64,000 nt of DNA from Acidobacteriota bacterium (GTDB lineage: Bacteria; Acidobacteriota; Terriglobia; Terriglobales; Acidobacteriaceae). Location of the stretch: assembly GCA_016196065.1 (NCBI GenBank), contig JACPYL010000010.1, forward strand, positions 1,054,001 through 1,118,000, read 5' to 3'. Positions 1 to 64,000 of this stretch are shown here, in pieces. The notes below the pieces were generated by a model. The model made no database searches. It was not told the origin of the DNA and saw only the letters and a program-made list of their open reading frames with translations. The position numbers were made by a program, and so were the translations under genes. Each line of letters opens with the position of its first letter. Position 1 is the stretch's first letter.

Positions 1-62
1 AGAGCACGCACAAGACTGAACATCATGCGAAGAAGGCGCACCGGAAAGCTGCTGCTGCCTGA
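1..62 (+). CDS. 3' end of a Lys/Ala/His-rich protein (partial)
   Basis: The frame starting at base 3 stays open to a TGA at 60-62. It encodes about 19 residues, rich in His, Lys and Ala, ending in a run of four Ala. Such basic tails occur on small secreted or nucleoid-like proteins, but too little is present to name a family. The start lies before the window. Confidence 0.55.
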   Translation, partial: STHKTEHHAKKAHRKAAAA

Positions 63-378
63 TATCGGCAGTGGCCGCATGAAGGAGTCATTCTGAGCGG
101 GGTATGGGCCGCTTCGAACACCGGCCCTGCGAAGTGAAGGACCTGCGGCAATCGAGTTTCCAGCGCTCTGGAAACCGTCTGCTTTCGCCGCGTGTGAACC
201 AGCACGATGCCGGCGTCGCGTACTCGCCGACAGGTTCCTTAGCCTTCGCAACTGCTACGTCTCGCGTAGCGGTTGCTCCGCTCAGGATGCAGGTTACGAT
301 TCGATTGTCCCTGCCAGCCTGAGCATCGCACTGGCGGGCTGCCGGCGGGATACTTGCCATCCCGATTGCGAGGCGCTC
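63..378. other. Noncoding leader region upstream of the lipid operon
   Basis: This stretch of 316 bases has no convincing gene; the short open frames in it resemble no family and lack ribosome-binding sites. It contains one strong hairpin (248-276, listed separately) and otherwise probably the promoter of the acyl-CoA ligase operon. No clear -35/-10 pair was found by eye. Confidence 0.5.
248..276 (+). promoter_or_regulatory. Strong hairpin in the leader of the lipid operon
   Basis: Bases 248-259 pair with 265-276 to give a 12-bp stem (eleven Watson-Crick pairs and one U-G) around a five-base loop. No U-tract follows, so it does not look like a simple intrinsic terminator. It lies about 100 bases before the acyl-CoA ligase start. 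It could be part of a leader RNA or a protein-binding site; its function is unknown. Confidence 0.45.
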
Positions 379-2028
379 ATGAAGATCCCACTTACTCCCA
401 TTCGTTTCCTGCACTATGCGTGCGACCAGTTTCCCGACAAGGTCGGAGTAGTGTGCGGCGACCAACGCTTCACTTATGCGGAATTTGCGGACCGCGCCAT
501 GCGTCTGGCGGGAGTGCTCGTCGGCGCGGGCGTTCGGCCCGGCGATCGCATCGCTTTCCTCAGCACAAATTGTCACCGGTTGCTGGAGGCTTACTACGGA
601 GTGCTGGAGGCGGGCTGTATTTTGCTGCCCTTGAACATGCGCCTGAGCCCGCAAGAACTGGCTTTCGTTTTGAATGATGCGCAGGCCAGGTTTCTGTTCG
701 TCGAATCGGCGTTCGTCCCGCTCGTGGAATCGTTTCGCGCTACGGTTCCGTCCATCGAAGCTTCGTTCCTTTTGGACGGTTACCGCGAGGAGACGTGGCT
801 TTCGCCGCGGAACTATGACGAAATGTTGTCGGCTTCTTCTCCCTATGCTTGTGACTTCATGCAGGTGGATGAGGATTCCGTGGCCGAGCTGTTCTATACC
901 AGCGGCAGCAGCGACCGTCCGAAAGGAGTGATGCTCACTCATCGCAACGTATATCTGCACGCATTGTCTGTGATGGCCGCGGGCCAGACTTCTCCGGCGA
1001 CGTTGGGAGATATGTCGTGCCAATCCGTGCTGCTGCACACCATTCCTTTGTTTCACGCGAACGGGTGGGGGACGGCTCATACCATCACGGTTGCGGGAGG
1101 CACGCACGTCATGATTCACCAATTCAATCCAACGGAAGTGTTCCGCCTGATCGAGCGGGAGCACGTGACCACTTGTGCAATGGTTCCCACGATGGCCAAT
1201 GTGCTGGTGCATTCTCCGGAGCGGTCGAAGTACAACCTGAGCAGTTTGAACATGGTCATCATCGGCGGAGCGGCTTCGTCCCCGACGCTGGTGAAAGAGG
1301 TTGAAGAGAAGGTCGGCTGCACATGCATCTCTGGATATGGGTTGACGGAAACTTGTCCCACGCTGGCAAAATCGCCGCTGAAGTCGGCGATTCCGACAGC
1401 CGGGGAGGAGCGCTACGTTCGTCAGTCCATGACGGGGTTTGCGATTCCGGGGGCTGAGCTGCGCGTCGTCGGCCAGAACGGGAAAGACGTTCCGCACGAT
1501 GGTACGGTGATGGGCGAGATCGTGGCCCGGAGCGACGGCGTCATGGAAGGTTACTGGCGTCAGCCCGAAGCTACTGCCGCCGCGCTGAAAGACGGTTGGT
1601 TCCACACCGGCGACATGGCCACCGTTGACGCTCACAATTACATTCAGATTGTTGACCGCAAGAAAGAAATCATTGTGAGCGGCGGGGAAAATATTTCTTC
1701 CCTGGAAGTGGAGAAAGTACTGCTGGCGCACGCGAGCGTTTACGAAGCTGCCGTGATTCCAATTCCTGATGACAAATGGGGAGAGGTCCCGATGGGAGTG
1801 GTCGTGCTGAAGCCGGGCGCTCAAGCCACAGCAGCCGATCTTCTGGAATTCTGTCGCGCGCGGTTGTCGCACTACAAGTGTCCGCGATCGATCGAATTCG
1901 TCGCGAGCATGCCCAAGACTGGCAGTGGGAAACTCCTGAAACGCGAACTCCAAAGCGCTGTCCTGCATGACGGCCGGTTCGCCCTTCGGCGTGATCAGCC
2001 GAGCGAAGTGGTTCAGAATTCGCAGTAG
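379..2028 (+). CDS. Acyl-CoA synthetase / fatty acid-CoA ligase (AMP-forming)
   Basis: This 549-residue enzyme of the ANL superfamily would activate a carboxylic acid to acyl-AMP and then acyl-CoA. The P-loop-like motif begins at Y173 (YTSGSS, then RPKGV). The GYGLTET adenylate motif, the hinge region DRKKEIIVSGGENI and a C-terminal PKTGSGK lysine motif follow, so both lobes are complete. It is the first gene of a long co-directional lipid cluster, 10 bases ahead of the next gene. The natural substrate is probably a medium or long fatty acid, perhaps the product of the downstream megasynthase; that part is inference. Length is usual for the family. Confidence 0.9.
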   Translation: MKIPLTPIRFLHYACDQFPDKVGVVCGDQRFTYAEFADRAMRLAGVLVGAGVRPGDRIAFLSTNCHRLLEAYYGVLEAGCILLPLNMRLSPQELAFVLNDAQARFLFVESAFVPLVESFRATVPSIEASFLLDGYREETWLSPRNYDEMLSASSPYACDFMQVDEDSVAELFYTSGSSDRPKGVMLTHRNVYLHALSVMAAGQTSPATLGDMSCQSVLLHTIPLFHANGWGTAHTITVAGGTHVMIHQFNPTEVFRLIEREHVTTCAMVPTMANVLVHSPERSKYNLSSLNMVIIGGAASSPTLVKEVEEKVGCTCISGYGLTETCPTLAKSPLKSAIPTAGEERYVRQSMTGFAIPGAELRVVGQNGKDVPHDGTVMGEIVARSDGVMEGYWRQPEATAAALKDGWFHTGDMATVDAHNYIQIVDRKKEIIVSGGENISSLEVEKVLLAHASVYEAAVIPIPDDKWGEVPMGVVVLKPGAQATAADLLEFCRARLSHYKCPRSIEFVASMPKTGSGKLLKRELQSAVLHDGRFALRRDQPSEVVQNSQ

Positions 2029-2038
2029 GTCGAACACC

Positions 2039-2821
2039 ATGGACGAAACCGCGTCTACCGTAACGCTGCAGCAGCAAACGCGGGAGAGCTTTAATTCCTA
2101 CATTCGTGACGCCGAAATGGAGATGGAGCAGATTCTTAACGGCGGCGGTCCATTCCTGTGGTCCGATGCCATCGCGAAAAGAACCGAGGCAGTCCGAAGA
2201 GGAGAGGTCCTGGCGCAGTTCTGGTCGGGTAAAGGGCCGGTCAAAGTGCCCAGTGGATTGATCCATGACTGGATCGGAGCGGCGCTGATTCCGGGCACGA
2301 ATATTGAAGACACCATAGCGCTGGTGCAGGACTACAACAACCACCAGAACATATATCAACCTGAAGTCATCGCATCAAAATTGATCAGCCGTCACGGCGA
2401 CGAGTTCCAGATCTACTTGCGTCTTCTCAAGAAAAAGATCCTGACGGTGGTGCTCGATACGGATCACGACGTGCACTACCGCGCGCTCGACAAGAAGCGC
2501 TGGCTGTGCCGGTCGTACACAACGCGGATTGCCGAAGTTGAAGACGCGGGACGCCCGACCGAGAGGGTGATGCTGCCCGATACCGGCTTCGGCTTCCTGT
2601 GGCGTCTTTATTCTTACTGGCAATTCGAGGAAAGTGGAGCAGGCGTTTCGATCGAGTGTCGAGCAATCTCGCTGACGAGGGATTTACCGTTCGGGCTGGG
2701 ATGGATTATCGAACCGATCGTTCAGACACTCCCAAAAGAGTCATTGATGCGTACTCTTGAGGCGACCCGGCAAGCTTTGCAAGGCTCCGCCCGTGTTCAC
2801 GCCGGAAACGTCAGGCGCTGA
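2039..2821 (+). CDS. Conserved hypothetical protein, possible SRPBCC-like lipid-binding fold
   Basis: The 260-residue product starts at the ATG at 2039, just after the ligase stop; an upstream in-frame ATG at 1967 would overlap the ligase. No signal peptide or membrane segment is evident. The C-terminal part (about residues 180-250) has the pattern of a strand followed by a long amphipathic helix, and includes GLGWIIEPIVQTLP. I associate this pattern with START/SRPBCC-like proteins in acidobacteria, but this is memory of similar sequences, not a proven family. If right, it may bind a lipid intermediate. Its position in the lipid operon supports a lipid role. Confidence 0.7.
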   Translation: MDETASTVTLQQQTRESFNSYIRDAEMEMEQILNGGGPFLWSDAIAKRTEAVRRGEVLAQFWSGKGPVKVPSGLIHDWIGAALIPGTNIEDTIALVQDYNNHQNIYQPEVIASKLISRHGDEFQIYLRLLKKKILTVVLDTDHDVHYRALDKKRWLCRSYTTRIAEVEDAGRPTERVMLPDTGFGFLWRLYSYWQFEESGAGVSIECRAISLTRDLPFGLGWIIEPIVQTLPKESLMRTLEATRQALQGSARVHAGNVRR

Positions 2822-2984
2822 AAGCTGTTCAACCGGCCTTCTTCCCGCTGCACTCATGCTGCACCGCACATTTTTGTTGTGACCCCGCGCACTTTCATCC
2901 GTGATACCAGCCACGGACTTCCCACCTTGGGAATGTTCTAGTGATGGCGTATTTCCGTTTCGGCTGGAACAGTGAGGAAATTTC

Positions 2985-3371
2985 ATGGATGTGCAGGAGT
3001 GGTCGAAGGCCACTGTTGATTATGGCCGAAAGGTTCTGAATTCTGGGCTGGAGGGAGCGCGTTCCGGCCGAGAAGCATTTCTACATGGTAAGTCTCTTAC
3101 TCCGTTTCTATGTGAGTCGGTTCGACATGCTGTGAAGCCTGCCCTTTTTGGGGCTTGCATCGGCGTCTTGAGCAGTTGTTCAGGAAGTCGTCCCAAGTCA
3201 GTGCGCAAATCATTGGCTTGGGGACTTCTCGGTGGAACCATCGGCTTGGTGGCAGGCATTGCCTGGAAAAGCCGCTGCTTAACGACCAGCGTCGCGGATG
3301 GCGCCATGGAAAGCATGGGCAGAGTGCGCGATGAGCACTGGCTGGAGAAACATCCCATCGACTACGCATAG
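2985..3371 (+). CDS. Small hypothetical protein with a glycine-rich hydrophobic segment
   Basis: This is a 128-residue protein of unknown function. Residues about 45-95 contain two moderately hydrophobic Gly/Ala/Ser-rich stretches (around FGACIGVLSS and LLGGTIGLVAGIAW) that could form a membrane hairpin or glycine zipper. The ends are charged. The ATG at 2985 follows GAGGAAA, an acceptable ribosome-binding site. A gap of 163 bases separates it from the gene before. It may be a membrane accessory protein of the lipid operon; no family was recognised. Confidence 0.6.
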   Translation: MDVQEWSKATVDYGRKVLNSGLEGARSGREAFLHGKSLTPFLCESVRHAVKPALFGACIGVLSSCSGSRPKSVRKSLAWGLLGGTIGLVAGIAWKSRCLTTSVADGAMESMGRVRDEHWLEKHPIDYA

Positions 3372-3498
3372 GAAGACAAGACCCTAACCCGGCGAAATCG
3401 TTCTCTGGCCGCTCTTGGCGGTCGCGACCAGCCGGCTAAAACAGAGTGAGTGTGCTTCTCGCAGGTACTCAGCCCCGGATGTGAATCAAGGGGGCGCA

Positions 3499-6165
3499 AT
3501 GATCACAAGTGAAGTAGTGCAGGAGCGGGTGAAGACCCAGCCTGCGACAGAAACTCTCAGTGTCGAACGGATTGCCTACCTTGAAACGTTAGTCCGTCAA
3601 GCTAAAACTGCCGCCGCCGTCTTTACCCAATTCACGCAAGAAGATGTGGACCGCATCGTCAAGCCGATGGTGCTGGCCGGCCTGGAACACGCCCAACATC
3701 TCGCCCAGCTTGCGGTCGAGGAAACCAAGATTGGTGTGATGGAAGACAAGGTCATCAAGAACATGGTGGCCACGGAGTTTGCCTACAACTATGTCAAGGA
3801 TAAGCGCACGGTCGGCGTGATTCGCGAGTTTCCGGAACGCAATCTGGTCGAGATGGCGGAACCCATCGGCGTCATCTTCTCGCTTACTCCCATCACGAAC
3901 CCCACGTCCACGGTGCTCTTCAAATGCATCATGGCGATCAAGACGCGGAACGCTGTAATTTTCAGCCCGCATCCGAACGCCTGGCGTTGCTGCTCTGAGG
4001 CCGTGAAGATCATGTATGAGGCAGCGCTGAAGAATGGCGCACCCGAAGGCGTTTTCACCTGTCTCGAAACCCACACCTTGCAGGACAACGCTTACTTGAT
4101 GCACCACAAAGATGTTGGCCTGATCGATGCCACGGGCGGACCGGGCGCGGTGAAGGCGGCTTACAGTTCAGGCAAACCGGCGCTCGGTGTGGGGCCGGGC
4201 AATACGCCGGTCTATCTGGAAAAGACAGCCGACCTGAGCACGGCAGTCGTGGACATCATCCTGTCGAAGACCTTCGACAACGGAACGATCTGCGCCTCTG
4301 AGCAGACGGTAGTAATCGACGATGAAATCTATGAAGTGGTGCTGAAGAAATTTGCGGAACTGAGGGCGCACATCTGCAACGAGAAAGAAACCGAACTGCT
4401 GGAGCGCACGGTCATCGATCCGGAAACAGGATTCATGCATCCGATGGCGGTCGGACAGAAAGCGACTGACATTGCTCGCCGCATCGGTCTTTCCGTGAAG
4501 CCAAACACCAAGCTCCTGATCGCTCCGATTCGGGGAGTGGGCCGCGAACACCCATTGTCGGTGGAGAAACTCTTCCCCTTGCTCTCGGTATATCGCGCAA
4601 AGTCGGTCGACGAGGCGCTTAAGGTGTGTATCGACGTCAATCATGCGGGCGGTCTGGGGCATACGGCCGTCATCTTCTCGCGCAACGACGAAATCATCCG
4701 TAAATTCGGCGAAGTGATCAACGCAGGCCGGATTCTCGTGAATTCGCCAGGTTCGGTCGGGGCCGTGGGCGCCATCTACAACGATCTGGTACCAACGTTC
4801 TCCTTCGGATGCGGCACCGGTGGCGGCAACAGCACCACCGACAACGTGAACATTTATCACTACCTCAACATCAAGCGCGTCGCCCGCAGGACACAGGCCC
4901 ATATGTGGTTCCGAGTTCCCAATCAGATCTATTTCAACCGCAACGCGGTGGAGAATCTGCGGCAGTTTCCATCGCAGTGCACGTTCATCATTACGAACCC
5001 CTCGCTGGAGAAGTTCGGTCACGTTGACATTGTCCGGCGATACATTCCCGCGCAGACTCACGTCCACGTTTCGGTCATTCCCGATGCTGAACCCGAAATC
5101 AAAGTCGTGATGCAGGGAGTGGACGCACTCAATTTCTATAAGGCGGACCAGATTATTGCGCTCGGCGGCGGATCGGTGATCGACGCAGCCAAGATCATGA
5201 AGCTCAAGTACGAATCGCCGGACGCAGATCTCCAGGAACTGGCCGCGCCTTTTCTGGATCTGCGCAAGAGAGTGGTCCAGTACCCCACAGAAAAGACGAA
5301 CCGCGCTCGACTCATTGCGATCCCGACCACGAGCGGAACGGGAAGTGAAGTGACTCCGTTTGCGGTGCTGACCGACAAAGAGCATGGCCGCAAAGTAACT
5401 CTGGCTGACTATTCGCTGACTCCGGATGTGGCGATTGTCGATTCGCAATTTGTGATGTCGATGCCGAAAGGACTTACTGCCGACACCGGTATCGATTGCC
5501 TGACGCACGCGCTCGAAGCTGCCGTGTCAACCCTGGCATCGCCTTACACGGATTGCAACGCAATGCAGGCGATCCGCATGGCCTTCAAGTATCTGCCGAT
5601 CGCTTGCGAGAATCCGCGCGATGAAGAAGCACGCAGCATGATGCACAACGCAGCGTGCATTGCGGCGATGGCGTTTTCGAACGCGGCCGTAGGCGTGAAT
5701 CACGCGCTCGCGCACGCATTCGGAGCGCGCTTCGGCGTGCCGCACGGGCGGGCCAATGCTCTCATGCTGCCGCATGTAATTGCGTACAACGCGGGCGTGC
5801 CCACGAAGTTCTTGCCGTCTCCTTATCAGCAGGGTTACGTCGCCAACAAGAAATACGCGACCATCGCGGACTTGCTCGGCCTGGGTGGACAGACGATTGA
5901 CGAAAAGGTACAGAACCTCGTTGTGGCGATAGAGAATCTGCTCGACCAACTCGATGTGCCACGCTCGATCGCAGACCTGGGAATCTCGAAGGAAGAATTC
6001 GAGCGGGCCATGCCGGATTTAGCCCGGCTGGCATTTGACGATCCGTCCTGGCGGTCGAATCCCCGGATGCCGTTGATCAGCGAATTGGCCGACATGTTCT
6101 GGCAGGCCTATCGGGGAAGAGGCATGGAGAACGTCATCAATACAGCTCAGCAACAAACCGCGTAG
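3499..6165 (+). CDS. adhE: Bifunctional acetaldehyde/acyl-CoA dehydrogenase and iron-containing alcohol dehydrogenase
   Basis: The 888-residue protein has the AdhE layout. An N-terminal CoA-acylating aldehyde dehydrogenase (about 25-460) carries its catalytic Cys at 265 in FDNGTICASEQ. A C-terminal Fe-type alcohol dehydrogenase (about 470-880) has GGGSVIDAAK near 556 and the metal-ligand regions TGIDCLTHALEA and VNHALAHAFGARFGVPHGR. The start is the ATG at 3499, 5 bases after AGGGGG; an upstream TTG would add an unlikely tail. The family normally interconverts acetyl-CoA, acetaldehyde and ethanol with NADH. Between an acyl-CoA ligase and a wax ester synthase it could instead reduce a longer acyl-CoA to the alcohol; that is inference. 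Length matches E. coli AdhE. Confidence 0.93.
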   Translation: MITSEVVQERVKTQPATETLSVERIAYLETLVRQAKTAAAVFTQFTQEDVDRIVKPMVLAGLEHAQHLAQLAVEETKIGVMEDKVIKNMVATEFAYNYVKDKRTVGVIREFPERNLVEMAEPIGVIFSLTPITNPTSTVLFKCIMAIKTRNAVIFSPHPNAWRCCSEAVKIMYEAALKNGAPEGVFTCLETHTLQDNAYLMHHKDVGLIDATGGPGAVKAAYSSGKPALGVGPGNTPVYLEKTADLSTAVVDIILSKTFDNGTICASEQTVVIDDEIYEVVLKKFAELRAHICNEKETELLERTVIDPETGFMHPMAVGQKATDIARRIGLSVKPNTKLLIAPIRGVGREHPLSVEKLFPLLSVYRAKSVDEALKVCIDVNHAGGLGHTAVIFSRNDEIIRKFGEVINAGRILVNSPGSVGAVGAIYNDLVPTFSFGCGTGGGNSTTDNVNIYHYLNIKRVARRTQAHMWFRVPNQIYFNRNAVENLRQFPSQCTFIITNPSLEKFGHVDIVRRYIPAQTHVHVSVIPDAEPEIKVVMQGVDALNFYKADQIIALGGGSVIDAAKIMKLKYESPDADLQELAAPFLDLRKRVVQYPTEKTNRARLIAIPTTSGTGSEVTPFAVLTDKEHGRKVTLADYSLTPDVAIVDSQFVMSMPKGLTADTGIDCLTHALEAAVSTLASPYTDCNAMQAIRMAFKYLPIACENPRDEEARSMMHNAACIAAMAFSNAAVGVNHALAHAFGARFGVPHGRANALMLPHVIAYNAGVPTKFLPSPYQQGYVANKKYATIADLLGLGGQTIDEKVQNLVVAIENLLDQLDVPRSIADLGISKEEFERAMPDLARLAFDDPSWRSNPRMPLISELADMFWQAYRGRGMENVINTAQQQTA

Positions 6166-6168
6166 TGG

Positions 6169-6456
6169 ATGGTGATGCTTATGGCAGTGCTTGCAGTGTG
6201 GCTCAAGGTTGATGAGAAACGTATCGTCCAGATGTTGGAAGCGGCCGGCAAGAAGCTGGAGAGCGCGGACGGTGAAGTGGTGCTCGATTTTTCGGCGGTA
6301 CGCCGCATCGATCCGGGCGCGGTGCGGGCGATGGAAGAGTTCGCCATGATCGCGGACGATAAATGCGTCAAAGTCATTTTGCGCGGAGTGAATGTCGACG
6401 TCTACAAGGTGCTTAAGCTGGTCAAGGTGGCGTCTCAGTTTTCTTTTGTGAGCTGA
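6169..6456 (+). CDS. STAS-domain protein (anti-sigma-antagonist-like) without the usual phospho-Ser
   Basis: The 95-residue product follows adhE by 3 bases and is one STAS domain. It has an amphipathic helix at the start, then VVLDFSAVRRIDPGAVRAMEEF, then a strand with VILRGV and a final helix. In anti-sigma-factor antagonists the central loop is D-S-S/x-G with a phosphorylated Ser. Here it reads DPGA, so a phospho-switch is unlikely. It may be a structural partner or a regulator that does not work by phosphorylation. Translation is probably coupled to adhE. Confidence 0.75.
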   Translation: MVMLMAVLAVWLKVDEKRIVQMLEAAGKKLESADGEVVLDFSAVRRIDPGAVRAMEEFAMIADDKCVKVILRGVNVDVYKVLKLVKVASQFSFVS

Positions 6457-6520
6457 GATACGGGATTGCCCGGAACCATTTTTCCGGAACCATTGTTTCG
6501 TGATCACGAGGAGAGTTGTT

Positions 6521-8113
6521 ATGCAGAACCATTCGAGCAGTGACCGCCTGTCCTGGGGCGACAGCGTTTTTCTGTATCTGGAACGCGAAGGCATGCCGCT
6601 CAACGTGGCCGGAGTCAGCGTGCTGGAAGGCGAGATCCCGTTCGAGACCTATCTGCGGTTTGTCGAGTCGAAGCTGCCCTTGATTCCGCGTTTCCTCAAG
6701 CGTATCGTCCCTTCTCCTTTCAATATTGGCCTGCCGAGTTGGGATTACGATCCCAAATTCGATCTTCGCAACCACGTCCGCAAGACTACGCTCAAGCATG
6801 GTACCGATGCGGAATTGAAGACAGTTGCCGGGAAGCTATTCAGCCAGGTGATGGACCGGGAACATCCCTTGTGGGATCTGACGCTGGTCCACGGGCTGAA
6901 GGGCAAGCGCACCGCCATTATTGCCCGATTGCATCACTGCCTAGCGGATGGAATCGCCGCGGTGGGGATCATGAGCCTGCTGATGGATAGCAGTCCGGCG
7001 GTGCCTGATCTGCCGAAAACGAAACGTCCCTTTCGCATTCCTGCGCCGCATGGCGCGCAGAGCCCGCTGCTCGATGGCCTGACAAATTCGTATGGCAATT
7101 TTGTCGACCGGCTCTTGTCCGCATGGACAGACATTCTGAATATCGCGGAACGAAGCCTTGCTGAAGGAGGCGCTCCGCCAGCGGAAGAATTTTCAAGTTT
7201 GCTTCCGGAACTGACATCGTCCACCGAGCGGTTGGGATTCAACGTCCTCTATAAAGGGCCGCAGAAATTTGCGTGGGCCGAAATTTCGCTCGAGGAAGTG
7301 AAAGCGATCCGACAGAAATGCGGGACCAGCGTGAATGACGTTCTGCTTGCCCTCGTGACCTCGACTATGCGGCGGTATTCAGAACTGCATGGCGAGACCG
7401 TGAAGGGACGCCTGCTGCGCATGATGGTTCCAGTGAATGTGCGCGGAACGACTGCTTCGAGCGAATTGGGGAATCGCATCTCGCTTGTGCCCGTCACGAT
7501 TCCGCTGGATATTCGGCACCCGAAGAAACTGCTGGCGGCGGTCCACAGCAGAACCGAATTTCTCAAACGATCGCATGCAGCCGAACTAATCAGTTTGGCG
7601 GGCGGACTGATTGGCATCCTGCCGAGTTCGATGCAGGCGGTTACCGGACCCATGATCAGCCGGTTGCATTTCACGCCTTTCAACATGGTATGCACGAGCG
7701 TGCCGGGACCGCAGGTCCCGCTCTATGTGCTCGGCCACAAGATGGTGCACTGGTATCCGTATGTGCCGGTGGGAGGCGAGATGGCCGTCAATTGCGCCAT
7801 CTTGAGCTACAACGGCATGGTGTATTTCGGCTTCAGCGGAGACGTCCATATTGCACCGGACCTGGGACGCCTGGAGAACTTTCTGCAAGCGAGTTTTACA
7901 GAATTGCGGGAAGCGGCCAGAGTCAGTCCGCGCAAGAAAAGCAAGAAGAGAGCGCCGCGTGTGAAGGCGCCAGTTGTATCCAAACCGGCACCGGTACGGG
8001 CCAAGACGGTTCGTGTGTCCGCGAACGCGCCGATAGTCGCTGCGGAAGCGCCGGTTAGTACCCCAGACCCAGTGGTTGCAGAAGACAAGGTTCTGTCGCA
8101 AATGATTGCCTAG
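6521..8113 (+). CDS. Wax ester synthase / diacylglycerol acyltransferase (WS/DGAT family)
   Basis: This 530-residue enzyme transfers an acyl group from acyl-CoA to a fatty alcohol or diacylglycerol. The catalytic HHxxxDG motif is present at H138-H139-D143-G144 (HHCLADG), preceded by HPLWDLTLVHGL. The C-terminal DUF1298-type part contains the motif region FNMVCTSVPGPQVPLY. The last ~70 residues are a Lys/Ala/Pro/Val-rich low-complexity tail beyond the catalytic core. The start at ATG 6521 is 5 bases after GAGGAGAG; a GTG 21 bases upstream is less likely. With AdhE just upstream this suggests formation of wax-ester-like neutral lipid. Confidence 0.92.
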   Translation: MQNHSSSDRLSWGDSVFLYLEREGMPLNVAGVSVLEGEIPFETYLRFVESKLPLIPRFLKRIVPSPFNIGLPSWDYDPKFDLRNHVRKTTLKHGTDAELKTVAGKLFSQVMDREHPLWDLTLVHGLKGKRTAIIARLHHCLADGIAAVGIMSLLMDSSPAVPDLPKTKRPFRIPAPHGAQSPLLDGLTNSYGNFVDRLLSAWTDILNIAERSLAEGGAPPAEEFSSLLPELTSSTERLGFNVLYKGPQKFAWAEISLEEVKAIRQKCGTSVNDVLLALVTSTMRRYSELHGETVKGRLLRMMVPVNVRGTTASSELGNRISLVPVTIPLDIRHPKKLLAAVHSRTEFLKRSHAAELISLAGGLIGILPSSMQAVTGPMISRLHFTPFNMVCTSVPGPQVPLYVLGHKMVHWYPYVPVGGEMAVNCAILSYNGMVYFGFSGDVHIAPDLGRLENFLQASFTELREAARVSPRKKSKKRAPRVKAPVVSKPAPVRAKTVRVSANAPIVAAEAPVSTPDPVVAEDKVLSQMIA

Positions 8114-8141
8114 CTAGACCCGGGCCAGAAAGCCGTGGAAG

Positions 8142-10226
8142 GTGGAAGGGACACAGTCAGTCACGCAGGTTGCATCCTGGTTGACCTCGGGAGGAATTCT
8201 CTACTTAGCAATCGACCTTCTCGGGCTGGCGTGCTTCTCCTACATTCTCTCGAAACGTCTCAGCCCGCTGCTGCGGAGCGAGCGCGATTTTCGTTTTGAC
8301 CGGCCTCTCGCTCGAATGAGTAAGGTCCTGAAATTCTGGCTGGGGCAGTGGAAGCAGCCCCGTTACCTGCTGGCCGGTGTTCTGCATATCTTCCTCTTCG
8401 CGGGCTTCCTGATTCTGCTCGTGCACTCGTTCTCCCTGATCATGCTGGGCGTTTTCGAGAATTTCACAATGCCCGGCCTCTCGGGAAAGGCAGGGGAATT
8501 CTACAACCTGCTCACGGACTACGCGTCCACGCTCGTCTTCTTGTCGGCGGCAATCGCAGCGATTCGCCGAGCGGTGTTCAAGCCGGCGCGCTACGTGGTG
8601 CCCGCACAATACGGCAAAGATCACACGGCGGAAGCCGTCCTTATTCTTGGGTTGATTGCCGCCCTCATGGTGGCGGACAGTTTCTTCACGGCAAGTAAGG
8701 TTGTCGCGCAAGCCCAATTGGGTCCGGCCGCTGAATTTCTACCGGTCGTGTCGCTGCCGTGGATGTTCAGCAAGATTCTGTTCTCGCTCCCGCTAGCGAC
8801 GCTACGGACCGTTTATCGCGGCGCGTACTTGGTCCATGAGTTGACGTTCTTTACCTTCCTCTGTTTCTTGCCGCTGGGAAAACACTTTCACGTCATCACT
8901 TCCTTTTTCAACGTGTACTTCGCGAAACTCGACCGGGGAACGCTGAAGCCGGTGAGGTGGGGCGTCGACGAGGCGCATCTCGATCAGGTGAAATCTTTCG
9001 GGGTGAAGACCTTCGAGGATTTCACCTGGAAGCACATTGTCGATTTCTATTCCTGCGCCGACTGCGGACGCTGCTCCGACAACTGCCCCGCGAACGCCGT
9101 GGGAAGACCGCTCTCCCCGCGGTTCCTCACCATCAAGGCCAGGGAATATGCGTTTCAGCACTTTCCTATCTTCGGACAAGCCGGCAACGGCACGCCGCTG
9201 ATTGGCGGCATTTATTCCGAAGATGAAATCTGGTCCTGCACCACGTGTGGCGCCTGCGAGGAAGAATGTCCGTTGCTCGTCGAGTACATCGACAAGATCG
9301 TCGACCTGCGGCGGGGGATGATTGACGAAGGCAACGTGCCGCAGTCGCTGCAAAAGCCGCTCAAGGCATTGGAGAGTCGCGGTAATCCCTACGGCAAGAT
9401 GGAAAAAAAAAGGCCCGACTGGGCAAAGACAAAAGAATTCCAGCCGACCTGCGATGTAAAACGTCTTGACGGCAAAAACGGCGCCGACACTCTGTATTTC
9501 GTCGACAGCATCACTTCCTACGACGACCGGACGCAGGCCATCGGACGGGCCACCGCGAAGATTCTGGATCAGCTTGGAGAAAATTTCGGCATCCTCGGCG
9601 CAGCGGAAAAAGACAGTGGGAATGAAGTCCGCCGCTTTGGCGAAGAGACGCTGTTCCTGGCCCTGCGAGACCACAATACCGAGGCCATTCAAGCTGCGGG
9701 CGTGAAGAGAATCGTTACCGCCGACCCACACGCTTACAACACCCTGAAGCACGACTACAAGGACATGCCCCCGGTCGAGCACATCAGCCAGGTGATCGCC
9801 AGCGAGGTGAAGGCGGGCAAGATCAAATTCAATCCGGTCGACAACGGCGGCAACGCCTACACCTACCACGATCCCTGTTATCTCGGACGGCACAACCAGA
9901 TCTACGACGATCCGCGCAACGTGCTCGATGCGATCCCGGGTTTGAAAAGAGTGGAAATGGACCGGTCGCGAGACCGCTCGTTCTGCTGCGGAGGCGGTGG
10001 GCTGATGCTGTTCTACGAACCGAAAGAAGAACAGCGCATGGGCGTGAAGCGAGTCGAGATGGCGGCAGAGGCGGGGGCCAACGTGATCGTGACCGCTTGC
10101 CCATTCTGCATGGTGAACATCGAAGACGCGATCAAGGTCGCGGGCAAAGAAGGAACGATGACGGTCATCGACCTGGCCGAACTGACCGAGCAGCAGATGA
10201 TGCGTGAAAGTCAGAAGACAGCGTGA
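8142..10226 (+). CDS. Membrane-bound Fe-S oxidoreductase (ETF:quinone oxidoreductase type, CCG domains)
   Basis: The 694-residue protein has an N-terminal membrane domain (about 15-260, several hydrophobic helices, NarI-like). Two CxxCxxCxxxC 4Fe-4S motifs follow at C305/308/311/315 and C366/369/372/376. Two CCG-type cysteine-rich domains end it (C579 in HDPCY, the C615-C616 pair in FCCGGGG, and ACPFC near 655). This architecture is the membrane partner that passes electrons between reduced ETF and menaquinone, called EMO in fatty-acid-oxidising anaerobes. It sits 18 bases before etfB and shares the operon with etfA and an acyl-CoA dehydrogenase, which fits that role. The GTG at 8142 is the best start seen. 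Confidence 0.88.
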   Translation: MEGTQSVTQVASWLTSGGILYLAIDLLGLACFSYILSKRLSPLLRSERDFRFDRPLARMSKVLKFWLGQWKQPRYLLAGVLHIFLFAGFLILLVHSFSLIMLGVFENFTMPGLSGKAGEFYNLLTDYASTLVFLSAAIAAIRRAVFKPARYVVPAQYGKDHTAEAVLILGLIAALMVADSFFTASKVVAQAQLGPAAEFLPVVSLPWMFSKILFSLPLATLRTVYRGAYLVHELTFFTFLCFLPLGKHFHVITSFFNVYFAKLDRGTLKPVRWGVDEAHLDQVKSFGVKTFEDFTWKHIVDFYSCADCGRCSDNCPANAVGRPLSPRFLTIKAREYAFQHFPIFGQAGNGTPLIGGIYSEDEIWSCTTCGACEEECPLLVEYIDKIVDLRRGMIDEGNVPQSLQKPLKALESRGNPYGKMEKKRPDWAKTKEFQPTCDVKRLDGKNGADTLYFVDSITSYDDRTQAIGRATAKILDQLGENFGILGAAEKDSGNEVRRFGEETLFLALRDHNTEAIQAAGVKRIVTADPHAYNTLKHDYKDMPPVEHISQVIASEVKAGKIKFNPVDNGGNAYTYHDPCYLGRHNQIYDDPRNVLDAIPGLKRVEMDRSRDRSFCCGGGGLMLFYEPKEEQRMGVKRVEMAAEAGANVIVTACPFCMVNIEDAIKVAGKEGTMTVIDLAELTEQQMMRESQKTA

Positions 10227-10244
10227 AACATTTCGGAGGTGAAT

Positions 10245-11036
10245 GTGGAGATCCTGGTTTGCGTTCGACGAGTACCTGACACGTCGGAAAACGAGATCGC
10301 GCTCAACAGCGCGGGCAACGATATTGAGCGCGACGAACTCGTGTATTCGATCAATGAACCGGACAACTATGCAGTCGAAGAAGCTTTGCAAATCGCCGCT
10401 CGCGACGGGGGCACGGTCACGGTAGCAACCGTGGGAGCGGAAGACGACGAAGAGGTCCTGCGCCGCCAAATGGCGATGGGCGCAACCCACGGCGTGCTCC
10501 TCTCCGATGAGGCTTTCGGCGGATCGGATGGCCGGGCCATTGCCACCATCCTGAAAGGCCTTGTGCTCAAGGGCAACTACGACCTGATCCTGACGGGCGT
10601 GCAGGCCGAAGATGGCGGCGCACAAGTCGGCGGCATGCTGGCCGCGATGCTCGATTATCCGTTTGCCTCGCTGGTCAATGCCGTCGAAGTGTTGCCCGGC
10701 AAGAAGCTCAAGATCAGTCGCGAAATCGAAGGCGGAAACAAAGAGATGAGCGAGATCGACCTCCCGTGTGTGCTCTCGATTCAGACCGGCATCAACGAAC
10801 CGCGTTACGTCGGCATGCGAGGGATACGGCAAGTCGCGTCGATACCGATCCCGACCTACGGTGCGTCCGAACTTGGGATCGACGCAACTTCGGTTGGCGA
10901 AGCGGGCGCAAAAGTAAAACGAATGGATTACTTCCTGCCCGTGCTCGGCAAGGGAGCCGAGATGCTTGAAGGCAGCCGGGAAGAAATTATCGACAAGCTG
11001 GTGGAACTGGTCGCGGCCAAAGGAGGGTTGAAATAA
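10245..11036 (+). CDS. etfB: Electron transfer flavoprotein beta subunit
   Basis: The 263-residue EtfB carries the expected N-terminal ILVCVRRVPDTSE segment, the NEPDNYAVEEAL region and the ADP/AMP-binding fold with TGVQAEDGGAQVGGMLA. EtfB pairs with EtfA to carry electrons from acyl-CoA dehydrogenases to a quinone reductase. The GTG at 10245 lies 5 bases after GGAGG, so I prefer it to the GTG at 10239, which overlaps that site. The stop overlaps the etfA start by one base (TAATG), implying coupled translation. Confidence 0.95.
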   Translation: MEILVCVRRVPDTSENEIALNSAGNDIERDELVYSINEPDNYAVEEALQIAARDGGTVTVATVGAEDDEEVLRRQMAMGATHGVLLSDEAFGGSDGRAIATILKGLVLKGNYDLILTGVQAEDGGAQVGGMLAAMLDYPFASLVNAVEVLPGKKLKISREIEGGNKEMSEIDLPCVLSIQTGINEPRYVGMRGIRQVASIPIPTYGASELGIDATSVGEAGAKVKRMDYFLPVLGKGAEMLEGSREEIIDKLVELVAAKGGLK

Positions 11037-12022
11037 TGGCTCGCATTTTTGTTTACATCCCGCACAAGAACGGCGTCATCGATGACTCCGCGGCGGAACT
11101 GGCAGCAGCGGCAAAGAAGATCGATGCCTCCGTTTCGCCGATCGCTATCGTAACCGGGGTTGGCTCAAGTTTCGACGTCGCATGCGAATCCCTGCGTACC
11201 TCCTTCGTGGAGACATGGAAGATTTCAAATGAGTCTCTGGCCTATCCGAATGCCGAACTGATTCGGAAAGCGCTGGCCTCGGTTCTGCCCACGGGCAGCA
11301 TCCTGCTGGTTGCGCACGATCACTTTGGAATCGATCTGGCACCGGGCTTGTCGATCAGACTGAATTCAGCTTATGTGTCCGACGTGCTGGCGATCGAAGG
11401 CATGGCGGGCACCGGCCTCAAAGTCGTTCGTCAGGAATTTGGGGGACAAGTGAGCGCGCACGTCCACAGCGACATTTCGTCGGGCGTCGTGATCACGGTG
11501 CGCCCGGGCGCGTTCAAGGCACTCGAGGCTGCTCCTGTTCGCGGTCTCGTGGTCGATAAGTCATCCGAGGCCGGCACGCTGACCGCAGGACGCCGTTATC
11601 TCGAGACGATCGTTGCCGAGTCTGGCGATGTCGATATCACCAGGCACAACGTTCTCGTATCCATCGGCCGCGGCATTCAGGAAAAAGATAACGTGTCCAT
11701 CGCGCAGGAATTGGCCGACGTTCTGGGCGCGGCTCTGAGCTGTTCGCGTCCCGTGGTCGATGCGAAGTGGCTGGACAAATCGCGGCAGGTGGGCTCGTCC
11801 GGAAAGACCGTCAAGCCCAAGGTTTATCTCGCATGCGGTATCAGTGGCGCATTCCAGCACCTCGCCGGAATCAAAGGTAATCCGTTCATTGTTGCCATCA
11901 ACAAGAACCCCAAGGCTCCCATCTTTCAGGTGGCGGACGTCGGCATTGTCGACGACCTGCTGGAGTTCCTGCCCGAGTTCACAAACAAGATCCGCGAAAC
12001 GCGTTGCGTTTCCGCAAAGTGA
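11036..12022 (+). CDS. etfA: Electron transfer flavoprotein alpha subunit
   Basis: The 328-residue EtfA has the C-terminal FAD-binding signature: [23 protein letters not shown] followed by [15 protein letters not shown] and [20 protein letters not shown]. It forms the heterodimer with EtfB and holds FAD. It sits between etfB (1-base overlap) and an acyl-CoA dehydrogenase 10 bases downstream, and the Fe-S quinone oxidoreductase is just upstream. The module therefore looks like one electron route between acyl-CoA and the membrane quinone pool. Confidence 0.95.
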
Positions 12023-12032
12023 GGTTTCCTTC

Positions 12033-13709
12033 ATGATTACCGCCAAGACACTGAAACTGAGTTTGAAATCGCTGCGGGAGTTCGCCAAGAAACGTTTACC
12101 CGACCAGGAACTGATCGACCTCGATGCCCGCGACGAATGCCCGCTCGAAATCGTCCAGCACATGTGCGACCCGGACAAGCTGGGCATTCAACTCCTGTTT
12201 GTGCCCGAAGAGTTCGGCGGAATGGGGGGCAACACCTTCGACGTCTACTGCGTGTGCGAGGAGATGGCGCGCATCGATCTCGGCATCGCCACCGGTGTGC
12301 TCGCTACGTTTCTGGGCAGCGATCCCATCACCGTCGGGGCTACTCAAGAACAGAAGAAAGAGTGGCTGACGCGCATTGCGGAAGAAGGACTGCTATTCGC
12401 CTATGGCGCAACGGAACCGGAAGCGGGCAGCGATCTGGGAAATCTTCGCACCACGGCGGAGCGAGTGATGGAAGGCGACCGCATCGTTGGTTACAAGATT
12501 ACCGGCAACAAGCAGTGGATCAGCAACGGCGGAGTTGCCGGTGCTTACACGGTTCTGGCCAATGCGCCCGGCGGCCCAACCTGGTTCATCGTGGAAAAAG
12601 ACACGAAGGGTTTCAGCCATGACAAGCCGGAAGACAAGCATGGCATCCGGTTGAGCAACACTGCCGCGCTGGCGTTCGACCACGTCTACGTCGATGCCAA
12701 CCGGCTCGTGGGCGGCGTCGAAGGTCAGGGACTGTTGCAGGCCCAGGCGGTATTCGGATACACGCGCCTGATGGTTGCAGCTTTCGGACTCGGCGCAGGC
12801 TGGGCGGCGCTCGATCGCGCCATACCGTATTCCATCAAGCGCATTCAGGCAGGCGCGCCTCTCTCGGAAAAACAGGGCTACACGCACAAGTTGATTGTGC
12901 CGCACATAGTCCGTCTGGAAGCGGCTCGCGCTTACATCGAAGAGACCGCGGAGCGCATCGATGCGGGCGAAGGCAGTTTGAACACCGAGGGCGCGATCGC
13001 AAAATACATGGCAACCGAAGCCGGGAACGCGGCTGCGGAAGCCAGCATCCAGGCGCTCGGCGGCTATGGATACACCCACGAATATATGGTGGAAAAGATC
13101 AGCCGCGACGTTCGTATCACGACGATTTATGAAGGCACATCCGAAATCATGGAGATGACGATCAGCCGCGACCGCTGGCAATCTCACCTGAAAACGCGCG
13201 GACAGCACTATCACGAGCAAGCGAAGAGGTTCGAAGCGCTACACACTCGCTGCCCGAATGTGGGAGCGAACGTTGCGGCGCTCGCGCTGCATGCGCTGGC
13301 GGAAGTAATGGAAAAAGCCCGCAGCGCTCGCCTGACTCGCTACCAGCACGTGCTGCTGCGTCTTGGAGAGTTGATTGCGTTCGCCGAATGCGCGGGAAGC
13401 TTGTCCAATCGTGCGGCGCGTCTCGCGGAAGAAAAAGTAAACGAAAAGGCGAACCGGCGATTTGATGCGACCGCGCTGGCCGCGATCAGCCGCGTGTTCG
13501 CGCGTGAAGCTGCACTCAAGGTGGCCGAAGAAGGCCTGCGTTGGGTGGGTGGAGCGGAAGGCGTGAGCGAAGCGGAAATCCCCGCGCTGGAAGCAAGTGT
13601 AGGGATGCCCGCGATCCATCGCGCGCAGGCAGGTTTGATTGCAGACATGGACATCATCGCGGACGTTCTGTACGGCCGCACAGAAAAGCAGGCAAAAGCC
13701 GCCGCTTAG
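12033..13709 (+). CDS. Acyl-CoA dehydrogenase with C-terminal extension
   Basis: The 558-residue FAD enzyme has the ACAD N-terminal helical domain, the middle-domain motif [11 protein letters not shown] (near residue 125) and the C-terminal signature around IYEGTSEI, whose Glu367 is the expected catalytic base. About 170 residues follow the usual ~380-residue core, as in longer ACADs. It would introduce an alpha,beta double bond into an acyl-CoA and pass electrons to the neighbouring ETF. The start is the ATG at 12033 after GAGGT. Its place directly before a lipid synthase suggests a role in tailoring the product or recycling it rather than only catabolism; that is inference. Confidence 0.92.
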
Positions 13710-13722
13710 CAGGAGCGCCATT

Positions 13723-16700
13723 ATGAGTACCGAAGATACTTCCTATCGAGCGATTGCAATCGTAGGTGCAGGGGCGATTCTTCCCGACGCGCCCAATGTT
13801 CCCACCTTCTGGGACAACATCAAGCAGGGGCGTTACAGCATCAGCGAAGTGAAACCCGACCGCTGGAACCCGTCGCACTATTACGATCCCGATCACAACG
13901 CGCCCGATAAAACGTATTCGAAAATCGGCGGCTGGGTGCGCGACTACGTGTGGGATCCGCTGAAGTGGAGGCTGGCGGTGCCTCCGCGCGTAGTCGATGC
14001 CATGGATGGCTCGCAAAAATGGGCCATCGCCTGTACCCGCGAAGCGCTCGAGGACTACGGCTATCCCAAACGCCCGCTGAATACCGATCGGACGGCGGTG
14101 ATCCTGGGCAACGCCATGGGTGGCGAGCGGCATTACTTCACCGTGATGCGCGTGTACTTTCCCGAATACGCGCAGGAACTGGCCGAGAGCACCAGCTTCG
14201 CAGCACTACCGCTCGCAGTGCGCGAGAAGATCACGAGCGAGTTGCATGTGCGCATGGGCAAGCACATGCCGGAGATCACCGAAGACAGCATGCCCGGCGA
14301 GTTATCCAACTGTATCGCCGGACGCATTGCGAACATCTTCAACTTCCACGGACCGAATTTCGTTTGCGATGCCGCGTGCGCGTCGGCGATGGCGGCGATC
14401 AATTCTGCCGCCGAGGGATTGATCCAGAACGACTATGACGTAGCGATCACGGGCGGCATCGATCGCAACATGGGCGTATCGACGTTCGTAAAGTTCTGCA
14501 AGATCGGCGCCCTTTCGGCGACCGGCACCCGGCCTTATGCCGAGGGAGCGGACGGTTTCGTGATGGGGGAAGGCTCCGCGATCTTTGTTATGAAACGTCT
14601 GGCTGACGCAGAACGCGATGGCGACAAGATCTACGCAGTGCTGCGCGGCATGGGTGGTTCGAGCGACGGGAAGGGCAAGGGCATTACGGCGCCGAACCCG
14701 ATCGGACAAAAACTTGCGATTGAACGCGCATGGAAAAAGGCAGGCCTGTCGCCCGCCACGGTTACCTACATTGAAGGCCACGGGACTTCGACGCGCGTGG
14801 GTGATGTGGTCGAAGTACAGAGCATGGCCGACGTTCTCAGCAGCTTCAATCTGCCGACAGGATCGGTGGCGCTCGGCTCAGTGAAATCGAATTTGGGGCA
14901 TCTCAAAGGAGCCGCCGGAGCAGCCGGGATGCTGAAAACCGTCTTAGCGTTGCGGGACAAGGTGCTGCCTCCCAGCGTGCACTGCGAGCACACCAATCCG
15001 GATATCGACTTCGGACATTCCCCTCTTCGCGTCAACACCGAGCTGAAGCCCTGGACAGTGCCGGGTGACGGCGTTCGCCGCGCCGGATTGAGTGCGTTTG
15101 GATTTGGTGGCACCAATTTTCATGCCGTGTTTGAGGAGTACATCCCGCATCGGCTCAACGGAAACGGAAAGCGATCAGTGGCGGTAAGCATGATCCCGCC
15201 GGAAGTGGCAGTGACCAACATGACTACGAATAATGCTGCAGTAAATTCTCCCGCTGGATTTTCCTCAAAAATTCCTCTGCGGGGCGCACTGGTAATGGGC
15301 GATGTCTCATCTGCCGCGCTGGCCGAGCGATTACGCGCGGTGCAGAAAGCTGCGGAAGCAGGCCGTGTACCGGCTCCGGCCGCACCGAATGAATCGGATC
15401 TGCGGGCGAGCGAACGGCTGGCCATCGACTACGCCGACGCCGCCGATCTCGCCGAGAAATCCGCCAAGGCACTCAAGGCACTTGCGACCGATCACGCGGT
15501 GGTCTGGAAGGCCTTGCGAGCGCAAGGAATTTTCCGCGGGCACGGCACTCCAGCGAAAGTCGCTTTCCTCTATACCGGACAAGGTTCGCAATACGTCAAC
15601 ATGCTGCGGCCCCTGCGTGCCGCCGAGCCAATCGTCGCCGACACATTTGCGGAAGCCGATCGTGTGATGGTCCCGCTGCTCGGCAAGCCGCTTAGCGAAT
15701 TCATTTTCGTCGACAAGCAGGACGAAGCCGCTGTCGCCCAGGCCGAAGACGATCTCCGCCAGACCGCGATTACTCAGCCTGCGGTGCTGGCAACCGATGA
15801 GTCGCTCACGCGCCTCCTGGCCGCGTATGGAATCAAACCCGACTTCACCATGGGACACAGTCTCGGCGAATACGGAGCGCTGGTCGCTGCAGGCGCTCTT
15901 CCTTTTCATGACGCGCTCGAAGCCGTCAGCGCTCGCGGACGCGGTATGACCCAGGTGGCGATGAAAGATAACGGCCGCATGGCCGCTGTGTTTGCGCCGC
16001 TCGCCGAAATTGAACGCATCTTGAAAACAATCCCAGGCAACGTCGTGATTGCGAACGTTAACAGTAACTCGCAAGGTGTGATCGGCGGAGACAGCGCCTC
16101 GGTACAGCAAGCCATCGCGGCATTTCAGAAAGCCGGCTACGACGTGGCGCCGTTGCCCGTCAGCCATGCGTTCCATACTTCAATCGTCGCAGCAGCCAGT
16201 GAACCGCTGCGCCGGGAGTTGCAGCGGCTGCACTTTCAATCTCCGCGCGTGCCGATCGTCGCCAATGTAAACGGTGAGTTTTATCCCATGGGACCAGATG
16301 TCGTGCCCCAGATGCTCGACCTGCTCACCCAGCAGGTTGCTTCTCCCGTGCAGTTCGTGAAGGGACTGCGCAAGTTGTACGAAGCGGGTGCGCGTGTCTT
16401 CGTCGAGGTCGGACCGAAAAAAGCTCTACAGGGATTTGCGGAAGATGTGCTCGGCGATAGAGGCGACGTGGTCTCGATTTTTACGAACCATCCGAAACTG
16501 GGCGACATTGCCGCGTTCAACCAGGCACTGTGCGCGCTCTATGCTGCGGGACTCGGTGCAGGCTGTGCTGAAGGCGCCATGGCCACTGCTTCCGCCCCAG
16601 CCCTTACGCTGTCCGCAAGAACTTTGGAAGCCTTGCCCGTCTCCGTCTCGCCGGCTACAACGTCGTCCGGGAACGGCGACCGTTACTCCGAACTCGGGCA

Positions 16701-19700
16701 TCTCTTTGCTGATGTTCTGGAGCGCGGCTGGGAGATCTATCGTGGCCAGAACGGAGTTCCCTCGAATGACGTGCCGATCGTGATCACAGGCGCGGCCCTA
16801 GGCCTGCCGGGCACGGAGCACATTTTTGATGAGTCCAATATCGGCCGCATCTTACGCGGCGAGCAATTCATCCACACCGTCCCACGAGAACTTCGGCAGG
16901 CCATGCTCGACAAGCGCATCACACGCCTGGTGAAGAGCGACAACGGGGGCGCAACGTTTGAGTCCATCACTGACGTGGGCGATGTAATCAAGCTGGCCGC
17001 TCGTGGAAATACCTTCGACATCGAAGAAGAATTTGGCGTTTCCGTCGACCGCATGGCTGCATTGGACCGCGTGACCCAACTCGCCATCGCCGCTGGTATC
17101 GATGCGCTGCGGGACGCAGGGATCCCTCTGGTCATGCGTTATAAGACCACCACCAAAGGTACGCAACTACCCGACCGCTGGGGACTGCCCGACAGCATGC
17201 GCGACAACACCGGTGTGATTTTTGGATCTGCGTTCCCCGGGTGCGAATCGTTTGCCGACGAAATGGCTCGGTACTACGAGGACCATGCTCGGCGCGAACA
17301 ATTGGCGGTGTTGGAGGACCTCCGCGCCCGCGCGGCAACCAACGGGAATTCCACGATCGTGCAGGAACTTGATCGGCGCATGCTGGAGTTGCGCGCCACA
17401 CTCGAGAAAGAACCGTATGTTTTCAACCGCCGCTTCCTGTTCCGGGTGCTGTCCATGGGGCACTCCCAGTTCGCTGAGTTCATCGGCGCGCGCGGACCGA
17501 ACACGCAAATCAACTCTGCTTGTGCGACCACCGCCCAGGCAGTGTCGCTCGCTGAGGATTGGATCCGCGCTGGACGATGCCGGCGCGTAGTTGTCATCTC
17601 AGCCGACGACGTCACTTCTGACCGCATGTTGGAGTGGTTCGGCCCGGGATTCCTGGCGGCGGGCGCTGCCGCCACCGACGATACAGTCGAAGACGCCGCG
17701 ATTCCCTTCGACCGTCGCCGTCACGGCATGATCGTTGGCATGGGCGCTGCTGCACTCGTAGTCGAGAGCGCGCAAGCCGCGGCCGAACGCGGCATCCAAC
17801 CCATCTGCGAAGTGCTGAGTTCGGTCACTGCCAATAGCGCGTTCCATGGCACTCGTCTCGATGTTCAGCATATTGGTCAGGTAATGGAGGAACTGCTCAC
17901 CCAGGCGGAGACGAGACGCGGCATCTCCCGTCACCAGATTGCTCCCAATACAGTCTTCGTTTCGCACGAAACGTACACGCCGGCGCGCGGCGGCAGTGCG
18001 TCTGCCGAAATCAACGCGTTGCGTCGAGTCTTCGGCAACGATGCCGATCAGGTTGTCATCGCAAATACAAAAGGCTTCACCGGACATGCAATGGCAACCG
18101 GCATTGAAGATGTCGTGGCGGTAAAGGCGCTGGAAACTGGCTGCGTACCTCCAGTTGCAAACTTCAAGGAAGTCGATCCAGAACTGGGCCAGTTGAACCT
18201 GTCGAAGGGTGGAGTCTATCCCATCGAGTACGCGATGCATCTGGGCGCTGGCTTTGGATCTCAGATCAGCATGACCTTATTGCGTCGGGTGCCCGCGAAA
18301 GACGGTGTCCGTCGCAACCCTGACGCGTTGGGCTATGCGTATCGCGTCGCGGACGAGAAGGTCTGGAATTCATGGCTGACGCAGGTCACGGGCCATCCGG
18401 TTTCCAATCTTGAAGTGGTTCATCACACCTTGCGAGTGCCAGATCAACGGGCGGCGGTGCGAATTGCGGAAGCCGAGCATAGTGCCCGGCCGGTGTCGGC
18501 GTCCACCTCCTCGCCAGCAATCGCACCGCCCGCACCCGCCTCCGCTTCGAAGCAGGCCCCGGCGGCGGTGCCAGTCGCAACTCACAAGCCGCAAGCGAAA
18601 GTACAAGAGATTGCGACCACGCCTGTCATCGCGCAAGTTACGACACGCGTCGATCCAGTCAAAGAACGGGTCATGGCATTGGTGGTGGAAAAGACGGGTT
18701 ACCCACAAGACATGCTGGACTTGGATCTCGACCTTGAAGCCGATCTCGGCGTCGACACCGTGAAGCAGGCAGAAATGTTCGCGGCGATTCGCGACATCTA
18801 CAGTATCCCGCGTGATGAGAACCGCAAGTTGCGCGACTATCCAACGCTGGCGCACGTCATCAAGTTCGTCTATGACAAGCGCCCCGATCTGGTGAGCGCA
18901 CCTACGGCTCCGGCGGACACCACCCAGACAGAGGCAACACGCATCGCACCTCTGCAAACGGTGGCTTCCCATGGGACGCCGAGCGATTCCGTCAAGAATC
19001 GAGTCCTTGCACTTGTCGTCGAAAAGACCGGGTATCCCGAGGACATGCTCGACTTGGATCTCGACCTCGAAGCCGACCTCGGTGTAGACACCGTGAAGCA
19101 GGCCGAAATGTTTGCGGCGATTCGAGAGATTTACAACATTCCGCGCGATGAGAACCGCAAACTGCGTGACTATCCGACGTTGGCGCACGTCATCCGCTTC
19201 GTATTCGAGAAACGACCGGATCTCGCGAACGCGGCGACTTCAATATCAACGGTTCCGACCAACTTCCCATTGCTAATTGCCAAAGAAATCCAAAATACGC
19301 CGCCATCCGTCTCCAATGCAGCAGAAGTTACGAGCAACGGTGTGGAAGAACGAGTTCTGGAACTGGTGGTCGAAAAAACCGGCTACCCCAAAGACATGCT
19401 GGACTTGGATCTCGACCTTGAAGCCGATCTGGGCGTCGACACCGTGAAGCAGGCAGAAATGTTTGCGGCCATCCGCGAAATCTACAACATTCCGCGCGAC
19501 GAGAACCGCAAACTGCGCGACTATCCAACGCTGGCGCACGTCATCCGGTTCGTCTACGAGAAGCGCCCCGACCTGAATCCTGTATCGGTCGCGCCTTCCG
19601 TGTCCGCACCACCAACGATTGTGCCGCCGCGTGCTGAGACAACGACTCGGGTGATCGTCCCACCCACTGCGGTTCCTCTTACGGACGCAACCGTCACAGA

Positions 19701-22566
19701 AGAAGCGATCAAGCAGAAAGTTCTCGCCATCGTTGCCGAAAAAACGGGCTATCCCACCGACATGCTCGACCTGGACCTCGATCTCGAAGCCGACCTCGGC
19801 GTCGACACCGTAAAACAGGCGGAGATGTTCGCCGCTGTGCGCGCGGCCTACAACATTCCGCGCGACGAGAATCTCAAGCTGCGCGACTTTCCTACTCTGG
19901 CGCACGTGATCAAGTTCGCGCGCGATCGGCGGCCAGTGACCGCAAGCAGCTCGGCAGAAACATCAGCGAGTAAGGTATCCCCCACAACGACCATGCCGTC
20001 CAAGGCTGCGCGCCCGACTTCTGCAACGTTTGACGCCGCAGACCGTATTCCGCGGCGCGTGCCAACACCGGCGATGCGTCCGCCGCTCGCGATCTGCAAA
20101 CAAACCGGAGTCATTCTTGGATCCGGCCGCCGCGTGGTGATCATGCCGGACCAAGGTGGCGTGGGTGACGCGCTGAAGCAGTGGCTCCAGGCTCTCGGTG
20201 TGGAGGTCCTCGACATCGACCGCTCGTTGGACGCTACCGCACTTCAAAATCAAATTGGCGACTGGCTGTCCGCTGGGCCAGTACACGGAGTTTACTGGCT
20301 GCCCGCACTGGATCAGGAAGGCAGCCTGAACAACATGAGTCAGGATGCCTGGCATGAAGCTGTTCGCGTTCGCGTCAAATCGCTTTATATAACGATGCGC
20401 GCGCTCTATGAACAGATCGCAAGTCCGGGCACGTTTCTTGTATCTGCGTCCCGCCTCGGAGGACAACACGGCTACGACGCAGCGGGAGCGGTCGCTCCGC
20501 TGGGCGGCGCGGTCGTCGGTTTCACCAAGACATACAAACGGGAGCGGATGAATGCTCTCGTGAAGGCAATCGATTTTGAACCGGATTGCATACCGGCAGA
20601 ACTTGCCCAGCTCCTCATCGACGAAACGTTGCGCGATCCCGGCGCGGTCGAGATCGGATACAAACAAGGACAGCGCTGGACAGTCGGACTGCAAGAGCAA
20701 CCCGCCGCCGACGGACATGCTGGCCTCACGCTCGACCAGAACAGCGTCTTCGTCATCACCGGCGCGGCTGGAAGCATTGTCTCGGCCATCACCGCGGATC
20801 TCGCAACCGCGTCGGGCGGAACATTCTATCTGCTCGACCTGGTGCCGGAACCTGACCCCGAGAATCGCGACCTCAAGCGCTTTGTAAGTGACAAAGACGG
20901 ACTCAAGCGTGAACTGTTTACTCGCATGCAGGCACGCGGCGAACGGGCTACTCCCGCGCTGGTTGAAAAAGAACTGGCGGGGTTGGAGCGCGCACAGGCT
21001 GCCCAGAGCGCGATTGACGCGGTTCGCTCGGCGGGCGGCACGGCGCACTATTTCAGCGTCAACCTCACGGACGCAAGTGCAGTGGCCAGAATCGTCAACG
21101 AGGTACGCAAACGCAGTGGGCACATCGACGTGCTGCTGCATGCTGCCGGCATCGAACGCAGTCACTTCGTACCAGACAAGGACCCACGCGAATTCGATCT
21201 GGTCTTCGACGTCAAGAGCGACGGTTGGTTCAACCTGCTGCATGCGATTGGAGACATGCCGCTTCGGGCGACAGTGGCTTTCAGTTCGATTGCCGGTCGG
21301 TTCGGTAATGGCGGGCAAACTGACTATAGCGCTGCCAACGACCTGTTGTGCAAGATCACGTCGAGCTTCCGCACGACTCGTCCGGATACGCGTGGCATTG
21401 TGATTGACTGGACGGCGTGGGGCGGCATTGGCATGGCTACACGCGGGTCGATTCCGAAGATGATGGAACTGGCGGGCATCGACATGTTGCCGCCGGAAGC
21501 AGGCATTCCGTTGATCCGCCGCGAACTGACTACAGGCGGGACGCGAGGAGAAATTGTCGTTGGACAGCGCCTTGGCGTTTTGCTCAATGAATGGGACGCC
21601 ACCGGCGGATTGGATATCAACACGGAGGCGTCGCTGAGGGAAGGCTTGCCGGTGCACGGACCGATGGTCGGCAAGATCGAAAGCATGGGTCTCTACCAGC
21701 CGCTCACGATCGAAACGGCGCTGGATCCGAAACTGCAACCGTTCCTGCATGATCATCAGATCGATGGAACGCCTGTGCTGCCGGGCGTGATGGGCATTGA
21801 AGCCTTTGCGGAGGCAGCGGCATGCCTCATTCCTGACTGGCGTGTGGAGGCACTCGAAGACGTATATTTCCTGGCGGCGTTCAAGTTTTACCGCAACGAG
21901 TCGCGGCCCCTGACGATTGAGGCGGCGATCCGCCTGCAAGGTGAAAGGTTGATCGGCGACTGTCGTTTGCTGGGTCGACGGCAACTACCGAATCAGGCCG
22001 AGCCGCAAATCACCACGCATTTTACGGCGCGTGTGCGCATGACCAAGGCTGCGCCGACTCTTGCGAAAGGGCCGGCACTGGGCAAGCCCGACGGTCACAT
22101 GATCGACGCTGCGGAAATTTATCGCCTGTACTTCCACGGGCCTGCCTACCAGGTGATTGAGAAGGCTTGGTGGGATGGAAAACGAATTGTCGGGCTTATG
22201 GCCAAAGACCTGCCCGCCAATCACATCCCACGCGACTTGCCGACGCGCATGGCACCGCGGTGGATCGAACTATGCTTCCAAACCGCCGGAATCTGGGAGA
22301 TGGGCATCGCCGGCCGCATGGTGCTACCGAGGCATATTGACCGCGTCTCGCTCCTGCGTGATCCCGAGCAGGCACCAGGGAGGACGTATGCCGTGGTCAC
22401 TCCCGACCCGACCAACAACAGCTTTGACGCGGAGATCGTGGACACGCAAGGCAATGTCTATCTGCAACTCAGCGGGTATCGCACGGTTGAGATTCCGAAT
22501 GCACTGAATTCGGAACGCCTGAAAGCACTGCAAGCCGCCATGTCAATGGAAGTGGCTGCGGCATGA
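13723..22566 (+). CDS. PUFA-synthase-like type I megasynthase: KS-AT-KS-ACPx4-KR-DH
   Basis: The 2947-residue protein has these domains. KS1 (about 10-460) has Cys219, EGHGTST and SNLGH. An acyltransferase (590-930) has Ser713 in GHSLGEY. KS2 (1010-1530) has Cys1267 in NSACATT, with HETYT replacing HGTGT and KGFTGH kept. Four ACPs lie at about 1640-2060. KR (2170-2590) has Tyr2535 in QTDYSAAND. The dehydratase-like hotdog domain (2620-2947) has His2678 in HxxxGTPVLP. No enoyl reductase or thioesterase is visible. Each ACP has DLGVDTVKQAE, with Thr1679, 1790, 1907 and 2029 where Ser normally carries phosphopantetheine. The KR Gly loop reads TGAAGSIV, degenerate against TGxxxGxG. Start ATG 13723 follows AGGAG. 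It probably builds a long or unsaturated acyl chain. Confidence 0.9.
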   Translation: MSTEDTSYRAIAIVGAGAILPDAPNVPTFWDNIKQGRYSISEVKPDRWNPSHYYDPDHNAPDKTYSKIGGWVRDYVWDPLKWRLAVPPRVVDAMDGSQKWAIACTREALEDYGYPKRPLNTDRTAVILGNAMGGERHYFTVMRVYFPEYAQELAESTSFAALPLAVREKITSELHVRMGKHMPEITEDSMPGELSNCIAGRIANIFNFHGPNFVCDAACASAMAAINSAAEGLIQNDYDVAITGGIDRNMGVSTFVKFCKIGALSATGTRPYAEGADGFVMGEGSAIFVMKRLADAERDGDKIYAVLRGMGGSSDGKGKGITAPNPIGQKLAIERAWKKAGLSPATVTYIEGHGTSTRVGDVVEVQSMADVLSSFNLPTGSVALGSVKSNLGHLKGAAGAAGMLKTVLALRDKVLPPSVHCEHTNPDIDFGHSPLRVNTELKPWTVPGDGVRRAGLSAFGFGGTNFHAVFEEYIPHRLNGNGKRSVAVSMIPPEVAVTNMTTNNAAVNSPAGFSSKIPLRGALVMGDVSSAALAERLRAVQKAAEAGRVPAPAAPNESDLRASERLAIDYADAADLAEKSAKALKALATDHAVVWKALRAQGIFRGHGTPAKVAFLYTGQGSQYVNMLRPLRAAEPIVADTFAEADRVMVPLLGKPLSEFIFVDKQDEAAVAQAEDDLRQTAITQPAVLATDESLTRLLAAYGIKPDFTMGHSLGEYGALVAAGALPFHDALEAVSARGRGMTQVAMKDNGRMAAVFAPLAEIERILKTIPGNVVIANVNSNSQGVIGGDSASVQQAIAAFQKAGYDVAPLPVSHAFHTSIVAAASEPLRRELQRLHFQSPRVPIVANVNGEFYPMGPDVVPQMLDLLTQQVASPVQFVKGLRKLYEAGARVFVEVGPKKALQGFAEDVLGDRGDVVSIFTNHPKLGDIAAFNQALCALYAAGLGAGCAEGAMATASAPALTLSARTLEALPVSVSPATTSSGNGDRYSELGHLFADVLERGWEIYRGQNGVPSNDVPIVITGAALGLPGTEHIFDESNIGRILRGEQFIHTVPRELRQAMLDKRITRLVKSDNGGATFESITDVGDVIKLAARGNTFDIEEEFGVSVDRMAALDRVTQLAIAAGIDALRDAGIPLVMRYKTTTKGTQLPDRWGLPDSMRDNTGVIFGSAFPGCESFADEMARYYEDHARREQLAVLEDLRARAATNGNSTIVQELDRRMLELRATLEKEPYVFNRRFLFRVLSMGHSQFAEFIGARGPNTQINSACATTAQAVSLAEDWIRAGRCRRVVVISADDVTSDRMLEWFGPGFLAAGAAATDDTVEDAAIPFDRRRHGMIVGMGAAALVVESAQAAAERGIQPICEVLSSVTANSAFHGTRLDVQHIGQVMEELLTQAETRRGISRHQIAPNTVFVSHETYTPARGGSASAEINALRRVFGNDADQVVIANTKGFTGHAMATGIEDVVAVKALETGCVPPVANFKEVDPELGQLNLSKGGVYPIEYAMHLGAGFGSQISMTLLRRVPAKDGVRRNPDALGYAYRVADEKVWNSWLTQVTGHPVSNLEVVHHTLRVPDQRAAVRIAEAEHSARPVSASTSSPAIAPPAPASASKQAPAAVPVATHKPQAKVQEIATTPVIAQVTTRVDPVKERVMALVVEKTGYPQDMLDLDLDLEADLGVDTVKQAEMFAAIRDIYSIPRDENRKLRDYPTLAHVIKFVYDKRPDLVSAPTAPADTTQTEATRIAPLQTVASHGTPSDSVKNRVLALVVEKTGYPEDMLDLDLDLEADLGVDTVKQAEMFAAIREIYNIPRDENRKLRDYPTLAHVIRFVFEKRPDLANAATSISTVPTNFPLLIAKEIQNTPPSVSNAAEVTSNGVEERVLELVVEKTGYPKDMLDLDLDLEADLGVDTVKQAEMFAAIREIYNIPRDENRKLRDYPTLAHVIRFVYEKRPDLNPVSVAPSVSAPPTIVPPRAETTTRVIVPPTAVPLTDATVTEEAIKQKVLAIVAEKTGYPTDMLDLDLDLEADLGVDTVKQAEMFAAVRAAYNIPRDENLKLRDFPTLAHVIKFARDRRPVTASSSAETSASKVSPTTTMPSKAARPTSATFDAADRIPRRVPTPAMRPPLAICKQTGVILGSGRRVVIMPDQGGVGDALKQWLQALGVEVLDIDRSLDATALQNQIGDWLSAGPVHGVYWLPALDQEGSLNNMSQDAWHEAVRVRVKSLYITMRALYEQIASPGTFLVSASRLGGQHGYDAAGAVAPLGGAVVGFTKTYKRERMNALVKAIDFEPDCIPAELAQLLIDETLRDPGAVEIGYKQGQRWTVGLQEQPAADGHAGLTLDQNSVFVITGAAGSIVSAITADLATASGGTFYLLDLVPEPDPENRDLKRFVSDKDGLKRELFTRMQARGERATPALVEKELAGLERAQAAQSAIDAVRSAGGTAHYFSVNLTDASAVARIVNEVRKRSGHIDVLLHAAGIERSHFVPDKDPREFDLVFDVKSDGWFNLLHAIGDMPLRATVAFSSIAGRFGNGGQTDYSAANDLLCKITSSFRTTRPDTRGIVIDWTAWGGIGMATRGSIPKMMELAGIDMLPPEAGIPLIRRELTTGGTRGEIVVGQRLGVLLNEWDATGGLDINTEASLREGLPVHGPMVGKIESMGLYQPLTIETALDPKLQPFLHDHQIDGTPVLPGVMGIEAFAEAAACLIPDWRVEALEDVYFLAAFKFYRNESRPLTIEAAIRLQGERLIGDCRLLGRRQLPNQAEPQITTHFTARVRMTKAAPTLAKGPALGKPDGHMIDAAEIYRLYFHGPAYQVIEKAWWDGKRIVGLMAKDLPANHIPRDLPTRMAPRWIELCFQTAGIWEMGIAGRMVLPRHIDRVSLLRDPEQAPGRTYAVVTPDPTNNSFDAEIVDTQGNVYLQLSGYRTVEIPNALNSERLKALQAAMSMEVAAA
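18649..19926 (+). repeat. Four tandem ACP-coding repeats in the megasynthase
   Basis: Four copies of a carrier-protein domain are separated by Pro/Ala/Thr-rich linkers, with the Thr sites spaced 111, 117 and 122 residues apart. Within each copy the protein segment from EKTGYP to about LAHVI is nearly identical. The coding bases around LDLDLEADLGVDTVKQAEMF are also very similar. Copies 1-3 are closest; copy 4 differs in a few residues (AAVRAAYN, LKLRDF). Tandem ACPs are a hallmark of PUFA synthases, where their number affects product yield. Confidence 0.9.
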
Positions 22567-22628
22567 TCGACAGTAGATGATCGACAGCAAATAGATCGTT
22601 TCATTGACATTGATCGATCGAGGACCCT

Positions 22629-25600
22629 ATGAAACAAGAATTCCAACGCATAGCAATTGTGAATCGCGGTGAAGCCGCCATGCGTTTCATCCACGCGGCC
22701 CGCGAATTCAATCACGAGAACGGGACAGCGTTGTGCACCATCGCCCTCTTCACCGAGCCTGACCGTCACGCCATGTTCGTCCGCGAAGCAGATGAAGCGG
22801 TGTGTCTCGGGCCTGCTCAGGTCATGGACGAGAACTCCCAGCAACTCAAAAGCAGTTACGTTGACTACGTCCTGCTGGAGCGCGCATTGACGTCTGCACG
22901 CGCGGACGCGGTCTGGGTGGGATGGGGTTTCGTAGCGGAGCATGCTGCCTTCGCGGATCTCTGCCGCGAGTTGGGCATTGTGTTCATCGGCCCCGATGGC
23001 GACATGATGCGCCGCCTGGGCGACAAAATCGCCTCGAAACACTTGGCCGAGAAAAATCAGATACCGGTCGCACCCTGGAGCGACGGCCCTGTAGAAACTC
23101 TGGCTGACGCACAGCGCCACGCCAACCGCCTGGGCTATCCGCTCCTTGTTAAGGCCACTGCTGGAGGCGGAGGCCGCGGCATTCGCGTGGTCAATAACAC
23201 GACTCAACTCGCCAGGGCTTTTGAAAGGGCACGCGCGGAAGCATTCAAGGCTTTCGGTGATCCCACCGTTTTCATGGAGAAACTGCTCGAAGGCGCGCGG
23301 CACGTCGAAGTCCAGATCATCGCCGACCAATACGGAACCACGTGGGCCGCAGGCGTACGTGACTGCACGATTCAACGCCGCCAGCAGAAAATTCTGGAAG
23401 AAGCTCCGTCACCGGCCCTCTCGTTAGAGCAGGATCAATCTCTTCGCGAGGCAGCGGTCCGATTGAGCCAGGCCGCGGGCTACTCCAACGCCGGCACTGT
23501 GGAATTCCTGTACCAGCCTGAGAGCGAGAGAATTTCGTTCATGGAAATGAACACAAGGTTGCAGGTGGAACATCCGGTCACCGAGTGTACGACGGGCATC
23601 GATCTCGTCAAATTACAGATTCACGTCGCGCGCGGCGAGCGCCTCGAAGGAGAACCGCCCCGCAGTACCGGCCATGCCATCGAAGTCCGGCTCAATGCAG
23701 AAGATCCGGACAACGGTTTTTCGCCGGCGCCTGGCCGCATCGAGCGCTTCCGAATTTTGACCGGTCCCGGCGTACGCGTGGACACTGGCGTGGCCGAAGG
23801 CGACACGATCCCGGCAGACTTCGACTCCATGGTCGCCAAGATCATCGCCTACGGTCAGACCCGGAAAGAAGCTCTTGCCCGTCTCCAACGAACGCTGCGT
23901 GAGAGTGTCGTGGTGATCAAGAACGGCGCCAGCAACAAGGCATTTCTCCTGGACCTGCTGAACCGTCCCGAGGTGCAGCGTGGTGAGGTTCATGTCGGAT
24001 GGCTCGACCAACTGGCAGCGTCAGGTGAACTTGGCTCGCGACGCTACTCTGAGGTGGCAATCGTGCAGGCGGCGATCGAGGCCTACGACACGCAACTGGC
24101 CGTGGAACAAGCGCAGTTCTACGCCTCCGCAGTGCGCGGACGACCGCAGGTGCGCAGCGAGGCGGGTCGCACCGCCGAACTTCGCTATCGAGGACATGTC
24201 TACTCTCCCAAAATCCATCGCCTCGGTCCGCGACAGTATCGCGTCGACGTCAATGGCGCGCGCGTGAATGCTTCCCTGGACCGGTTGGGACAGTTTGAAT
24301 ACTGGCTCACGGCCTTCGGCCGGCGCTTTCATGTTGTCTCTGTAGTGCAGGGGCAGAGCTACCGCATCGAAGTGGATGGCGTGTCCCACCAGATTGATCG
24401 CGACGACGGCGGCATCGTACACGCTCCGGCACCATCGGTTGTGGTTTCCATTTCCGTAAAACCAGGCGACACAGTCGCAGTGGGAGATCGCGTCGCAGTG
24501 TTGGAAGCGATGAAAATGGAAATGGAGGTCGTCGCCCCATTTGCGGGACAAGTCCGTCAGGTGATGACTATCCCCAACGTGCAAGTGGATACAGGAGCGC
24601 CACTCCTGCAGATTGACCCTGTTGACGCCGGCGACGTGGATACTGCGGCGGAACAGGTTGTCTTTAGCGCAGCACTCGGTTCGAGCGGGACCGTCGAGAC
24701 AATTCACTCCAGCTGCGCGAGTCTCGAGGAACTCCGGCAACTCATGTTGGGCTTTGATGTTGACCCGAAACGGGGCGCCAGCCTCCTCGCCGAGTGGAAG
24801 CAGCATGGTCCCGTAACCGATGACATCAAGCGAGGAGAAGACGAGATCGTCAACATCTTCGTGGACATATGTTCTCTATTCCAGCGCGAACCGGCCGCAA
24901 GCCATCAGCTCAGCGCGGAGGAGCCCAGCCCGGAAGCCTACTTGTTTTCGTATCTGCGCATGCTCGACACGCAGGGCGAGAGCCTGCCTCGCCCATTTGT
25001 TGAAGCTCTCAGCCGTGCACTGGCTCACTATGGGGTGCGCACGCTGGATCGTTCCCCGGAATTGGAAGAAAGTCTGCTCTGGATCTATAAGTCCCACCAG
25101 CGTGTGGAGCAGCAGCTCGCGACCGTTGCGGAAGTGCTGGAACGGCGTTTGCGCCAGGTGCAACCGCTGCCTTCGTCCGAGGACGAATCCATGCGAACGC
25201 TGTTGGACCGACTGGTCGCGATGGCCAACGGGCGATTCCCGTCGATCAGCGACCTGGCCCGGGAATTGCGCTATCGCTGTTTCGACCAGCCATCATTCGA
25301 GAGAGCGCGGGCTGAGGTATACGACCAGATGAACGAACATCTCACTTGTCTGGACGCCAATCCCGATGCTTCGGATCGTCATGCGCGAATGCGCGTGTTG
25401 GTGGAGTGCCCGCAACCTCTCGTGGGCATGCTCTCCGGCCGGCTTGCCGATTCGAGCCATGCCATGCGCAGTTTGATGCTCGAAGCACTTACGTCCCGCT
25501 ACTACCGTATCCGTGAGTTGACGAACTTTCGTACGGTAGATATCGACGGGCGCTGCTACGCATTGGCCGAGTACGAACATGAAGGAAAGAGTGTCAATCT

Positions 25601-28220
25601 CATCGCTACTCATGACGAATACCACCACCTTCCTGTCGCCATTGGAGGTTTGTTTCCTCTGATTGCGCAAGTTCCCGCGGACCACGAAATCGTCATCGAC
25701 CTCTACACTCGCTCGGGTCAACTCGACGATGCGGAGGCAACGCAACAGGAAATTCACACAACGCTCAATCAATCGGGCTTCGCGCGCGTGATCGAGCGCA
25801 TCGCCGTGGCCGTCACCTCCGCGTCCAACCACGGAATCGGCGGCGTGCAGCAATTCACCTATCGTCCTCAGGAAGGCGCCTACGAGGAGGAGAAGTTCTA
25901 CCGCGGAATTCATCCCATGATGGCCAAGCGGCTGCATCTCTGGCGGCTCAGCAATTTCAAGATCGACCGGCTGCCCTCCGTGGAAGACGTATATCTCATC
26001 CACGCCATCGCGCGGGATAACCCGAAAGACGAGCGCCTGTTCGCGTGTGCGGAGGTACGCGACGTAACCCCGGTGCGCGATGATGAAGGACGTATCGTCC
26101 AACTGCCGCACCTGGAGCGCATGCTGATGGAAGCGATGGCTGGCATCCGGCTGTTTCAGTCACGCCGGCCCGCGAACCAGCGCCTTTACTGGAATCGAAT
26201 CCTGTTGCACGTGTGGCCACCACTCAATCTGCACCGGGACGAGTTGCGCGACATCGTGAACCGGCTCGCACCCGCAACGGAAGGCCTCGGACTGGAGCAG
26301 GTTGTGGTCCATGCACGAATTCCAAATCCAGCGACCGGCGAACTCCGCGAGATGGTGGTTCGCATTTCAAGCCCAGGAGCAAGCGGAATGCTGGTGACGT
26401 TCCGGCCAGCCGACAAGATGCAACCGATCCAGTCGCTGACCGAATACGACCAGAAAGTGGTCCGCATGCGGCAACGCGGCCTGATCTACCCATACGAAAT
26501 CATCAGGATGCTCACGCCCGCGCCGGAAAACACCCGGGCGGAATTTCCTCCGGGAAACTTTACGGAGCACGATTTGGATGCGAACGGCAAACTTGTTGCC
26601 GTCGATCGACCCTACGGAAAAAACAAAGCCAACATCGTCGTCGGGATCATACGCAATTTCACGGGTAAGTATCCCGAAGGGATGACGCGTGTTCTGTTGT
26701 TGGGAGACCCAAGTAAAGACCTGGGTGCGATCGCAGAACCGGAGTGCCGTCGCATTCTGGCGGCCCTCGACATGGCCCAACAGATGGGCGTTCCGCTGGA
26801 ATGGTTCCCGATCTCCGCCGGGGCCAAGATTTCCATGGATAGCGGTGTCGAAAACATGGACTGGATTGCCCGCGTCCTGCGCAGTCTGGTGGAATTCACG
26901 CAAGCGGGAGGCGAAGTCAATCTACTGGTGAATGGAATCAACGTCGGGGCGCAGCCCTACTGGAATGCGGAAGCAACCATGCTGATGCACACTCGCGGCA
27001 TTCTGGTGATGACGCCGAAGGCAGCGATGGTGCTCACTGGCAAGCGCGCCCTGGACTATTCCGGAAGTGTTTCCGCCGAGGACAATCTGGGAATTGGCGG
27101 CTATGACCGCATCATGGGAATTAACGGCCAGGCACAATACTGGGCCCGCGACATTGATGAAGCGTGTCACATTCTGATGCGCCACTACGACCACACCTAC
27201 GTCGCACCGGGCGAACGGTTTCCCAGGGCAGCCGCGACGGTCGATCCCGTTGATCGAGACGTGCGGGCCTATCCCCACAACACAAACGGCGGAGAGGGTT
27301 TCGCGCGGATTGGGGAGATATTGTCCGATGAAACCAATCCCGGCCGGAAGAAATCTTTCGACATTCGCAGCGTGATGATGGCGGCGATTGACCAGGACCA
27401 CGCTCCGCTGGAGCGCTGGCCCGGCATGCGAGCCGCAGAGACTGCGGTGGTCTGGGACGCCCATCTCGGTGGCTATCCTGTTTGCTTGATCGGCATCGAA
27501 TCCCAGCCCGTGCCACGATTGGGATTTGCCCCTGCCGACGGGCCCGATCAATGGTGTGCCGGCACGCTATTCCCGCAATCCTCCAAGAAGATTGCTCGCG
27601 CCATCAACGCCGCAAGCAACAACCGGCCGCTCGTGCTGCTGGCGAATCTTTCGGGCTTTGACGGTTCGCCGGAATCGATGCGCAGGTTACAGCTCGAATA
27701 CGGCGCAGAGATTGGGAGAGCAGTGATCAACTTCAAGGGACCGATCGTTTTTTGTGTGATCTCCCGCTATCACGGCGGCGCCTACGTGGTTTTCTCCCGG
27801 GCCCTGAACGAGAACCTTGAAGTCGCGGCGCTGGAGGGCACCTACGCCTCAGTCATCGGTGGTGCGCCGGCCGCGGCCGTCGTCTTCGCTGGCGAAGTGG
27901 AAGCTCGGGCTCGCAAAGATGAGCGACTGCAGGCGCTGAACCAGGCGATGGCCAAGGCCGAAGGCGCTGAGAAAGTTCGCCTTCGCAAGCAATGGGATGA
28001 CCTCTTCAAGGTCGTTCATTCGGAGAAACTGGGCGAGATGGCGTCCGAATTCGACCACGTGCACAGCGTGCAGCGTGCGCTCGAAGTGGGCGCGCTCGAT
28101 CGAATTATCCCGCCTGCCGACCTGCGTCCCTATCTCATCGATGCAGTGCAGCGAGGTGTCGAAAAAGAACTGCAATGGAGTGCCGCAGAACCGGAATCCA
28201 AGATCGTCGAAGCGGCCTAA
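22629..28220 (+). CDS. Single-chain (eukaryote-like) acetyl/acyl-CoA carboxylase: BC-BCCP-central-CT
   Basis: The 1863-residue protein carries all carboxylase activities on one chain. Biotin carboxylase (1-450) has IAIVNRGEAAMRF, the ATP-grasp loop KATAGGGGRGIR and MNTRLQVEHPVTE. The biotin carrier domain (about 590-660) has Lys629 in EAMKMEME as the biotin site. A central region (about 700-1100) follows. The C-terminal carboxyltransferase (about 1150-1840) includes GGYDRIMGINGQAQYWARD. This order is that of eukaryotic ACC, not of the four-subunit bacterial enzyme; it is shorter than the ~2300 residues of eukaryotes, mainly in the central part. It would make malonyl-CoA or a longer homologue for the synthase just upstream. 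Start ATG 22629 follows GAGGA. Confidence 0.88.
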   Translation: MKQEFQRIAIVNRGEAAMRFIHAAREFNHENGTALCTIALFTEPDRHAMFVREADEAVCLGPAQVMDENSQQLKSSYVDYVLLERALTSARADAVWVGWGFVAEHAAFADLCRELGIVFIGPDGDMMRRLGDKIASKHLAEKNQIPVAPWSDGPVETLADAQRHANRLGYPLLVKATAGGGGRGIRVVNNTTQLARAFERARAEAFKAFGDPTVFMEKLLEGARHVEVQIIADQYGTTWAAGVRDCTIQRRQQKILEEAPSPALSLEQDQSLREAAVRLSQAAGYSNAGTVEFLYQPESERISFMEMNTRLQVEHPVTECTTGIDLVKLQIHVARGERLEGEPPRSTGHAIEVRLNAEDPDNGFSPAPGRIERFRILTGPGVRVDTGVAEGDTIPADFDSMVAKIIAYGQTRKEALARLQRTLRESVVVIKNGASNKAFLLDLLNRPEVQRGEVHVGWLDQLAASGELGSRRYSEVAIVQAAIEAYDTQLAVEQAQFYASAVRGRPQVRSEAGRTAELRYRGHVYSPKIHRLGPRQYRVDVNGARVNASLDRLGQFEYWLTAFGRRFHVVSVVQGQSYRIEVDGVSHQIDRDDGGIVHAPAPSVVVSISVKPGDTVAVGDRVAVLEAMKMEMEVVAPFAGQVRQVMTIPNVQVDTGAPLLQIDPVDAGDVDTAAEQVVFSAALGSSGTVETIHSSCASLEELRQLMLGFDVDPKRGASLLAEWKQHGPVTDDIKRGEDEIVNIFVDICSLFQREPAASHQLSAEEPSPEAYLFSYLRMLDTQGESLPRPFVEALSRALAHYGVRTLDRSPELEESLLWIYKSHQRVEQQLATVAEVLERRLRQVQPLPSSEDESMRTLLDRLVAMANGRFPSISDLARELRYRCFDQPSFERARAEVYDQMNEHLTCLDANPDASDRHARMRVLVECPQPLVGMLSGRLADSSHAMRSLMLEALTSRYYRIRELTNFRTVDIDGRCYALAEYEHEGKSVNLIATHDEYHHLPVAIGGLFPLIAQVPADHEIVIDLYTRSGQLDDAEATQQEIHTTLNQSGFARVIERIAVAVTSASNHGIGGVQQFTYRPQEGAYEEEKFYRGIHPMMAKRLHLWRLSNFKIDRLPSVEDVYLIHAIARDNPKDERLFACAEVRDVTPVRDDEGRIVQLPHLERMLMEAMAGIRLFQSRRPANQRLYWNRILLHVWPPLNLHRDELRDIVNRLAPATEGLGLEQVVVHARIPNPATGELREMVVRISSPGASGMLVTFRPADKMQPIQSLTEYDQKVVRMRQRGLIYPYEIIRMLTPAPENTRAEFPPGNFTEHDLDANGKLVAVDRPYGKNKANIVVGIIRNFTGKYPEGMTRVLLLGDPSKDLGAIAEPECRRILAALDMAQQMGVPLEWFPISAGAKISMDSGVENMDWIARVLRSLVEFTQAGGEVNLLVNGINVGAQPYWNAEATMLMHTRGILVMTPKAAMVLTGKRALDYSGSVSAEDNLGIGGYDRIMGINGQAQYWARDIDEACHILMRHYDHTYVAPGERFPRAAATVDPVDRDVRAYPHNTNGGEGFARIGEILSDETNPGRKKSFDIRSVMMAAIDQDHAPLERWPGMRAAETAVVWDAHLGGYPVCLIGIESQPVPRLGFAPADGPDQWCAGTLFPQSSKKIARAINAASNNRPLVLLANLSGFDGSPESMRRLQLEYGAEIGRAVINFKGPIVFCVISRYHGGAYVVFSRALNENLEVAALEGTYASVIGGAPAAAVVFAGEVEARARKDERLQALNQAMAKAEGAEKVRLRKQWDDLFKVVHSEKLGEMASEFDHVHSVQRALEVGALDRIIPPADLRPYLIDAVQRGVEKELQWSAAEPESKIVEAA

Positions 28221-28236
28221 ATGGCAAGGTGAAGGA

Positions 28237-28962
28237 ATGAAAGTGTACTGGCTGGAACAAACGCAAGAGGAAGTTCCGGAAAAAAATGATTGGCTCAGCT
28301 CGAGTGAAACCGTTTGCTTGAGCAACATGCGCATTCCCAAACGACGGATGGACTGGCGGTTGGGGCGATGGACAGCAAAACGCGCCCTCGCCTCATGGCT
28401 GCATGTTCCCGCTCATCCGCTTGTGTTTGCGAAAATCGAAATTCGGCCGGCACCGACGGGCGCTCCTGAAGTCTTCCTGGCGAACAAACCGGCAAACGTG
28501 AGCTTCTCCCTCAGTCACCGGGACGAAAGAGCAATGTGCGCCATCGCGCTGTCAGGCGCGGAACTGGGTTGCGATCTGGAAATGATCGAACCGCACAGCG
28601 ACGCCTTTCTCGCGGATTATTTCACAGCCCAGGAGCAAGCACTGGTGACGGGTATGTCCGCTGCGGATAGACCCCGGATGCTCGCCCTGCTCTGGAGCAG
28701 CAAAGAAAGCACGCTGAAGGCGCTGCACACCGGCCTGCGAGTCGACACGCGATGTGCTGTTGTCAGCCCCTCCGATCCGCTGGTTGAGCGGAACGGGTGG
28801 AGTCCGCTGCAGGTTCGCTACGCTGGCAACAGAGTTTTCCACGGCTGGTGGCAGAGGACAGAGGCCAGGTTGCGAACGCTCGTCGCAGCACCACGGCCGG
28901 AGCCGCCGATCCCGTTTCGCGTCCCAGAGTATTGTTCCGACCATGTCGCCCAGTACGCGTAG
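28237..28962 (+). CDS. Sfp-type 4'-phosphopantetheinyl transferase
   Basis: The 241-residue enzyme moves phosphopantetheine from CoA to carrier proteins. Family motifs are present: SFSLSHRDERAMCA, GCDLE with D113 and E115 as Mg ligands, and WSSKES with K156-E157. The start ATG at 28237 follows GAAGGA and lies 16 bases after the carboxylase. It is the only such enzyme in the window and the obvious candidate to charge the four megasynthase ACPs. Because those ACPs have Thr rather than Ser at the acceptor site, this enzyme may have adapted specificity. The last ~40 residues are Pro/Arg-rich and not part of the core. Confidence 0.9.
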   Translation: MKVYWLEQTQEEVPEKNDWLSSSETVCLSNMRIPKRRMDWRLGRWTAKRALASWLHVPAHPLVFAKIEIRPAPTGAPEVFLANKPANVSFSLSHRDERAMCAIALSGAELGCDLEMIEPHSDAFLADYFTAQEQALVTGMSAADRPRMLALLWSSKESTLKALHTGLRVDTRCAVVSPSDPLVERNGWSPLQVRYAGNRVFHGWWQRTEARLRTLVAAPRPEPPIPFRVPEYCSDHVAQYA

Positions 28963-28970
28963 AAGCTAGT

Positions 28971-30644
28971 GTGTCCGAGAAACAAATGTCATCCAGCAAC
29001 GGCCAATTCGATTTTGATTTCATTGTCATCGGATCTGGTTTCGGTGGCAGTGTCTCCGCGCTCCGACTGACGGAAAAAGGCTATCGCGTTGCTGTGATGG
29101 AAATGGGCCGGCGCTGGAACCCCGCCAATCTGCCGCGCACCAGTTGGTCGTTGCGTCGGTGGTTCTGGCGTCCTAGCCTCGGCCTACGTGGGTTCTTCAA
29201 CATACGGTTCTTTCGGCACGCAACCATCTTCCACGGTTGCGCGGTGGGCGGCGGATCGATCACCTATGCGACAACCTTGCTGCCCGCTCCCAGTAAAGTG
29301 TGGGAACGGGGAACCTGGGATGGATTAGCCGACTGGAAAACCGAAATGCCTCAGTACTACGGAACCGCGTCGCGGATGCTGGGCGTAGTGGAAAACAGAA
29401 TCCTCGGGCCCGCCGACCATCTTCTTCAGCAAGCTGCGCAACTTGCCGGAGTCGGACATACCTTCTACCGCACGAATGTGGGCATCTTCGAACCGGCGGA
29501 GAATCAGCCCGGCAATACCACAGTCCCTGACCCATTCTTTGGCGGAGAAGGTCCGGCGCGAACCACCTGCATCGGCTGCGGAGGCTGCATGATGGGTTGC
29601 CGTTTTGGCGCCAAGAATACGCTGGACCTGGGCTACCTGTTTCTGGCTGAAAAGCACGGAGCACAAGTATTTCCGGAAACCAGAGTAGTCAGCGTAAAGC
29701 CCCTGCATGGCAGCGAGGACGGCAGTCAAGGCTACGAGGTTGGAACCGTTCCATCCATGGCATGGTTCCGACACAAGCCACAGCGATTCACTTGCCGCGG
29801 CGTGATTTTCTCTGCGTCGTCGCTAGGCACGATGGAACTTCTTTTTCGATTCAAGGAAATTGGTTTGTTGCCGCACCTCAGCGAGCAAATCGGACAACAC
29901 GTTCGTACAAATTCCGAATCGCTGATCGGCGCGCGCACGCCGGGCCATTCGCAAGACTTGTCGGAAGGGATCGCAATCGGTTCCGGCGTCTACATTGACG
30001 AGCACACCCACATCGAGGCGGTCCGTTATCCACGCGGGTCCGACGCGATGGGGGTTCTCACCACGATCCTGACCGATGGCCGCCCCGGCCCGCAGAGGAT
30101 CGCGCTCTGGCTCAAGAACGTGATGGCGTCGCTGCTCCGTCATCCGCTGAAGACGGTGCGCGTACTGCAGCCTTGGGGCTGGGCGCGGGAGTTCGTGATC
30201 CTACTGTGTATGCAGGCTCTCGATGGAGAGATCGAGATGCGCTGGCAACGACCGTGGTTCTGGCCGTTCCGGAAATATCTGGTGAGTCGGGGAGAGAAAG
30301 TTCCCACCTACATTCCGAAGGCCAACGAGTTCGCCAAGGTGTACGCACAACTCACTGGCGGGTTTGCAATGAGCATGCTTCCGGAAATTCTGTTCGACGT
30401 ACCGGGCACGGCGCACTGTATTGGAGGATGCGTGATCGCAAATTCCTCAACGCGCGGTGTGGTCGACCATCGCCAGCGCGTGTTTAATTACAAGAACATG
30501 TACATCTGCGACGGGTCCGTCGTGGCGGCAAACCTCGGCGTCAACCCCAGCCTGACGATCACGGCACTCTCCGAACGGGCCATGAGCTTTATCCCACTTG
30601 CGACGCAGACAACGTGGGACGATAGCGCTACGAAAGGCGCGTGA
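28971..30644 (+). CDS. GMC-family FAD oxidoreductase with CxxCxxCxxxC motif
   Basis: The 557-residue flavoenzyme resembles bacterial cholesterol-oxidase-like GMC proteins. The FAD-binding motif GSGFGGSVSALRL is near residue 20, GCAVGGGSITYA follows, and the C-terminal region has HCIGGC and VNPSLTITALSER. A cysteine cluster with Fe-S spacing occurs at C200, C203, C206 and C210 (CIGCGGCMMGC). I recall similar clusters in this subfamily. It would oxidise an alcohol; in this operon a fatty or hydroxy-acyl alcohol is plausible but unproven. GTG 28971 is taken as the start (8 bases after the transferase stop); ATG 28986 is the alternative. Confidence 0.82.
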   Translation: MSEKQMSSSNGQFDFDFIVIGSGFGGSVSALRLTEKGYRVAVMEMGRRWNPANLPRTSWSLRRWFWRPSLGLRGFFNIRFFRHATIFHGCAVGGGSITYATTLLPAPSKVWERGTWDGLADWKTEMPQYYGTASRMLGVVENRILGPADHLLQQAAQLAGVGHTFYRTNVGIFEPAENQPGNTTVPDPFFGGEGPARTTCIGCGGCMMGCRFGAKNTLDLGYLFLAEKHGAQVFPETRVVSVKPLHGSEDGSQGYEVGTVPSMAWFRHKPQRFTCRGVIFSASSLGTMELLFRFKEIGLLPHLSEQIGQHVRTNSESLIGARTPGHSQDLSEGIAIGSGVYIDEHTHIEAVRYPRGSDAMGVLTTILTDGRPGPQRIALWLKNVMASLLRHPLKTVRVLQPWGWAREFVILLCMQALDGEIEMRWQRPWFWPFRKYLVSRGEKVPTYIPKANEFAKVYAQLTGGFAMSMLPEILFDVPGTAHCIGGCVIANSSTRGVVDHRQRVFNYKNMYICDGSVVAANLGVNPSLTITALSERAMSFIPLATQTTWDDSATKGA

Positions 30645-30743
30645 CCGGGACTCCGTGACGCAGATCACTGAGACTCTACCGCGCGCGATGCATCCTGCAG
30701 AGGACAACATCGTCGGCGAAAATTACCGGCGAGGAGGCTCACT

Positions 30744-30953
30744 ATGGACCGACAGATAGATTGGCCATGGAGTTGGGAAGAAGAAGCAGAGTGGAAGGCA
30801 GAACTGGAAGAAAGAGACAATGATTTCGTCGAGGAGTTGATCGAAGATGCGGTCGAAGGGCGTGTCACCGACTCCCGTTACGCTCTCGGACTTCCGGCGG
30901 AAGGTGAGTCGAGCGCGGATCGTGCTCCCGACAAATACCTGGTCGTAACCTAA
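30744..30953 (+). CDS. Small acidic hypothetical protein
   Basis: This is a 69-residue, strongly acidic protein, with many Glu and Asp and four Trp near the N-terminus. It starts at an ATG preceded by GAGGAGG. It has no signal peptide or recognisable motif. The good ribosome-binding site and the position 99 bases after the GMC gene support a real gene, probably the last of the lipid operon. Function unknown. Confidence 0.6.
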   Translation: MDRQIDWPWSWEEEAEWKAELEERDNDFVEELIEDAVEGRVTDSRYALGLPAEGESSADRAPDKYLVVT

Positions 30954-31177
30954 CCTGCACTCACGTTGCGTGGGGAAGCAGCGGGAAACCTATTCCGTCG
31001 TGTAGTTAGATTCCATGCGCCTGACCTGACGATTCGAAACAGCTATCGCTCTACCCCTAAGCGCGATTCATACCGAGCGAACCGAACAAAGTGGTGTAAA
31101 CCGAAGCGACCCGTTGTATGATCATGCCGCGTCGCCTACCCTTGGGAACCCAAAGCTAACAAGAAGAGGACAGTTTT

Positions 31178-34100
31178 ATGTATCTTGTCCGATCGATTCG
31201 TCTCGCCTTGCTGTTTTCCGTGGCTGTCTTCTCTATCAGCTTGAGCTACGCCCAGAACGTGAAGCTTGCGCCCACCGCATTGAATTTCGGCAAGCAGCCG
31301 GTTGGTGTTATCAGCGCTCCAAAGACCATCATTGTGACCAACACCGGCATAGCAGCATTACTTATCAGCGGCGTTGCAACGACTGGCGACTATGCCGCAA
31401 ACAACCAATGCCCAGGGTCTCTCGCTCCTGCTAACGGTTGCACAATCAGCGTCTCGTTTACGCCAAGCGCCGCCGGCAAGCGTTCAGGCGCTTTGACGAT
31501 TACCGACAATGCGCCAGGAGGAACTCAATCGGTACCACTGACTGGAGTGGGAGTGAGCGCCATCGTAGTGGCCCCCACGAAACTCGCTTTCGGAAACTCC
31601 GTCGTTGGTGTAACGGCACTTCCCAAGTCCGTCAAGGTGACCAATAACCTGTCCAGAGCCGTCAGCTTGAGTAATATGGCAACCTCTTCCGCCGATTTCG
31701 GATTTCAGAATGGCTGCGGAGCGCAGGTCCCGGCCAAGTCCAGCTGTTCGCTCACGGTTACTTTCACTCCCACCGCCGTGGGAGCGCGCTCAGGAACGCT
31801 CACTTTCTCGGATGATACGGAACCCCCTACTCAATCCGTCCATTTAGCCGGCACTGGTTTGGCTGTGAAATTACTCTCAATTTCTGTACATCCGGCGGGA
31901 GCTAGCGTCGGCATCGGCAGCACGCAGCAGTACCAGGCGATTGGAACGTATAGCAACAACACCACGAGCGACATTACTTCTTCCGTCGTTTGGAAGACGA
32001 CGGATCCCAGCATCGCGACCGTAGGCGCTGCCACCGGCCTGCTCACCGGTATCAAGGGTGGAGTAACCATCGTCTCGGCCACTCAGGGTAGCCGCGCCAA
32101 AGCGATCACCGGCTCAACTACGGTTACGATCATTCCTGTTCTCAACTCGATCACTGTCACGCCCGGCACGGCGACCGTTGCAGCCGGAATCGCGCAGCAG
32201 TTTGCTGCAACCGGCAATTACAACGACGGTTCGCAGCGCGACCTGACCACCACCGCAACGTGGACCTCATCCAACCCTGCGGTCGCCTCCGTCAGCGCTG
32301 CAGGCCTTGCTGCCAGCGCCCAACCTGGGCAGACTTCGATTGCCGCAACGGTCGGTCCCCTCAGCGGCACTGCACTTCTCACCGTGAATCCCGCGGCGTT
32401 GGCTTCGCTGTCCGTCGCTCCGGGAGTCGTTTTTGTAGGAGTAGGCAGCAATCGCCAATACTCGGCCACGGGCACTTTTACGGATGGCAGCACGCGCAAC
32501 GTTACCTCGTCGGTCATCTGGAGTTCCGACAATCCGTCGCTCGCCACGATTGACAGCTTCGGGCTTGGGACCTCCACAGGTGATGGTGCTGCTCACATCA
32601 TCGCCACCGCAGGCACGATCAGCGGTTCGGCAACCATGAACGGTATCGCCGGCGGCTTTGTCGACTGCGATGCGCGCATCCTCGACATGAAGGTTCTTGT
32701 GGTCACGAACGCAAAGGCCGAGGCCGACTTTCCCGCTATCACGCAGGCCCTCGACTATCTCGGAACGCCCTACACCGTTCTGGACATCAGCACTACCGGC
32801 CTCACGATCCCAGCCGGGTTCCTCTCGAACGGATGTCACGGTTATTTCCAGGGCGTGATCTTCGGGGTAGGGAATAGCATCTATAACATCTCGAACGCCC
32901 CAGACCTCTATGCTTATGAGTCCCAGTTCAGCGTCCGGCAATTAAATTGGTTCGTTTTCCCCGACCCGAACTTTGGCGTCGCATGGGTGGGATCCATCGA
33001 CCCCAACTCCACTCCCTACAATTTCCATTACACCGCTGCGGCGGATTCCATCTTCCCTTACGCCAACACCGCGAATCCCGTCGGGATCGTCGACGCTACT
33101 ATCTATCAGGCGAGCGCTGTCAATTCAACTCCGCTGCTCACTGATGACAGTGGCAATGTTCTGGCGACGATCTACAACACCCCCTTTGCGTATCAATATT
33201 TGTCACTCACTTTCGACAGTAACCCGTTCCTGAAACATGATCTCGTCCTGAGCTATGGTTTGATCAATTGGGTGACGCAAGGGATGTTCCTCGGACAGCA
33301 CCACACCTACTTCACGCCCCAAGTGGATGACTACTTCATTGACGATTCGGAGTGGACTCCCGGACTTGACTGCTCTACGAACCCCGATGGCACTGGAACC
33401 ACGATCCGCATCAAGGCTTCCGATCTCACGGCTCTGATCAACTGGCAAGCTGCTAAACAATCGAATCCAGTTTCGGCCAACTTCGTTCTCTCGATGGCAT
33501 TCAACGGCGCTGGCGCCGTGCTGGGCGCGTACCCGAATGATGACCTCACTCCGGCAACGCAGGCTAACCAAGCCTCGTTTAATTGGATCAGCCACACCTT
33601 CGACCACACCAATCTGGATAACGTGACCTACGGGAAAGCGTCAAGCGAGATCACGCAGAACAATGCCATGGCAGCCACGCTAGGGCTAGCGAACTTCAAT
33701 GTCGCGAACATGGTGACCCCTGACATTTCCGGCCTCAGCAATCCCAACTTCCTGCAGGCTGCCGCGGATAATGGTATCCGCTTTCTGGTTAGTGACACCT
33801 CGCGCCCTGGCCAGGACAATCCTTCGCCAAACGTCGGAATCGTCAACCAATACCAGCCGTCGATTCTCGAGATTCCTCGCCACGCCAACAACCTCTTCTT
33901 CAACGTCGCAACACCTGATGATTGGGTTGCAGAATACAACTGCATCTACCCGGAACTGGGCTATTCCTATCCTCAGATCCTCGACAACATCAGCGACACT
34001 TTCGTGGTCAATATGCTGAGGGGCGACATGGATCCGGAAATGTTCCACCAGCCCAACCTGCAAGCCTACAATGGCACGAACAGCCTGCTTGGCGACCTGG

Positions 34101-34381
34101 TGGACATGACTTTCACCAAGTACACTGACTTCGTCAACTTCCCCATCCTCTCTCCTCCCGAAGACGCCATCGGCACCGAAATGGCCAATCGCTCGAAGTA
34201 CAATCTGGCCGGAGTGAGCGCCAGCTTTATCCCTCACCAGCGCATCATGGTGACTGCGCAGCAGACCACCAACGTCCCGGTCACCGGACTGCCCAGCGTG
34301 GGCGCGGAAAATTACGGCGGACAAACCATCACGCACATCGCGCTAATCGGGGGGCAAACGGTGACTCTGCCGGTCCCCTAG
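31178..34381 (+). CDS. Secreted CE18/Agd3-like polysaccharide deacetylase with Ig-like repeats
   Basis: The 1067-residue protein starts with a signal peptide (cleavage near SYA-QN, residue 25). Two ASPM/SPD-2/Hydin-type domains (about 25-230) and about three BIG2-like Ig domains (235-490) follow. The C-terminal half (about 500-1067) resembles fungal Agd3, the deacetylase of galactosaminogalactan (family CE18). It has QVDDYFID with D717-D718, SHTFDHT with H806 and H810 spaced as metal ligands, and ILEIPRH. Such enzymes remove acetyl groups from N-acetylhexosamine polymers outside the cell. The ATG at 31178 follows AAGAGGA. The family call comes from remembered motif patterns; substrate is unknown. 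The EPS locus and the UDP-GlcNAc epimerase in the window suggest a HexNAc-containing polymer. Confidence 0.75.
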   Translation: MYLVRSIRLALLFSVAVFSISLSYAQNVKLAPTALNFGKQPVGVISAPKTIIVTNTGIAALLISGVATTGDYAANNQCPGSLAPANGCTISVSFTPSAAGKRSGALTITDNAPGGTQSVPLTGVGVSAIVVAPTKLAFGNSVVGVTALPKSVKVTNNLSRAVSLSNMATSSADFGFQNGCGAQVPAKSSCSLTVTFTPTAVGARSGTLTFSDDTEPPTQSVHLAGTGLAVKLLSISVHPAGASVGIGSTQQYQAIGTYSNNTTSDITSSVVWKTTDPSIATVGAATGLLTGIKGGVTIVSATQGSRAKAITGSTTVTIIPVLNSITVTPGTATVAAGIAQQFAATGNYNDGSQRDLTTTATWTSSNPAVASVSAAGLAASAQPGQTSIAATVGPLSGTALLTVNPAALASLSVAPGVVFVGVGSNRQYSATGTFTDGSTRNVTSSVIWSSDNPSLATIDSFGLGTSTGDGAAHIIATAGTISGSATMNGIAGGFVDCDARILDMKVLVVTNAKAEADFPAITQALDYLGTPYTVLDISTTGLTIPAGFLSNGCHGYFQGVIFGVGNSIYNISNAPDLYAYESQFSVRQLNWFVFPDPNFGVAWVGSIDPNSTPYNFHYTAAADSIFPYANTANPVGIVDATIYQASAVNSTPLLTDDSGNVLATIYNTPFAYQYLSLTFDSNPFLKHDLVLSYGLINWVTQGMFLGQHHTYFTPQVDDYFIDDSEWTPGLDCSTNPDGTGTTIRIKASDLTALINWQAAKQSNPVSANFVLSMAFNGAGAVLGAYPNDDLTPATQANQASFNWISHTFDHTNLDNVTYGKASSEITQNNAMAATLGLANFNVANMVTPDISGLSNPNFLQAAADNGIRFLVSDTSRPGQDNPSPNVGIVNQYQPSILEIPRHANNLFFNVATPDDWVAEYNCIYPELGYSYPQILDNISDTFVVNMLRGDMDPEMFHQPNLQAYNGTNSLLGDLVDMTFTKYTDFVNFPILSPPEDAIGTEMANRSKYNLAGVSASFIPHQRIMVTAQQTTNVPVTGLPSVGAENYGGQTITHIALIGGQTVTLPVP

Positions 34382-34499
34382 CGGCGTCCTCCATGAACAG
34401 ATAAGGACGCGAAGAAAAAGCGGCCTGCTGCCATAGAATCGGCACGCAGACCGCATGTCACCAGCACTTGCGACTATCTCGTATAGGACCGATCGTCGA

Positions 34500-35084
34500 T
34501 TATTGGCCTTCACAGGTCACGTGATCGTTCCAATCGACGAACGCTCCGTTTGGGCTATGCCGCCATGCCCACACGTGCAACTCAAAGAATGGTGCGGGGA
34601 TGTTGAACCGGTTCGGAATGCCGACCAGCTGAAACGTTTGCCCTTCGAGCACCGGCGGAGTGTTGTTGTTATTTGCCAGCCATGTGGCGGCGTCCACGAT
34701 GTATTCGACGCCGACCAGCTTCGTCTGTCCGTTCGCGGTCTCGTAGATGAGTGCCTCGGGCTGCGAGACGTCAATCTTGCCGTCGCCCACTAGATCCCCA
34801 TTTACGTAGTGCACACCCATGGCTCCATGGTCCGGTCCGCTGACGCAACCAAGGAACGGTCCATAGCCCGGCGGAAGGTTGCTGACGTCCTGATAATTCT
34901 TGGTCGCGTTTCTGACAAGTTGAACGAGCCTGGCTTGTTCGGTTTTCGCTCGAGCATCTTGGCCTTGCCCACTATGCTTGCCCGATGCGAAGAGTGGCGT
35001 GGCGATGACTAGGCTGCTTAGCAGAGCCAGACGCAAGGTATTCATCGTCGAAGTGTGGATGAGATTCGTGATTCGGTTCGTCAT
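34500..35084 (-). CDS. Secreted hypothetical protein
   Basis: This 194-residue protein on the minus strand starts at an ATG 6 bases after AGGAG. A second ATG 13 codons later (MNTLRLALL) is possible and would give a more typical signal peptide. The hydrophobic segment ends near LFASG. The mature part contains GCVSGPDHGAMGVHYVNGDL, EALIYETANGQTKLVGVEYIV and, near the end, ELHVWAWRHSPNGAF. It has conserved-looking His, Trp and Asp but no named family that I can support. It converges on the deacetylase gene, with 118 bases between them. Confidence 0.7.
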   Translation of the reverse strand: MTNRITNLIHTSTMNTLRLALLSSLVIATPLFASGKHSGQGQDARAKTEQARLVQLVRNATKNYQDVSNLPPGYGPFLGCVSGPDHGAMGVHYVNGDLVGDGKIDVSQPEALIYETANGQTKLVGVEYIVDAATWLANNNNTPPVLEGQTFQLVGIPNRFNIPAPFFELHVWAWRHSPNGAFVDWNDHVTCEGQ

Positions 35085-35304
35085 AGGTTTCTCCTGATCG
35101 GATTTGGTGGCAGGTGCGGTCCCTTCTAACTGAATGTGCCGCCTGCTCATGCCCGCGCATACTGCCGCAGCAGAATGAGGTTGACCATAGCGAACGTCTG
35201 AAGATTGCCTTACGCCACATGAATTCGTAAATTGCTGAAAGTATTGGACGTGGAGGAACGTACTCAGCGATGTAAAATCAGCGCAATCGCTTTAGGGGTG
35301 TCTT

Positions 35305-38300
35305 ATGGCTATAGATCCAGTCAAAACGGCCGGACCGATCCGGTTCGGTGGGGATTTTGAGCTGGACTTGCGCGCCTACGAACTGCGCCGCGCTGGCCGG
35401 GTCCTCAAACTGGAGCGTATCCCGATGGAACTGCTTCTCCTCTTGATGGAAGGGAAGGGGCAGATCGTGACCCGCGACCAGATCATCGCAAGAATCTGGG
35501 GCAAGGATGTCTTCCTCGATACCGACAACAGCATCAACGCCGCCATCCGCAAGATTCGCCAGGTCCTGAAAGACGATTCCGAGCAGCCTCGTTTTGTGCA
35601 AACCGTTATCGGTCGGGGATACCGGTTCATCGCGCCAATTACAGAAACACACGTCGAAGTTGCGGTCCCCCGAGCCATTCCCGGAGAAGACCTGATTGGC
35701 AAGGAGGTCTCCCACTATCGGATCCTCTCCAGGCTCGGCAGTGGAGGGATGGGCGTGGTCTACGAAGCGGAAGATATCCGTCTGGGGCGCAGAGTGGCGT
35801 TGAAGTTCTTGCCAGACGCTCTTGCCCATGATCCAAAGGTCGTGCAGCGGTTTGAGCGTGAAGCTCGGGCTGCCTCTTCGTTAAACCATCCCAACATCTG
35901 CACCATTTACGAAGTAGAAGAACATGATCGTCAGCGGGTGATCGTGATGGAGTTGCTGGAAGGGGAAAGCCTGACTCAGCGAATCCGCGAAGGGACAATC
36001 TCGACCAGTGACGTTTTAGATTTTGGGATACAGGCCTGCGAAGCGCTGGAAGCGGCCCATGCAAAGGGGATCATCCACCGCGACATCAAACCTGGGAACA
36101 TTTTCCTGGTTGGCCGCGGCCGGGTGAAGGTCCTGGATTTCGGATTGGCCAAGGTGCTCCCCGAGCAAGTTGCTGAAGAGAATTCCGAGGCGGAGCCTCT
36201 AACAGAGGATGGCATCATCCCAGGCACAACGTGTTACATGTCGCCGGAGCAGGTGCGCGGAGAAACAGTGGACGCGCGCAGCGATCTGTTTTCCCTTGGA
36301 GTTGTGCTCTACGAAATGGCCACGGGCGAACGCCCTTTCGTCGCCAGGAATCGCATTATGCTGATGAATGCGATCCTGAATGCGAAGCCAACCGCTTCCA
36401 GCAAACTGAATCCATCATTGCCCGCCGCTCTGGACACGATCATCACGAGGGCGTTGGAGAAAAACCGAGAGAAGCGCTTCCAGCACGCCGCCGATATCTG
36501 CTTGGAGTTGAAGCGATTGAAGCAAGAGATCAGAAATGAACCGGCGCCGGTTGCAGTGGCGGCTCCTTCCGGACCACACCACCGCCTAGAACGCTATGGC
36601 TCGATTGTCGCCGCCATACGCGACCGCCTGCTGGAGAAGCCTACGAAACCAGTGCAAGCACGCCCGACGAATTTGCCGGTGCAACGAACCGGGTTTGTGG
36701 GACGAGAGAAGGAAGTCGCAGACGCAATCGAACTGCTGCTGCGTCCGGACGTACGCTTGGTGACGGTCACGGGGCCAGGCGGGATTGGCAAGACACGCCT
36801 CGCAGTGCAGGTGGCAAGCAGCCTGGTCCAGTATTTTCCGGGAGGTGTCTATTTTGTTCCGCTGGCCTCGCTGGGCGATCCGATCTTGATGGCTTCCGTC
36901 ATCGTTCAGATGCTGGGAATCCGCGACTTTGGAACGCAGCCTCCAATCGAAATACTCAAAGAGGCGCTAAGGGAGCGGTTGCGCGCACCCATACTACTCC
37001 TCTTGGACAATTTCGAGCACCTGATTGCGGCTGCGCCCATTGTGGCAGAACTGCTGGCCACGGCGCACAATCTCAAGATCCTGGTCACCAGCCGCGCAGT
37101 CCTCCACGTATACGGCGAACATGAATTTCCCGTGCCACCACTGGCACTACCAGATTCGCGGTCGATGACTTCGATTGACGATCTCTCGAAGTATTCGGCA
37201 GTCGCGCTCTTCCTGGAACGTGCCGTTGCAGCCAAGCCGGACTTCGAACTCAACCAGGAAAATTCGTCCGCGGTCGCCGAGATTTGCGTGCGGTTGGATG
37301 GTCTGCCGCTTGCGATCGAGCTTGCAGCTGCCCGTGTGAAAGTCCTTTCCCCGTCGGCCATGCGCACGCGCCTTGCAAGCCAGTTACAACTTCTGACTGG
37401 TGGAGCACGCGACTTGCCCGTACGGCACCAGACCCTCCGAGCTACGATCGACTGGAGCTACGATCTGCTGAACGCAGCCGAGCAGCGGCTGTTCCGGAGA
37501 TTATCGGTGTTCGTCGGTGGCTGGACACTGGAGGGCGCAGAAGCCGTTTGCGACACCAAAGGCGATCTCGACCTGGACCTGCTGGATGGAATGACGTCCA
37601 TGGTGGACAAAAGCCTGGTACAGCAGGTCGAGCCCATGAATGGCGAAACCCGATTCGTGATGCTGCACACGATTCGCGAGTACGCTCTCGAGAAGCTGGA
37701 GCTTAGCGGAGAGAAGCCTGCGACCAAGCGAGCCCATGCCGCATACTGCCTGGTTTTGGCGGAAGAGGGGGCCAGCGAACAAAGAATCACAGAAGGAACC
37801 GGCTGGCTAGACCGTTGCACGATTGAACATGACAATTTTCGCGCGGCGCTCGATTGGCTGACAGAAAACAGAGAGACCGAGTGGGGCCTGCGCCTCGGTG
37901 CTGCCCTGTTTCGTTTCTGGGAGAGCGGCGAGTACCTCACGGAAGGACGGGACCGACTGGGCAAGTTGCTGAAACTGGCTGGACCCGAAGGGCGCACGAA
38001 GGCGTGTGCGCGCGCGTTCTTTGCCGCGGGTGTGTTAGCCAGCGCTCAACGAGACTACGCCTCGGCAAATGTACTCACACGGGAAAGTCTCGATATCGCG
38101 CGGCAGTTAGACGACAAGCTGGGTGTCGCCGTCTCGCTCAACGCGCTCGGCGTCCATGCGCGCGACAATGGAGAGGTTGAAGCTGCTCTTTGCTTGTTCG
38201 AAGAGTGCCTGGTTCTATGGAGGGAATTGGGCGACCGCCAAGCGGAGGCTCGGTCGATCAGCAACCTGGCGGGCGCTGTGAAATTGGACGGGGACTATAC

Positions 38301-38883
38301 CCGCGCGTGCGCGTTGTACTCAGAATGCCTGTCCATCTTTCAGGAACTTGAAGATCACGCCGGGGTCGCGTGGTCGCTCAACTACCAGGGGGATGTTGTG
38401 CGCGCTCAGGGCAATTTCGAAGAAGCACGCACATTGTACGAACAAGGTCTCGCGATGTTTCGGGAACTCGGTGACCAATGGGGAATTGCGGGCACGCTTG
38501 CGGATATGGGAAGCCTGGCGAGGGAACAGGAAAGTTATTCGAGCGCACGCTCTCTGTATCGGGAAAGTATCAGGATCTTTCAGGATCTAGGCCATAAACG
38601 AGGGATCGCGCGCCTGCTGGAATGCTTCGCATGCGCCGCTGCAGTGCAACACGAAGCTGAGCGTTCGTTGCGACTGGCAGGCGCAGCCGCCGCACTGAGA
38701 CAGACTATCGGCGCTCCTCTCACTACGTCAGAACAGGTCAAACTGGAAGCCAGCCTCGATCCGGCGCGGATGGCATTGTCTCCCGCACTAGCCGAGACAG
38801 CCTGGCTGGAGGGCAAGGCTTTGCCGGTGGAGAAGGCGGTCGACGAGGCCCTGCTGCCAGAGACAAGCACTCCCTTGCGGTGA
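35305..38883 (+). CDS. Winged-helix / Ser-Thr kinase / NB-ARC-like ATPase / TPR signalling protein
   Basis: The 1192-residue protein fuses four modules. An OmpR-type winged helix (10-105) ends in the typical QTVIGRGYRF. A Ser/Thr kinase (about 130-400) has GSGGMG, K167, HRD (D260) and DFG (D278). An STAND-type ATPase (about 450-800) has the P-loop GPGGIGKT at 490-497 and a downstream LLLLDNFEH Walker B. TPR-like repeats fill about 880-1150. All catalytic kinase residues needed for activity are seen. It likely senses a signal through the TPR/ATPase part and controls transcription directly; targets are unknown. The ATG at 35305 follows AGGGGTG. It is divergent from the small secreted protein upstream. 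Confidence 0.88.
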   Translation: MAIDPVKTAGPIRFGGDFELDLRAYELRRAGRVLKLERIPMELLLLLMEGKGQIVTRDQIIARIWGKDVFLDTDNSINAAIRKIRQVLKDDSEQPRFVQTVIGRGYRFIAPITETHVEVAVPRAIPGEDLIGKEVSHYRILSRLGSGGMGVVYEAEDIRLGRRVALKFLPDALAHDPKVVQRFEREARAASSLNHPNICTIYEVEEHDRQRVIVMELLEGESLTQRIREGTISTSDVLDFGIQACEALEAAHAKGIIHRDIKPGNIFLVGRGRVKVLDFGLAKVLPEQVAEENSEAEPLTEDGIIPGTTCYMSPEQVRGETVDARSDLFSLGVVLYEMATGERPFVARNRIMLMNAILNAKPTASSKLNPSLPAALDTIITRALEKNREKRFQHAADICLELKRLKQEIRNEPAPVAVAAPSGPHHRLERYGSIVAAIRDRLLEKPTKPVQARPTNLPVQRTGFVGREKEVADAIELLLRPDVRLVTVTGPGGIGKTRLAVQVASSLVQYFPGGVYFVPLASLGDPILMASVIVQMLGIRDFGTQPPIEILKEALRERLRAPILLLLDNFEHLIAAAPIVAELLATAHNLKILVTSRAVLHVYGEHEFPVPPLALPDSRSMTSIDDLSKYSAVALFLERAVAAKPDFELNQENSSAVAEICVRLDGLPLAIELAAARVKVLSPSAMRTRLASQLQLLTGGARDLPVRHQTLRATIDWSYDLLNAAEQRLFRRLSVFVGGWTLEGAEAVCDTKGDLDLDLLDGMTSMVDKSLVQQVEPMNGETRFVMLHTIREYALEKLELSGEKPATKRAHAAYCLVLAEEGASEQRITEGTGWLDRCTIEHDNFRAALDWLTENRETEWGLRLGAALFRFWESGEYLTEGRDRLGKLLKLAGPEGRTKACARAFFAAGVLASAQRDYASANVLTRESLDIARQLDDKLGVAVSLNALGVHARDNGEVEAALCLFEECLVLWRELGDRQAEARSISNLAGAVKLDGDYTRACALYSECLSIFQELEDHAGVAWSLNYQGDVVRAQGNFEEARTLYEQGLAMFRELGDQWGIAGTLADMGSLAREQESYSSARSLYRESIRIFQDLGHKRGIARLLECFACAAAVQHEAERSLRLAGAAAALRQTIGAPLTTSEQVKLEASLDPARMALSPALAETAWLEGKALPVEKAVDEALLPETSTPLR

Positions 38884-38899
38884 AGAACTTGGCCAGCGG

Positions 38900-39172
38900 T
38901 TATTCGGCGGTTGTCGGATCAATCAGACGACGGACAGCGGAGACGCGGTTGGAAGGGATTCCCACACGCCGGGCGTGCTCATGGATGGTTGCCTCATCCG
39001 GCGCGAGATAGACACAGTACACTTTGTCGCCGGTTACGTAGCTATGGAGCCACTGGATCCCGGGACCCATTCCTCTGAGAACGCTGACGGATTTTTGCGA
39101 TACTTCCCGGAGTTGGTCGGAGGTGAGATTTCCGGCTCCCGGGATTTCGCGTTCGATTACAAATTTGGGCAT
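38900..39172 (-). CDS. DUF4242 family protein
   Basis: The 90-residue protein matches the DUF4242 pattern: an N-terminal MPKFVIEREIPGAG, then SYVTGDKVYCVYLAPDE and a C-terminal RVSAVRRLIDPTTAE. Family members are small ferredoxin-like folds; one actinobacterial member binds nickel, but the role here is unknown. It ends 16 bases from the kinase gene (convergent) and is divergent from the OsmC gene. Confidence 0.85.
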   Translation of the reverse strand: MPKFVIEREIPGAGNLTSDQLREVSQKSVSVLRGMGPGIQWLHSYVTGDKVYCVYLAPDEATIHEHARRVGIPSNRVSAVRRLIDPTTAE

Positions 39173-39279
39173 CAGAATTTCACTGTTGCCCAGATGCTAG
39201 CATGCAGTTAGAGGGGCTTCAAGGCGCCGAACGCGCTAACCGGGACCGAAGAATCAAAAAGAGGGAAGAGAGGCTGGTT

Positions 39280-39786
39280 GTGGACATTCGATCGCTTCAG
39301 AAACCGCTCAAAGATCAATACCGCAGTGACCCGAACGCGTCCCGCATCACCATCCGCGCGAAGGGTACGCAGACCGACATTCCGGTGACCTGCTCGGTCG
39401 ATATCGGACGCGCCATCTACCAAGCCGAAGCTCACAAAGGAGTCGGTGGCGCTGGTGCTGGCGCTTGCTCCGGAGACCTTTTGCTCGGAGCGCTTGCTGC
39501 TTGCGCCCAGATTACTTGTCAGATGGTAGCCGCAGCGATGGCCATCCCAACCGAGAGCATCGCCGTGACGGCGGAAGGGGACTTGGATCTCCGCGGTACG
39601 CTGGGGATATCCAAAGAGGTGCCGGTTGGTTTTGAGACCATTCAACTTCAATTCGATATCGTTGCTCCGCAGGCAACAACCGATCAACTCCGCGCCCTGC
39701 GGGAAAAAACAGAACAATATTGTGTCGTGATGCAAACGCTAACGCGGCCGCCCAGTTTAGAGACGAAGTGGGCTGGACTCGGCTGA
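39280..39786 (+). CDS. OsmC family protein
   Basis: The 168-residue protein has the OsmC fold pattern. A central GAGAGACSGDLLLGALAACAQITCQMVA helix carries Cys residues, and a late segment contains EQYCVVMQTL. In the family the two conserved Cys act as thiol peroxidase residues against organic hydroperoxides. GTG 39280, 8 bases after GAGAGG, is preferred; an ATG at 39202 would add a charged tail of 26 residues. It is followed 19 bases later by wecB. Confidence 0.8.
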   Translation: MDIRSLQKPLKDQYRSDPNASRITIRAKGTQTDIPVTCSVDIGRAIYQAEAHKGVGGAGAGACSGDLLLGALAACAQITCQMVAAAMAIPTESIAVTAEGDLDLRGTLGISKEVPVGFETIQLQFDIVAPQATTDQLRALREKTEQYCVVMQTLTRPPSLETKWAGLG

Positions 39787-39805
39787 AATGTCGGAAGAAC
39801 GGATC

Positions 39806-40867
39806 ATGAAAGTATTCCACGTCGTCGGAGCACGTCCGAATTTTATGAAGGTGGCGCCTGTTCTTGAAGCGCTGCGGGCTCGCAAGAATGTGGTGCAGAC
39901 TCTGGTCCACACCGGCCAGCACTATGACGCCAACATGTCGGACGTATTCTTTCAGCAACTGGACATTCCATCTCCTGATGTAAATCTTGCAGTTGGACCT
40001 GGTACGCACGCGACGCAGACCGCCGATATCATGACGCGGCTTGAGCCGGTCGTCGTGCAAAACCAACCAGACATTGTGCTCGTCTATGGAGACGTGAATT
40101 CCACGGTCGCTACCGCTCTGGTCTGCGCCAAGTTAGGAATTCGTGTGGGCCATGTCGAGGCTGGCTTGCGCTCGTTTGATCGCACCATGCCGGAAGAAGT
40201 GAACCGGTTGGTGACCGATCAACTGGCGGACCTTCTGTTCACTCCGTCGGAGGACGGCGACCAGAACCTTCTCCGCGAAGGGATTGCCTCTGGGAAAATT
40301 CATCGTGTCGGCAATGTCATGATTGACTCGCTGGTTCGTTTGCTTCCGATGGCGAAGGAATGCAGTACGAAGGGGTTTCCGGAGCGCTATGTGCTCGTGA
40401 CTTTGCACCGGCCCGCCAATGTTGACGATAGCGCGAGTTTGAAAGGGATTCTAGAGTCCCTGCTGGATGTAAACGAGAGGATCGCAGTGGTGTTCCCGGT
40501 TCATCCGCGTACGCGCCAGCGGATTGCCGGCCTTGGAGTGCCGCTCGGTAATCTGCATTTGTGTGAGCCGCTGCCGTACATTGAGTTTCTTGCCTTGCAG
40601 AGTCGTGCGACTGCAGTGTTAACGGACTCGGGTGGCATGCAGGAGGAGACGACTTACCTGGGCGTGCCGTGTCTCACGCTGCGCAGCAACACCGAGCGCC
40701 CCGTCACCGTGACGATGGGTACGAATATTCTGGTGGGGCAGAATCGGCAGATGCTCACGGCGGAACTCACGAAGATTCTGGATGGCAAGGCCAAGCAGGG
40801 CCACATTCCACCCTTGTGGGACGGTCACACCGGCGATCGCATCGCCGATGTGCTGTGCGGTGACTGA
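39806..40867 (+). CDS. wecB: UDP-N-acetylglucosamine 2-epimerase (non-hydrolysing)
   Basis: The 353-residue enzyme interconverts UDP-GlcNAc and UDP-ManNAc. It has the N-terminal GARPNFMKVAPV, VYGDVNSTVA, HVEAGLRSFDRTMPEEVNR and the C-terminal TDSGGMQEETTYLGVPCLTLRSNTERP motifs that are diagnostic for WecB. The ATG at 39806 (MKVFHVVG) follows GGAAGAACGG; an ATG 18 bases upstream is also in frame. It probably supplies ManNAc for a surface polysaccharide, perhaps the exopolysaccharide encoded from 50 kb on. Confidence 0.93.
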   Translation: MKVFHVVGARPNFMKVAPVLEALRARKNVVQTLVHTGQHYDANMSDVFFQQLDIPSPDVNLAVGPGTHATQTADIMTRLEPVVVQNQPDIVLVYGDVNSTVATALVCAKLGIRVGHVEAGLRSFDRTMPEEVNRLVTDQLADLLFTPSEDGDQNLLREGIASGKIHRVGNVMIDSLVRLLPMAKECSTKGFPERYVLVTLHRPANVDDSASLKGILESLLDVNERIAVVFPVHPRTRQRIAGLGVPLGNLHLCEPLPYIEFLALQSRATAVLTDSGGMQEETTYLGVPCLTLRSNTERPVTVTMGTNILVGQNRQMLTAELTKILDGKAKQGHIPPLWDGHTGDRIADVLCGD

Positions 40868-40897
40868 GTAGCCAACCTGTAGAAATTCAAAACGCCT

Positions 40898-43800
40898 TTA
40901 CGGCGACGGAATTACTGCTTGTACTTCATTCGAGTTTCCGCTCTCCACGTCATTTCCATCGACGGCGCGGGTCACGTAGAAATAGGTCTGTCCCGAGGAG
41001 ACTGTGTTGTCGGTGTATGCCAACCCTGCATTCAGCGTTCCGTTGACTTTCGTATACGGCCCGCCCGCCACCGTTCCGCGATAGATGTTATATCCAACGA
41101 CGCCGGGAGTCGTGCTGGCGTTCCAGGTCAGGTCAACACTGTGCGGCAAGGGCGCCTGGCCATTGCCTGTGAGTGTTTCGACGGTCGGCGAATTCGATGC
41201 GTTGCTGACAAAGGTGAGGCTGGCGTTGGCCGCGCCGGCTGCGTTCGGTGTGAATGTAACCGTGAAGGACGCGGACTGGCCCGCGGCAATCGTCTTCGGG
41301 AACGTAATCCCTGAGAGAACGAACTCGCTGCTGTTGCTGGTTCCTGACGATACTGTGACGGAAGCTCCTGTCGCGGTCAGGCTGCCGGGCAGTGCGGAAC
41401 TCGCGCCAACAACCACGTTGCCGAAGTTCAGAGTGACAGGGTTGACTGCTAACGTACCCGGAGCTCCTCCCGTGCCAGACAACCCAATATTCAGCGTGGA
41501 GTTGGAGGCGTCGGAAATAATTGCCAGGTTACCGCTCACAGCCCCAGCAGAGACTGGCGTAAAGGTTGCAGTGAAGGTCACGCTCTGGCCCGCAGTCAGG
41601 GTTGCAGGCAACGTCAATCCAGAGATCGAGAAGCCGGTTCCCGTAACATTCGCTTGCGAAATCGTGACTGTGGTTCCGCCTGAGTTGGTCACTGTTTCTG
41701 AAAGATTCTTGCTGCTTCCGACCTGAACAGTCCCAAACGCAAGGCTGGTCGGATTGGCAGACAAAGTACCCGGAGCTACGCCGGTTCCGGAAAGGGCAAT
41801 ATTGAGATTTGGATTCGAGCCATTCGACGTGATCGCGACATTGCCGCTCGATGCTCCCGCAACCGTGGGTGCGAATTGAACCGCAAACGTTGTGCTCTGG
41901 CCGGGCGTGAGTGTCAGCGGCAGACTGAGTCCGCTGATGCTGTATCCGCTGCCCGTTGCCGACGCGGCGGAAATCGTGAGATTCGATCCACCGGAGTTGG
42001 TCAGAGTTTCGTTCAACGACTTTGAGTTCCCGATCGTGACACTGCCGAAACTCAAACTTACCGGATTCGGCGTGATCTGACCCGGGGCAACTCCAGTACC
42101 TGTCAGCGCGATGTTCAGTGGCGAATTGGATGCGTCAGACACGACGGCCAGGTTGCCGCTCACCGCACCGCCGACGGTCGGAGCAAACTTAACCGAGAAC
42201 GTTACCGTCTGCGTGGGAGTCAAAGTTACGGGAAGCGTCAGCCCCGTGATGGAGAAGCCTGCGCCCGTTACATTGGCTTGCGAGATGGTGACGTTGACTC
42301 CACCGGTGTTGGTCAAAGTTTCCGACAGACTTGAGTTGCTGTTGATCTGGACATTGCCGAACGGCAAACTCACCGGATTCGCCGAGAGCGTACCCGCGGC
42401 GACGCCCGTTCCTGCAAGGGCGATGTTCAGCGTGGGGTTGGAACCGTCCGACGTAATCGTTACGTTGCCGCTGGCTGCTCCGAGCGAAGCGGGAGCAAAC
42501 TGCACGTTGAACGTGGTGCTCTGGCCTGCGTTGAGCGTAACCGGCAACGTGAGTCCGCTCATGCTGAATCCCGTTCCGCTGGCGGATGCTGCTGAAATTG
42601 TCAGTGCCGTGCCGCCGGAGTTCGTCAGAGTCTCCGTCAGAGTTTTCGATCCGCCGACTGCCACGTTGCCGAAATTCTGGCTGGCGGGATTCGGAGTGAT
42701 CTGCCCGGGCGTAACGCCTTTTCCGGAGAGTGGAACGGTCAGCGTTGGATTGCTTGCATCTGATGTGATCGTAAGATTGCCACTGCTGCTGCCCGCCGCT
42801 ACTGGCGTAAATGTGGCATCGAAAGTGGTGGTCTGCCCGGCGGCAAGTACAACGGGCAAACTTGGACCGGTGAAGCTGAACCCGTTACCGGTCGCTGCCG
42901 CGGCCGAGATCGTAACCGTCGAGCCGCCACTGTTGGTGACGACAACCGAGACCGTCTTGTTGTTGCCGAGCGTCACATTGCCGAAAGCTACGCTGCTCGG
43001 ATTCGCAATCAACGACCCAGGAGCCACTCCGGTACCGGTGAGAGCGATGTTCAATGGCGATCCCGGCGCATCAGAAACCATCGCCAGATTGCCACTGACG
43101 CTACCTGCCACGGTGGGCGCAAACTTCACGGTGAACGTCACAGCCTGATTCGGTGTCAGTGTCGTCGGGAGTGTGAGGCCGACCACGGACAATCCCGAGC
43201 CTGTAACCGTGGCTTGGGAAATGACGACGTTCGATCCGCCGGTGTTGGTCAGTGTCTCCGACAGAGTTGAATTGTTTCCTACTTGAACGCTGCCGAAAGC
43301 GAGGCTGGTTGGATTCGCAGAAAGCGCTCCGGGTGTTGTGCCATTTCCCGAGAGTGCGATGTTCAAATTCGGATTGGAGCCGTTGGAAGTGATGCTGATG
43401 TTTCCACTCGCTCCACCGGCCGAGGTTGGTGCGAACTGCACATTGAACGTGGTGCTCTGGCCGGCAGCCAATGTCAAAGGCAAAGTAAGGCCGCTGAGAC
43501 TGAAGCCTGTTCCGCTGGCCGATGCCGCGGATATGGTGACACTGGTTCCACCGGAGTTAGTCAGAGTCTCGGTAAGCGTCTTCGTATTTCCTACCAACAC
43601 GTTTCCAAAGCTCAGGCTGGCGGGGTTGGGTGCAATCTGCCCTTGCGTTACGCCGGTTCCGGTCAAGCCGATGTTCAACGGAGACCCAGGCGCATCCGAA
43701 ACGATTGCCAATGTTCCGTTGGCTGCGCCCGCAGAGGTCGGAGAAAACGTTACGGTGAAGGCCGCGCTCTGACTTGGGGCCAGCGTGACGGGCAGAGTCA

Positions 43801-45043
43801 GGCCGCTGATCGAGTATGCCGTGCCGGTGATGTTGGCCTGAGAAATTGTGACGCTCGTTCCACCGTTGTTGGTGATCGTTTCAGATTTGTTGCTCGTGGT
43901 TCCGATTTGTACGTTGCCAAACGCGAGACTGGCTGGAGATGCGGACAACTGGCCCGGAGCGTTACCCGTTCCTGTGAGCGAAATATTGAGAGTCGGGTTC
44001 GATGCGTCGGATACGAGCGCCAGGTTGCCATTCACCGCTCCAGCGGAGGTGGGCGCGAACTTCACGTTAAAGGAAACGCTCTGGTTCACCGCGATCGTCG
44101 CTGGAAGGGTAAGACCACTGATCGAGAATCCCGCACCGGTGACATTGGCCTGCGAGATGGTAAGTGGCGATCCACCGGTGTTGGTCAACGTTTCGGACTT
44201 CGTGCTGTTGCTCCCCACGACGACATTGCCAAACGCGAGACTCGTTGGATTTGCACTCAGCGTCCCGGCATTGACGCCCACGCCATTCAGAGTCAACACG
44301 ACGACGTCGGCTTGTTGGATCTGACCCTTTGCCTTTCTCCCTTGGGCTCGGGCCTGTGCGGAGGTTGTCGAGAACGTCACGCTGCCGCTGAAGTTGCCGG
44401 GCGAGGTCGGCGCAAACGTGACAGTGAGAGGTGCGGTGCCTCCCGCGTGCAGGGTAAGCGGCAATGCAAGGTTGCCGATCGTGAAACTGGCTCCACTCAA
44501 GGAAGCTTGATCGATGGTGAGATCAGTAGTACCGCTATTCGTTAAGGTTACGTTGCTTGCCTTGTTGGCCCCGACCTTGATATTTCCAAAGTTAACCGAG
44601 GCGGGACTCAAGGTGAGCTGACCAGGTTCGACACCCTCGCCAGTTACGTCCACGGAAGCCACAAATTGCTGGTTGTCGCCAAATGAAATCGTCTTGGTGA
44701 CACTGCCTGCCACCGATGGCTGGAACTGAAGGCTGAACGGGGCGGCCTGTCCCGGACTCATCGTAAAAGGCAGCGTGATCCCGGTGACCTGCACAGTCGC
44801 ATCGAGACCGCTGATTGAAACAATCGTGACGCTGGTAGTCTTGAAGTTCGTCAGCGTGTTCTGAATCGTCTTGCTGCTCCCCAAGGCAACTTTGCCGAAA
44901 TCGACGCTGGGATCGGACACGACCACCGAGTCGTTGATCTGGTTCTGGTGTTTTCCGAGCAACTGACAGCCGGTAAGGGAAATGAGGGCAGCAGCGATCA
45001 GGAGGTAGCCAAGACTGGTTCGGCCTAACAATCGTACTTTCAA
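40898..45043 (-). CDS. Lipoprotein of twelve choice-of-anchor-D repeats with a C-terminal FN3 domain
   Basis: The 1381-residue minus-strand protein begins with a lipoprotein signal (lipobox LTGC near residue 26). Twelve Ig-like repeats of about 104 residues follow, each with a pattern like NPxSLxFGNVxVG, LTNxGG, GLTLP and FAPTxAG. It ends in a fibronectin type III domain (about 1290-1381, with VDLTWNAS and YNIYRG). It starts at TTG 45043; GAGGT lies 8-9 bases ahead and no ATG is near. Surface adhesion or matrix binding is likely but unproven. Repeats 3-11 largely use two subtypes, ISQANVTG and ISAASASG. Confidence 0.85.
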   Translation of the reverse strand: MKVRLLGRTSLGYLLIAAALISLTGCQLLGKHQNQINDSVVVSDPSVDFGKVALGSSKTIQNTLTNFKTTSVTIVSISGLDATVQVTGITLPFTMSPGQAAPFSLQFQPSVAGSVTKTISFGDNQQFVASVDVTGEGVEPGQLTLSPASVNFGNIKVGANKASNVTLTNSGTTDLTIDQASLSGASFTIGNLALPLTLHAGGTAPLTVTFAPTSPGNFSGSVTFSTTSAQARAQGRKAKGQIQQADVVVLTLNGVGVNAGTLSANPTSLAFGNVVVGSNSTKSETLTNTGGSPLTISQANVTGAGFSISGLTLPATIAVNQSVSFNVKFAPTSAGAVNGNLALVSDASNPTLNISLTGTGNAPGQLSASPASLAFGNVQIGTTSNKSETITNNGGTSVTISQANITGTAYSISGLTLPVTLAPSQSAAFTVTFSPTSAGAANGTLAIVSDAPGSPLNIGLTGTGVTQGQIAPNPASLSFGNVLVGNTKTLTETLTNSGGTSVTISAASASGTGFSLSGLTLPLTLAAGQSTTFNVQFAPTSAGGASGNISITSNGSNPNLNIALSGNGTTPGALSANPTSLAFGSVQVGNNSTLSETLTNTGGSNVVISQATVTGSGLSVVGLTLPTTLTPNQAVTFTVKFAPTVAGSVSGNLAMVSDAPGSPLNIALTGTGVAPGSLIANPSSVAFGNVTLGNNKTVSVVVTNSGGSTVTISAAAATGNGFSFTGPSLPVVLAAGQTTTFDATFTPVAAGSSSGNLTITSDASNPTLTVPLSGKGVTPGQITPNPASQNFGNVAVGGSKTLTETLTNSGGTALTISAASASGTGFSMSGLTLPVTLNAGQSTTFNVQFAPASLGAASGNVTITSDGSNPTLNIALAGTGVAAGTLSANPVSLPFGNVQINSNSSLSETLTNTGGVNVTISQANVTGAGFSITGLTLPVTLTPTQTVTFSVKFAPTVGGAVSGNLAVVSDASNSPLNIALTGTGVAPGQITPNPVSLSFGSVTIGNSKSLNETLTNSGGSNLTISAASATGSGYSISGLSLPLTLTPGQSTTFAVQFAPTVAGASSGNVAITSNGSNPNLNIALSGTGVAPGTLSANPTSLAFGTVQVGSSKNLSETVTNSGGTTVTISQANVTGTGFSISGLTLPATLTAGQSVTFTATFTPVSAGAVSGNLAIISDASNSTLNIGLSGTGGAPGTLAVNPVTLNFGNVVVGASSALPGSLTATGASVTVSSGTSNSSEFVLSGITFPKTIAAGQSASFTVTFTPNAAGAANASLTFVSNASNSPTVETLTGNGQAPLPHSVDLTWNASTTPGVVGYNIYRGTVAGGPYTKVNGTLNAGLAYTDNTVSSGQTYFYVTRAVDGNDVESGNSNEVQAVIPSP
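41145..44930 (-). repeat. Twelve tandem ~312-base repeats coding Ig-like domains
   Basis: The protein repeat of about 104 residues is visible at the DNA level as a ~312-base period, clearest between about 41500 and 44250. Two alternating subtypes (ISQANVTG and ISAASASG) suggest that units or pairs of units were copied. The outermost repeats (first two and last) are the most divergent. Confidence 0.85.
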
Positions 45044-45799
45044 GAGTCCAGACCTCGTAAGTGCCGTAATTCACGCTTACGGCGGGGGAATTCAGGTCAC
45101 AGGAGCCGTGCTGTACATGGCTCCCAACGAATTGATTGTCAAGGCCAGTACCGGAAATCGGATAGATTGCGGAAGGACTACGGAAAGTACGGAATCGTAC
45201 ACAGCACCATGGTTTGCGAAATTCCTTTAGGGTAGTTTGTGTTACAGCTGTGCACCTGCGGAATCACGAAAAGTACAATGTGCTGTTGTCCAGCAGTACA
45301 TGGCCTGCGGAGTCTCCGAATTTACCGAAAAGCCTTGCCTGACGTGGCTTTCGGCCTGGCTCGGTACTTGACTTGCAATGCCGAAATCCATCTCGCGGCG
45401 TGCTCGGATTACTTGTTTCACGAGCCATCCTTTCCGCGGACAGAACCGCGCTGCGATCAAGGCTTTGTTCGGTTTCAAACCCTTCTGCGCATTCTCAGGC
45501 GGAAATGAAAAAGGTCAAAACTCGGAAGGGCATCTTGCGCGGAAAAATGCGTGGACTGGGCGAAAAGGTGCTCGCGATTTGATGACATGTGAAAACATTT
45601 TCCTACAACACCCCTTCCATGCGCTCCGACCGGGGTAAAGACGTGTTTTCGAGGGCGAAGGACACCGCCGCTCTTGTGGTTCTAAGTACTACAGCGAGTG
45701 GTTTTTCCGAGCCCGGGGTTAACATAGAATAGCCTTGCACGCAGTTGGCAGGGCGCGTGCACGTTTCTAAGGATCACGAACACCAGTGAGGGGACACCG
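45044..45799. other. Intergenic region of 756 bases
   Basis: No convincing protein gene was found. The left part holds the promoter and ribosome-binding site of the repeat lipoprotein (minus strand), with inverted arms CGTAAG/CTTACG (about 45055-45060 and 45076-45081). A possible 25-residue Lys-rich reading frame (ATG 45505 to TGA 45582) is too short to call. The right end holds the leader of the basic secreted protein, with a -10-like TAGAAT about 75 bases before its start. Nothing matches an RNA family that I can recognise. Confidence 0.5.
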
Positions 45800-46180
45800 A
45801 TGAGATACGCAGCAGTACTGGCACTGGCTCTAGCAGGGTTGACGATGACCGCCTCTGCGCAGAAGCCCCAGAAAGTTAAGACCAAGCCGTCGCACAGCGA
45901 AGAAAAAGAGTCCAAAGGCAGTCACGCCGTGAGAGAGCCGGCCAACCGGACTTCCGCCGCCCAGGAACTCAAGCGTGTTGAACAGTCCGGTTCAAAACTT
46001 TCGGTGCGGAAGTCGGAGAACGCCAAACCCGCCCGTGTGAACCCGGCATTGCGGGCCCAGCGGAAAGATGCGAATCCGCCGATTCATTTTGCGTCCTCGG
46101 GTGGTTCAGGCAAGGGCGGTAAAGGCAAGGCGGGCGATCCCTACAAGGGACGTCTGCGGCACAAAGGAAATCGCCACTAG
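45800..46180 (+). CDS. Small secreted basic protein
   Basis: The 126-residue protein has a clear signal peptide (MRYAAVLALALAGLTMTASA, cleavage near residue 20). The mature chain is basic and low in hydrophobic residues, rich in Lys, Ser, Ala and Arg, and ends in a Gly/Lys-rich tail (GGSGKGGKGKAGDP). It starts at an ATG preceded by GAGGGG. No family was recognised; it may bind nucleic acid or acidic polymers outside the membrane. Confidence 0.65.
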   Translation: MRYAAVLALALAGLTMTASAQKPQKVKTKPSHSEEKESKGSHAVREPANRTSAAQELKRVEQSGSKLSVRKSENAKPARVNPALRAQRKDANPPIHFASSGGSGKGGKGKAGDPYKGRLRHKGNRH

Positions 46181-46203
46181 GGCGATCTCCCAAAAAAAGT
46201 TCG

Positions 46204-46971
46204 TCACGATATTGTGGATTGATCCCGGGCCGGGGCTGCTTGCACATCTGCAGCTTTGGCCCATGGTTCTTTCAGGGAATACTTCGCCAGGCAATACAGG
46301 GCTCGGACGCCGTCTTTCCATCCAATCTTCTTGCCCTCTTCGTAGGTGCGGCCGGAGTAGCTGATTCCCACCTCGTAGATCCGCAGTCGCCGGCGCGCGA
46401 CTTTGACCGTAATTTCAGGCTCAAATCCAAAGCGATCTTCTTCGATCGGGATCGACTGAATCACTTCGCGGCGGAATACCTTGTAGCAGGTTTCCATGTC
46501 CGACAGATTGATGTTGGTCAGGCAATTGGAGAGCAGTGTGAGCGCGCGATTGCCCACCGAATGCCAGAAGTACAGCACTCGATGGGGGCCGTCACCCAGA
46601 AATCGCGATCCAAAGACAACATCGGCGCGTCCCTGGATGAGTGGCTCCAGTAAGCGCGGGTATTCGGCGGGATCGTACTCCAGGTCGGCGTCTTGAATGA
46701 TGACGAAGTCGCCGGTTGCTTCCTGAATTCCGCGCCGGAGTGCTGCCCCTTTACCCATATTGTGTGGCTGGAGAAGCGTCCGGATTTGTAAATGTTCTTG
46801 CCCGAGTTCAGCCAGGATTTCTCGTGAGCCGTCGGTTGAACCGTCGTCTACACAGAGCAGTTCGATATCGATGGGGAGGGACAGGACTCTCCGCACGGCC
46901 TCGCGCACCGTAGCGCGCTCGTTGTACACCGGCATCACGACTGAGAGTTTCATACTTTGTGGCATGTTCAT
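46204..46971 (-). CDS. Glycosyltransferase family 2 (dolichyl-phosphate-mannose-synthase-like)
   Basis: The 255-residue enzyme has the GT2 nucleotide-sugar fold. SVVMPVYNE is near the start, then [24 protein letters not shown] (the DxD-type metal site) and the acceptor-region motif [11 protein letters not shown]. No long membrane tail is present. It probably transfers a sugar to a polyprenyl phosphate lipid. The start may be the first ATG (46971) or the one 6 codons later; no strong ribosome-binding site decides. Confidence 0.88.
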
Positions 46972-47069
46972 CGACCGTCAGACGAGTGGATGGTCGTCCG
47001 AATGGATCGTCGAACGTAGTCGATTGTAAACCGCCGGTCATGCCACGGCAGTATGGGTCGTCGCGATCC

Positions 47070-47432
47070 TTATGCGTCGCGATGAACAGTGCCTGGAGAG
47101 AATGCGGGCGAGCAAACCGCGATGTACTCCGCGCCTCCGCCGAAGGGAGTGGAGTAGCGCACCCATTCACCGCGGTGCGTGATCACCGCTTGACCAGCTG
47201 CTACGTCAATCTGGCCGTCCTTGTGCTGGACGCGGAGCGTGCCCCGTAATACCACTGTGTATTCGTCGAACTCCGGCGTCTGGCCCGGCTCTTCCCACCC
47301 TTCCGGACTGCGCATATGAGCCACACTGAGGCCGGACGTCTGGGAATTTACGCGGCCTACCAATTCGTCAATAATTTTTGGCTTCGTACCGGCGGCTTCG
47401 ATGCGAGTGGGCTGCTGGATCAGAGTGGGCAT
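47070..47432 (-). CDS. Cupin-domain protein
   Basis: The 120-residue single-domain cupin has the two-part barrel motif: EFDEYTVVLRGTLRVQ, then DVAAGQAVITHRGEWVRYSTP. The ATG at 47432 starts MPTLIQQPTRIEAAG; a longer open frame upstream overlaps the promoter of the divergent channel gene and looks spurious. It may bind a metal and a small ligand; function cannot be told. Confidence 0.78.
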   Translation of the reverse strand: MPTLIQQPTRIEAAGTKPKIIDELVGRVNSQTSGLSVAHMRSPEGWEEPGQTPEFDEYTVVLRGTLRVQHKDGQIDVAAGQAVITHRGEWVRYSTPFGGGAEYIAVCSPAFSPGTVHRDA

Positions 47433-47568
47433 AGTTTGTGGATCGTAACAACAGGGGCCCATCCACACAAGTCGGGACCAATCACTGCAAGCAGTCACGG
47501 CGGGAGATATACTCACGTGTTCGCCCAGGGACCAATGCTCTCCGAATGTCTCCTGGCGGCACGGCACG

Positions 47569-48570
47569 ATGAGGAAGTTTCGCAATCTACGATTCATTGG
47601 CGGAGCGCTGCTGCTGGTAATGGCAGTCGGCACGGCGGGTTATCACTACATCGAAGGCTGGTCGTGGTTTGACGGCTTCTACATGGTCATCACCACGCTG
47701 ACCACCATCGGATATCAGGAAACGCATCCGCTGTCTCATGCGGGCCGGATTTTTAACGTCGGAATCATTCTGTGCGGAGTCTCGCTGGTCTTCCTTGCCA
47801 TCGGGGCACTGACCCAGGCTTTGTTAGAATTCGAGTTGCAACATTTCTTTGGAAGGCGGCGCATGGAACGCGATATCAGCCGGCTTACCGATCACTACAT
47901 TATCTGCGGAGCAGGTCGCGTCGGACGCAGTGCGGCCCGCGAACTGGCGCGCCGTCCGGCGCCTTTCGTGATTCTTGAAAACAGTGAGGCCAAGGCGCAG
48001 AAATTTTCCGGCGAAGGCTGGCTCATGCAGATCGGGGATGCTACACAGGAACAGGCCCTTCGCGATGCCCGTATCGAATATGCGCGAGGGCTGGTGGCTG
48101 CCACTACTACCGATGCAACGAATCTCTACATTGTTCTTACCGCTCGCAGTTTGAATCCGAAGTTACGAATCATTGCTCGCGCCAGCGAAGACATGGCTGA
48201 GAAACATCTGATTTCCGCGGGCGCCGATTCCGTGGTTTCCCCCTACATTTTCGCGGGACAGCGCATCGCGCATTCGTTTCTGCGTCCGCATGTTGTGAGT
48301 TTTCTCGACACGGCCACCACGCATCTCGGCATGGACCTCGAAATCGGGCAAGTCGCGATCACGTCGACCAGTCCCTTTGCGGGGCAGACGGTGGAGAGTT
48401 CCCGCATCCGTCAGGATCGCGGCGTGATCGTGCTGGCCATCAAGCGGCAATCCGGCATGCGTTTCAATCCTGTACCGGACGATCGCATCGAAGCTGGAGA
48501 CTTCCTGATCGCCATGGGTGAGCCACAGCAAATCCGTGACCTGGAGCGAAGGGCCAGTTCGAATCTATGA
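47569..48570 (+). CDS. Potassium channel protein with TrkA-N (RCK) domain
   Basis: The 333-residue protein has two membrane helices (about 8-28 and 60-85) around a pore loop. An RCK NAD-binding domain follows (ICGAGRVGRSAARELARR near 113) and a C-terminal RCK-C region ends it. The pore signature is TTIGYQE (45-51), with Gln in place of the second Gly of GYG. This layout is that of ligand-gated K+ channels. The stop overlaps the next gene by 4 bases (ATGA), so translation is coupled to it. Confidence 0.85.
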   Translation: MRKFRNLRFIGGALLLVMAVGTAGYHYIEGWSWFDGFYMVITTLTTIGYQETHPLSHAGRIFNVGIILCGVSLVFLAIGALTQALLEFELQHFFGRRRMERDISRLTDHYIICGAGRVGRSAARELARRPAPFVILENSEAKAQKFSGEGWLMQIGDATQEQALRDARIEYARGLVAATTTDATNLYIVLTARSLNPKLRIIARASEDMAEKHLISAGADSVVSPYIFAGQRIAHSFLRPHVVSFLDTATTHLGMDLEIGQVAITSTSPFAGQTVESSRIRQDRGVIVLAIKRQSGMRFNPVPDDRIEAGDFLIAMGEPQQIRDLERRASSNL

Positions 48571-50138
48571 AGATCGTCAGCGCAGAGGAGATGCGCGAGA
48601 TTGATCGCACGAGTTTGTTGCGTTTCGGAGTGCCCTCGCTGGCACTCATGGAAAACGCCGGTTCTGCCGTTGCAAATTTCATCCTTTCCGAATATCCCAA
48701 CGCCAAACGAATCAGCGTCATCTGCGGAAAAGGGAATAACGGTGGTGACGGTTTCGTGGTCGCCCGCCACTTGGCGTCCTCGGGCCGCGTGGTGCGAGTT
48801 TTGCTATTGTGTGCTCCCGAGGACCTACGCGGAGATGCGGAGGCGATGTTCCGGAAACTCGGCATTCTTCCGTTCGTGGCGCGCGAAGCAAGCGCTCTCG
48901 AGTCGGCAGATGCCGCGCCCATCTTCAAGGTGGATCTACTTGTCGACGCCATGGTCGGCACGGGATTTCGTCCACCGATGAGTCCGATCTACGGAGCGGC
49001 GGTTTCCAGGATGAATGAAAGCGCCGTTCCGGTGGTTGCGGTCGACATTCCATCGGGCGCGGACGCCGATGCAATGGGCGAGCAGACGGGAAGGACCGCT
49101 CGGGCCAATTCGGTGGTGACCTTCACCGCTCCGCGTCCCGCTCACGTGTTCGGGACTCTAACGAATGGCCCTACGATCATCGCGCCCATCGGTTCTCCGC
49201 CAGAGGCCGTCGTGTCGAAACTCGGACTTCATTTGAGCACTCCGGCGGATTTTGCTGGACTTCTTGCGCCGCGCTCGCGAGCAGCCAACAAGGGCAGCTA
49301 CGGACACGTGCTCGTCATCGGCGGATCGTTGGGCAAGGCGGGCGCCGCAGCGATGGCAGGATTCTCGGCATTGCGAGCGGGTGCTGGGCTTTCCACCGTG
49401 GCAACTGCAAAATCGGTTCTGTCGACTGTCGCAGGATTCCATCCTGAACTCATGACCGAAAGGCTGGAAGAAACAGATGCCGGGACGATCGCACGCAGTG
49501 CGCTGGATTCAAGTTTGTTTGCGTCGCTGGTGGAACGCAAGAGTGTGTTGGCGATTGGTCCAGGAATTTCACGCCACCCCGAGACGGCGGAATTCGTACG
49601 CGCTCTCGTGCAGAAGATCGACATCCCGTTGGTTCTCGATGCGGACTCTCTCAATGCATTTGAAGGCGCGACTGGCGAATTGAAAGGCCAAGGACGCACT
49701 CTCGTGATTACGCCCCATCCCGGCGAGATGGCGCGCCTTACAGGGACGACCATTGCTGCCATTCAAACCAACCGCGTAGAGATCGCAAGAAAGTTTGCCC
49801 ACGAACACGACGTGATCGTCGTTCTGAAAGGGCATCGCACTTTGATCACTTCGCCAACTGGCGATGTGTGGGTGAATACAACTGGCAATCCGGGAATGGC
49901 GACTGGCGGCACTGGAGACGTGCTCACTGGAATGGTAGCGGGCCTGATCGCGCAGCATCCCCAACATGTCCTCGATGCGACCGCGCTCGCAGTTTACTTG
50001 CATGGACTCGCTGGTGATCTTGCGGTGGAAGAATTAGGCGAGGAGTCCGTTGTGGCCACCGACCTGATCAATTATCTTCCCGCTGCGTTCGCAAGAATGC
50101 GAGAGACCAGTTCTGCCGAAGTTCGCCTGCATAACTAA
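48567..50138 (+). CDS. nnr: Bifunctional NAD(P)H-hydrate epimerase / ADP-dependent dehydratase
   Basis: The 523-residue protein joins a YjeF-N epimerase (about 1-215, GKGNNGGDGFVVARHL) to a C-terminal ribokinase-like dehydratase (about 225-520, NPGMATGGTGDVLTGMVAGL). Together they repair hydrated NADH and NADPH. The start ATG overlaps the channel stop. The length equals that of other fused enzymes. It converges on the exosortase gene, with 62 bases between. Confidence 0.93.
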   Translation: MKIVSAEEMREIDRTSLLRFGVPSLALMENAGSAVANFILSEYPNAKRISVICGKGNNGGDGFVVARHLASSGRVVRVLLLCAPEDLRGDAEAMFRKLGILPFVAREASALESADAAPIFKVDLLVDAMVGTGFRPPMSPIYGAAVSRMNESAVPVVAVDIPSGADADAMGEQTGRTARANSVVTFTAPRPAHVFGTLTNGPTIIAPIGSPPEAVVSKLGLHLSTPADFAGLLAPRSRAANKGSYGHVLVIGGSLGKAGAAAMAGFSALRAGAGLSTVATAKSVLSTVAGFHPELMTERLEETDAGTIARSALDSSLFASLVERKSVLAIGPGISRHPETAEFVRALVQKIDIPLVLDADSLNAFEGATGELKGQGRTLVITPHPGEMARLTGTTIAAIQTNRVEIARKFAHEHDVIVVLKGHRTLITSPTGDVWVNTTGNPGMATGGTGDVLTGMVAGLIAQHPQHVLDATALAVYLHGLAGDLAVEELGEESVVATDLINYLPAAFARMRETSSAEVRLHN

Positions 50139-50200
50139 GAAACATTCGCTGTAGAGACGTGGTTTGCCTATCCTCTCCCGGGGAATTGTGGAAGACTAAA

Positions 50201-51781
50201 TCAGCGCGGGATATAGCGGTTCAGTTGCGGAATCATCTCGTTGCCAAGACTCAGAAGACGAGCCTGCGCGGCGTCGGGAGACTCCTTCTCAAACATTGGC
50301 GTATACAGCCGTACCAGCGCTCCGTCACTCCGTCTCATCTGAATCGAATCTTTGATCAGGTAATACTTGGATACGTACTCGTTGGCCACTTCCCGGTCAT
50401 GGGCCTGAAACCAATAGATCACCAGTTGCCTTTCTCCAGCTTTGGAAGTTACAAAGCGGTTCGCTGGGAAAGTCTTTCCATCGGGACGGGAAAGTTGAAT
50501 AACAGCCCGCTGAATCGGAATCCACCCTGACCCTTGCAGGCAGTGATTCGGAGAGTGAAGCGTGTCGCCAGCCTTCTGACTGGGGAAGTAAGCGATCAGC
50601 AGATCGATCCAAGGCTGCGGCTGGCTTGGATTTTCAAACTCGCGGTGGATAAACTCGCCCGCTCCGAGTACGTCGAGAGTTTGCTGATCGATGGTCAGGT
50701 CTTGTCCCATCCAGGGGCCGAATTGATTGGGAAAGGAAGCCAAAGGTTCGCGCGAAGGGAAGATTTCGTTGCTGGAGCGGGAATGAGTCAGGAACGTAGT
50801 CCCCGCCATGAGGAGAACGACCGCCACAAAACGTCCAAACGCTGACTTCGCGGGAGTGACCGGTAGATTGGATACCGGCGCGACGGCATGCGTTGCACGT
50901 TGCCCGGGTTTCCATATCCGCATGATCAGGCTGTGTAGAGCAAAAAGCATGATGAGTGACGCGACGAAGATTAGCCATCCTTCGAAGGCATGCAAGAATC
51001 CCTGAGCCTTGTCTGGATCCCAGTACTGCACGATCAATCCCGTTCCAACAATGCGAAAGCTGTTGGCGAACACCGCAATCGGGACTGATGCGATGGCAAG
51101 CACGACTCGCACCCACTGCCGATCTTCCATCAGATAGCCGTAAATGATCGAGAGAGTCAGCATCGAGAGCAGGGAGCGGATTCCGCTGCAAGCCTGAACC
51201 ACGTCGAGTTTCATGGTCGCGAGTTCGATCACATTCCCTTCGCGATGAACCAACACGCCAAATAGCGGGAGTGCAGTGCTCGCCACCTTCGATGCAAGAA
51301 TCTGGAGAGGGAAGGTTATCTTTTGCAGCACGATCGTGGGGATCGGGATCATCAACAGCAGGAAGGCCCAGGGGAAGAACACTGCGCGGAATAGTGGCCA
51401 CCCATGAAAGAGGACGATCAATCCAGCCAGCATGAACAGTAACGACACTCGGGAGAGAAACAATTCCGCGCCGAATTCTCCAAGGACCATCGTGGCGAGC
51501 CCACCGACGATCAGCGCCAGTCCAGTCCATGACGGCGCCAGCTTTACGTTGCGCAGCTTCTCGCGATTCCTCCAGAGAACAAACAGGGCAAAGGCAGGCA
51601 CGAAGATTCCATGCTGGAAGTTCTTATCGCTGGTCCATTGTGTGAACAAACGGGAGAGAACATCGGCGTACAAAAAGGCGAGGAGTAGCAGCAGTGCAAC
51701 TCCCTGCCATACAGGGAGGCCCGAGAAAAACCTACGCTCCTTGTTAACGGCCAGAGGGGCCACCTGTACTGAATCAGCCAT
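50201..51781 (-). CDS. Exosortase fused to EpsI domain
   Basis: The 526-residue inner-membrane protein has about eight membrane helices in residues 25-290 with the exosortase triad: C198 (QACSGIRS), R243 (NSFRIVG) and H264 (LHAFEGW). A single helix near 310-330 follows, and an EpsI domain (about 340-526) includes HSPNHCLQGSGW. Exosortases cleave and transfer proteins with PEP-CTERM-type tails; EpsI is a companion of unknown action. It faces the EPS genes across a 478-base region. No substrate with a PEP-CTERM-like tail was found in the window. Confidence 0.9.
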   Translation of the reverse strand: MADSVQVAPLAVNKERRFFSGLPVWQGVALLLLLAFLYADVLSRLFTQWTSDKNFQHGIFVPAFALFVLWRNREKLRNVKLAPSWTGLALIVGGLATMVLGEFGAELFLSRVSLLFMLAGLIVLFHGWPLFRAVFFPWAFLLLMIPIPTIVLQKITFPLQILASKVASTALPLFGVLVHREGNVIELATMKLDVVQACSGIRSLLSMLTLSIIYGYLMEDRQWVRVVLAIASVPIAVFANSFRIVGTGLIVQYWDPDKAQGFLHAFEGWLIFVASLIMLFALHSLIMRIWKPGQRATHAVAPVSNLPVTPAKSAFGRFVAVVLLMAGTTFLTHSRSSNEIFPSREPLASFPNQFGPWMGQDLTIDQQTLDVLGAGEFIHREFENPSQPQPWIDLLIAYFPSQKAGDTLHSPNHCLQGSGWIPIQRAVIQLSRPDGKTFPANRFVTSKAGERQLVIYWFQAHDREVANEYVSKYYLIKDSIQMRRSDGALVRLYTPMFEKESPDAAQARLLSLGNEMIPQLNRYIPR

Positions 51782-52259
51782 TACTCGTTGGATTCGAGAA
51801 TATGCGAAAAGATAGGCCTGTGCAAATCTCGTTTCATTGAGTTGCAGAGCGAGGCCTTGTACGTTTCATGACCCGTATTGCCACCACTGATCGGCCAATA
51901 ACAGAAGGGGAAAACGAGGAAAACTAGTTCCATCTCGTGCCCAAAGCCCCGCACATTCCACGAGGGTTTTAGAGAACCTGCGCTAATCCAACAGGTTAGG
52001 ACTTGCGCCCCAAGTAAGGGCATGGAAATTGCCGTCGCGCTTTGGGTAATATGGGAAAAATGTTTCCCATTTGTCCGCAGCGATGGTAGGGTAAGGGTGA
52101 GTCATAAGTGCAGGACCTGATCGCAAGCTATTGAAAACGAAGCAACTATTCATTCGCTCGAATGTTAGGTGAACTGGCTTGGATGGCAGCAGGTGTGCAC
52201 TATGGGACTGTGCAGTCGTCTCCGAGGCTCGTCCCCCCTGCGCCCGGACAGAACCAGCA
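51782..52259. other. Divergent regulatory region of the exosortase/EPS locus
   Basis: This 478-base stretch separates the exosortase (minus) from the regulator (plus). Short open frames in it resemble nothing. It contains a perfect inverted repeat at 52051-52070 and a T/A-rich middle part. It probably holds promoters for both directions. No clear -24/-12 (sigma-54) element was found by eye. Confidence 0.5.
52051..52070. promoter_or_regulatory. Perfect inverted repeat, candidate operator
   Basis: The arms ATGGGAAA (52051-52058) and TTTCCCAT (52063-52070) are exact complements separated by four bases. The dyad symmetry suits a dimeric regulator. It lies about 190 bases before the regulator gene and about 270 bases before the exosortase start. 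It could bind the adjacent Fis-type regulator. Confidence 0.55.
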
Positions 52260-53183
52260 ATGGACATCAACAGTTCCCGAATACCGACCAGTATCGGAGC
52301 CTCGCATAGTGGCCTGCGCCCCTGGCGGGAAAGCGTTAGCTCAGGGATGCGCACGGTTGAGGCCGTCATCCGTGAGTTATCGCAGAACGATGTGCCGGTA
52401 TTGGTGGTGGCGGAGTCCGGGTCGGGCAAACGAGCGGCAGCCGCTCGTATCCACGCGCTGTCAGATCGTGCCCGCGAACCTTTCCACGAGTGCCACGCCA
52501 GCCAGGCTACCAGCGACCTTCTCGCGAGCTGGAGCGCGGAAGGCGGAACCGTTTATTTGCAGGATGTCGGAGATTTGGATAGTTCAACCCAAAGTGAACT
52601 CGTGCGGCAGATTGGTTCAGGTGGCGAGGAGGTCAACGGCGTGCCGCGGTTCATCTGCGGAACGTCCCGCGAACTGGAAGCGGACGTGAAAGCGGGAAAA
52701 TTCCGCGAAGACCTTTATTACCGGATCAGCGGAGTGTGTTTACGCCTGCCACCACTGCGCCAACGCAAGGAAGATATTCCGGTACTGCTCGATTGGTTTC
52801 TGTCGGAAGCTGCGCGTGATTTTACCCGCGCGGTTCCAGTTCTCAGCCCGGAAACGCAAGGATTCTTTCTGGAATATCACTGGCCGGGAAATATTCGCGA
52901 ATTGAAGGACGCGGCTCGGGCCATTGTGGCTTTGGGAGACGAATCGCTCGCCATGGGTGGCTTGCGATCCCTTCTGCGCCGGGTGGATCGCAGCAACGGA
53001 GAGAAGGTTTCTCTCAAAGAGGCTGCCAAAGCGGCTTCCCGCGAAGCGGAAAAGGAATTAATCCTTCAGGTTTTGACCAAGACACGATGGAACCGGCGTC
53101 GCGCAGCCCAGGAATTGCAGATCAGCTACAAGGCGTTGCTTTACAAGCTAAAACAAATTGGATACCAGGAATACGGCGCATAG
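52260..53183 (+). CDS. Degenerate sigma-54-type AAA+ regulator with Fis-type DNA-binding domain
   Basis: The 307-residue protein has an AAA+ domain (about 30-240) and a C-terminal Fis-like helix-turn-helix (about 260-305, NRRRAAQELQISYKALLYKLK). Walker A is AESGSGKR. Walker B reads GGTVYLQDV where DE is usual. The segment between them is short and lacks the GAFTGA loop that contacts sigma-54. The later motifs FREDLYYRI, LPPLRQRKEDIP and WPGNIREL are intact. It may therefore bind DNA without activating sigma-54. No receiver domain is present. ATG 52260 is preferred to an upstream TTG. It probably controls the EPS genes 30 bases downstream. Confidence 0.8.
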   Translation: MDINSSRIPTSIGASHSGLRPWRESVSSGMRTVEAVIRELSQNDVPVLVVAESGSGKRAAAARIHALSDRAREPFHECHASQATSDLLASWSAEGGTVYLQDVGDLDSSTQSELVRQIGSGGEEVNGVPRFICGTSRELEADVKAGKFREDLYYRISGVCLRLPPLRQRKEDIPVLLDWFLSEAARDFTRAVPVLSPETQGFFLEYHWPGNIRELKDAARAIVALGDESLAMGGLRSLLRRVDRSNGEKVSLKEAAKAASREAEKELILQVLTKTRWNRRRAAQELQISYKALLYKLKQIGYQEYGA

Positions 53184-53212
53184 GTGATCGAAGAATGTTT
53201 ACAGGAGAAGAT

Positions 53213-53818
53213 ATGAATCGAATTTGGAAAGCAGCGGTGGCGACCGTGCTTTTAAGCGCGGGATTGGCGTTGGCCCAGGATGCCACCCCCACGCAGCCCG
53301 CGGCGACGGGCTCCCCCGAAATCGTATCGGCAGCCGGAGCGGACTATGTGATTGGTCCAGAAGATGTGTTGCATGTTGCCGTCTGGAAGGAAGGCGACCT
53401 GACCGCCACGCTGCCCGTACGGCCTGACGGGAAAATTTCATTGCCGCTCCTTAATGATGTTGCGGCCGCCGGACTCACGCCGATGCAGTTGGCCGATTCG
53501 ATCACGGAAAAGCTCAAGAAGTATGTTGCCAGCCCACGCGTGACGGTAGTCGTGACCCAGATCAACAGCAAGCGGGTCTACCTGGTGGGAGAAGTGGGAC
53601 ACACTGGGGCTACCCCGATGCTGCCCAATATGACCGTCCTGCAGGCGCTATCGAGTGCTGGCCTGACGCAGTTCGCCAACACCAAAAAGATCTACGTAAT
53701 GCGGATGCAGAACGGCAAGCAAGTGAAGCTTCCCGTGAACTATCGCAAGCTGGTGAAAGGCGAAATGATGGATCAGAACTACCTGCTGCAACCGGGAGAC
53801 ACGATTGTTATCCCGTAA
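53213..53818 (+). CDS. Polysaccharide export protein (Wza/OPX type)
   Basis: The 201-residue protein has a signal peptide (MNRIWKAAVATVLLSAGLALAQ). A polysaccharide biosynthesis/export domain follows (YVIGPEDVLHVAVWKEGDLT, then VRPDGKISLPLLNDV), then a SLBB-type domain (VYLVGEVGHTG and YLLQPGDTIVIP). It forms the periplasm/outer-membrane channel for the exopolysaccharide. No lipobox Cys is seen. ATG 53213 follows GGAGAAG. First structural gene of the EPS cluster. Confidence 0.9.
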   Translation: MNRIWKAAVATVLLSAGLALAQDATPTQPAATGSPEIVSAAGADYVIGPEDVLHVAVWKEGDLTATLPVRPDGKISLPLLNDVAAAGLTPMQLADSITEKLKKYVASPRVTVVVTQINSKRVYLVGEVGHTGATPMLPNMTVLQALSSAGLTQFANTKKIYVMRMQNGKQVKLPVNYRKLVKGEMMDQNYLLQPGDTIVIP

Positions 53819-53855
53819 GCGGTCGAGATTGCGTCAACGATCTAGGGTGGAGACG

Positions 53856-55253
53856 ATGGCATATAAACGGACAATCCCGGCGCTGGTCGTGCTACTCGGA
53901 ATGAGTGTGTGCGCTGTGGCCCAAGATAGTTCCACCGAACGCACAGGTCCTGTGCCTGCTCTCGGACAGACAGCGCCGATCCTGAATCCGGACAATCCTC
54001 CGATCTCGAGCCTGGATGAGTCGGGACTGGACATGCGCAGTGCCTCGCGCAGTTTTGTTTCGTATGGTCTTTCGGTCAGCGAGACGGCCGACACCAACGC
54101 CAGCAATGAACTGGAGCGCCAGGGAATCAGCTCTGTAACACACGTGCTTGGCGCACTTGATTTGCAGCGCTTTTACGCCAAGACGGACCTGTTTGCCGAA
54201 TATGTCGGCGGCGGAGCGTTCTACTCCAATGCCACCCGTTCCGCGAGTCAGTTGCACGCGGCCGGAGTGATGGGAGTGACGCGCTGGCGCAGCGGACGTC
54301 TGACTTTGCGCGACTCCTTTAGCTACCTGCCGGAGGGTTCGTTCAGCGTGGGCGCTTTCGGAGGAAACCCCGGACTCGGTATTGCAACCGGAGGCGGCGC
54401 ATCTGGACTTGCCGGCGGTGGATTGCCGGGTAGCCACTTCTTTGGCAACGGGCAGTTCGGTTCCGTCGGACTTACTCCGCGACTGACGAACAGCGCGTTT
54501 GCGGATGTCGTGCAGAGCCTGACGCCGCGTTCCGCATTTACGGTGGCGGTGGGTTTCAGCAATGCCCATTTCTTCGATAACACGGACGCGCTGATCAACG
54601 GCGACAAAGTGATGATGCAGGCGGGCTACAGCTACATGCTGGGCCGTCGCGATCAAATCGGCGTGGTGTATGGCTTCCAGCAGTTTCGTTTTCCGCAGGA
54701 CGTGGGTGGTCAAATCGATGCCCAGATCGCCAATTTCCGCTGGAGCCACACGATCAGCGGAAGAATGACTTTGATTGTGGGTGTTGGCCCGCAGCGCCTC
54801 ACGTTTGAGGATCCATTTCTCGGTAGTGTGACCCGTTGGTCTGCAAACGGAAGGGCTGTACTGCGCTATCGTTTTGTCAGAACCTCGGTCGCGGCCACGT
54901 ACGAAAAATTTACTTCCGATGGCTCGGGCTTTTTTGCGGGAGCCGACACGCAGGCTGCCCGTTTGGGGATCACACGTCCGCTGGCGCGCACCTGGGAAAT
55001 CTATTTTGATTTCGGATATGCCCACAACCGCCGGCTGCAAGCTGCCTCGCCCAATTTTGATACGGCAAATACCTTTGACCACGGTTTCTCTCGCGTTCTG
55101 TTGCGCAAGCACCTGGGGCGCGAGTATTCGGCATTTGGAGCGTACCGATTTAACGACTTGGCATTTAATGGCTCCGTTGCCACGCGCAGTTCGGAGCGCC
55201 ACATGGTAACGGTTGGCATCGAATGGCATCCCCGGCCAAGCAGGCTTGACTAA
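53856..55253 (+). CDS. Putative outer-membrane beta-barrel protein of the EPS locus
   Basis: The 465-residue protein has a signal peptide (ending CAVAQ, about residue 23). A long mature part alternates hydrophobic and polar residues with many aromatic residues and Gly, and ends in VTVGIEWHPRP, as expected for outer-membrane strands. The segment from about residue 165 to 205 is Gly-rich. Similar proteins occur in exosortase-type EPS loci. Specific function is unknown. ATG 53856 follows AGGGTGGAG. Confidence 0.75.
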   Translation: MAYKRTIPALVVLLGMSVCAVAQDSSTERTGPVPALGQTAPILNPDNPPISSLDESGLDMRSASRSFVSYGLSVSETADTNASNELERQGISSVTHVLGALDLQRFYAKTDLFAEYVGGGAFYSNATRSASQLHAAGVMGVTRWRSGRLTLRDSFSYLPEGSFSVGAFGGNPGLGIATGGGASGLAGGGLPGSHFFGNGQFGSVGLTPRLTNSAFADVVQSLTPRSAFTVAVGFSNAHFFDNTDALINGDKVMMQAGYSYMLGRRDQIGVVYGFQQFRFPQDVGGQIDAQIANFRWSHTISGRMTLIVGVGPQRLTFEDPFLGSVTRWSANGRAVLRYRFVRTSVAATYEKFTSDGSGFFAGADTQAARLGITRPLARTWEIYFDFGYAHNRRLQAASPNFDTANTFDHGFSRVLLRKHLGREYSAFGAYRFNDLAFNGSVATRSSERHMVTVGIEWHPRPSRLD

Positions 55254-55276
55254 TTTTGGGCCGCGAAGCGGCCGGA

Positions 55277-56875
55277 ATGGTGAACAGCATGATTGAGAAT
55301 CGCGATTTATCCATGGACGATTATCTGGCGATGGCACGGCGTCGCCTGAAGATCATTTTGATTCCGGCGCTGCTGGCCCCACTGGCTGGCTACCTGGTGT
55401 CCTTCGCATTTCCACCGAAATATGTCTCGCAGTCTGTGGTGCTGGTAGAAGCTCAGAAGGTTCCCGGCGCGTACGTGCAGCCCGTCATTACGTCCGACTT
55501 CATGCAGCGCCTGACGACCATGCAAACGCAGATACTGGCGGGAAACCGCTTGCGTCCGATGGTGGAGCGTCTCGGCCTGGCGAAGCCGGGTGAGGAACAG
55601 GCGGTGATCAAGGAAATCCGCGAGACCATGCAGGTATCGCTGCTCACGGCCGATATTTCTGGTACAACCGGCCCAACCTCCGGGTCAACCAAGAAAACCA
55701 AATCCGCGAAGCCAAATGCCAATGCGACGCCCGTGCCCGGTTTCACCGTCAGCTATACGTCAAACAGTCCCCGCCGAGCCCAGGAGATCTGTAACGAGCT
55801 GACGGGAATGCTGGTGCAGGAAAACCTGCTGACACGAACGCAGACAGCTCAGGGCACCACCGACTTTCTGAGCCGCCAGGTCGACGAAGCCAAGCGCGCG
55901 TTGGATGATCAGGACGCCAAGCTAGCTGAGTTCAAAAGAAAGAACATGGGCCAGCTGCCCGGGGATGCCGAAAATAATGTGCGCATCCTCATGTCCATGA
56001 ATTCGCAGCTCGACGCCAGCACCCAGGCCCTGGGTCGCGCCCAGCAAGACAAGGCGTATACCGAGAGTTTGCTCGCGCAACAATTAGCGGCGTGGAAGAG
56101 CTCGCAGTCGAGCAACAACCCGCAGACGATGGAACAGCAGTTGAACCTGCTGCAGACGCAGCTGATGCAATTGCAGGCACGCTACACCGACGATCATCCA
56201 GACGTCATCAAGACCAAGGCGGATATCGCCGAAGTAAAGAAGAAATTGGCCGAGGTCAACAACGCAGCCAATACGGTCGCGGATACCACCCAGAAGGCAA
56301 CTGCCTCGGAGCCGCCGGAGATCCGGCAACTCCGTAACCAGGTTCACCAGTACGAAAACGTGATCGCGCAGGCGTCGGGTGAACAAAAGCGCATGCAAAG
56401 CCAGATCCAGGTTTATCAGAACCGCAGCGCGCTGAGCCCTGGGATCGAAGAGCAGTACAAGTTGCTGACCCGTGACTACGACAACGCTTCGACCCTGTAC
56501 CGCGATTTGCTTACCAAGAAGAGTTCGTCGGAGTTGGCTGCCAACATGGAAAGCCAGCAGCAAGGCGAGCAGATGAGCGTCCTGAATCCCGCCGGACTGC
56601 CGTCTGATCCGAGTTTCCCGAATCGTCTGTACTTTGCGGGCGGCGGATTGGGCGCAGGTCTCGCGCTCGGAATGGCGATCGCTGTCTGGCTGGAAGTTCG
56701 AGACCGGTCGATCCGGACTGAAAAGGATGCGGCGGCTGCCATGGATCTTCCTCTCCTCGTGTCCGTGCCGTGGGTAAACGATGAGGAGCCCGAATCCAAC
56801 AACGGTCATGACAAGCGAAACTTCTGGGGACGCAGTAACGGCGCATCACCCGCTCGGGAGAAGATCGAGGTCTAA
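55277..56875 (+). CDS. Polysaccharide chain-length determinant (Wzc/GumC N-terminal type)
   Basis: The 532-residue inner-membrane protein has a Wzz-type start with a membrane helix (about 28-48). Long coiled-coil segments (about 170-400) and a GNVR-like region follow, and a second helix near 455-475 precedes a short cytoplasmic tail (ending near PAREKIEV). It would control polymer length with the CpsD-like kinase encoded two genes later. The start ATG 55277 is tentative: an upstream TTG and an ATG at 55289 are possible. Confidence 0.88.
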   Translation: MVNSMIENRDLSMDDYLAMARRRLKIILIPALLAPLAGYLVSFAFPPKYVSQSVVLVEAQKVPGAYVQPVITSDFMQRLTTMQTQILAGNRLRPMVERLGLAKPGEEQAVIKEIRETMQVSLLTADISGTTGPTSGSTKKTKSAKPNANATPVPGFTVSYTSNSPRRAQEICNELTGMLVQENLLTRTQTAQGTTDFLSRQVDEAKRALDDQDAKLAEFKRKNMGQLPGDAENNVRILMSMNSQLDASTQALGRAQQDKAYTESLLAQQLAAWKSSQSSNNPQTMEQQLNLLQTQLMQLQARYTDDHPDVIKTKADIAEVKKKLAEVNNAANTVADTTQKATASEPPEIRQLRNQVHQYENVIAQASGEQKRMQSQIQVYQNRSALSPGIEEQYKLLTRDYDNASTLYRDLLTKKSSSELAANMESQQQGEQMSVLNPAGLPSDPSFPNRLYFAGGGLGAGLALGMAIAVWLEVRDRSIRTEKDAAAAMDLPLLVSVPWVNDEEPESNNGHDKRNFWGRSNGASPAREKIEV

Positions 56876-56884
56876 GGCAAACGT

Positions 56885-57841
56885 ATGTATAAAGAGTTTT
56901 TTGGGCTTCGAGCCAACCCGTTCAACGTGAATCCGGACCCGCGTTATCTGTATTTGACGCGGCATACGGAAGAAGCGCTGGCGTGTCTCACCTACGGCAT
57001 TCAGAGCCGCAAGGGCTTTGTGTTGCTGACGGGCGAGGTGGGTACCGGCAAGACGACGCTGATCAACAAGTTGCTGGAGTGGTTGCGTCTGCAGCAAGTG
57101 GCGACGGCGTTCATCTTCAACTCGCGGCTGGACACCTCGCAGTTCCTGGATTTCATGATGGCCGATTTTGCCATCCCGTGCGATTCGAAATCGAAGAGCC
57201 AGGTATTGCAGCGTCTCTATAACTGGCTGCTCGATCGCTATCGAGCGGGCGAAACTGCGGTGCTGATCGTCGACGAAGCACAGAACCTGTCGGATGAAGT
57301 GCTTGAAGAAATCCGGATGCTCACAAATCTGGAAACCTTCACCGAGAAGCTGCTGCAAATCGTCCTGGTAGGACAGCCGGAATTGGAACAACGCCTGAAG
57401 CAGCCTCAGTTGCGCCAATTGCGGCAGAGACTCACTTTGCGCGCCAAAACGCATCCTTTCAATCTCGAAGAGACCAAGCTCTACATCAACCAGCGCTTGC
57501 GGATCGCTGGATCGAACGGCGATTCGATATTTGAGCCGGAAGCGGTGGCCGCACTATTTCGCTACTCTCTCGGCGTTCCCCGTGTCATCAACCTGCTCTG
57601 CGAACACTGCCTGGTCAGTGCGTTCGTCGATCAGAAGAAAACGGTGTCCGCGGAAATCGTGGACGCAGTCGCCAAGGATTTCGATTTGAGCGACGGTATC
57701 AGCGCCGGGGCAGTCACTCCGGTTGTGCCGTCGACATCTGCTGAAAGATTTGATTTGGTAGAAGCACTTCGTACGTTGGCAACGCTCGCTGACAAAATCC
57801 GTCAATCCGAACAAGATCTCCCCAAAGAGAGGAAATTATGA
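56885..57841 (+). CDS. ExeA-like AAA ATPase of exosortase/EPS loci
   Basis: The 318-residue ATPase has MYKEFFGLRANPFNVNPDPRYLY, Walker A LLTGEVGTGKTT (about 48-57), Walker B VLIVDEAQNL and GVPRVINLLCEHCL. This pattern is that of the PEP-CTERM-locus secretion ATPase family, related to ExeA. It lacks a peptidoglycan-binding domain. Its stop overlaps the next start by 4 bases (ATGA). Confidence 0.9.
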   Translation: MYKEFFGLRANPFNVNPDPRYLYLTRHTEEALACLTYGIQSRKGFVLLTGEVGTGKTTLINKLLEWLRLQQVATAFIFNSRLDTSQFLDFMMADFAIPCDSKSKSQVLQRLYNWLLDRYRAGETAVLIVDEAQNLSDEVLEEIRMLTNLETFTEKLLQIVLVGQPELEQRLKQPQLRQLRQRLTLRAKTHPFNLEETKLYINQRLRIAGSNGDSIFEPEAVAALFRYSLGVPRVINLLCEHCLVSAFVDQKKTVSAEIVDAVAKDFDLSDGISAGAVTPVVPSTSAERFDLVEALRTLATLADKIRQSEQDLPKERKL

Positions 57842-58728
57842 GCCGCATCCATGACGCTTTGAAACGCGCCGAACAGGAACGTGCAACTTCAATGGGGGGA
57901 TCCGTCGAGCCGACCCTGGCGCAGCCTGAACTGCAGCCGGTCAACATGCCGGAGCACGCGCACACGCAAACCGCGGTGATGCCGTCCTCGGGTTTCAGTT
58001 ATGAAACCCTGCTGGCGCGTTGTCCGCTTTCCAAATGGAATCCGGATGAACGCACCATGCTGTTCTTCCAGGACGACGAGAATCGGCGGGGCGCGGAAGA
58101 ATTCCGTACTCTGCGATCGCGTCTCTATCAGATTCGCGAGAAGATGCCGCTGAAGCGGATCATGGTGACGAGCGCGCTGCCGAAAGAAGGCAAATCATTC
58201 GTTGCCGCCAACCTGGCGCAGGTCATCGTGCGTCAGCACGGTCGCCGCGTTCTGCTGGTCGACGCTGACCTTCGCAGTCCGGGCATGCATCGCCATCTGG
58301 GTGCGAGCCAGACGCCGGGACTGTCCGACTATTTGCTCGGTGAGTGTGACGAATTTGCCGTCATGCAGCGTGGGCCGATGGAAAACCTGTTCTTCATCCC
58401 CGCGGGAAAACAGGCATCCGGTGCGCCGGAACTGCTCGCGAATGGCCGTTTGAAGCTGCTTATGCAGCGCGTCGAACCGCTGTTCGACTGGATCATCATC
58501 GATACTCCTCCCGTGATCCCGGTCGCCGACTCAACACTCTTAGCGAACTTCTGCGAAGGCGTGCTGATGGTGGTGCGCTCGAATTCCACGCCTTCCGATC
58601 TTGCCCGTAAAGCGCGCGAGGAATTTCAGGACAAGCTGCTGCTCGGTGTTGTGCTCAACGGTATTCCCGCCGATCAGCTCCCGCAGTCGCGGTACTACTA
58701 TGGCGACGCAGTGACGAGCCACGTTTAA
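57838..58728 (+). CDS. CpsD/CapB-like tyrosine-protein kinase of the EPS cluster
   Basis: The 296-residue BY-kinase has Walker A ALPKEGKSF (near 117), Walker A' VLLVDADLRSPGMHR and Walker B WIIIDTPPV. A C-terminal Tyr cluster (SRYYYGDA) is a likely autophosphorylation site. It works with the chain-length protein to control polymerisation and export. It starts within the previous stop, so the two are translated together. Confidence 0.92.
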   Translation: MSRIHDALKRAEQERATSMGGSVEPTLAQPELQPVNMPEHAHTQTAVMPSSGFSYETLLARCPLSKWNPDERTMLFFQDDENRRGAEEFRTLRSRLYQIREKMPLKRIMVTSALPKEGKSFVAANLAQVIVRQHGRRVLLVDADLRSPGMHRHLGASQTPGLSDYLLGECDEFAVMQRGPMENLFFIPAGKQASGAPELLANGRLKLLMQRVEPLFDWIIIDTPPVIPVADSTLLANFCEGVLMVVRSNSTPSDLARKAREEFQDKLLLGVVLNGIPADQLPQSRYYYGDAVTSHV

Positions 58729-58746
58729 GACGAACCGAGGGAATTG

Positions 58747-60117
58747 GTGATCAGACTCTTCAAAGTCTATTACCCGGTTCGCACCCTGATCCTCTTAGGA
58801 GGAGAGGCCCTGATTGTATGGACCTCGCTCCTTTTAGGCGCAGTGGTCGAACTCCGGGACGACAGCTACCTGGTGCTGAACTACGAATATGGCTACTTAA
58901 AAATATTCGCAGTCACAGCGCTGGTGCTGCTGTGTTCCTATTGGTTTGACCTGTACGATACCGCCCGCCTCTCTACCAAGGGAGAACTCTTCTTCCGCCT
59001 GTTGCTGGTGCCCGGCATTCTCTCCTTCCTGTTGGCTGCGGTCAGCTATGTCCATCCCAGCTACCTGCTGGGGAATGGCGCATCTGAGTTGGGATTGCTC
59101 ATCCTGACCATCGCGTTGATCGGCTGGCGGCTGGGCTTTAGCTGGCTCGTGCAATTGCCGATTCTGGTGGAGCGCATTTACGTTTTGGGAACGGGCGATC
59201 GTGCACAGCGCCTGGTGCAAGGCCTGCGGCAGAATCCGGAACTGGGAGTCGAGATCGCGAGCTGGACGGGAAAACTGGAAGGCGCAGTGACCCGCGAATC
59301 GGTGGCCGCCCACCTGATGGAAGTTGTCAATCGGCAAAAAGTGCATCGCGTGATTGTCGCGATGCCGGATCGCCGGGGCACGATCCCGATGCGCGAGTTG
59401 CTCGATCTCCGCATGCGAGGCGTCCAGATCGAAGAAGCAACCTCTTGGCTGGAAAAAATGTCGGGCAAGATCGAAGTTGAAAATCTTTATCCCAGCTGGC
59501 TCATCTTTGCTGACGGCTTCCGGCGCGGCTCCACCTTCATTTTCGCGCGGCGTGTGGTTTCGATTGTGATCTCTCTGATTGGACTGATCGCGAGTGCGCC
59601 GCTGTGGCCGATTTTATGGCTGATCATCAAACTGGATTCTCCCGGGCCGGCGTTCTATAAGCAGCGGCGCGTTGGCAAAGGCGGAAGAACGTTCCACGTC
59701 ATTAAATTCCGAACCATGCGCCAGGATGCGGAAGCCGGCGGCCCGCAGTGGGCGGGCGCAAACGACCCACGTGTTACCCGCGTCGGCAGGTTCATGCGGT
59801 CCTCGCGACTCGACGAGATTCCGCAGTTGTGGTGTGTGCTCAAGGGCGACATGGCGTTTGTTGGGCCACGACCGGAGCGCCCCGAGTTCGTCGAATCGTT
59901 GACGAAAGAAATTCCCTTTTACGGCGTGCGCCACATGGTGCGGCCCGGCCTTACCGGTTGGGCGCAGATCAAATACAAGTACGGCAGCACGGTGCAGGAC
60001 TCACTGGAAAAACTTCAGTATGACCTGTTCTACATAAAGAATGCATCCATCGGTTTGGACCTGTTGATCATGTTCCAGACCGTTAAAACCGTCCTGTTGC
60101 GCCGGGGCGCGCAATGA
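58747..60117 (+). CDS. Exopolysaccharide polyprenyl-phosphate sugar transferase
   Basis: The 456-residue enzyme has N-terminal membrane helices (about 12-140), a Rossmann-like middle and the C-terminal bacterial sugar-transferase domain. Motifs are KQRRVGKGG, FHVIKFRTM, SRLDEIPQLWCVLKGDMAFVGPRPERPEF and RPGLTGWAQI. It resembles the EpsB-type priming enzyme of exosortase loci that starts the repeat unit on undecaprenyl phosphate. The GTG at 58747 (5 bases after GAGGG) is the best start. Confidence 0.92.
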   Translation: MIRLFKVYYPVRTLILLGGEALIVWTSLLLGAVVELRDDSYLVLNYEYGYLKIFAVTALVLLCSYWFDLYDTARLSTKGELFFRLLLVPGILSFLLAAVSYVHPSYLLGNGASELGLLILTIALIGWRLGFSWLVQLPILVERIYVLGTGDRAQRLVQGLRQNPELGVEIASWTGKLEGAVTRESVAAHLMEVVNRQKVHRVIVAMPDRRGTIPMRELLDLRMRGVQIEEATSWLEKMSGKIEVENLYPSWLIFADGFRRGSTFIFARRVVSIVISLIGLIASAPLWPILWLIIKLDSPGPAFYKQRRVGKGGRTFHVIKFRTMRQDAEAGGPQWAGANDPRVTRVGRFMRSSRLDEIPQLWCVLKGDMAFVGPRPERPEFVESLTKEIPFYGVRHMVRPGLTGWAQIKYKYGSTVQDSLEKLQYDLFYIKNASIGLDLLIMFQTVKTVLLRRGAQ

Positions 60118-61235
60118 AATGGGTATTCTGGATCTCGGCAACGGGCATCGTCTACTCCTACATCGGGTATGCGGCCTGGTTGTGGTTGCGCAGCAAATGG
60201 TCGCCACGCCCGGTGCGCCGCGGGATGACCGAGCCCTCGGTATCGGCGGTGATGGTGGTACGAAATGAAGAAGCGGTGCTCGCGCGCAAGATGGAGAATC
60301 TGCTGACGCTGGAATACCCGGCCAGCAAACTGGAAGTCGTGGTTGTCTCCGATGGGTCGAGCGACCAAACGACAGCGATATTGAAACAGTTTGGAGACAA
60401 TGTCCGGGTTAGAACGTTTTTGAAGCCGGAGTCGGAGGGTAAAGCCCGGGGCTTGAACGACGCCATCAAGTTGGCGAGTGGGGACATCTTGTTATTCACC
60501 GATGCGCGGCAAACGATCGAGCCTGCTGCTTTACGGTTGCTGGTCGAGAATTTTGCCGATCCGGCAGTTGGCTGTGCGAGCGGTGAATTGATGCTGGGAG
60601 ATCCGGCAAGCGGAGAGACGGGACAGGGTATGGGACTCTATTGGCGCATCGAAAAGAAGATTCGCGAGATGGAGTCAGCCTCGGGATCCGTTGTCGGAGC
60701 CACCGGTGCGATTTATTGTGCGCGGCGCGATTTGTTCGAAGCTCTGCCCGCTGGAACGATTCTCGACGATGTGCTAATCCCGATGCAGGTGGTGCGCGCA
60801 GGCTCCCGTGTGATTTTCGATTCGCGTGCCCGTGCCTGGGACTCGCCGGATTTGGGTGGAAGCCGCGAATTTTCCCGCAAGGTACGCACTCTCAGCGGGA
60901 ACTATCAGTTGCTGCAACTGGCTCCCTGGCTGCTGAGTTCCAAGGATCCGATCCGCTTCGAATTCATCAGCCATAAACTCTCCCGGCTTACAGTACCCTT
61001 TGCCCTGGTTGCACTGCTGGTCGCCTCCTTCTTTTTGCCGCAGCCCTGGTATCGCGCGGCGCTGGCCACGCAGCTGGGGTTTTATGCACTCAGCCTAATA
61101 GCAATGCTCGGGTTGAAGGTTGGTCCCTTATCGCGCATCGCCGATGCAGCGCGCACCTTTGTGGTGTTGAACACCGCGGCAATGGTGGCTTTTGTCAATT
61201 TTGTGATGGGCCGAAAGGCGGTTTGGGCGCGCTGA
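60114..61235 (+). CDS. Glycosyltransferase family 2 with membrane helices
   Basis: The 373-residue protein has an N-terminal helix, a GT2 domain (about 45-240, VSAVMVVRNEE, VVVVSDGSSDQT, ILLFTDARQTI) and three C-terminal helices (about 285-370). This resembles processive or membrane-anchored GT2 enzymes. It overlaps the sugar transferase by 4 bases and probably adds the second sugar. Confidence 0.88.
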   Translation: MKWVFWISATGIVYSYIGYAAWLWLRSKWSPRPVRRGMTEPSVSAVMVVRNEEAVLARKMENLLTLEYPASKLEVVVVSDGSSDQTTAILKQFGDNVRVRTFLKPESEGKARGLNDAIKLASGDILLFTDARQTIEPAALRLLVENFADPAVGCASGELMLGDPASGETGQGMGLYWRIEKKIREMESASGSVVGATGAIYCARRDLFEALPAGTILDDVLIPMQVVRAGSRVIFDSRARAWDSPDLGGSREFSRKVRTLSGNYQLLQLAPWLLSSKDPIRFEFISHKLSRLTVPFALVALLVASFFLPQPWYRAALATQLGFYALSLIAMLGLKVGPLSRIADAARTFVVLNTAAMVAFVNFVMGRKAVWAR

Positions 61236-61240
61236 CTGCT

Positions 61241-62479
61241 ATGAGGATTCTCTGGGTCAAAGCCGACAAGCTGTTGCCCGTCGAAAACGGCGGTAACATC
61301 CGCACGTACCACATCTTGCGGCATCTATCGGCCAATCATTCACTCACGTTCTACTCATACTACGGTGGGGCCGTGGATCCCTCCTACGAGCGTGCGTTGC
61401 AGGAGTGCCTGCCAGGGTCGGTTGCGGTCTGTACAGGCAAGCGTGATCTTTCGGGGGTTTCCCGCGGATTGGACTATCTCGCCCATCTGAATTCGCAACC
61501 GCCGTATGCCGTGAGCCGATTTGCCAGTTTCAAAGTGCAAGACCAGATGCGCTCCTGGTTTCGCGAACAACGATTTGATGTGGCGGTGTGCGACTTCCTG
61601 GATGCTGCCGTGAATTTCCCGGGACGATTGAATATCCCGTGCGTTCTGTTTCAGCACAATGTGGAAAGTGAAATCTGGCGGCGGCATGCGGACACGGCCG
61701 GAAATCCGGTAAAGAAAATGATGTATAGCATGGAGGTCGGGAAGATGGAGCGCTATGAGCGGATTGTCGTCCGCAAGTTCCATCATGTCGTTGCTGTTTC
61801 CGAAAGCGATCGGGCACTCATGACGCGTTGGGTGGACGGAGACCGGGTAACCGTTGTTCCGACCGGTGTGGATCTGGGTCAGTACCGGCCGAACGTCGAG
61901 GAGTGCGAGCCGGGACCCGTAGTTACGTTTGTCGGTGCGATGGATTGGGAGCCGAATGTTGACGGCGTGGAATATTTCGCCAGTGAAATCTGGCCCGCAA
62001 TCAAGAAGGACGTTCCTGAAGCGCGGCTTCGCATTGTTGGCCGCAATCCCGACCGGCGAGTGAAAAAATGGATGGGAGAGTCCATCGAGGTCACGGGACG
62101 GGTGCCTTCGGTTGTCGAATATCTCCATCAATCTGCCGTGGTGATTGTGCCCCTGAGGATCGGTGGCGGAACGCGCTTGAAGATCTACGAAGCGATGGCG
62201 ACCGGCAAGGCGGTCGTTTCGACAACGGTCGGTGCGGAAGGCCTCGATGTCACACATGGGCACGACATCATGCTGGCGGATGATCCCAGCTCTTTCGCCC
62301 AGGCCGTGATCATGTTGTTACGCGATCGCGAACTGCGCCGGCGCTATGAATGCGCAGCAGCAGAAACAGCTGCCCGCTGCGACTGGCCGGCGATCGGCGA
62401 ACGCTTTCAGCAAGTGTTGCAGTCAGTAGTGCAACAGAAAAGTGCGAAGCACGGAGCCATGCCAGTACGGATGGCCTAG
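61241..62479 (+). CDS. Glycosyltransferase family 4 of the EPS cluster
   Basis: The 412-residue GT-B enzyme has an N-terminal acceptor domain (ILWVKADKLLPVENGGNIRTYH). The C-terminal donor domain contains VVTFVGAMDWEPNVDGVEYF, LRIVGRNP and VVIVPLRIGGGTRLKIYEAMATGKAVVSTTVGAEGL. Similar GT4 enzymes occur in exosortase-associated loci. The ATG at 61241 begins 6 bases after the upstream stop; no strong ribosome-binding site is seen. Confidence 0.88.
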   Translation: MRILWVKADKLLPVENGGNIRTYHILRHLSANHSLTFYSYYGGAVDPSYERALQECLPGSVAVCTGKRDLSGVSRGLDYLAHLNSQPPYAVSRFASFKVQDQMRSWFREQRFDVAVCDFLDAAVNFPGRLNIPCVLFQHNVESEIWRRHADTAGNPVKKMMYSMEVGKMERYERIVVRKFHHVVAVSESDRALMTRWVDGDRVTVVPTGVDLGQYRPNVEECEPGPVVTFVGAMDWEPNVDGVEYFASEIWPAIKKDVPEARLRIVGRNPDRRVKKWMGESIEVTGRVPSVVEYLHQSAVVIVPLRIGGGTRLKIYEAMATGKAVVSTTVGAEGLDVTHGHDIMLADDPSSFAQAVIMLLRDRELRRRYECAAAETAARCDWPAIGERFQQVLQSVVQQKSAKHGAMPVRMA

Positions 62480-62518
62480 AGTACGGACGAAGCAGCGGTT
62501 TTAGAGAAAAGAGGGATT

Positions 62519-63880
62519 GTGGCAATCGGCGACAACGCAACAGCAGCAGCGACGGACGTACTGGGCCGGCGACGGATCGCGCCAGTTGTCGATGCTACCA
62601 AGGGTGCGTTCTTCTGGCTGGCCGCCTTCTTTTTCGTGTACTGCGCACGTCCCGGAGACTGGATCCCAGGTTTCAAATACGCACCACTGGCAAAAATCAC
62701 GGCTATCCTGGCAATGTGGGGACTGTTCTCCAGCCTGGGACGCACGAAAAGAACTTTCAAGGATCTGCCGAAAGAAGGGAACTACCTCCTGGCTATGATC
62801 GGCCTGCTCTACGTCAGCGGGCTTCTGTCTCCGATCTGGAGGGGTGGCGCGATCTCCCGCACCATCGATATCTCGAAAGTCTTCGTCGCTTGGGCGCTCA
62901 CTTTTCTTCTGATCACCACCTTCGATCGTTTGCGCCGGATTATTTTTATCCAGGCATCTTCGGTAGTGGCAATCTGCATTATTTCCATCATCAAGGGGCG
63001 TGACACGCCGCGTCTGGAAGGCGTTCTGGGCGGCATTTACTCGAACCCCAACGATCTGGCGTTCGCGATTGTGCTCTCTCTTCCGTTCGCACTTGCGTTC
63101 TTTGTCAGTGCCAAGAGCAAGTTCGTGAAGCTGATCTGGGTGGGTGGCATGCTTTGTATGCTGGCAGCATTGTTTCTCACTGCCTCCCGCGCGGGTTTCA
63201 TCGATCTTGTAATTTGCGGAACCGTAACTCTGTGGCACTTCGGAATTCGCGGGAAACGGCCTTCCCTGATTGTGGGAACAGCAGTTGTGGGTGTCGTGTT
63301 GGCGGCCTCTGTCGGCGGCAAACTCTATGACCGTTTCACGGCGCTTTCAGGAAGCAGTTCCACCGAGCAGTCGGCCTACGGATCGTACGAAGATCGCAAA
63401 TACCTGATGTTGCGCGCGCTGAACGGGATTGAGCACTATCCGATCCTTGGACTCGGGGTGAACAACTTCGTCACCTACTCCGGGATCTGGCACGAAGTGC
63501 ATATGACGTACCTCCAGATCTGCGTGGAGGGCGGCATCCCCTGCCTGATTCTGTATCTGATGTTTTTCGGGCGCGGATTTAAGAACCTGCAAATTCTTCT
63601 CAAGGATAAGAAGCTCGATGCCGACATTGTGCTGTTTGTCGGAGCGCTTCACAGTTCGCTCATTGGATTCGTCGTCGGAGCTCTGTTTGCGCCCGAGGCG
63701 TATCAGTTCTTCCCCTATTTTGCCGTGGCATTCACTGCAACATTGCTGCAAACCGTGAAGGAACGCGAGCAGGAAGCACAACCCGGCCCGGCAGCGCCAC
63801 CGCCGCCGAACAAGCCGAGAAATTTTTTGGAGCCCTATGCCAACTACGGAAGAACAGGTGCAGTCACCCCTGTCCGCTGA
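62519..63880 (+). CDS. O-antigen ligase / polymerase-type membrane protein
   Basis: The 453-residue polytopic protein has about ten or more hydrophobic helices from residue 30 to 420 and a large loop at about 275-330. The loop contains the RALNGIEHYPILGLGVNNF pattern typical of the Wzy/WaaL superfamily. It would polymerise or ligate the lipid-linked repeat unit. GTG 62519, 3 bases after GAGGG, is the start. Its 3' end overlaps the next gene by 44 bases. Confidence 0.82.
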   Translation: MAIGDNATAAATDVLGRRRIAPVVDATKGAFFWLAAFFFVYCARPGDWIPGFKYAPLAKITAILAMWGLFSSLGRTKRTFKDLPKEGNYLLAMIGLLYVSGLLSPIWRGGAISRTIDISKVFVAWALTFLLITTFDRLRRIIFIQASSVVAICIISIIKGRDTPRLEGVLGGIYSNPNDLAFAIVLSLPFALAFFVSAKSKFVKLIWVGGMLCMLAALFLTASRAGFIDLVICGTVTLWHFGIRGKRPSLIVGTAVVGVVLAASVGGKLYDRFTALSGSSSTEQSAYGSYEDRKYLMLRALNGIEHYPILGLGVNNFVTYSGIWHEVHMTYLQICVEGGIPCLILYLMFFGRGFKNLQILLKDKKLDADIVLFVGALHSSLIGFVVGALFAPEAYQFFPYFAVAFTATLLQTVKEREQEAQPGPAAPPPPNKPRNFLEPYANYGRTGAVTPVR

Positions 63881-64000
63881 CTTGCAGGCGATTCTGCGTT
63901 GCCTGAGCTGCGGTTCACAACTGGATAACGATCAGGCCGGAGGCTACCATTGTCCGGCTTGCAAGCGTGCCTATCCGCGCGTGCAGGGAATCGCACGTTT
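63837..64000 (+). CDS. Zinc-ribbon (Trm112-like) protein, 5' part only
   Basis: An ATG at 63837 opens a frame to the window end (54 codons). The product has a CxxC pair (LRCLSCGSQL) and a second CxxC (HCPACKRAY) about 20 residues apart, ending in PRVQGIARF. This pattern heads many SAM-dependent methyltransferases of EPS clusters. The full function needs the missing part. Confidence 0.6.
   Translation, partial: MPTTEEQVQSPLSADLQAILRCLSCGSQLDNDQAGGYHCPACKRAYPRVQGIAR

Follow-up and report, generated by a model that had tools for sequence, protein, structure and literature searches.

A Type R-like lipid synthase locus of an Acidobacteriaceae bacterium with a near-constant acyl-CoA dehydrogenase partner and a candidate ester-forming module

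Introduction

The closest described relatives of the locus analysed here are the Type R secondary-lipid synthases of Shulse & Allen (2011), in which one PfaA homologue with the order KS-MAT-CLF-ACP(3-6)-KR is followed by a phosphopantetheinyl transferase (PPTase), and which are found in Acidobacteria (PMC3098273). In the Koribacter Type R locus, an acetyl-CoA carboxylase (ACC) gene lies between the synthase and the PPTase; Type R products were uncharacterised at the time of that description, whose text contains neither "acyl-CoA dehydrogenase" nor "wax ester" (PMC3098273). No later Type R product turned up in the open-licence literature that we searched.

Other systems share parts with this locus. 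PUFA synthases (PfaABCD, Types A/B) and heterocyst glycolipid synthases (Type F) have the same PfaA-like KS-AT-ACPn-KR-DH backbone, whereas the operon studied here is without PfaB, PfaC and PfaD, one polypeptide holds both KS domains, and a search of the source genome with the PfaD model (TIGR02814) gave no match at E <= 0.001. Bacterial wax ester and triacylglycerol storage shares the WS/DGAT family and its HHxxxDG motif; the known storage systems combine FAS II acyl chains with FAR or Acr1, without a linked secondary-lipid synthase and AdhE. The ETF-linked enoyl-CoA reductases, such as acryloyl- and caffeyl-CoA reductase, have in common with the locus the acyl-CoA dehydrogenase (ACAD) fold. 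In contrast to these reductases, the ACAD described here has a C-terminal extension of about 170 residues past the matched region, and its expected substrate is long-chain or ACP-bound.

Here, we analysed a 64,000-nt stretch of DNA (the window) from a soil bacterium of the Acidobacteriota, family Acidobacteriaceae (GCA_016196065.1, contig JACPYL010000010.1, 1,054,001-1,118,000 of the forward strand), for which an operon with an unfamiliar combination of lipid genes had been predicted. The core of that combination (synthase, ACC and PPTase) is already described as Type R, while the ACAD pairing and the tracking of AdhE, WS/DGAT and GMC genes go beyond that description (PMC3098273).

Results

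Co-directional genes occupy window positions 2985-30644 of the plus strand, on which all features below lie, and are tightly packed from 3499 onwards. Every gene named in the original prediction was present, with ORF calls and profile matches that agree with the family given. Fourteen of the fifteen genes counted there are clear ORFs, and the last is probably a possible 69-aa acidic ORF (30744-30953), which would account for the end coordinate chosen. The short gaps hold from AdhE to GMC: from AdhE (ATG at 3499) to the PPTase they measure 3, 43, 28, 12, -1, 10, 13, 62 and 16 nt, and the GMC gene (ATG at 28986) starts within about 25 nt of the PPTase. They do not hold further 5', where larger gaps flank gene 3 (163 nt from gene 2, 127 nt to AdhE).

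The operon had been drawn from position 379, the start of a long-chain fatty-acid-CoA ligase (AMP-binding, 379-2028; PF00501 284 bits, NF004837 537 bits against a cut-off of 476). An AMP-ligase lies upstream in the loci of only 3/10 relatives (G003, G011 and G015), as an occasional neighbour, and gene 2 (2039-2821; the ORF opens at 1967, and the first ATG that does not overlap the ligase gene is at 2039) had no match above 60 bits in the locus stretches of the 10 relatives. The conserved unit therefore starts at gene 3/AdhE, and the ligase and gene 2 were rejected as core members. Gene 3 (2985-3371) encodes a conserved protein of 128 aa in which two hydrophobic stretches can be recognised by eye, shows 54-68% identity to the window copy in a 10-row alignment, and is present in 11/11 synthase carriers and 4/50 other relatives; its AF2 model was poor (pLDDT 54.6) and was set aside. 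Promoter-like sites (2 found, 5.2 expected) and terminator-like sites (21 found, 14.7 expected) in positions 1-14000 were uninformative. The window is closely preceded by genes for malate synthase and isocitrate lyase.

The megasynthase (13723-22566, 2,947 aa) has the domain order KS1-AT-KS2-ACP x4-KR-DH, based on Pfam-type domains and four ACP motifs, and passes the PfaA model TIGR02813 (1015 bits against a cut-off of 1010.1). It resembles Type R in its KS-AT-KS-ACP4-KR order and in the downstream PPTase with an hShxH-type FSLSH motif, and differs in having a DH region after KR and a second KS that keeps all catalytic residues. This KS2 (16765-18300) corresponds to the "CLF" of Type R. Its catalytic Cys, both His and Lys are kept in 90/90 aligned copies, and the best PDB matches of its AF2 model (pLDDT 74.7) are FabF. 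KS2 thus looks like a competent ketosynthase by its residues; in Type R, the second KS-like domain is a non-condensing chain-length factor, a role that KS2 may share. The active-site residues of KS1, KS2, KR and ACAD do not vary among the aligned copies, nor does the DH His, and the domain search found no enoyl-reductase domain in the megasynthase. Grouping of the proximal KS with Type R members from Koribacter, Solibacter, Roseiflexus and Elusimicrobium is a further mark of the class; in the KS2 tree, it is homologues from MAGs of the Solibacteraceae and Korobacteraceae that group with the window synthase.

Downstream, a single-chain ACC (22629-28220) carries BC, BCCP, ACC_central and CT in this order (PF02786, PF00364, PF08326 and PF01039; PF08326 at 79.1 bits over 23.2) with the biotin motif EAMKM, a domain layout that fits its earlier description as eukaryote-like. 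The biotin-carboxylase part is missing in 2/10 close relatives (G013 and G016), and therefore a working single-chain ACC is not present everywhere. The Sfp-type PPTase (28237-28962, ORF opening at 27997; PF01648 64.6 bits) has the motifs FSLSH, which fits P1b' hShxH, and WSSKE.

Upstream of the megasynthase are four redox genes. The first encodes a membrane Fe-S protein (8142-10226; PF02754, PF13187) with a hydrophobic N-terminus, two [4Fe-4S] Cys motifs of Fer4 type and a CCG domain; it contains the His and Cys residues but stayed below the cut-off of every NCBIfam model. ETF:menaquinone oxidoreductases (EMO-type) combine a membrane haem domain, two [4Fe-4S] and a CCG domain with reaction with ETF, and the protein is a probable ETF:quinone oxidoreductase. 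It is followed by the ETF beta (10239-11036; PF01012) and alpha (11036-12022; PF00766, PF01012) subunits and by ACAD (12033-13709; PF00441/PF02770/PF02771), whose C-terminal extension was noted above and whose catalytic Glu is kept in 69/69 aligned copies. The usual direction of an ACAD is the oxidation of acyl-CoA, and most solved structures and NCBIfam families matching this one carry dehydrogenase names. The structure matches also include the caffeyl-CoA reductase CarC. Both the window copy and the copy of a Mycobacterium locus have acryloyl-CoA reductase (AcrC, NF042972), by name an enoyl reductase, as their best NCBIfam match (230-240 bits), although the window protein, at 229.8 bits against a cut-off of 640, is far from membership.

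We found ACAD directly upstream of the synthase in 60/61 testable named loci, at 62-86% identity, in phyla named in the records as Acidobacteriota, Actinomycetota, Calditrichota, Bacteroidota, Myxococcota and KSB1; the ACAD stop overlaps the synthase start in several actinomycetes. Distances between ACAD copies correlate with those between KS1 copies (Mantel r 0.91, n=69) and between ACC copies (r 0.955, n=33), with 0/999 permutations as high in either case; for comparison, KS1 and KS2, which share a polypeptide, gave r 0.83 (n=77). Large clades are common to the KS2 and ACAD trees when compared by eye. Judged from these sequence comparisons, ACAD co-evolves with the synthase and is its most constant partner, a constancy that the original prediction, which lists the ACAD, had not recognised. 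An ACAD-synthase fusion in Nonomuraea (L152), suggested by ORF length, was ruled out by a frame check. The synthases of L185 and L186 (KS2 identity 47% and 46%) have another architecture, and ACAD was not found in the 1.5 and 2.2 kb available upstream of them, nor upstream of the truncated synthase of L189.

PfaD was above its cut-off in 0/12 tested genomes carrying the ACAD-synthase pair. Sub-cut-off PfaD-family matches occur in 6/12 of them; one of the six, G457, has a strong match at a distance from the locus, split into parts of 372 and 218 bits. An NMO-domain gene in L139 was rejected as PfaD, its sole NCBIfam match being FabK (41.9 bits, cut-off 453). The electron-transfer genes are less constant than ACAD: five actinomycete loci have ETF and Fe-S genes (28-54% identity; Pfam-checked in L139) upstream of ACAD in a different order, as expected from independent recruitment, and most of the loci L129-L168 are without adjoining ETF/Fe-S genes (Fe-S in 7/27). 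No AdhE match was seen in the L129-L168 stretches either, and the ester module therefore looks like a local addition. Beyond the family, then, the ACAD-synthase(-ACC-PPTase) part of the predicted neighbour set stays, while AdhE, WS/DGAT and GMC are rarely seen nearby, in stretches that often end too early.

The module opens with AdhE (3499-6165, ORF opening at 3415 TTG), a bifunctional acyl-CoA reductase/alcohol dehydrogenase (ALDH and Fe-ADH) that scores 1150.6 bits with NF010378 (cut-off 951) and matches ordinary acetaldehyde/ethanol AdhE, including structures, over its full length. A STAS-domain protein (6169-6456; PF01740 25.2 bits, cut-off 22.6) and a WS/DGAT acyltransferase (6500-8113; TIGR02946 342.7 bits, cut-off 309.95) with HHxxxDG in the form HHCLADG follow. 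The GMC oxidoreductase at the far end (28986-30644, ORF opening at 28797) passes a cholesterol-oxidase family model (NF058674, 870.7 bits, cut-off 850), and solved cholesterol oxidases match it weakly, in pieces. A separate male-sterility-type fatty-acyl reductase is encoded elsewhere in the genome, which rules out AdhE as the sole fatty-alcohol route.

Among 61 relatives (11 synthase carriers and 50 non-carriers, phylogenetically non-independent), AdhE is present in 11/11 carriers and 1/50 others (Fisher p 3e-11), WS/DGAT in 11/11 and 3/50 (p 9e-10), and GMC in 10/11 and 0/50 (p 1e-10). The three genes track the synthase partly even where unlinked; in G002, AdhE, STAS and WS/DGAT are kept together though split from the synthase. 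G015 resembles a second such split, but there the usual gene order is merely interrupted by the end of a contig. Co-occurrence and synteny rule out chance neighbours, and the predicted coupling of synthase, ACC, AdhE, WS/DGAT and GMC recurs within the family far beyond chance. The prediction thereby passes, within the family, the refuting condition set for it, namely megasynthase homologues in related genomes without these neighbours.

Discussion

These genes almost certainly form a real, co-selected pathway. In our judgement, it is an even call whether the locus as a whole represents an operon for a Type R secondary-lipid synthase to which tailoring genes for ester formation are joined, with ACAD as the most likely enoyl reductase. 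The dedicated ACC would supply malonyl-CoA and the PPTase would activate the four ACPs, so that the KS-AT-KS-ACP4-KR-DH enzyme could elongate a long acyl chain iteratively. ACAD, ETF and the membrane Fe-S protein would connect chain intermediates with the quinone pool by electron exchange, and ACAD would most likely act as an enoyl reductase that draws on menaquinol for the alpha,beta-redox step absent from the synthase, an assignment that we hold at slightly less than even confidence. The finished chain would be freed, or else activated to a thioester; a portion may become an alcohol through AdhE, the separate fatty-acyl reductase or both, WS/DGAT would couple alcohol and acyl group to an ester, and the GMC enzyme may oxidise an alcohol group within the same product family. 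On balance, we lean slightly towards an ester as the product. The comparisons show which genes are present, in what order, how conserved they are and that they are inherited together; from these we infer the product identity, the ACAD direction, the AdhE substrate and the route from alcohol to ester.

The near-constant ACAD and the tracking AdhE, WS/DGAT and GMC make Type R a concrete, testable pathway, and the pairing of ACAD with the synthase offers a good way to search for soil-bacterial lipids that are still unexplored. An enoyl-reductase role for ACAD would link lipid saturation to the respiratory chain, and we know of no iterative type I synthase with such a link. More speculatively, and with doubt clearly prevailing, quinol-driven saturation by ACAD, ETF and the Fe-S protein may replace an NADPH enoyl reductase in synthases of at least five phyla, with acidobacteria capping the chains as AdhE-WS/DGAT esters in a counterpart of wax-ester fermentation on a PfaA-like megasynthase.

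The same redox genes may work oxidatively, ACAD desaturating the finished chain at C2 or starting its turnover while ETF and the Fe-S protein carry the electrons on to quinone, which would give an alpha,beta-unsaturated or remodelled lipid. Sets of ACAD, ETF and quinone oxidoreductase are classically oxidative, the matches of this ACAD are mostly named dehydrogenases, and an acyl-CoA ligase stands at the 5' end, as upstream in 3/10 relatives. However, the searches of the operon revealed neither an enoyl-CoA hydratase nor a thiolase gene, the ligase is an inconstant neighbour, and the synthase would otherwise be without its own enoyl reductase; we regard this reading as unlikely, though a serious contender. 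It is improbable that enoyl reduction is absent altogether, with the synthase making a polyene, WS/DGAT esterifying it and ACAD trimming or adding one bond, given that the near-universal ACAD partner (60/61) would be left with a minor role and that a FAS II enoyl reductase could act in trans. Such chains are made without enoyl reduction by enediyne-type iterative systems, and the conserved KR and DH active-site residues, the missing ER domain and the lack of a PfaD match in the genome are consistent with one here. A general FAS II enoyl reductase that serves the synthase would also argue against ACAD as the enoyl reductase.

Two further readings can be set beside the proposed ester pathway. 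Degradation of imported sterols or secondary alcohols by the ligase, ACAD, ETF and cholesterol oxidase is very improbable: the GMC protein passes the cholesterol-oxidase model and both ligase and ACAD are present, but the synthase and its dedicated ACC, like the PPTase, belong to biosynthesis, and no degradation genes besides ACAD were found in the operon. AdhE may otherwise perform ordinary C2 chemistry, forming or using ethanol, in a cluster that serves as an overflow or electron sink and turns acetyl-CoA at low oxygen into ethanol and reduced storage lipid, possibly ethyl esters made by WS/DGAT. This is doubtful in our view, yet AdhE matches acetaldehyde/ethanol AdhE over its full length, the malate synthase and isocitrate lyase genes are close by, and there is a precedent in Euglena, where ACAD-ETF-quinone as enoyl reductase has been proposed and disputed (PMC6334954). 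The anaerobic wax-ester fermentation of Euglena resembles our proposal in a proposed reverse ACAD step with quinone/ETF electrons, then acyl reduction and ester formation, but it runs reversed beta-oxidation on CoA thioesters with no PfaA-like synthase, so the analogy is one of function only. The AdhE-STAS-WS/DGAT linkage in G002 fits a step from a longer alcohol to an ester equally well.

Operon layout and recurrence among close relatives

All genes named in the original prediction were found in the window (1,054,001-1,118,000 of contig 10, in a genome of 5.53 Mb), on the plus strand and in the families assigned to them. The intergenic distances from AdhE to the phosphopantetheinyl transferase (PPTase) are 3, 43, 28, 12, -1, 10, 13, 62, and 16 nt, and the gene for the GMC protein (cholesterol-oxidase family) follows closely, so that 3499-30644 reads as one putative transcription unit. 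Gene 3, an unnamed ORF (2985-3371, plus strand), lies 127 nt ahead of the AdhE unit and is separated by 163 nt from a 5' pair, an acyl-CoA ligase at 379 and the unnamed gene 2. The ligase is retained at 3 of 10 relatives' loci, and gene 2 had no match above 60 bits at any of the ten, so the conserved part begins with gene 3/AdhE rather than at 379.

Among 61 relatives (our genome and 60 others, which are not phylogenetically independent), the megasynthase (13723-22566, plus strand) is carried by 11: nine of the 24 genomes of the genus, plus two from elsewhere in the family. In the ten carriers other than ours, pieces of the synthase match at 63-82% identity. The acyl-CoA dehydrogenase (ACAD, 12033-13709), the synthase, the single-chain acetyl-CoA carboxylase (ACC), and the PPTase were found at all ten other loci, some in pieces or cut by contig ends. 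In two relatives (G013 and G016) the ACC has no biotin-carboxylase part, its match starting at residue 464 or 449. At these loci (L052 and L057), as well as at L102, the first 448-463 residues are absent directly after the synthase, while the ACC matches of L160 and L162 start only at residue 232-233. The Fe-S protein with both ETF subunits and gene 3 each occur at 9/9 testable relatives' loci, WS/DGAT at 8/9, AdhE at 6/9, and GMC at 9/10. For the tenth relative, G015, the contig breaks within the ACAD gene; a second contig has, in normal order, the ligase, gene 3, AdhE, STAS, WS/DGAT, and the beginning of the Fe-S gene.

The tailoring genes follow the synthase genome-wide as well. AdhE at no less than 80% identity (E cut-off 1e-100) is present in 11/11 carriers vs 1/50 non-carriers (Fisher p 3e-11), with matches in 19 further genomes restricted to the aldehyde-dehydrogenase half (40-47%). 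The corresponding counts are 11/11 vs 3/50 for WS/DGAT (1e-60; p 9e-10), 10/11 vs 0/50 for GMC (1e-60; p 1e-10), and 11/11 vs 4/50 for gene 3 (1e-8; p 3e-9); inside the genus alone, p ranges from 8e-6 to 5e-4 for these four genes. The non-carriers having AdhE or WS/DGAT (G009, G021, and G023) are 72-83% complete genomes. An AdhE-STAS-WS/DGAT set in G002 and an AdhE-STAS pair in G001 and G011 lie on contigs apart from the synthase; therefore, the AdhE module can leave the synthase locus and still track it. With neighbors that recur in relatives and tailoring genes that track the synthase, the operon is genuine and co-selected, as had been predicted.

ACAD and the synthase as an inherited cassette

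In a phylum-wide draw of 396 genomes, the second ketosynthase (KS2) was matched at 46% identity or more in 25; matches were reported in 284 genomes in all, and those outside the 25 are at about 30% identity and look like general ketosynthases. For named genomes, we scanned the best 80 of 555 confirmed candidate loci, and the nearest synthase relatives by title among the matches listed are Acidobacteriota (Terriglobia, Acidobacteriaceae, and Candidatus Sulfotelmatobacter). Within these best 80 of 555, ACAD lies immediately 5' of the synthase at 60 of 61 testable loci, being missing in L158, and ACC lies 3' at 39/47. The Fe-S protein and ETF accompany the synthase at 26/27 loci among L089-L128, nearly all from Acidobacteriota, and among L129-L168 at 7/27 for Fe-S and ETF-alpha and 6/27 for ETF-beta. 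Of these seven loci, the two from acidobacteria keep the usual order; the five from actinomycetes have a diverged set, at 28-54% identity, arranged as ETF-beta, ETF-alpha, Fe-S, ACAD and checked against Pfam in L139.

Of twelve further acidobacterial stretches, nine include ACAD, although L191, one of the nine, duplicates the record of L135. ACAD was not found beside two distant synthases, whose KS2 identity is 46-47%, or beside one truncated copy. The distant synthases of L185 (G297) and L186 (G286) have an extra ketosynthase preceding their KS-AT-KS core, lack ACAD within the short upstream stretch examined, and represent a different, possibly related synthase type. In another genus, L195 (G320 C2:667000-686999) holds WS/DGAT and GMC together, divergent from ACAD-synthase-PPTase, with no ACC or ETF/Fe-S matches across the 20-kb stretch.

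Distances of ACAD correlate with those of the first ketosynthase (KS1; r 0.91, n=69), KS2 (r 0.85, n=69), and ACC (r 0.955, n=33), and those of KS1 with KS2 (r 0.83, n=77), matched by 0/999 permutations; part of these correlations is shared organism ancestry, the comparison having no unlinked control gene. The KS2 and ACAD trees, drawn without L102, both place the window within a set of 33 rows (31 acidobacterial and 2 unlabelled). Compared by eye among the rows listed, they share this set, an actinomycete group, a 10-row mixed group, and the L187/L188 pair; Acidobacteriota is not a single clade in either, and a few of the listed rows shift between them. Taken together, the shared linkage, distance correlations, and tree groups show that ACAD-synthase behaves as one inherited cassette.

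Synthase domains and relation to known systems

The synthase (2,947 aa) has the domain order KS-AT-KS-ACP4-KR with a DH region at its C-terminus, contains no enoyl-reductase domain, and narrowly passes the PfaA model (1015 bits, cut-off 1010.1). Active sites were counted in 89 loci and the window, excluding copies that cover <85% of a domain (13 for KS1, 0 for KS2, 21 for ACAD, 33 for KR, 35 for DH, and 52 for ACC, of 89). Among aligned copies, Cys/His/His/Lys is intact in 77/77 for KS1 and 90/90 for KS2, Ser/Tyr/Asn in 57/57 for KR, the DH His in 55/55, and the ACAD Glu in 69/69. With its catalytic residues kept throughout, the second KS, a “chain-length factor” in Type R naming, looks like a competent ketosynthase. 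The best structural matches of its predicted model (pLDDT 74.7) are FabF-type enzymes, at TM 0.61-0.66 by query length and 18-23% identity among the 50 matches listed.

Shulse & Allen 2011 (PMC3098273) defined Type R, described from Koribacter, Solibacter, Elusimicrobium, and Roseiflexus, as KS-MAT-CLF-ACP(3-6)-KR plus a PPTase; its products were uncharacterized, and in Koribacter an ACC gene lies between synthase and PPTase. The operon core fits this definition, PPTase motif included. The gene combination had been put forward as unfamiliar, but the operon is not categorically new, its core being Type R with ACC. A term search of that paper gave neither “acyl-CoA dehydrogenase” nor “wax ester”, and in a 2026 survey of PUFA-synthase-like hybrids (PMC13291983) the terms acyl-CoA dehydrogenase, carboxylase, Acidobacter-, and Type R are all absent. 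Searches of the open-licence literature brought up neither the pairing of ACAD with the synthase nor the AdhE-WS/DGAT-GMC association. The new elements are ACAD as an almost universal partner in different phyla, a second KS that looks competent, and, in acidobacteria, the tailoring genes tracking the synthase.

Proposed role of ACAD

Following the established logic of these families, ACC, PPTase, and synthase would form a malonyl-fed iterative lipid synthase. The step for which the synthase has no domain would be enoyl reduction, and we favor ACAD as the putative enzyme acting in trans; the main rival is that ACAD is used oxidatively. PfaD has no match anywhere in the window's own genome and exceeds its cut-off in 0/12 tested genomes with the ACAD-synthase pair, six of which have sub-cut-off matches, the split copy of G457 being strong. 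The best NCBIfam match of ACAD is acryloyl-CoA reductase, at 230 bits against a cut-off of 640, so it is not a member. In this operon the genetic partners of ACAD are ETF and a membrane Fe-S protein, the latter presumably of the kind linking ETF to menaquinone. Reduction of enoyl-CoA by menaquinol is thermodynamically possible, the respective midpoint potentials lying near -10 and -74 mV. A scheme proposed for wax-ester synthesis in Euglena, and disputed, runs ACAD in reverse and feeds it via complex I, rhodoquinone, and ETF (PMC6334954). Enoyl reduction by ACAD is favored because of these observations together with its constant partnership with the synthase.

Proposed alcohol and ester formation

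That AdhE, WS/DGAT, and GMC track the synthase supports the predicted alcohol/ester product. The place of AdhE in such a route is less secure: AdhE resembles an ordinary C2 enzyme, and the genome encodes, off the operon near 186 kb of C10 (L197:715-3111), a 799-aa protein in which HAD phosphatase, NAD_binding_4, and Sterile domains are fused, likely a fatty-acyl reductase besides AdhE.

Surroundings of the operon

Genes of the glyoxylate shunt precede the window by about 5-8 kb: an isocitrate lyase-family gene (L058:3857-5293, minus strand) and malate synthase (L058:5437-6978, plus strand), separated from the operon by TPR and hydrolase genes. Directly after the operon, 31178-34381 encodes a 1,067-aa protein that combines Ig-like repeats with a polysaccharide deacetylase domain of the Agd3 type. 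It is followed by a 1,192-aa single chain (35305-38883) joining winged-helix (Trans_reg_C), Ser/Thr kinase, NB-ARC/AAA, and TPRs, and by a 1,381-aa protein (40901-45043, minus strand) with about ten HYDIN/ASH-like Ig repeats. An exopolysaccharide/exosortase cluster occupies 50204-63877, with EpsH and DUF3485 exosortase, a sugar transferase, a glycosyltransferase, an AAA ATPase, and a Wzy-type ligase.
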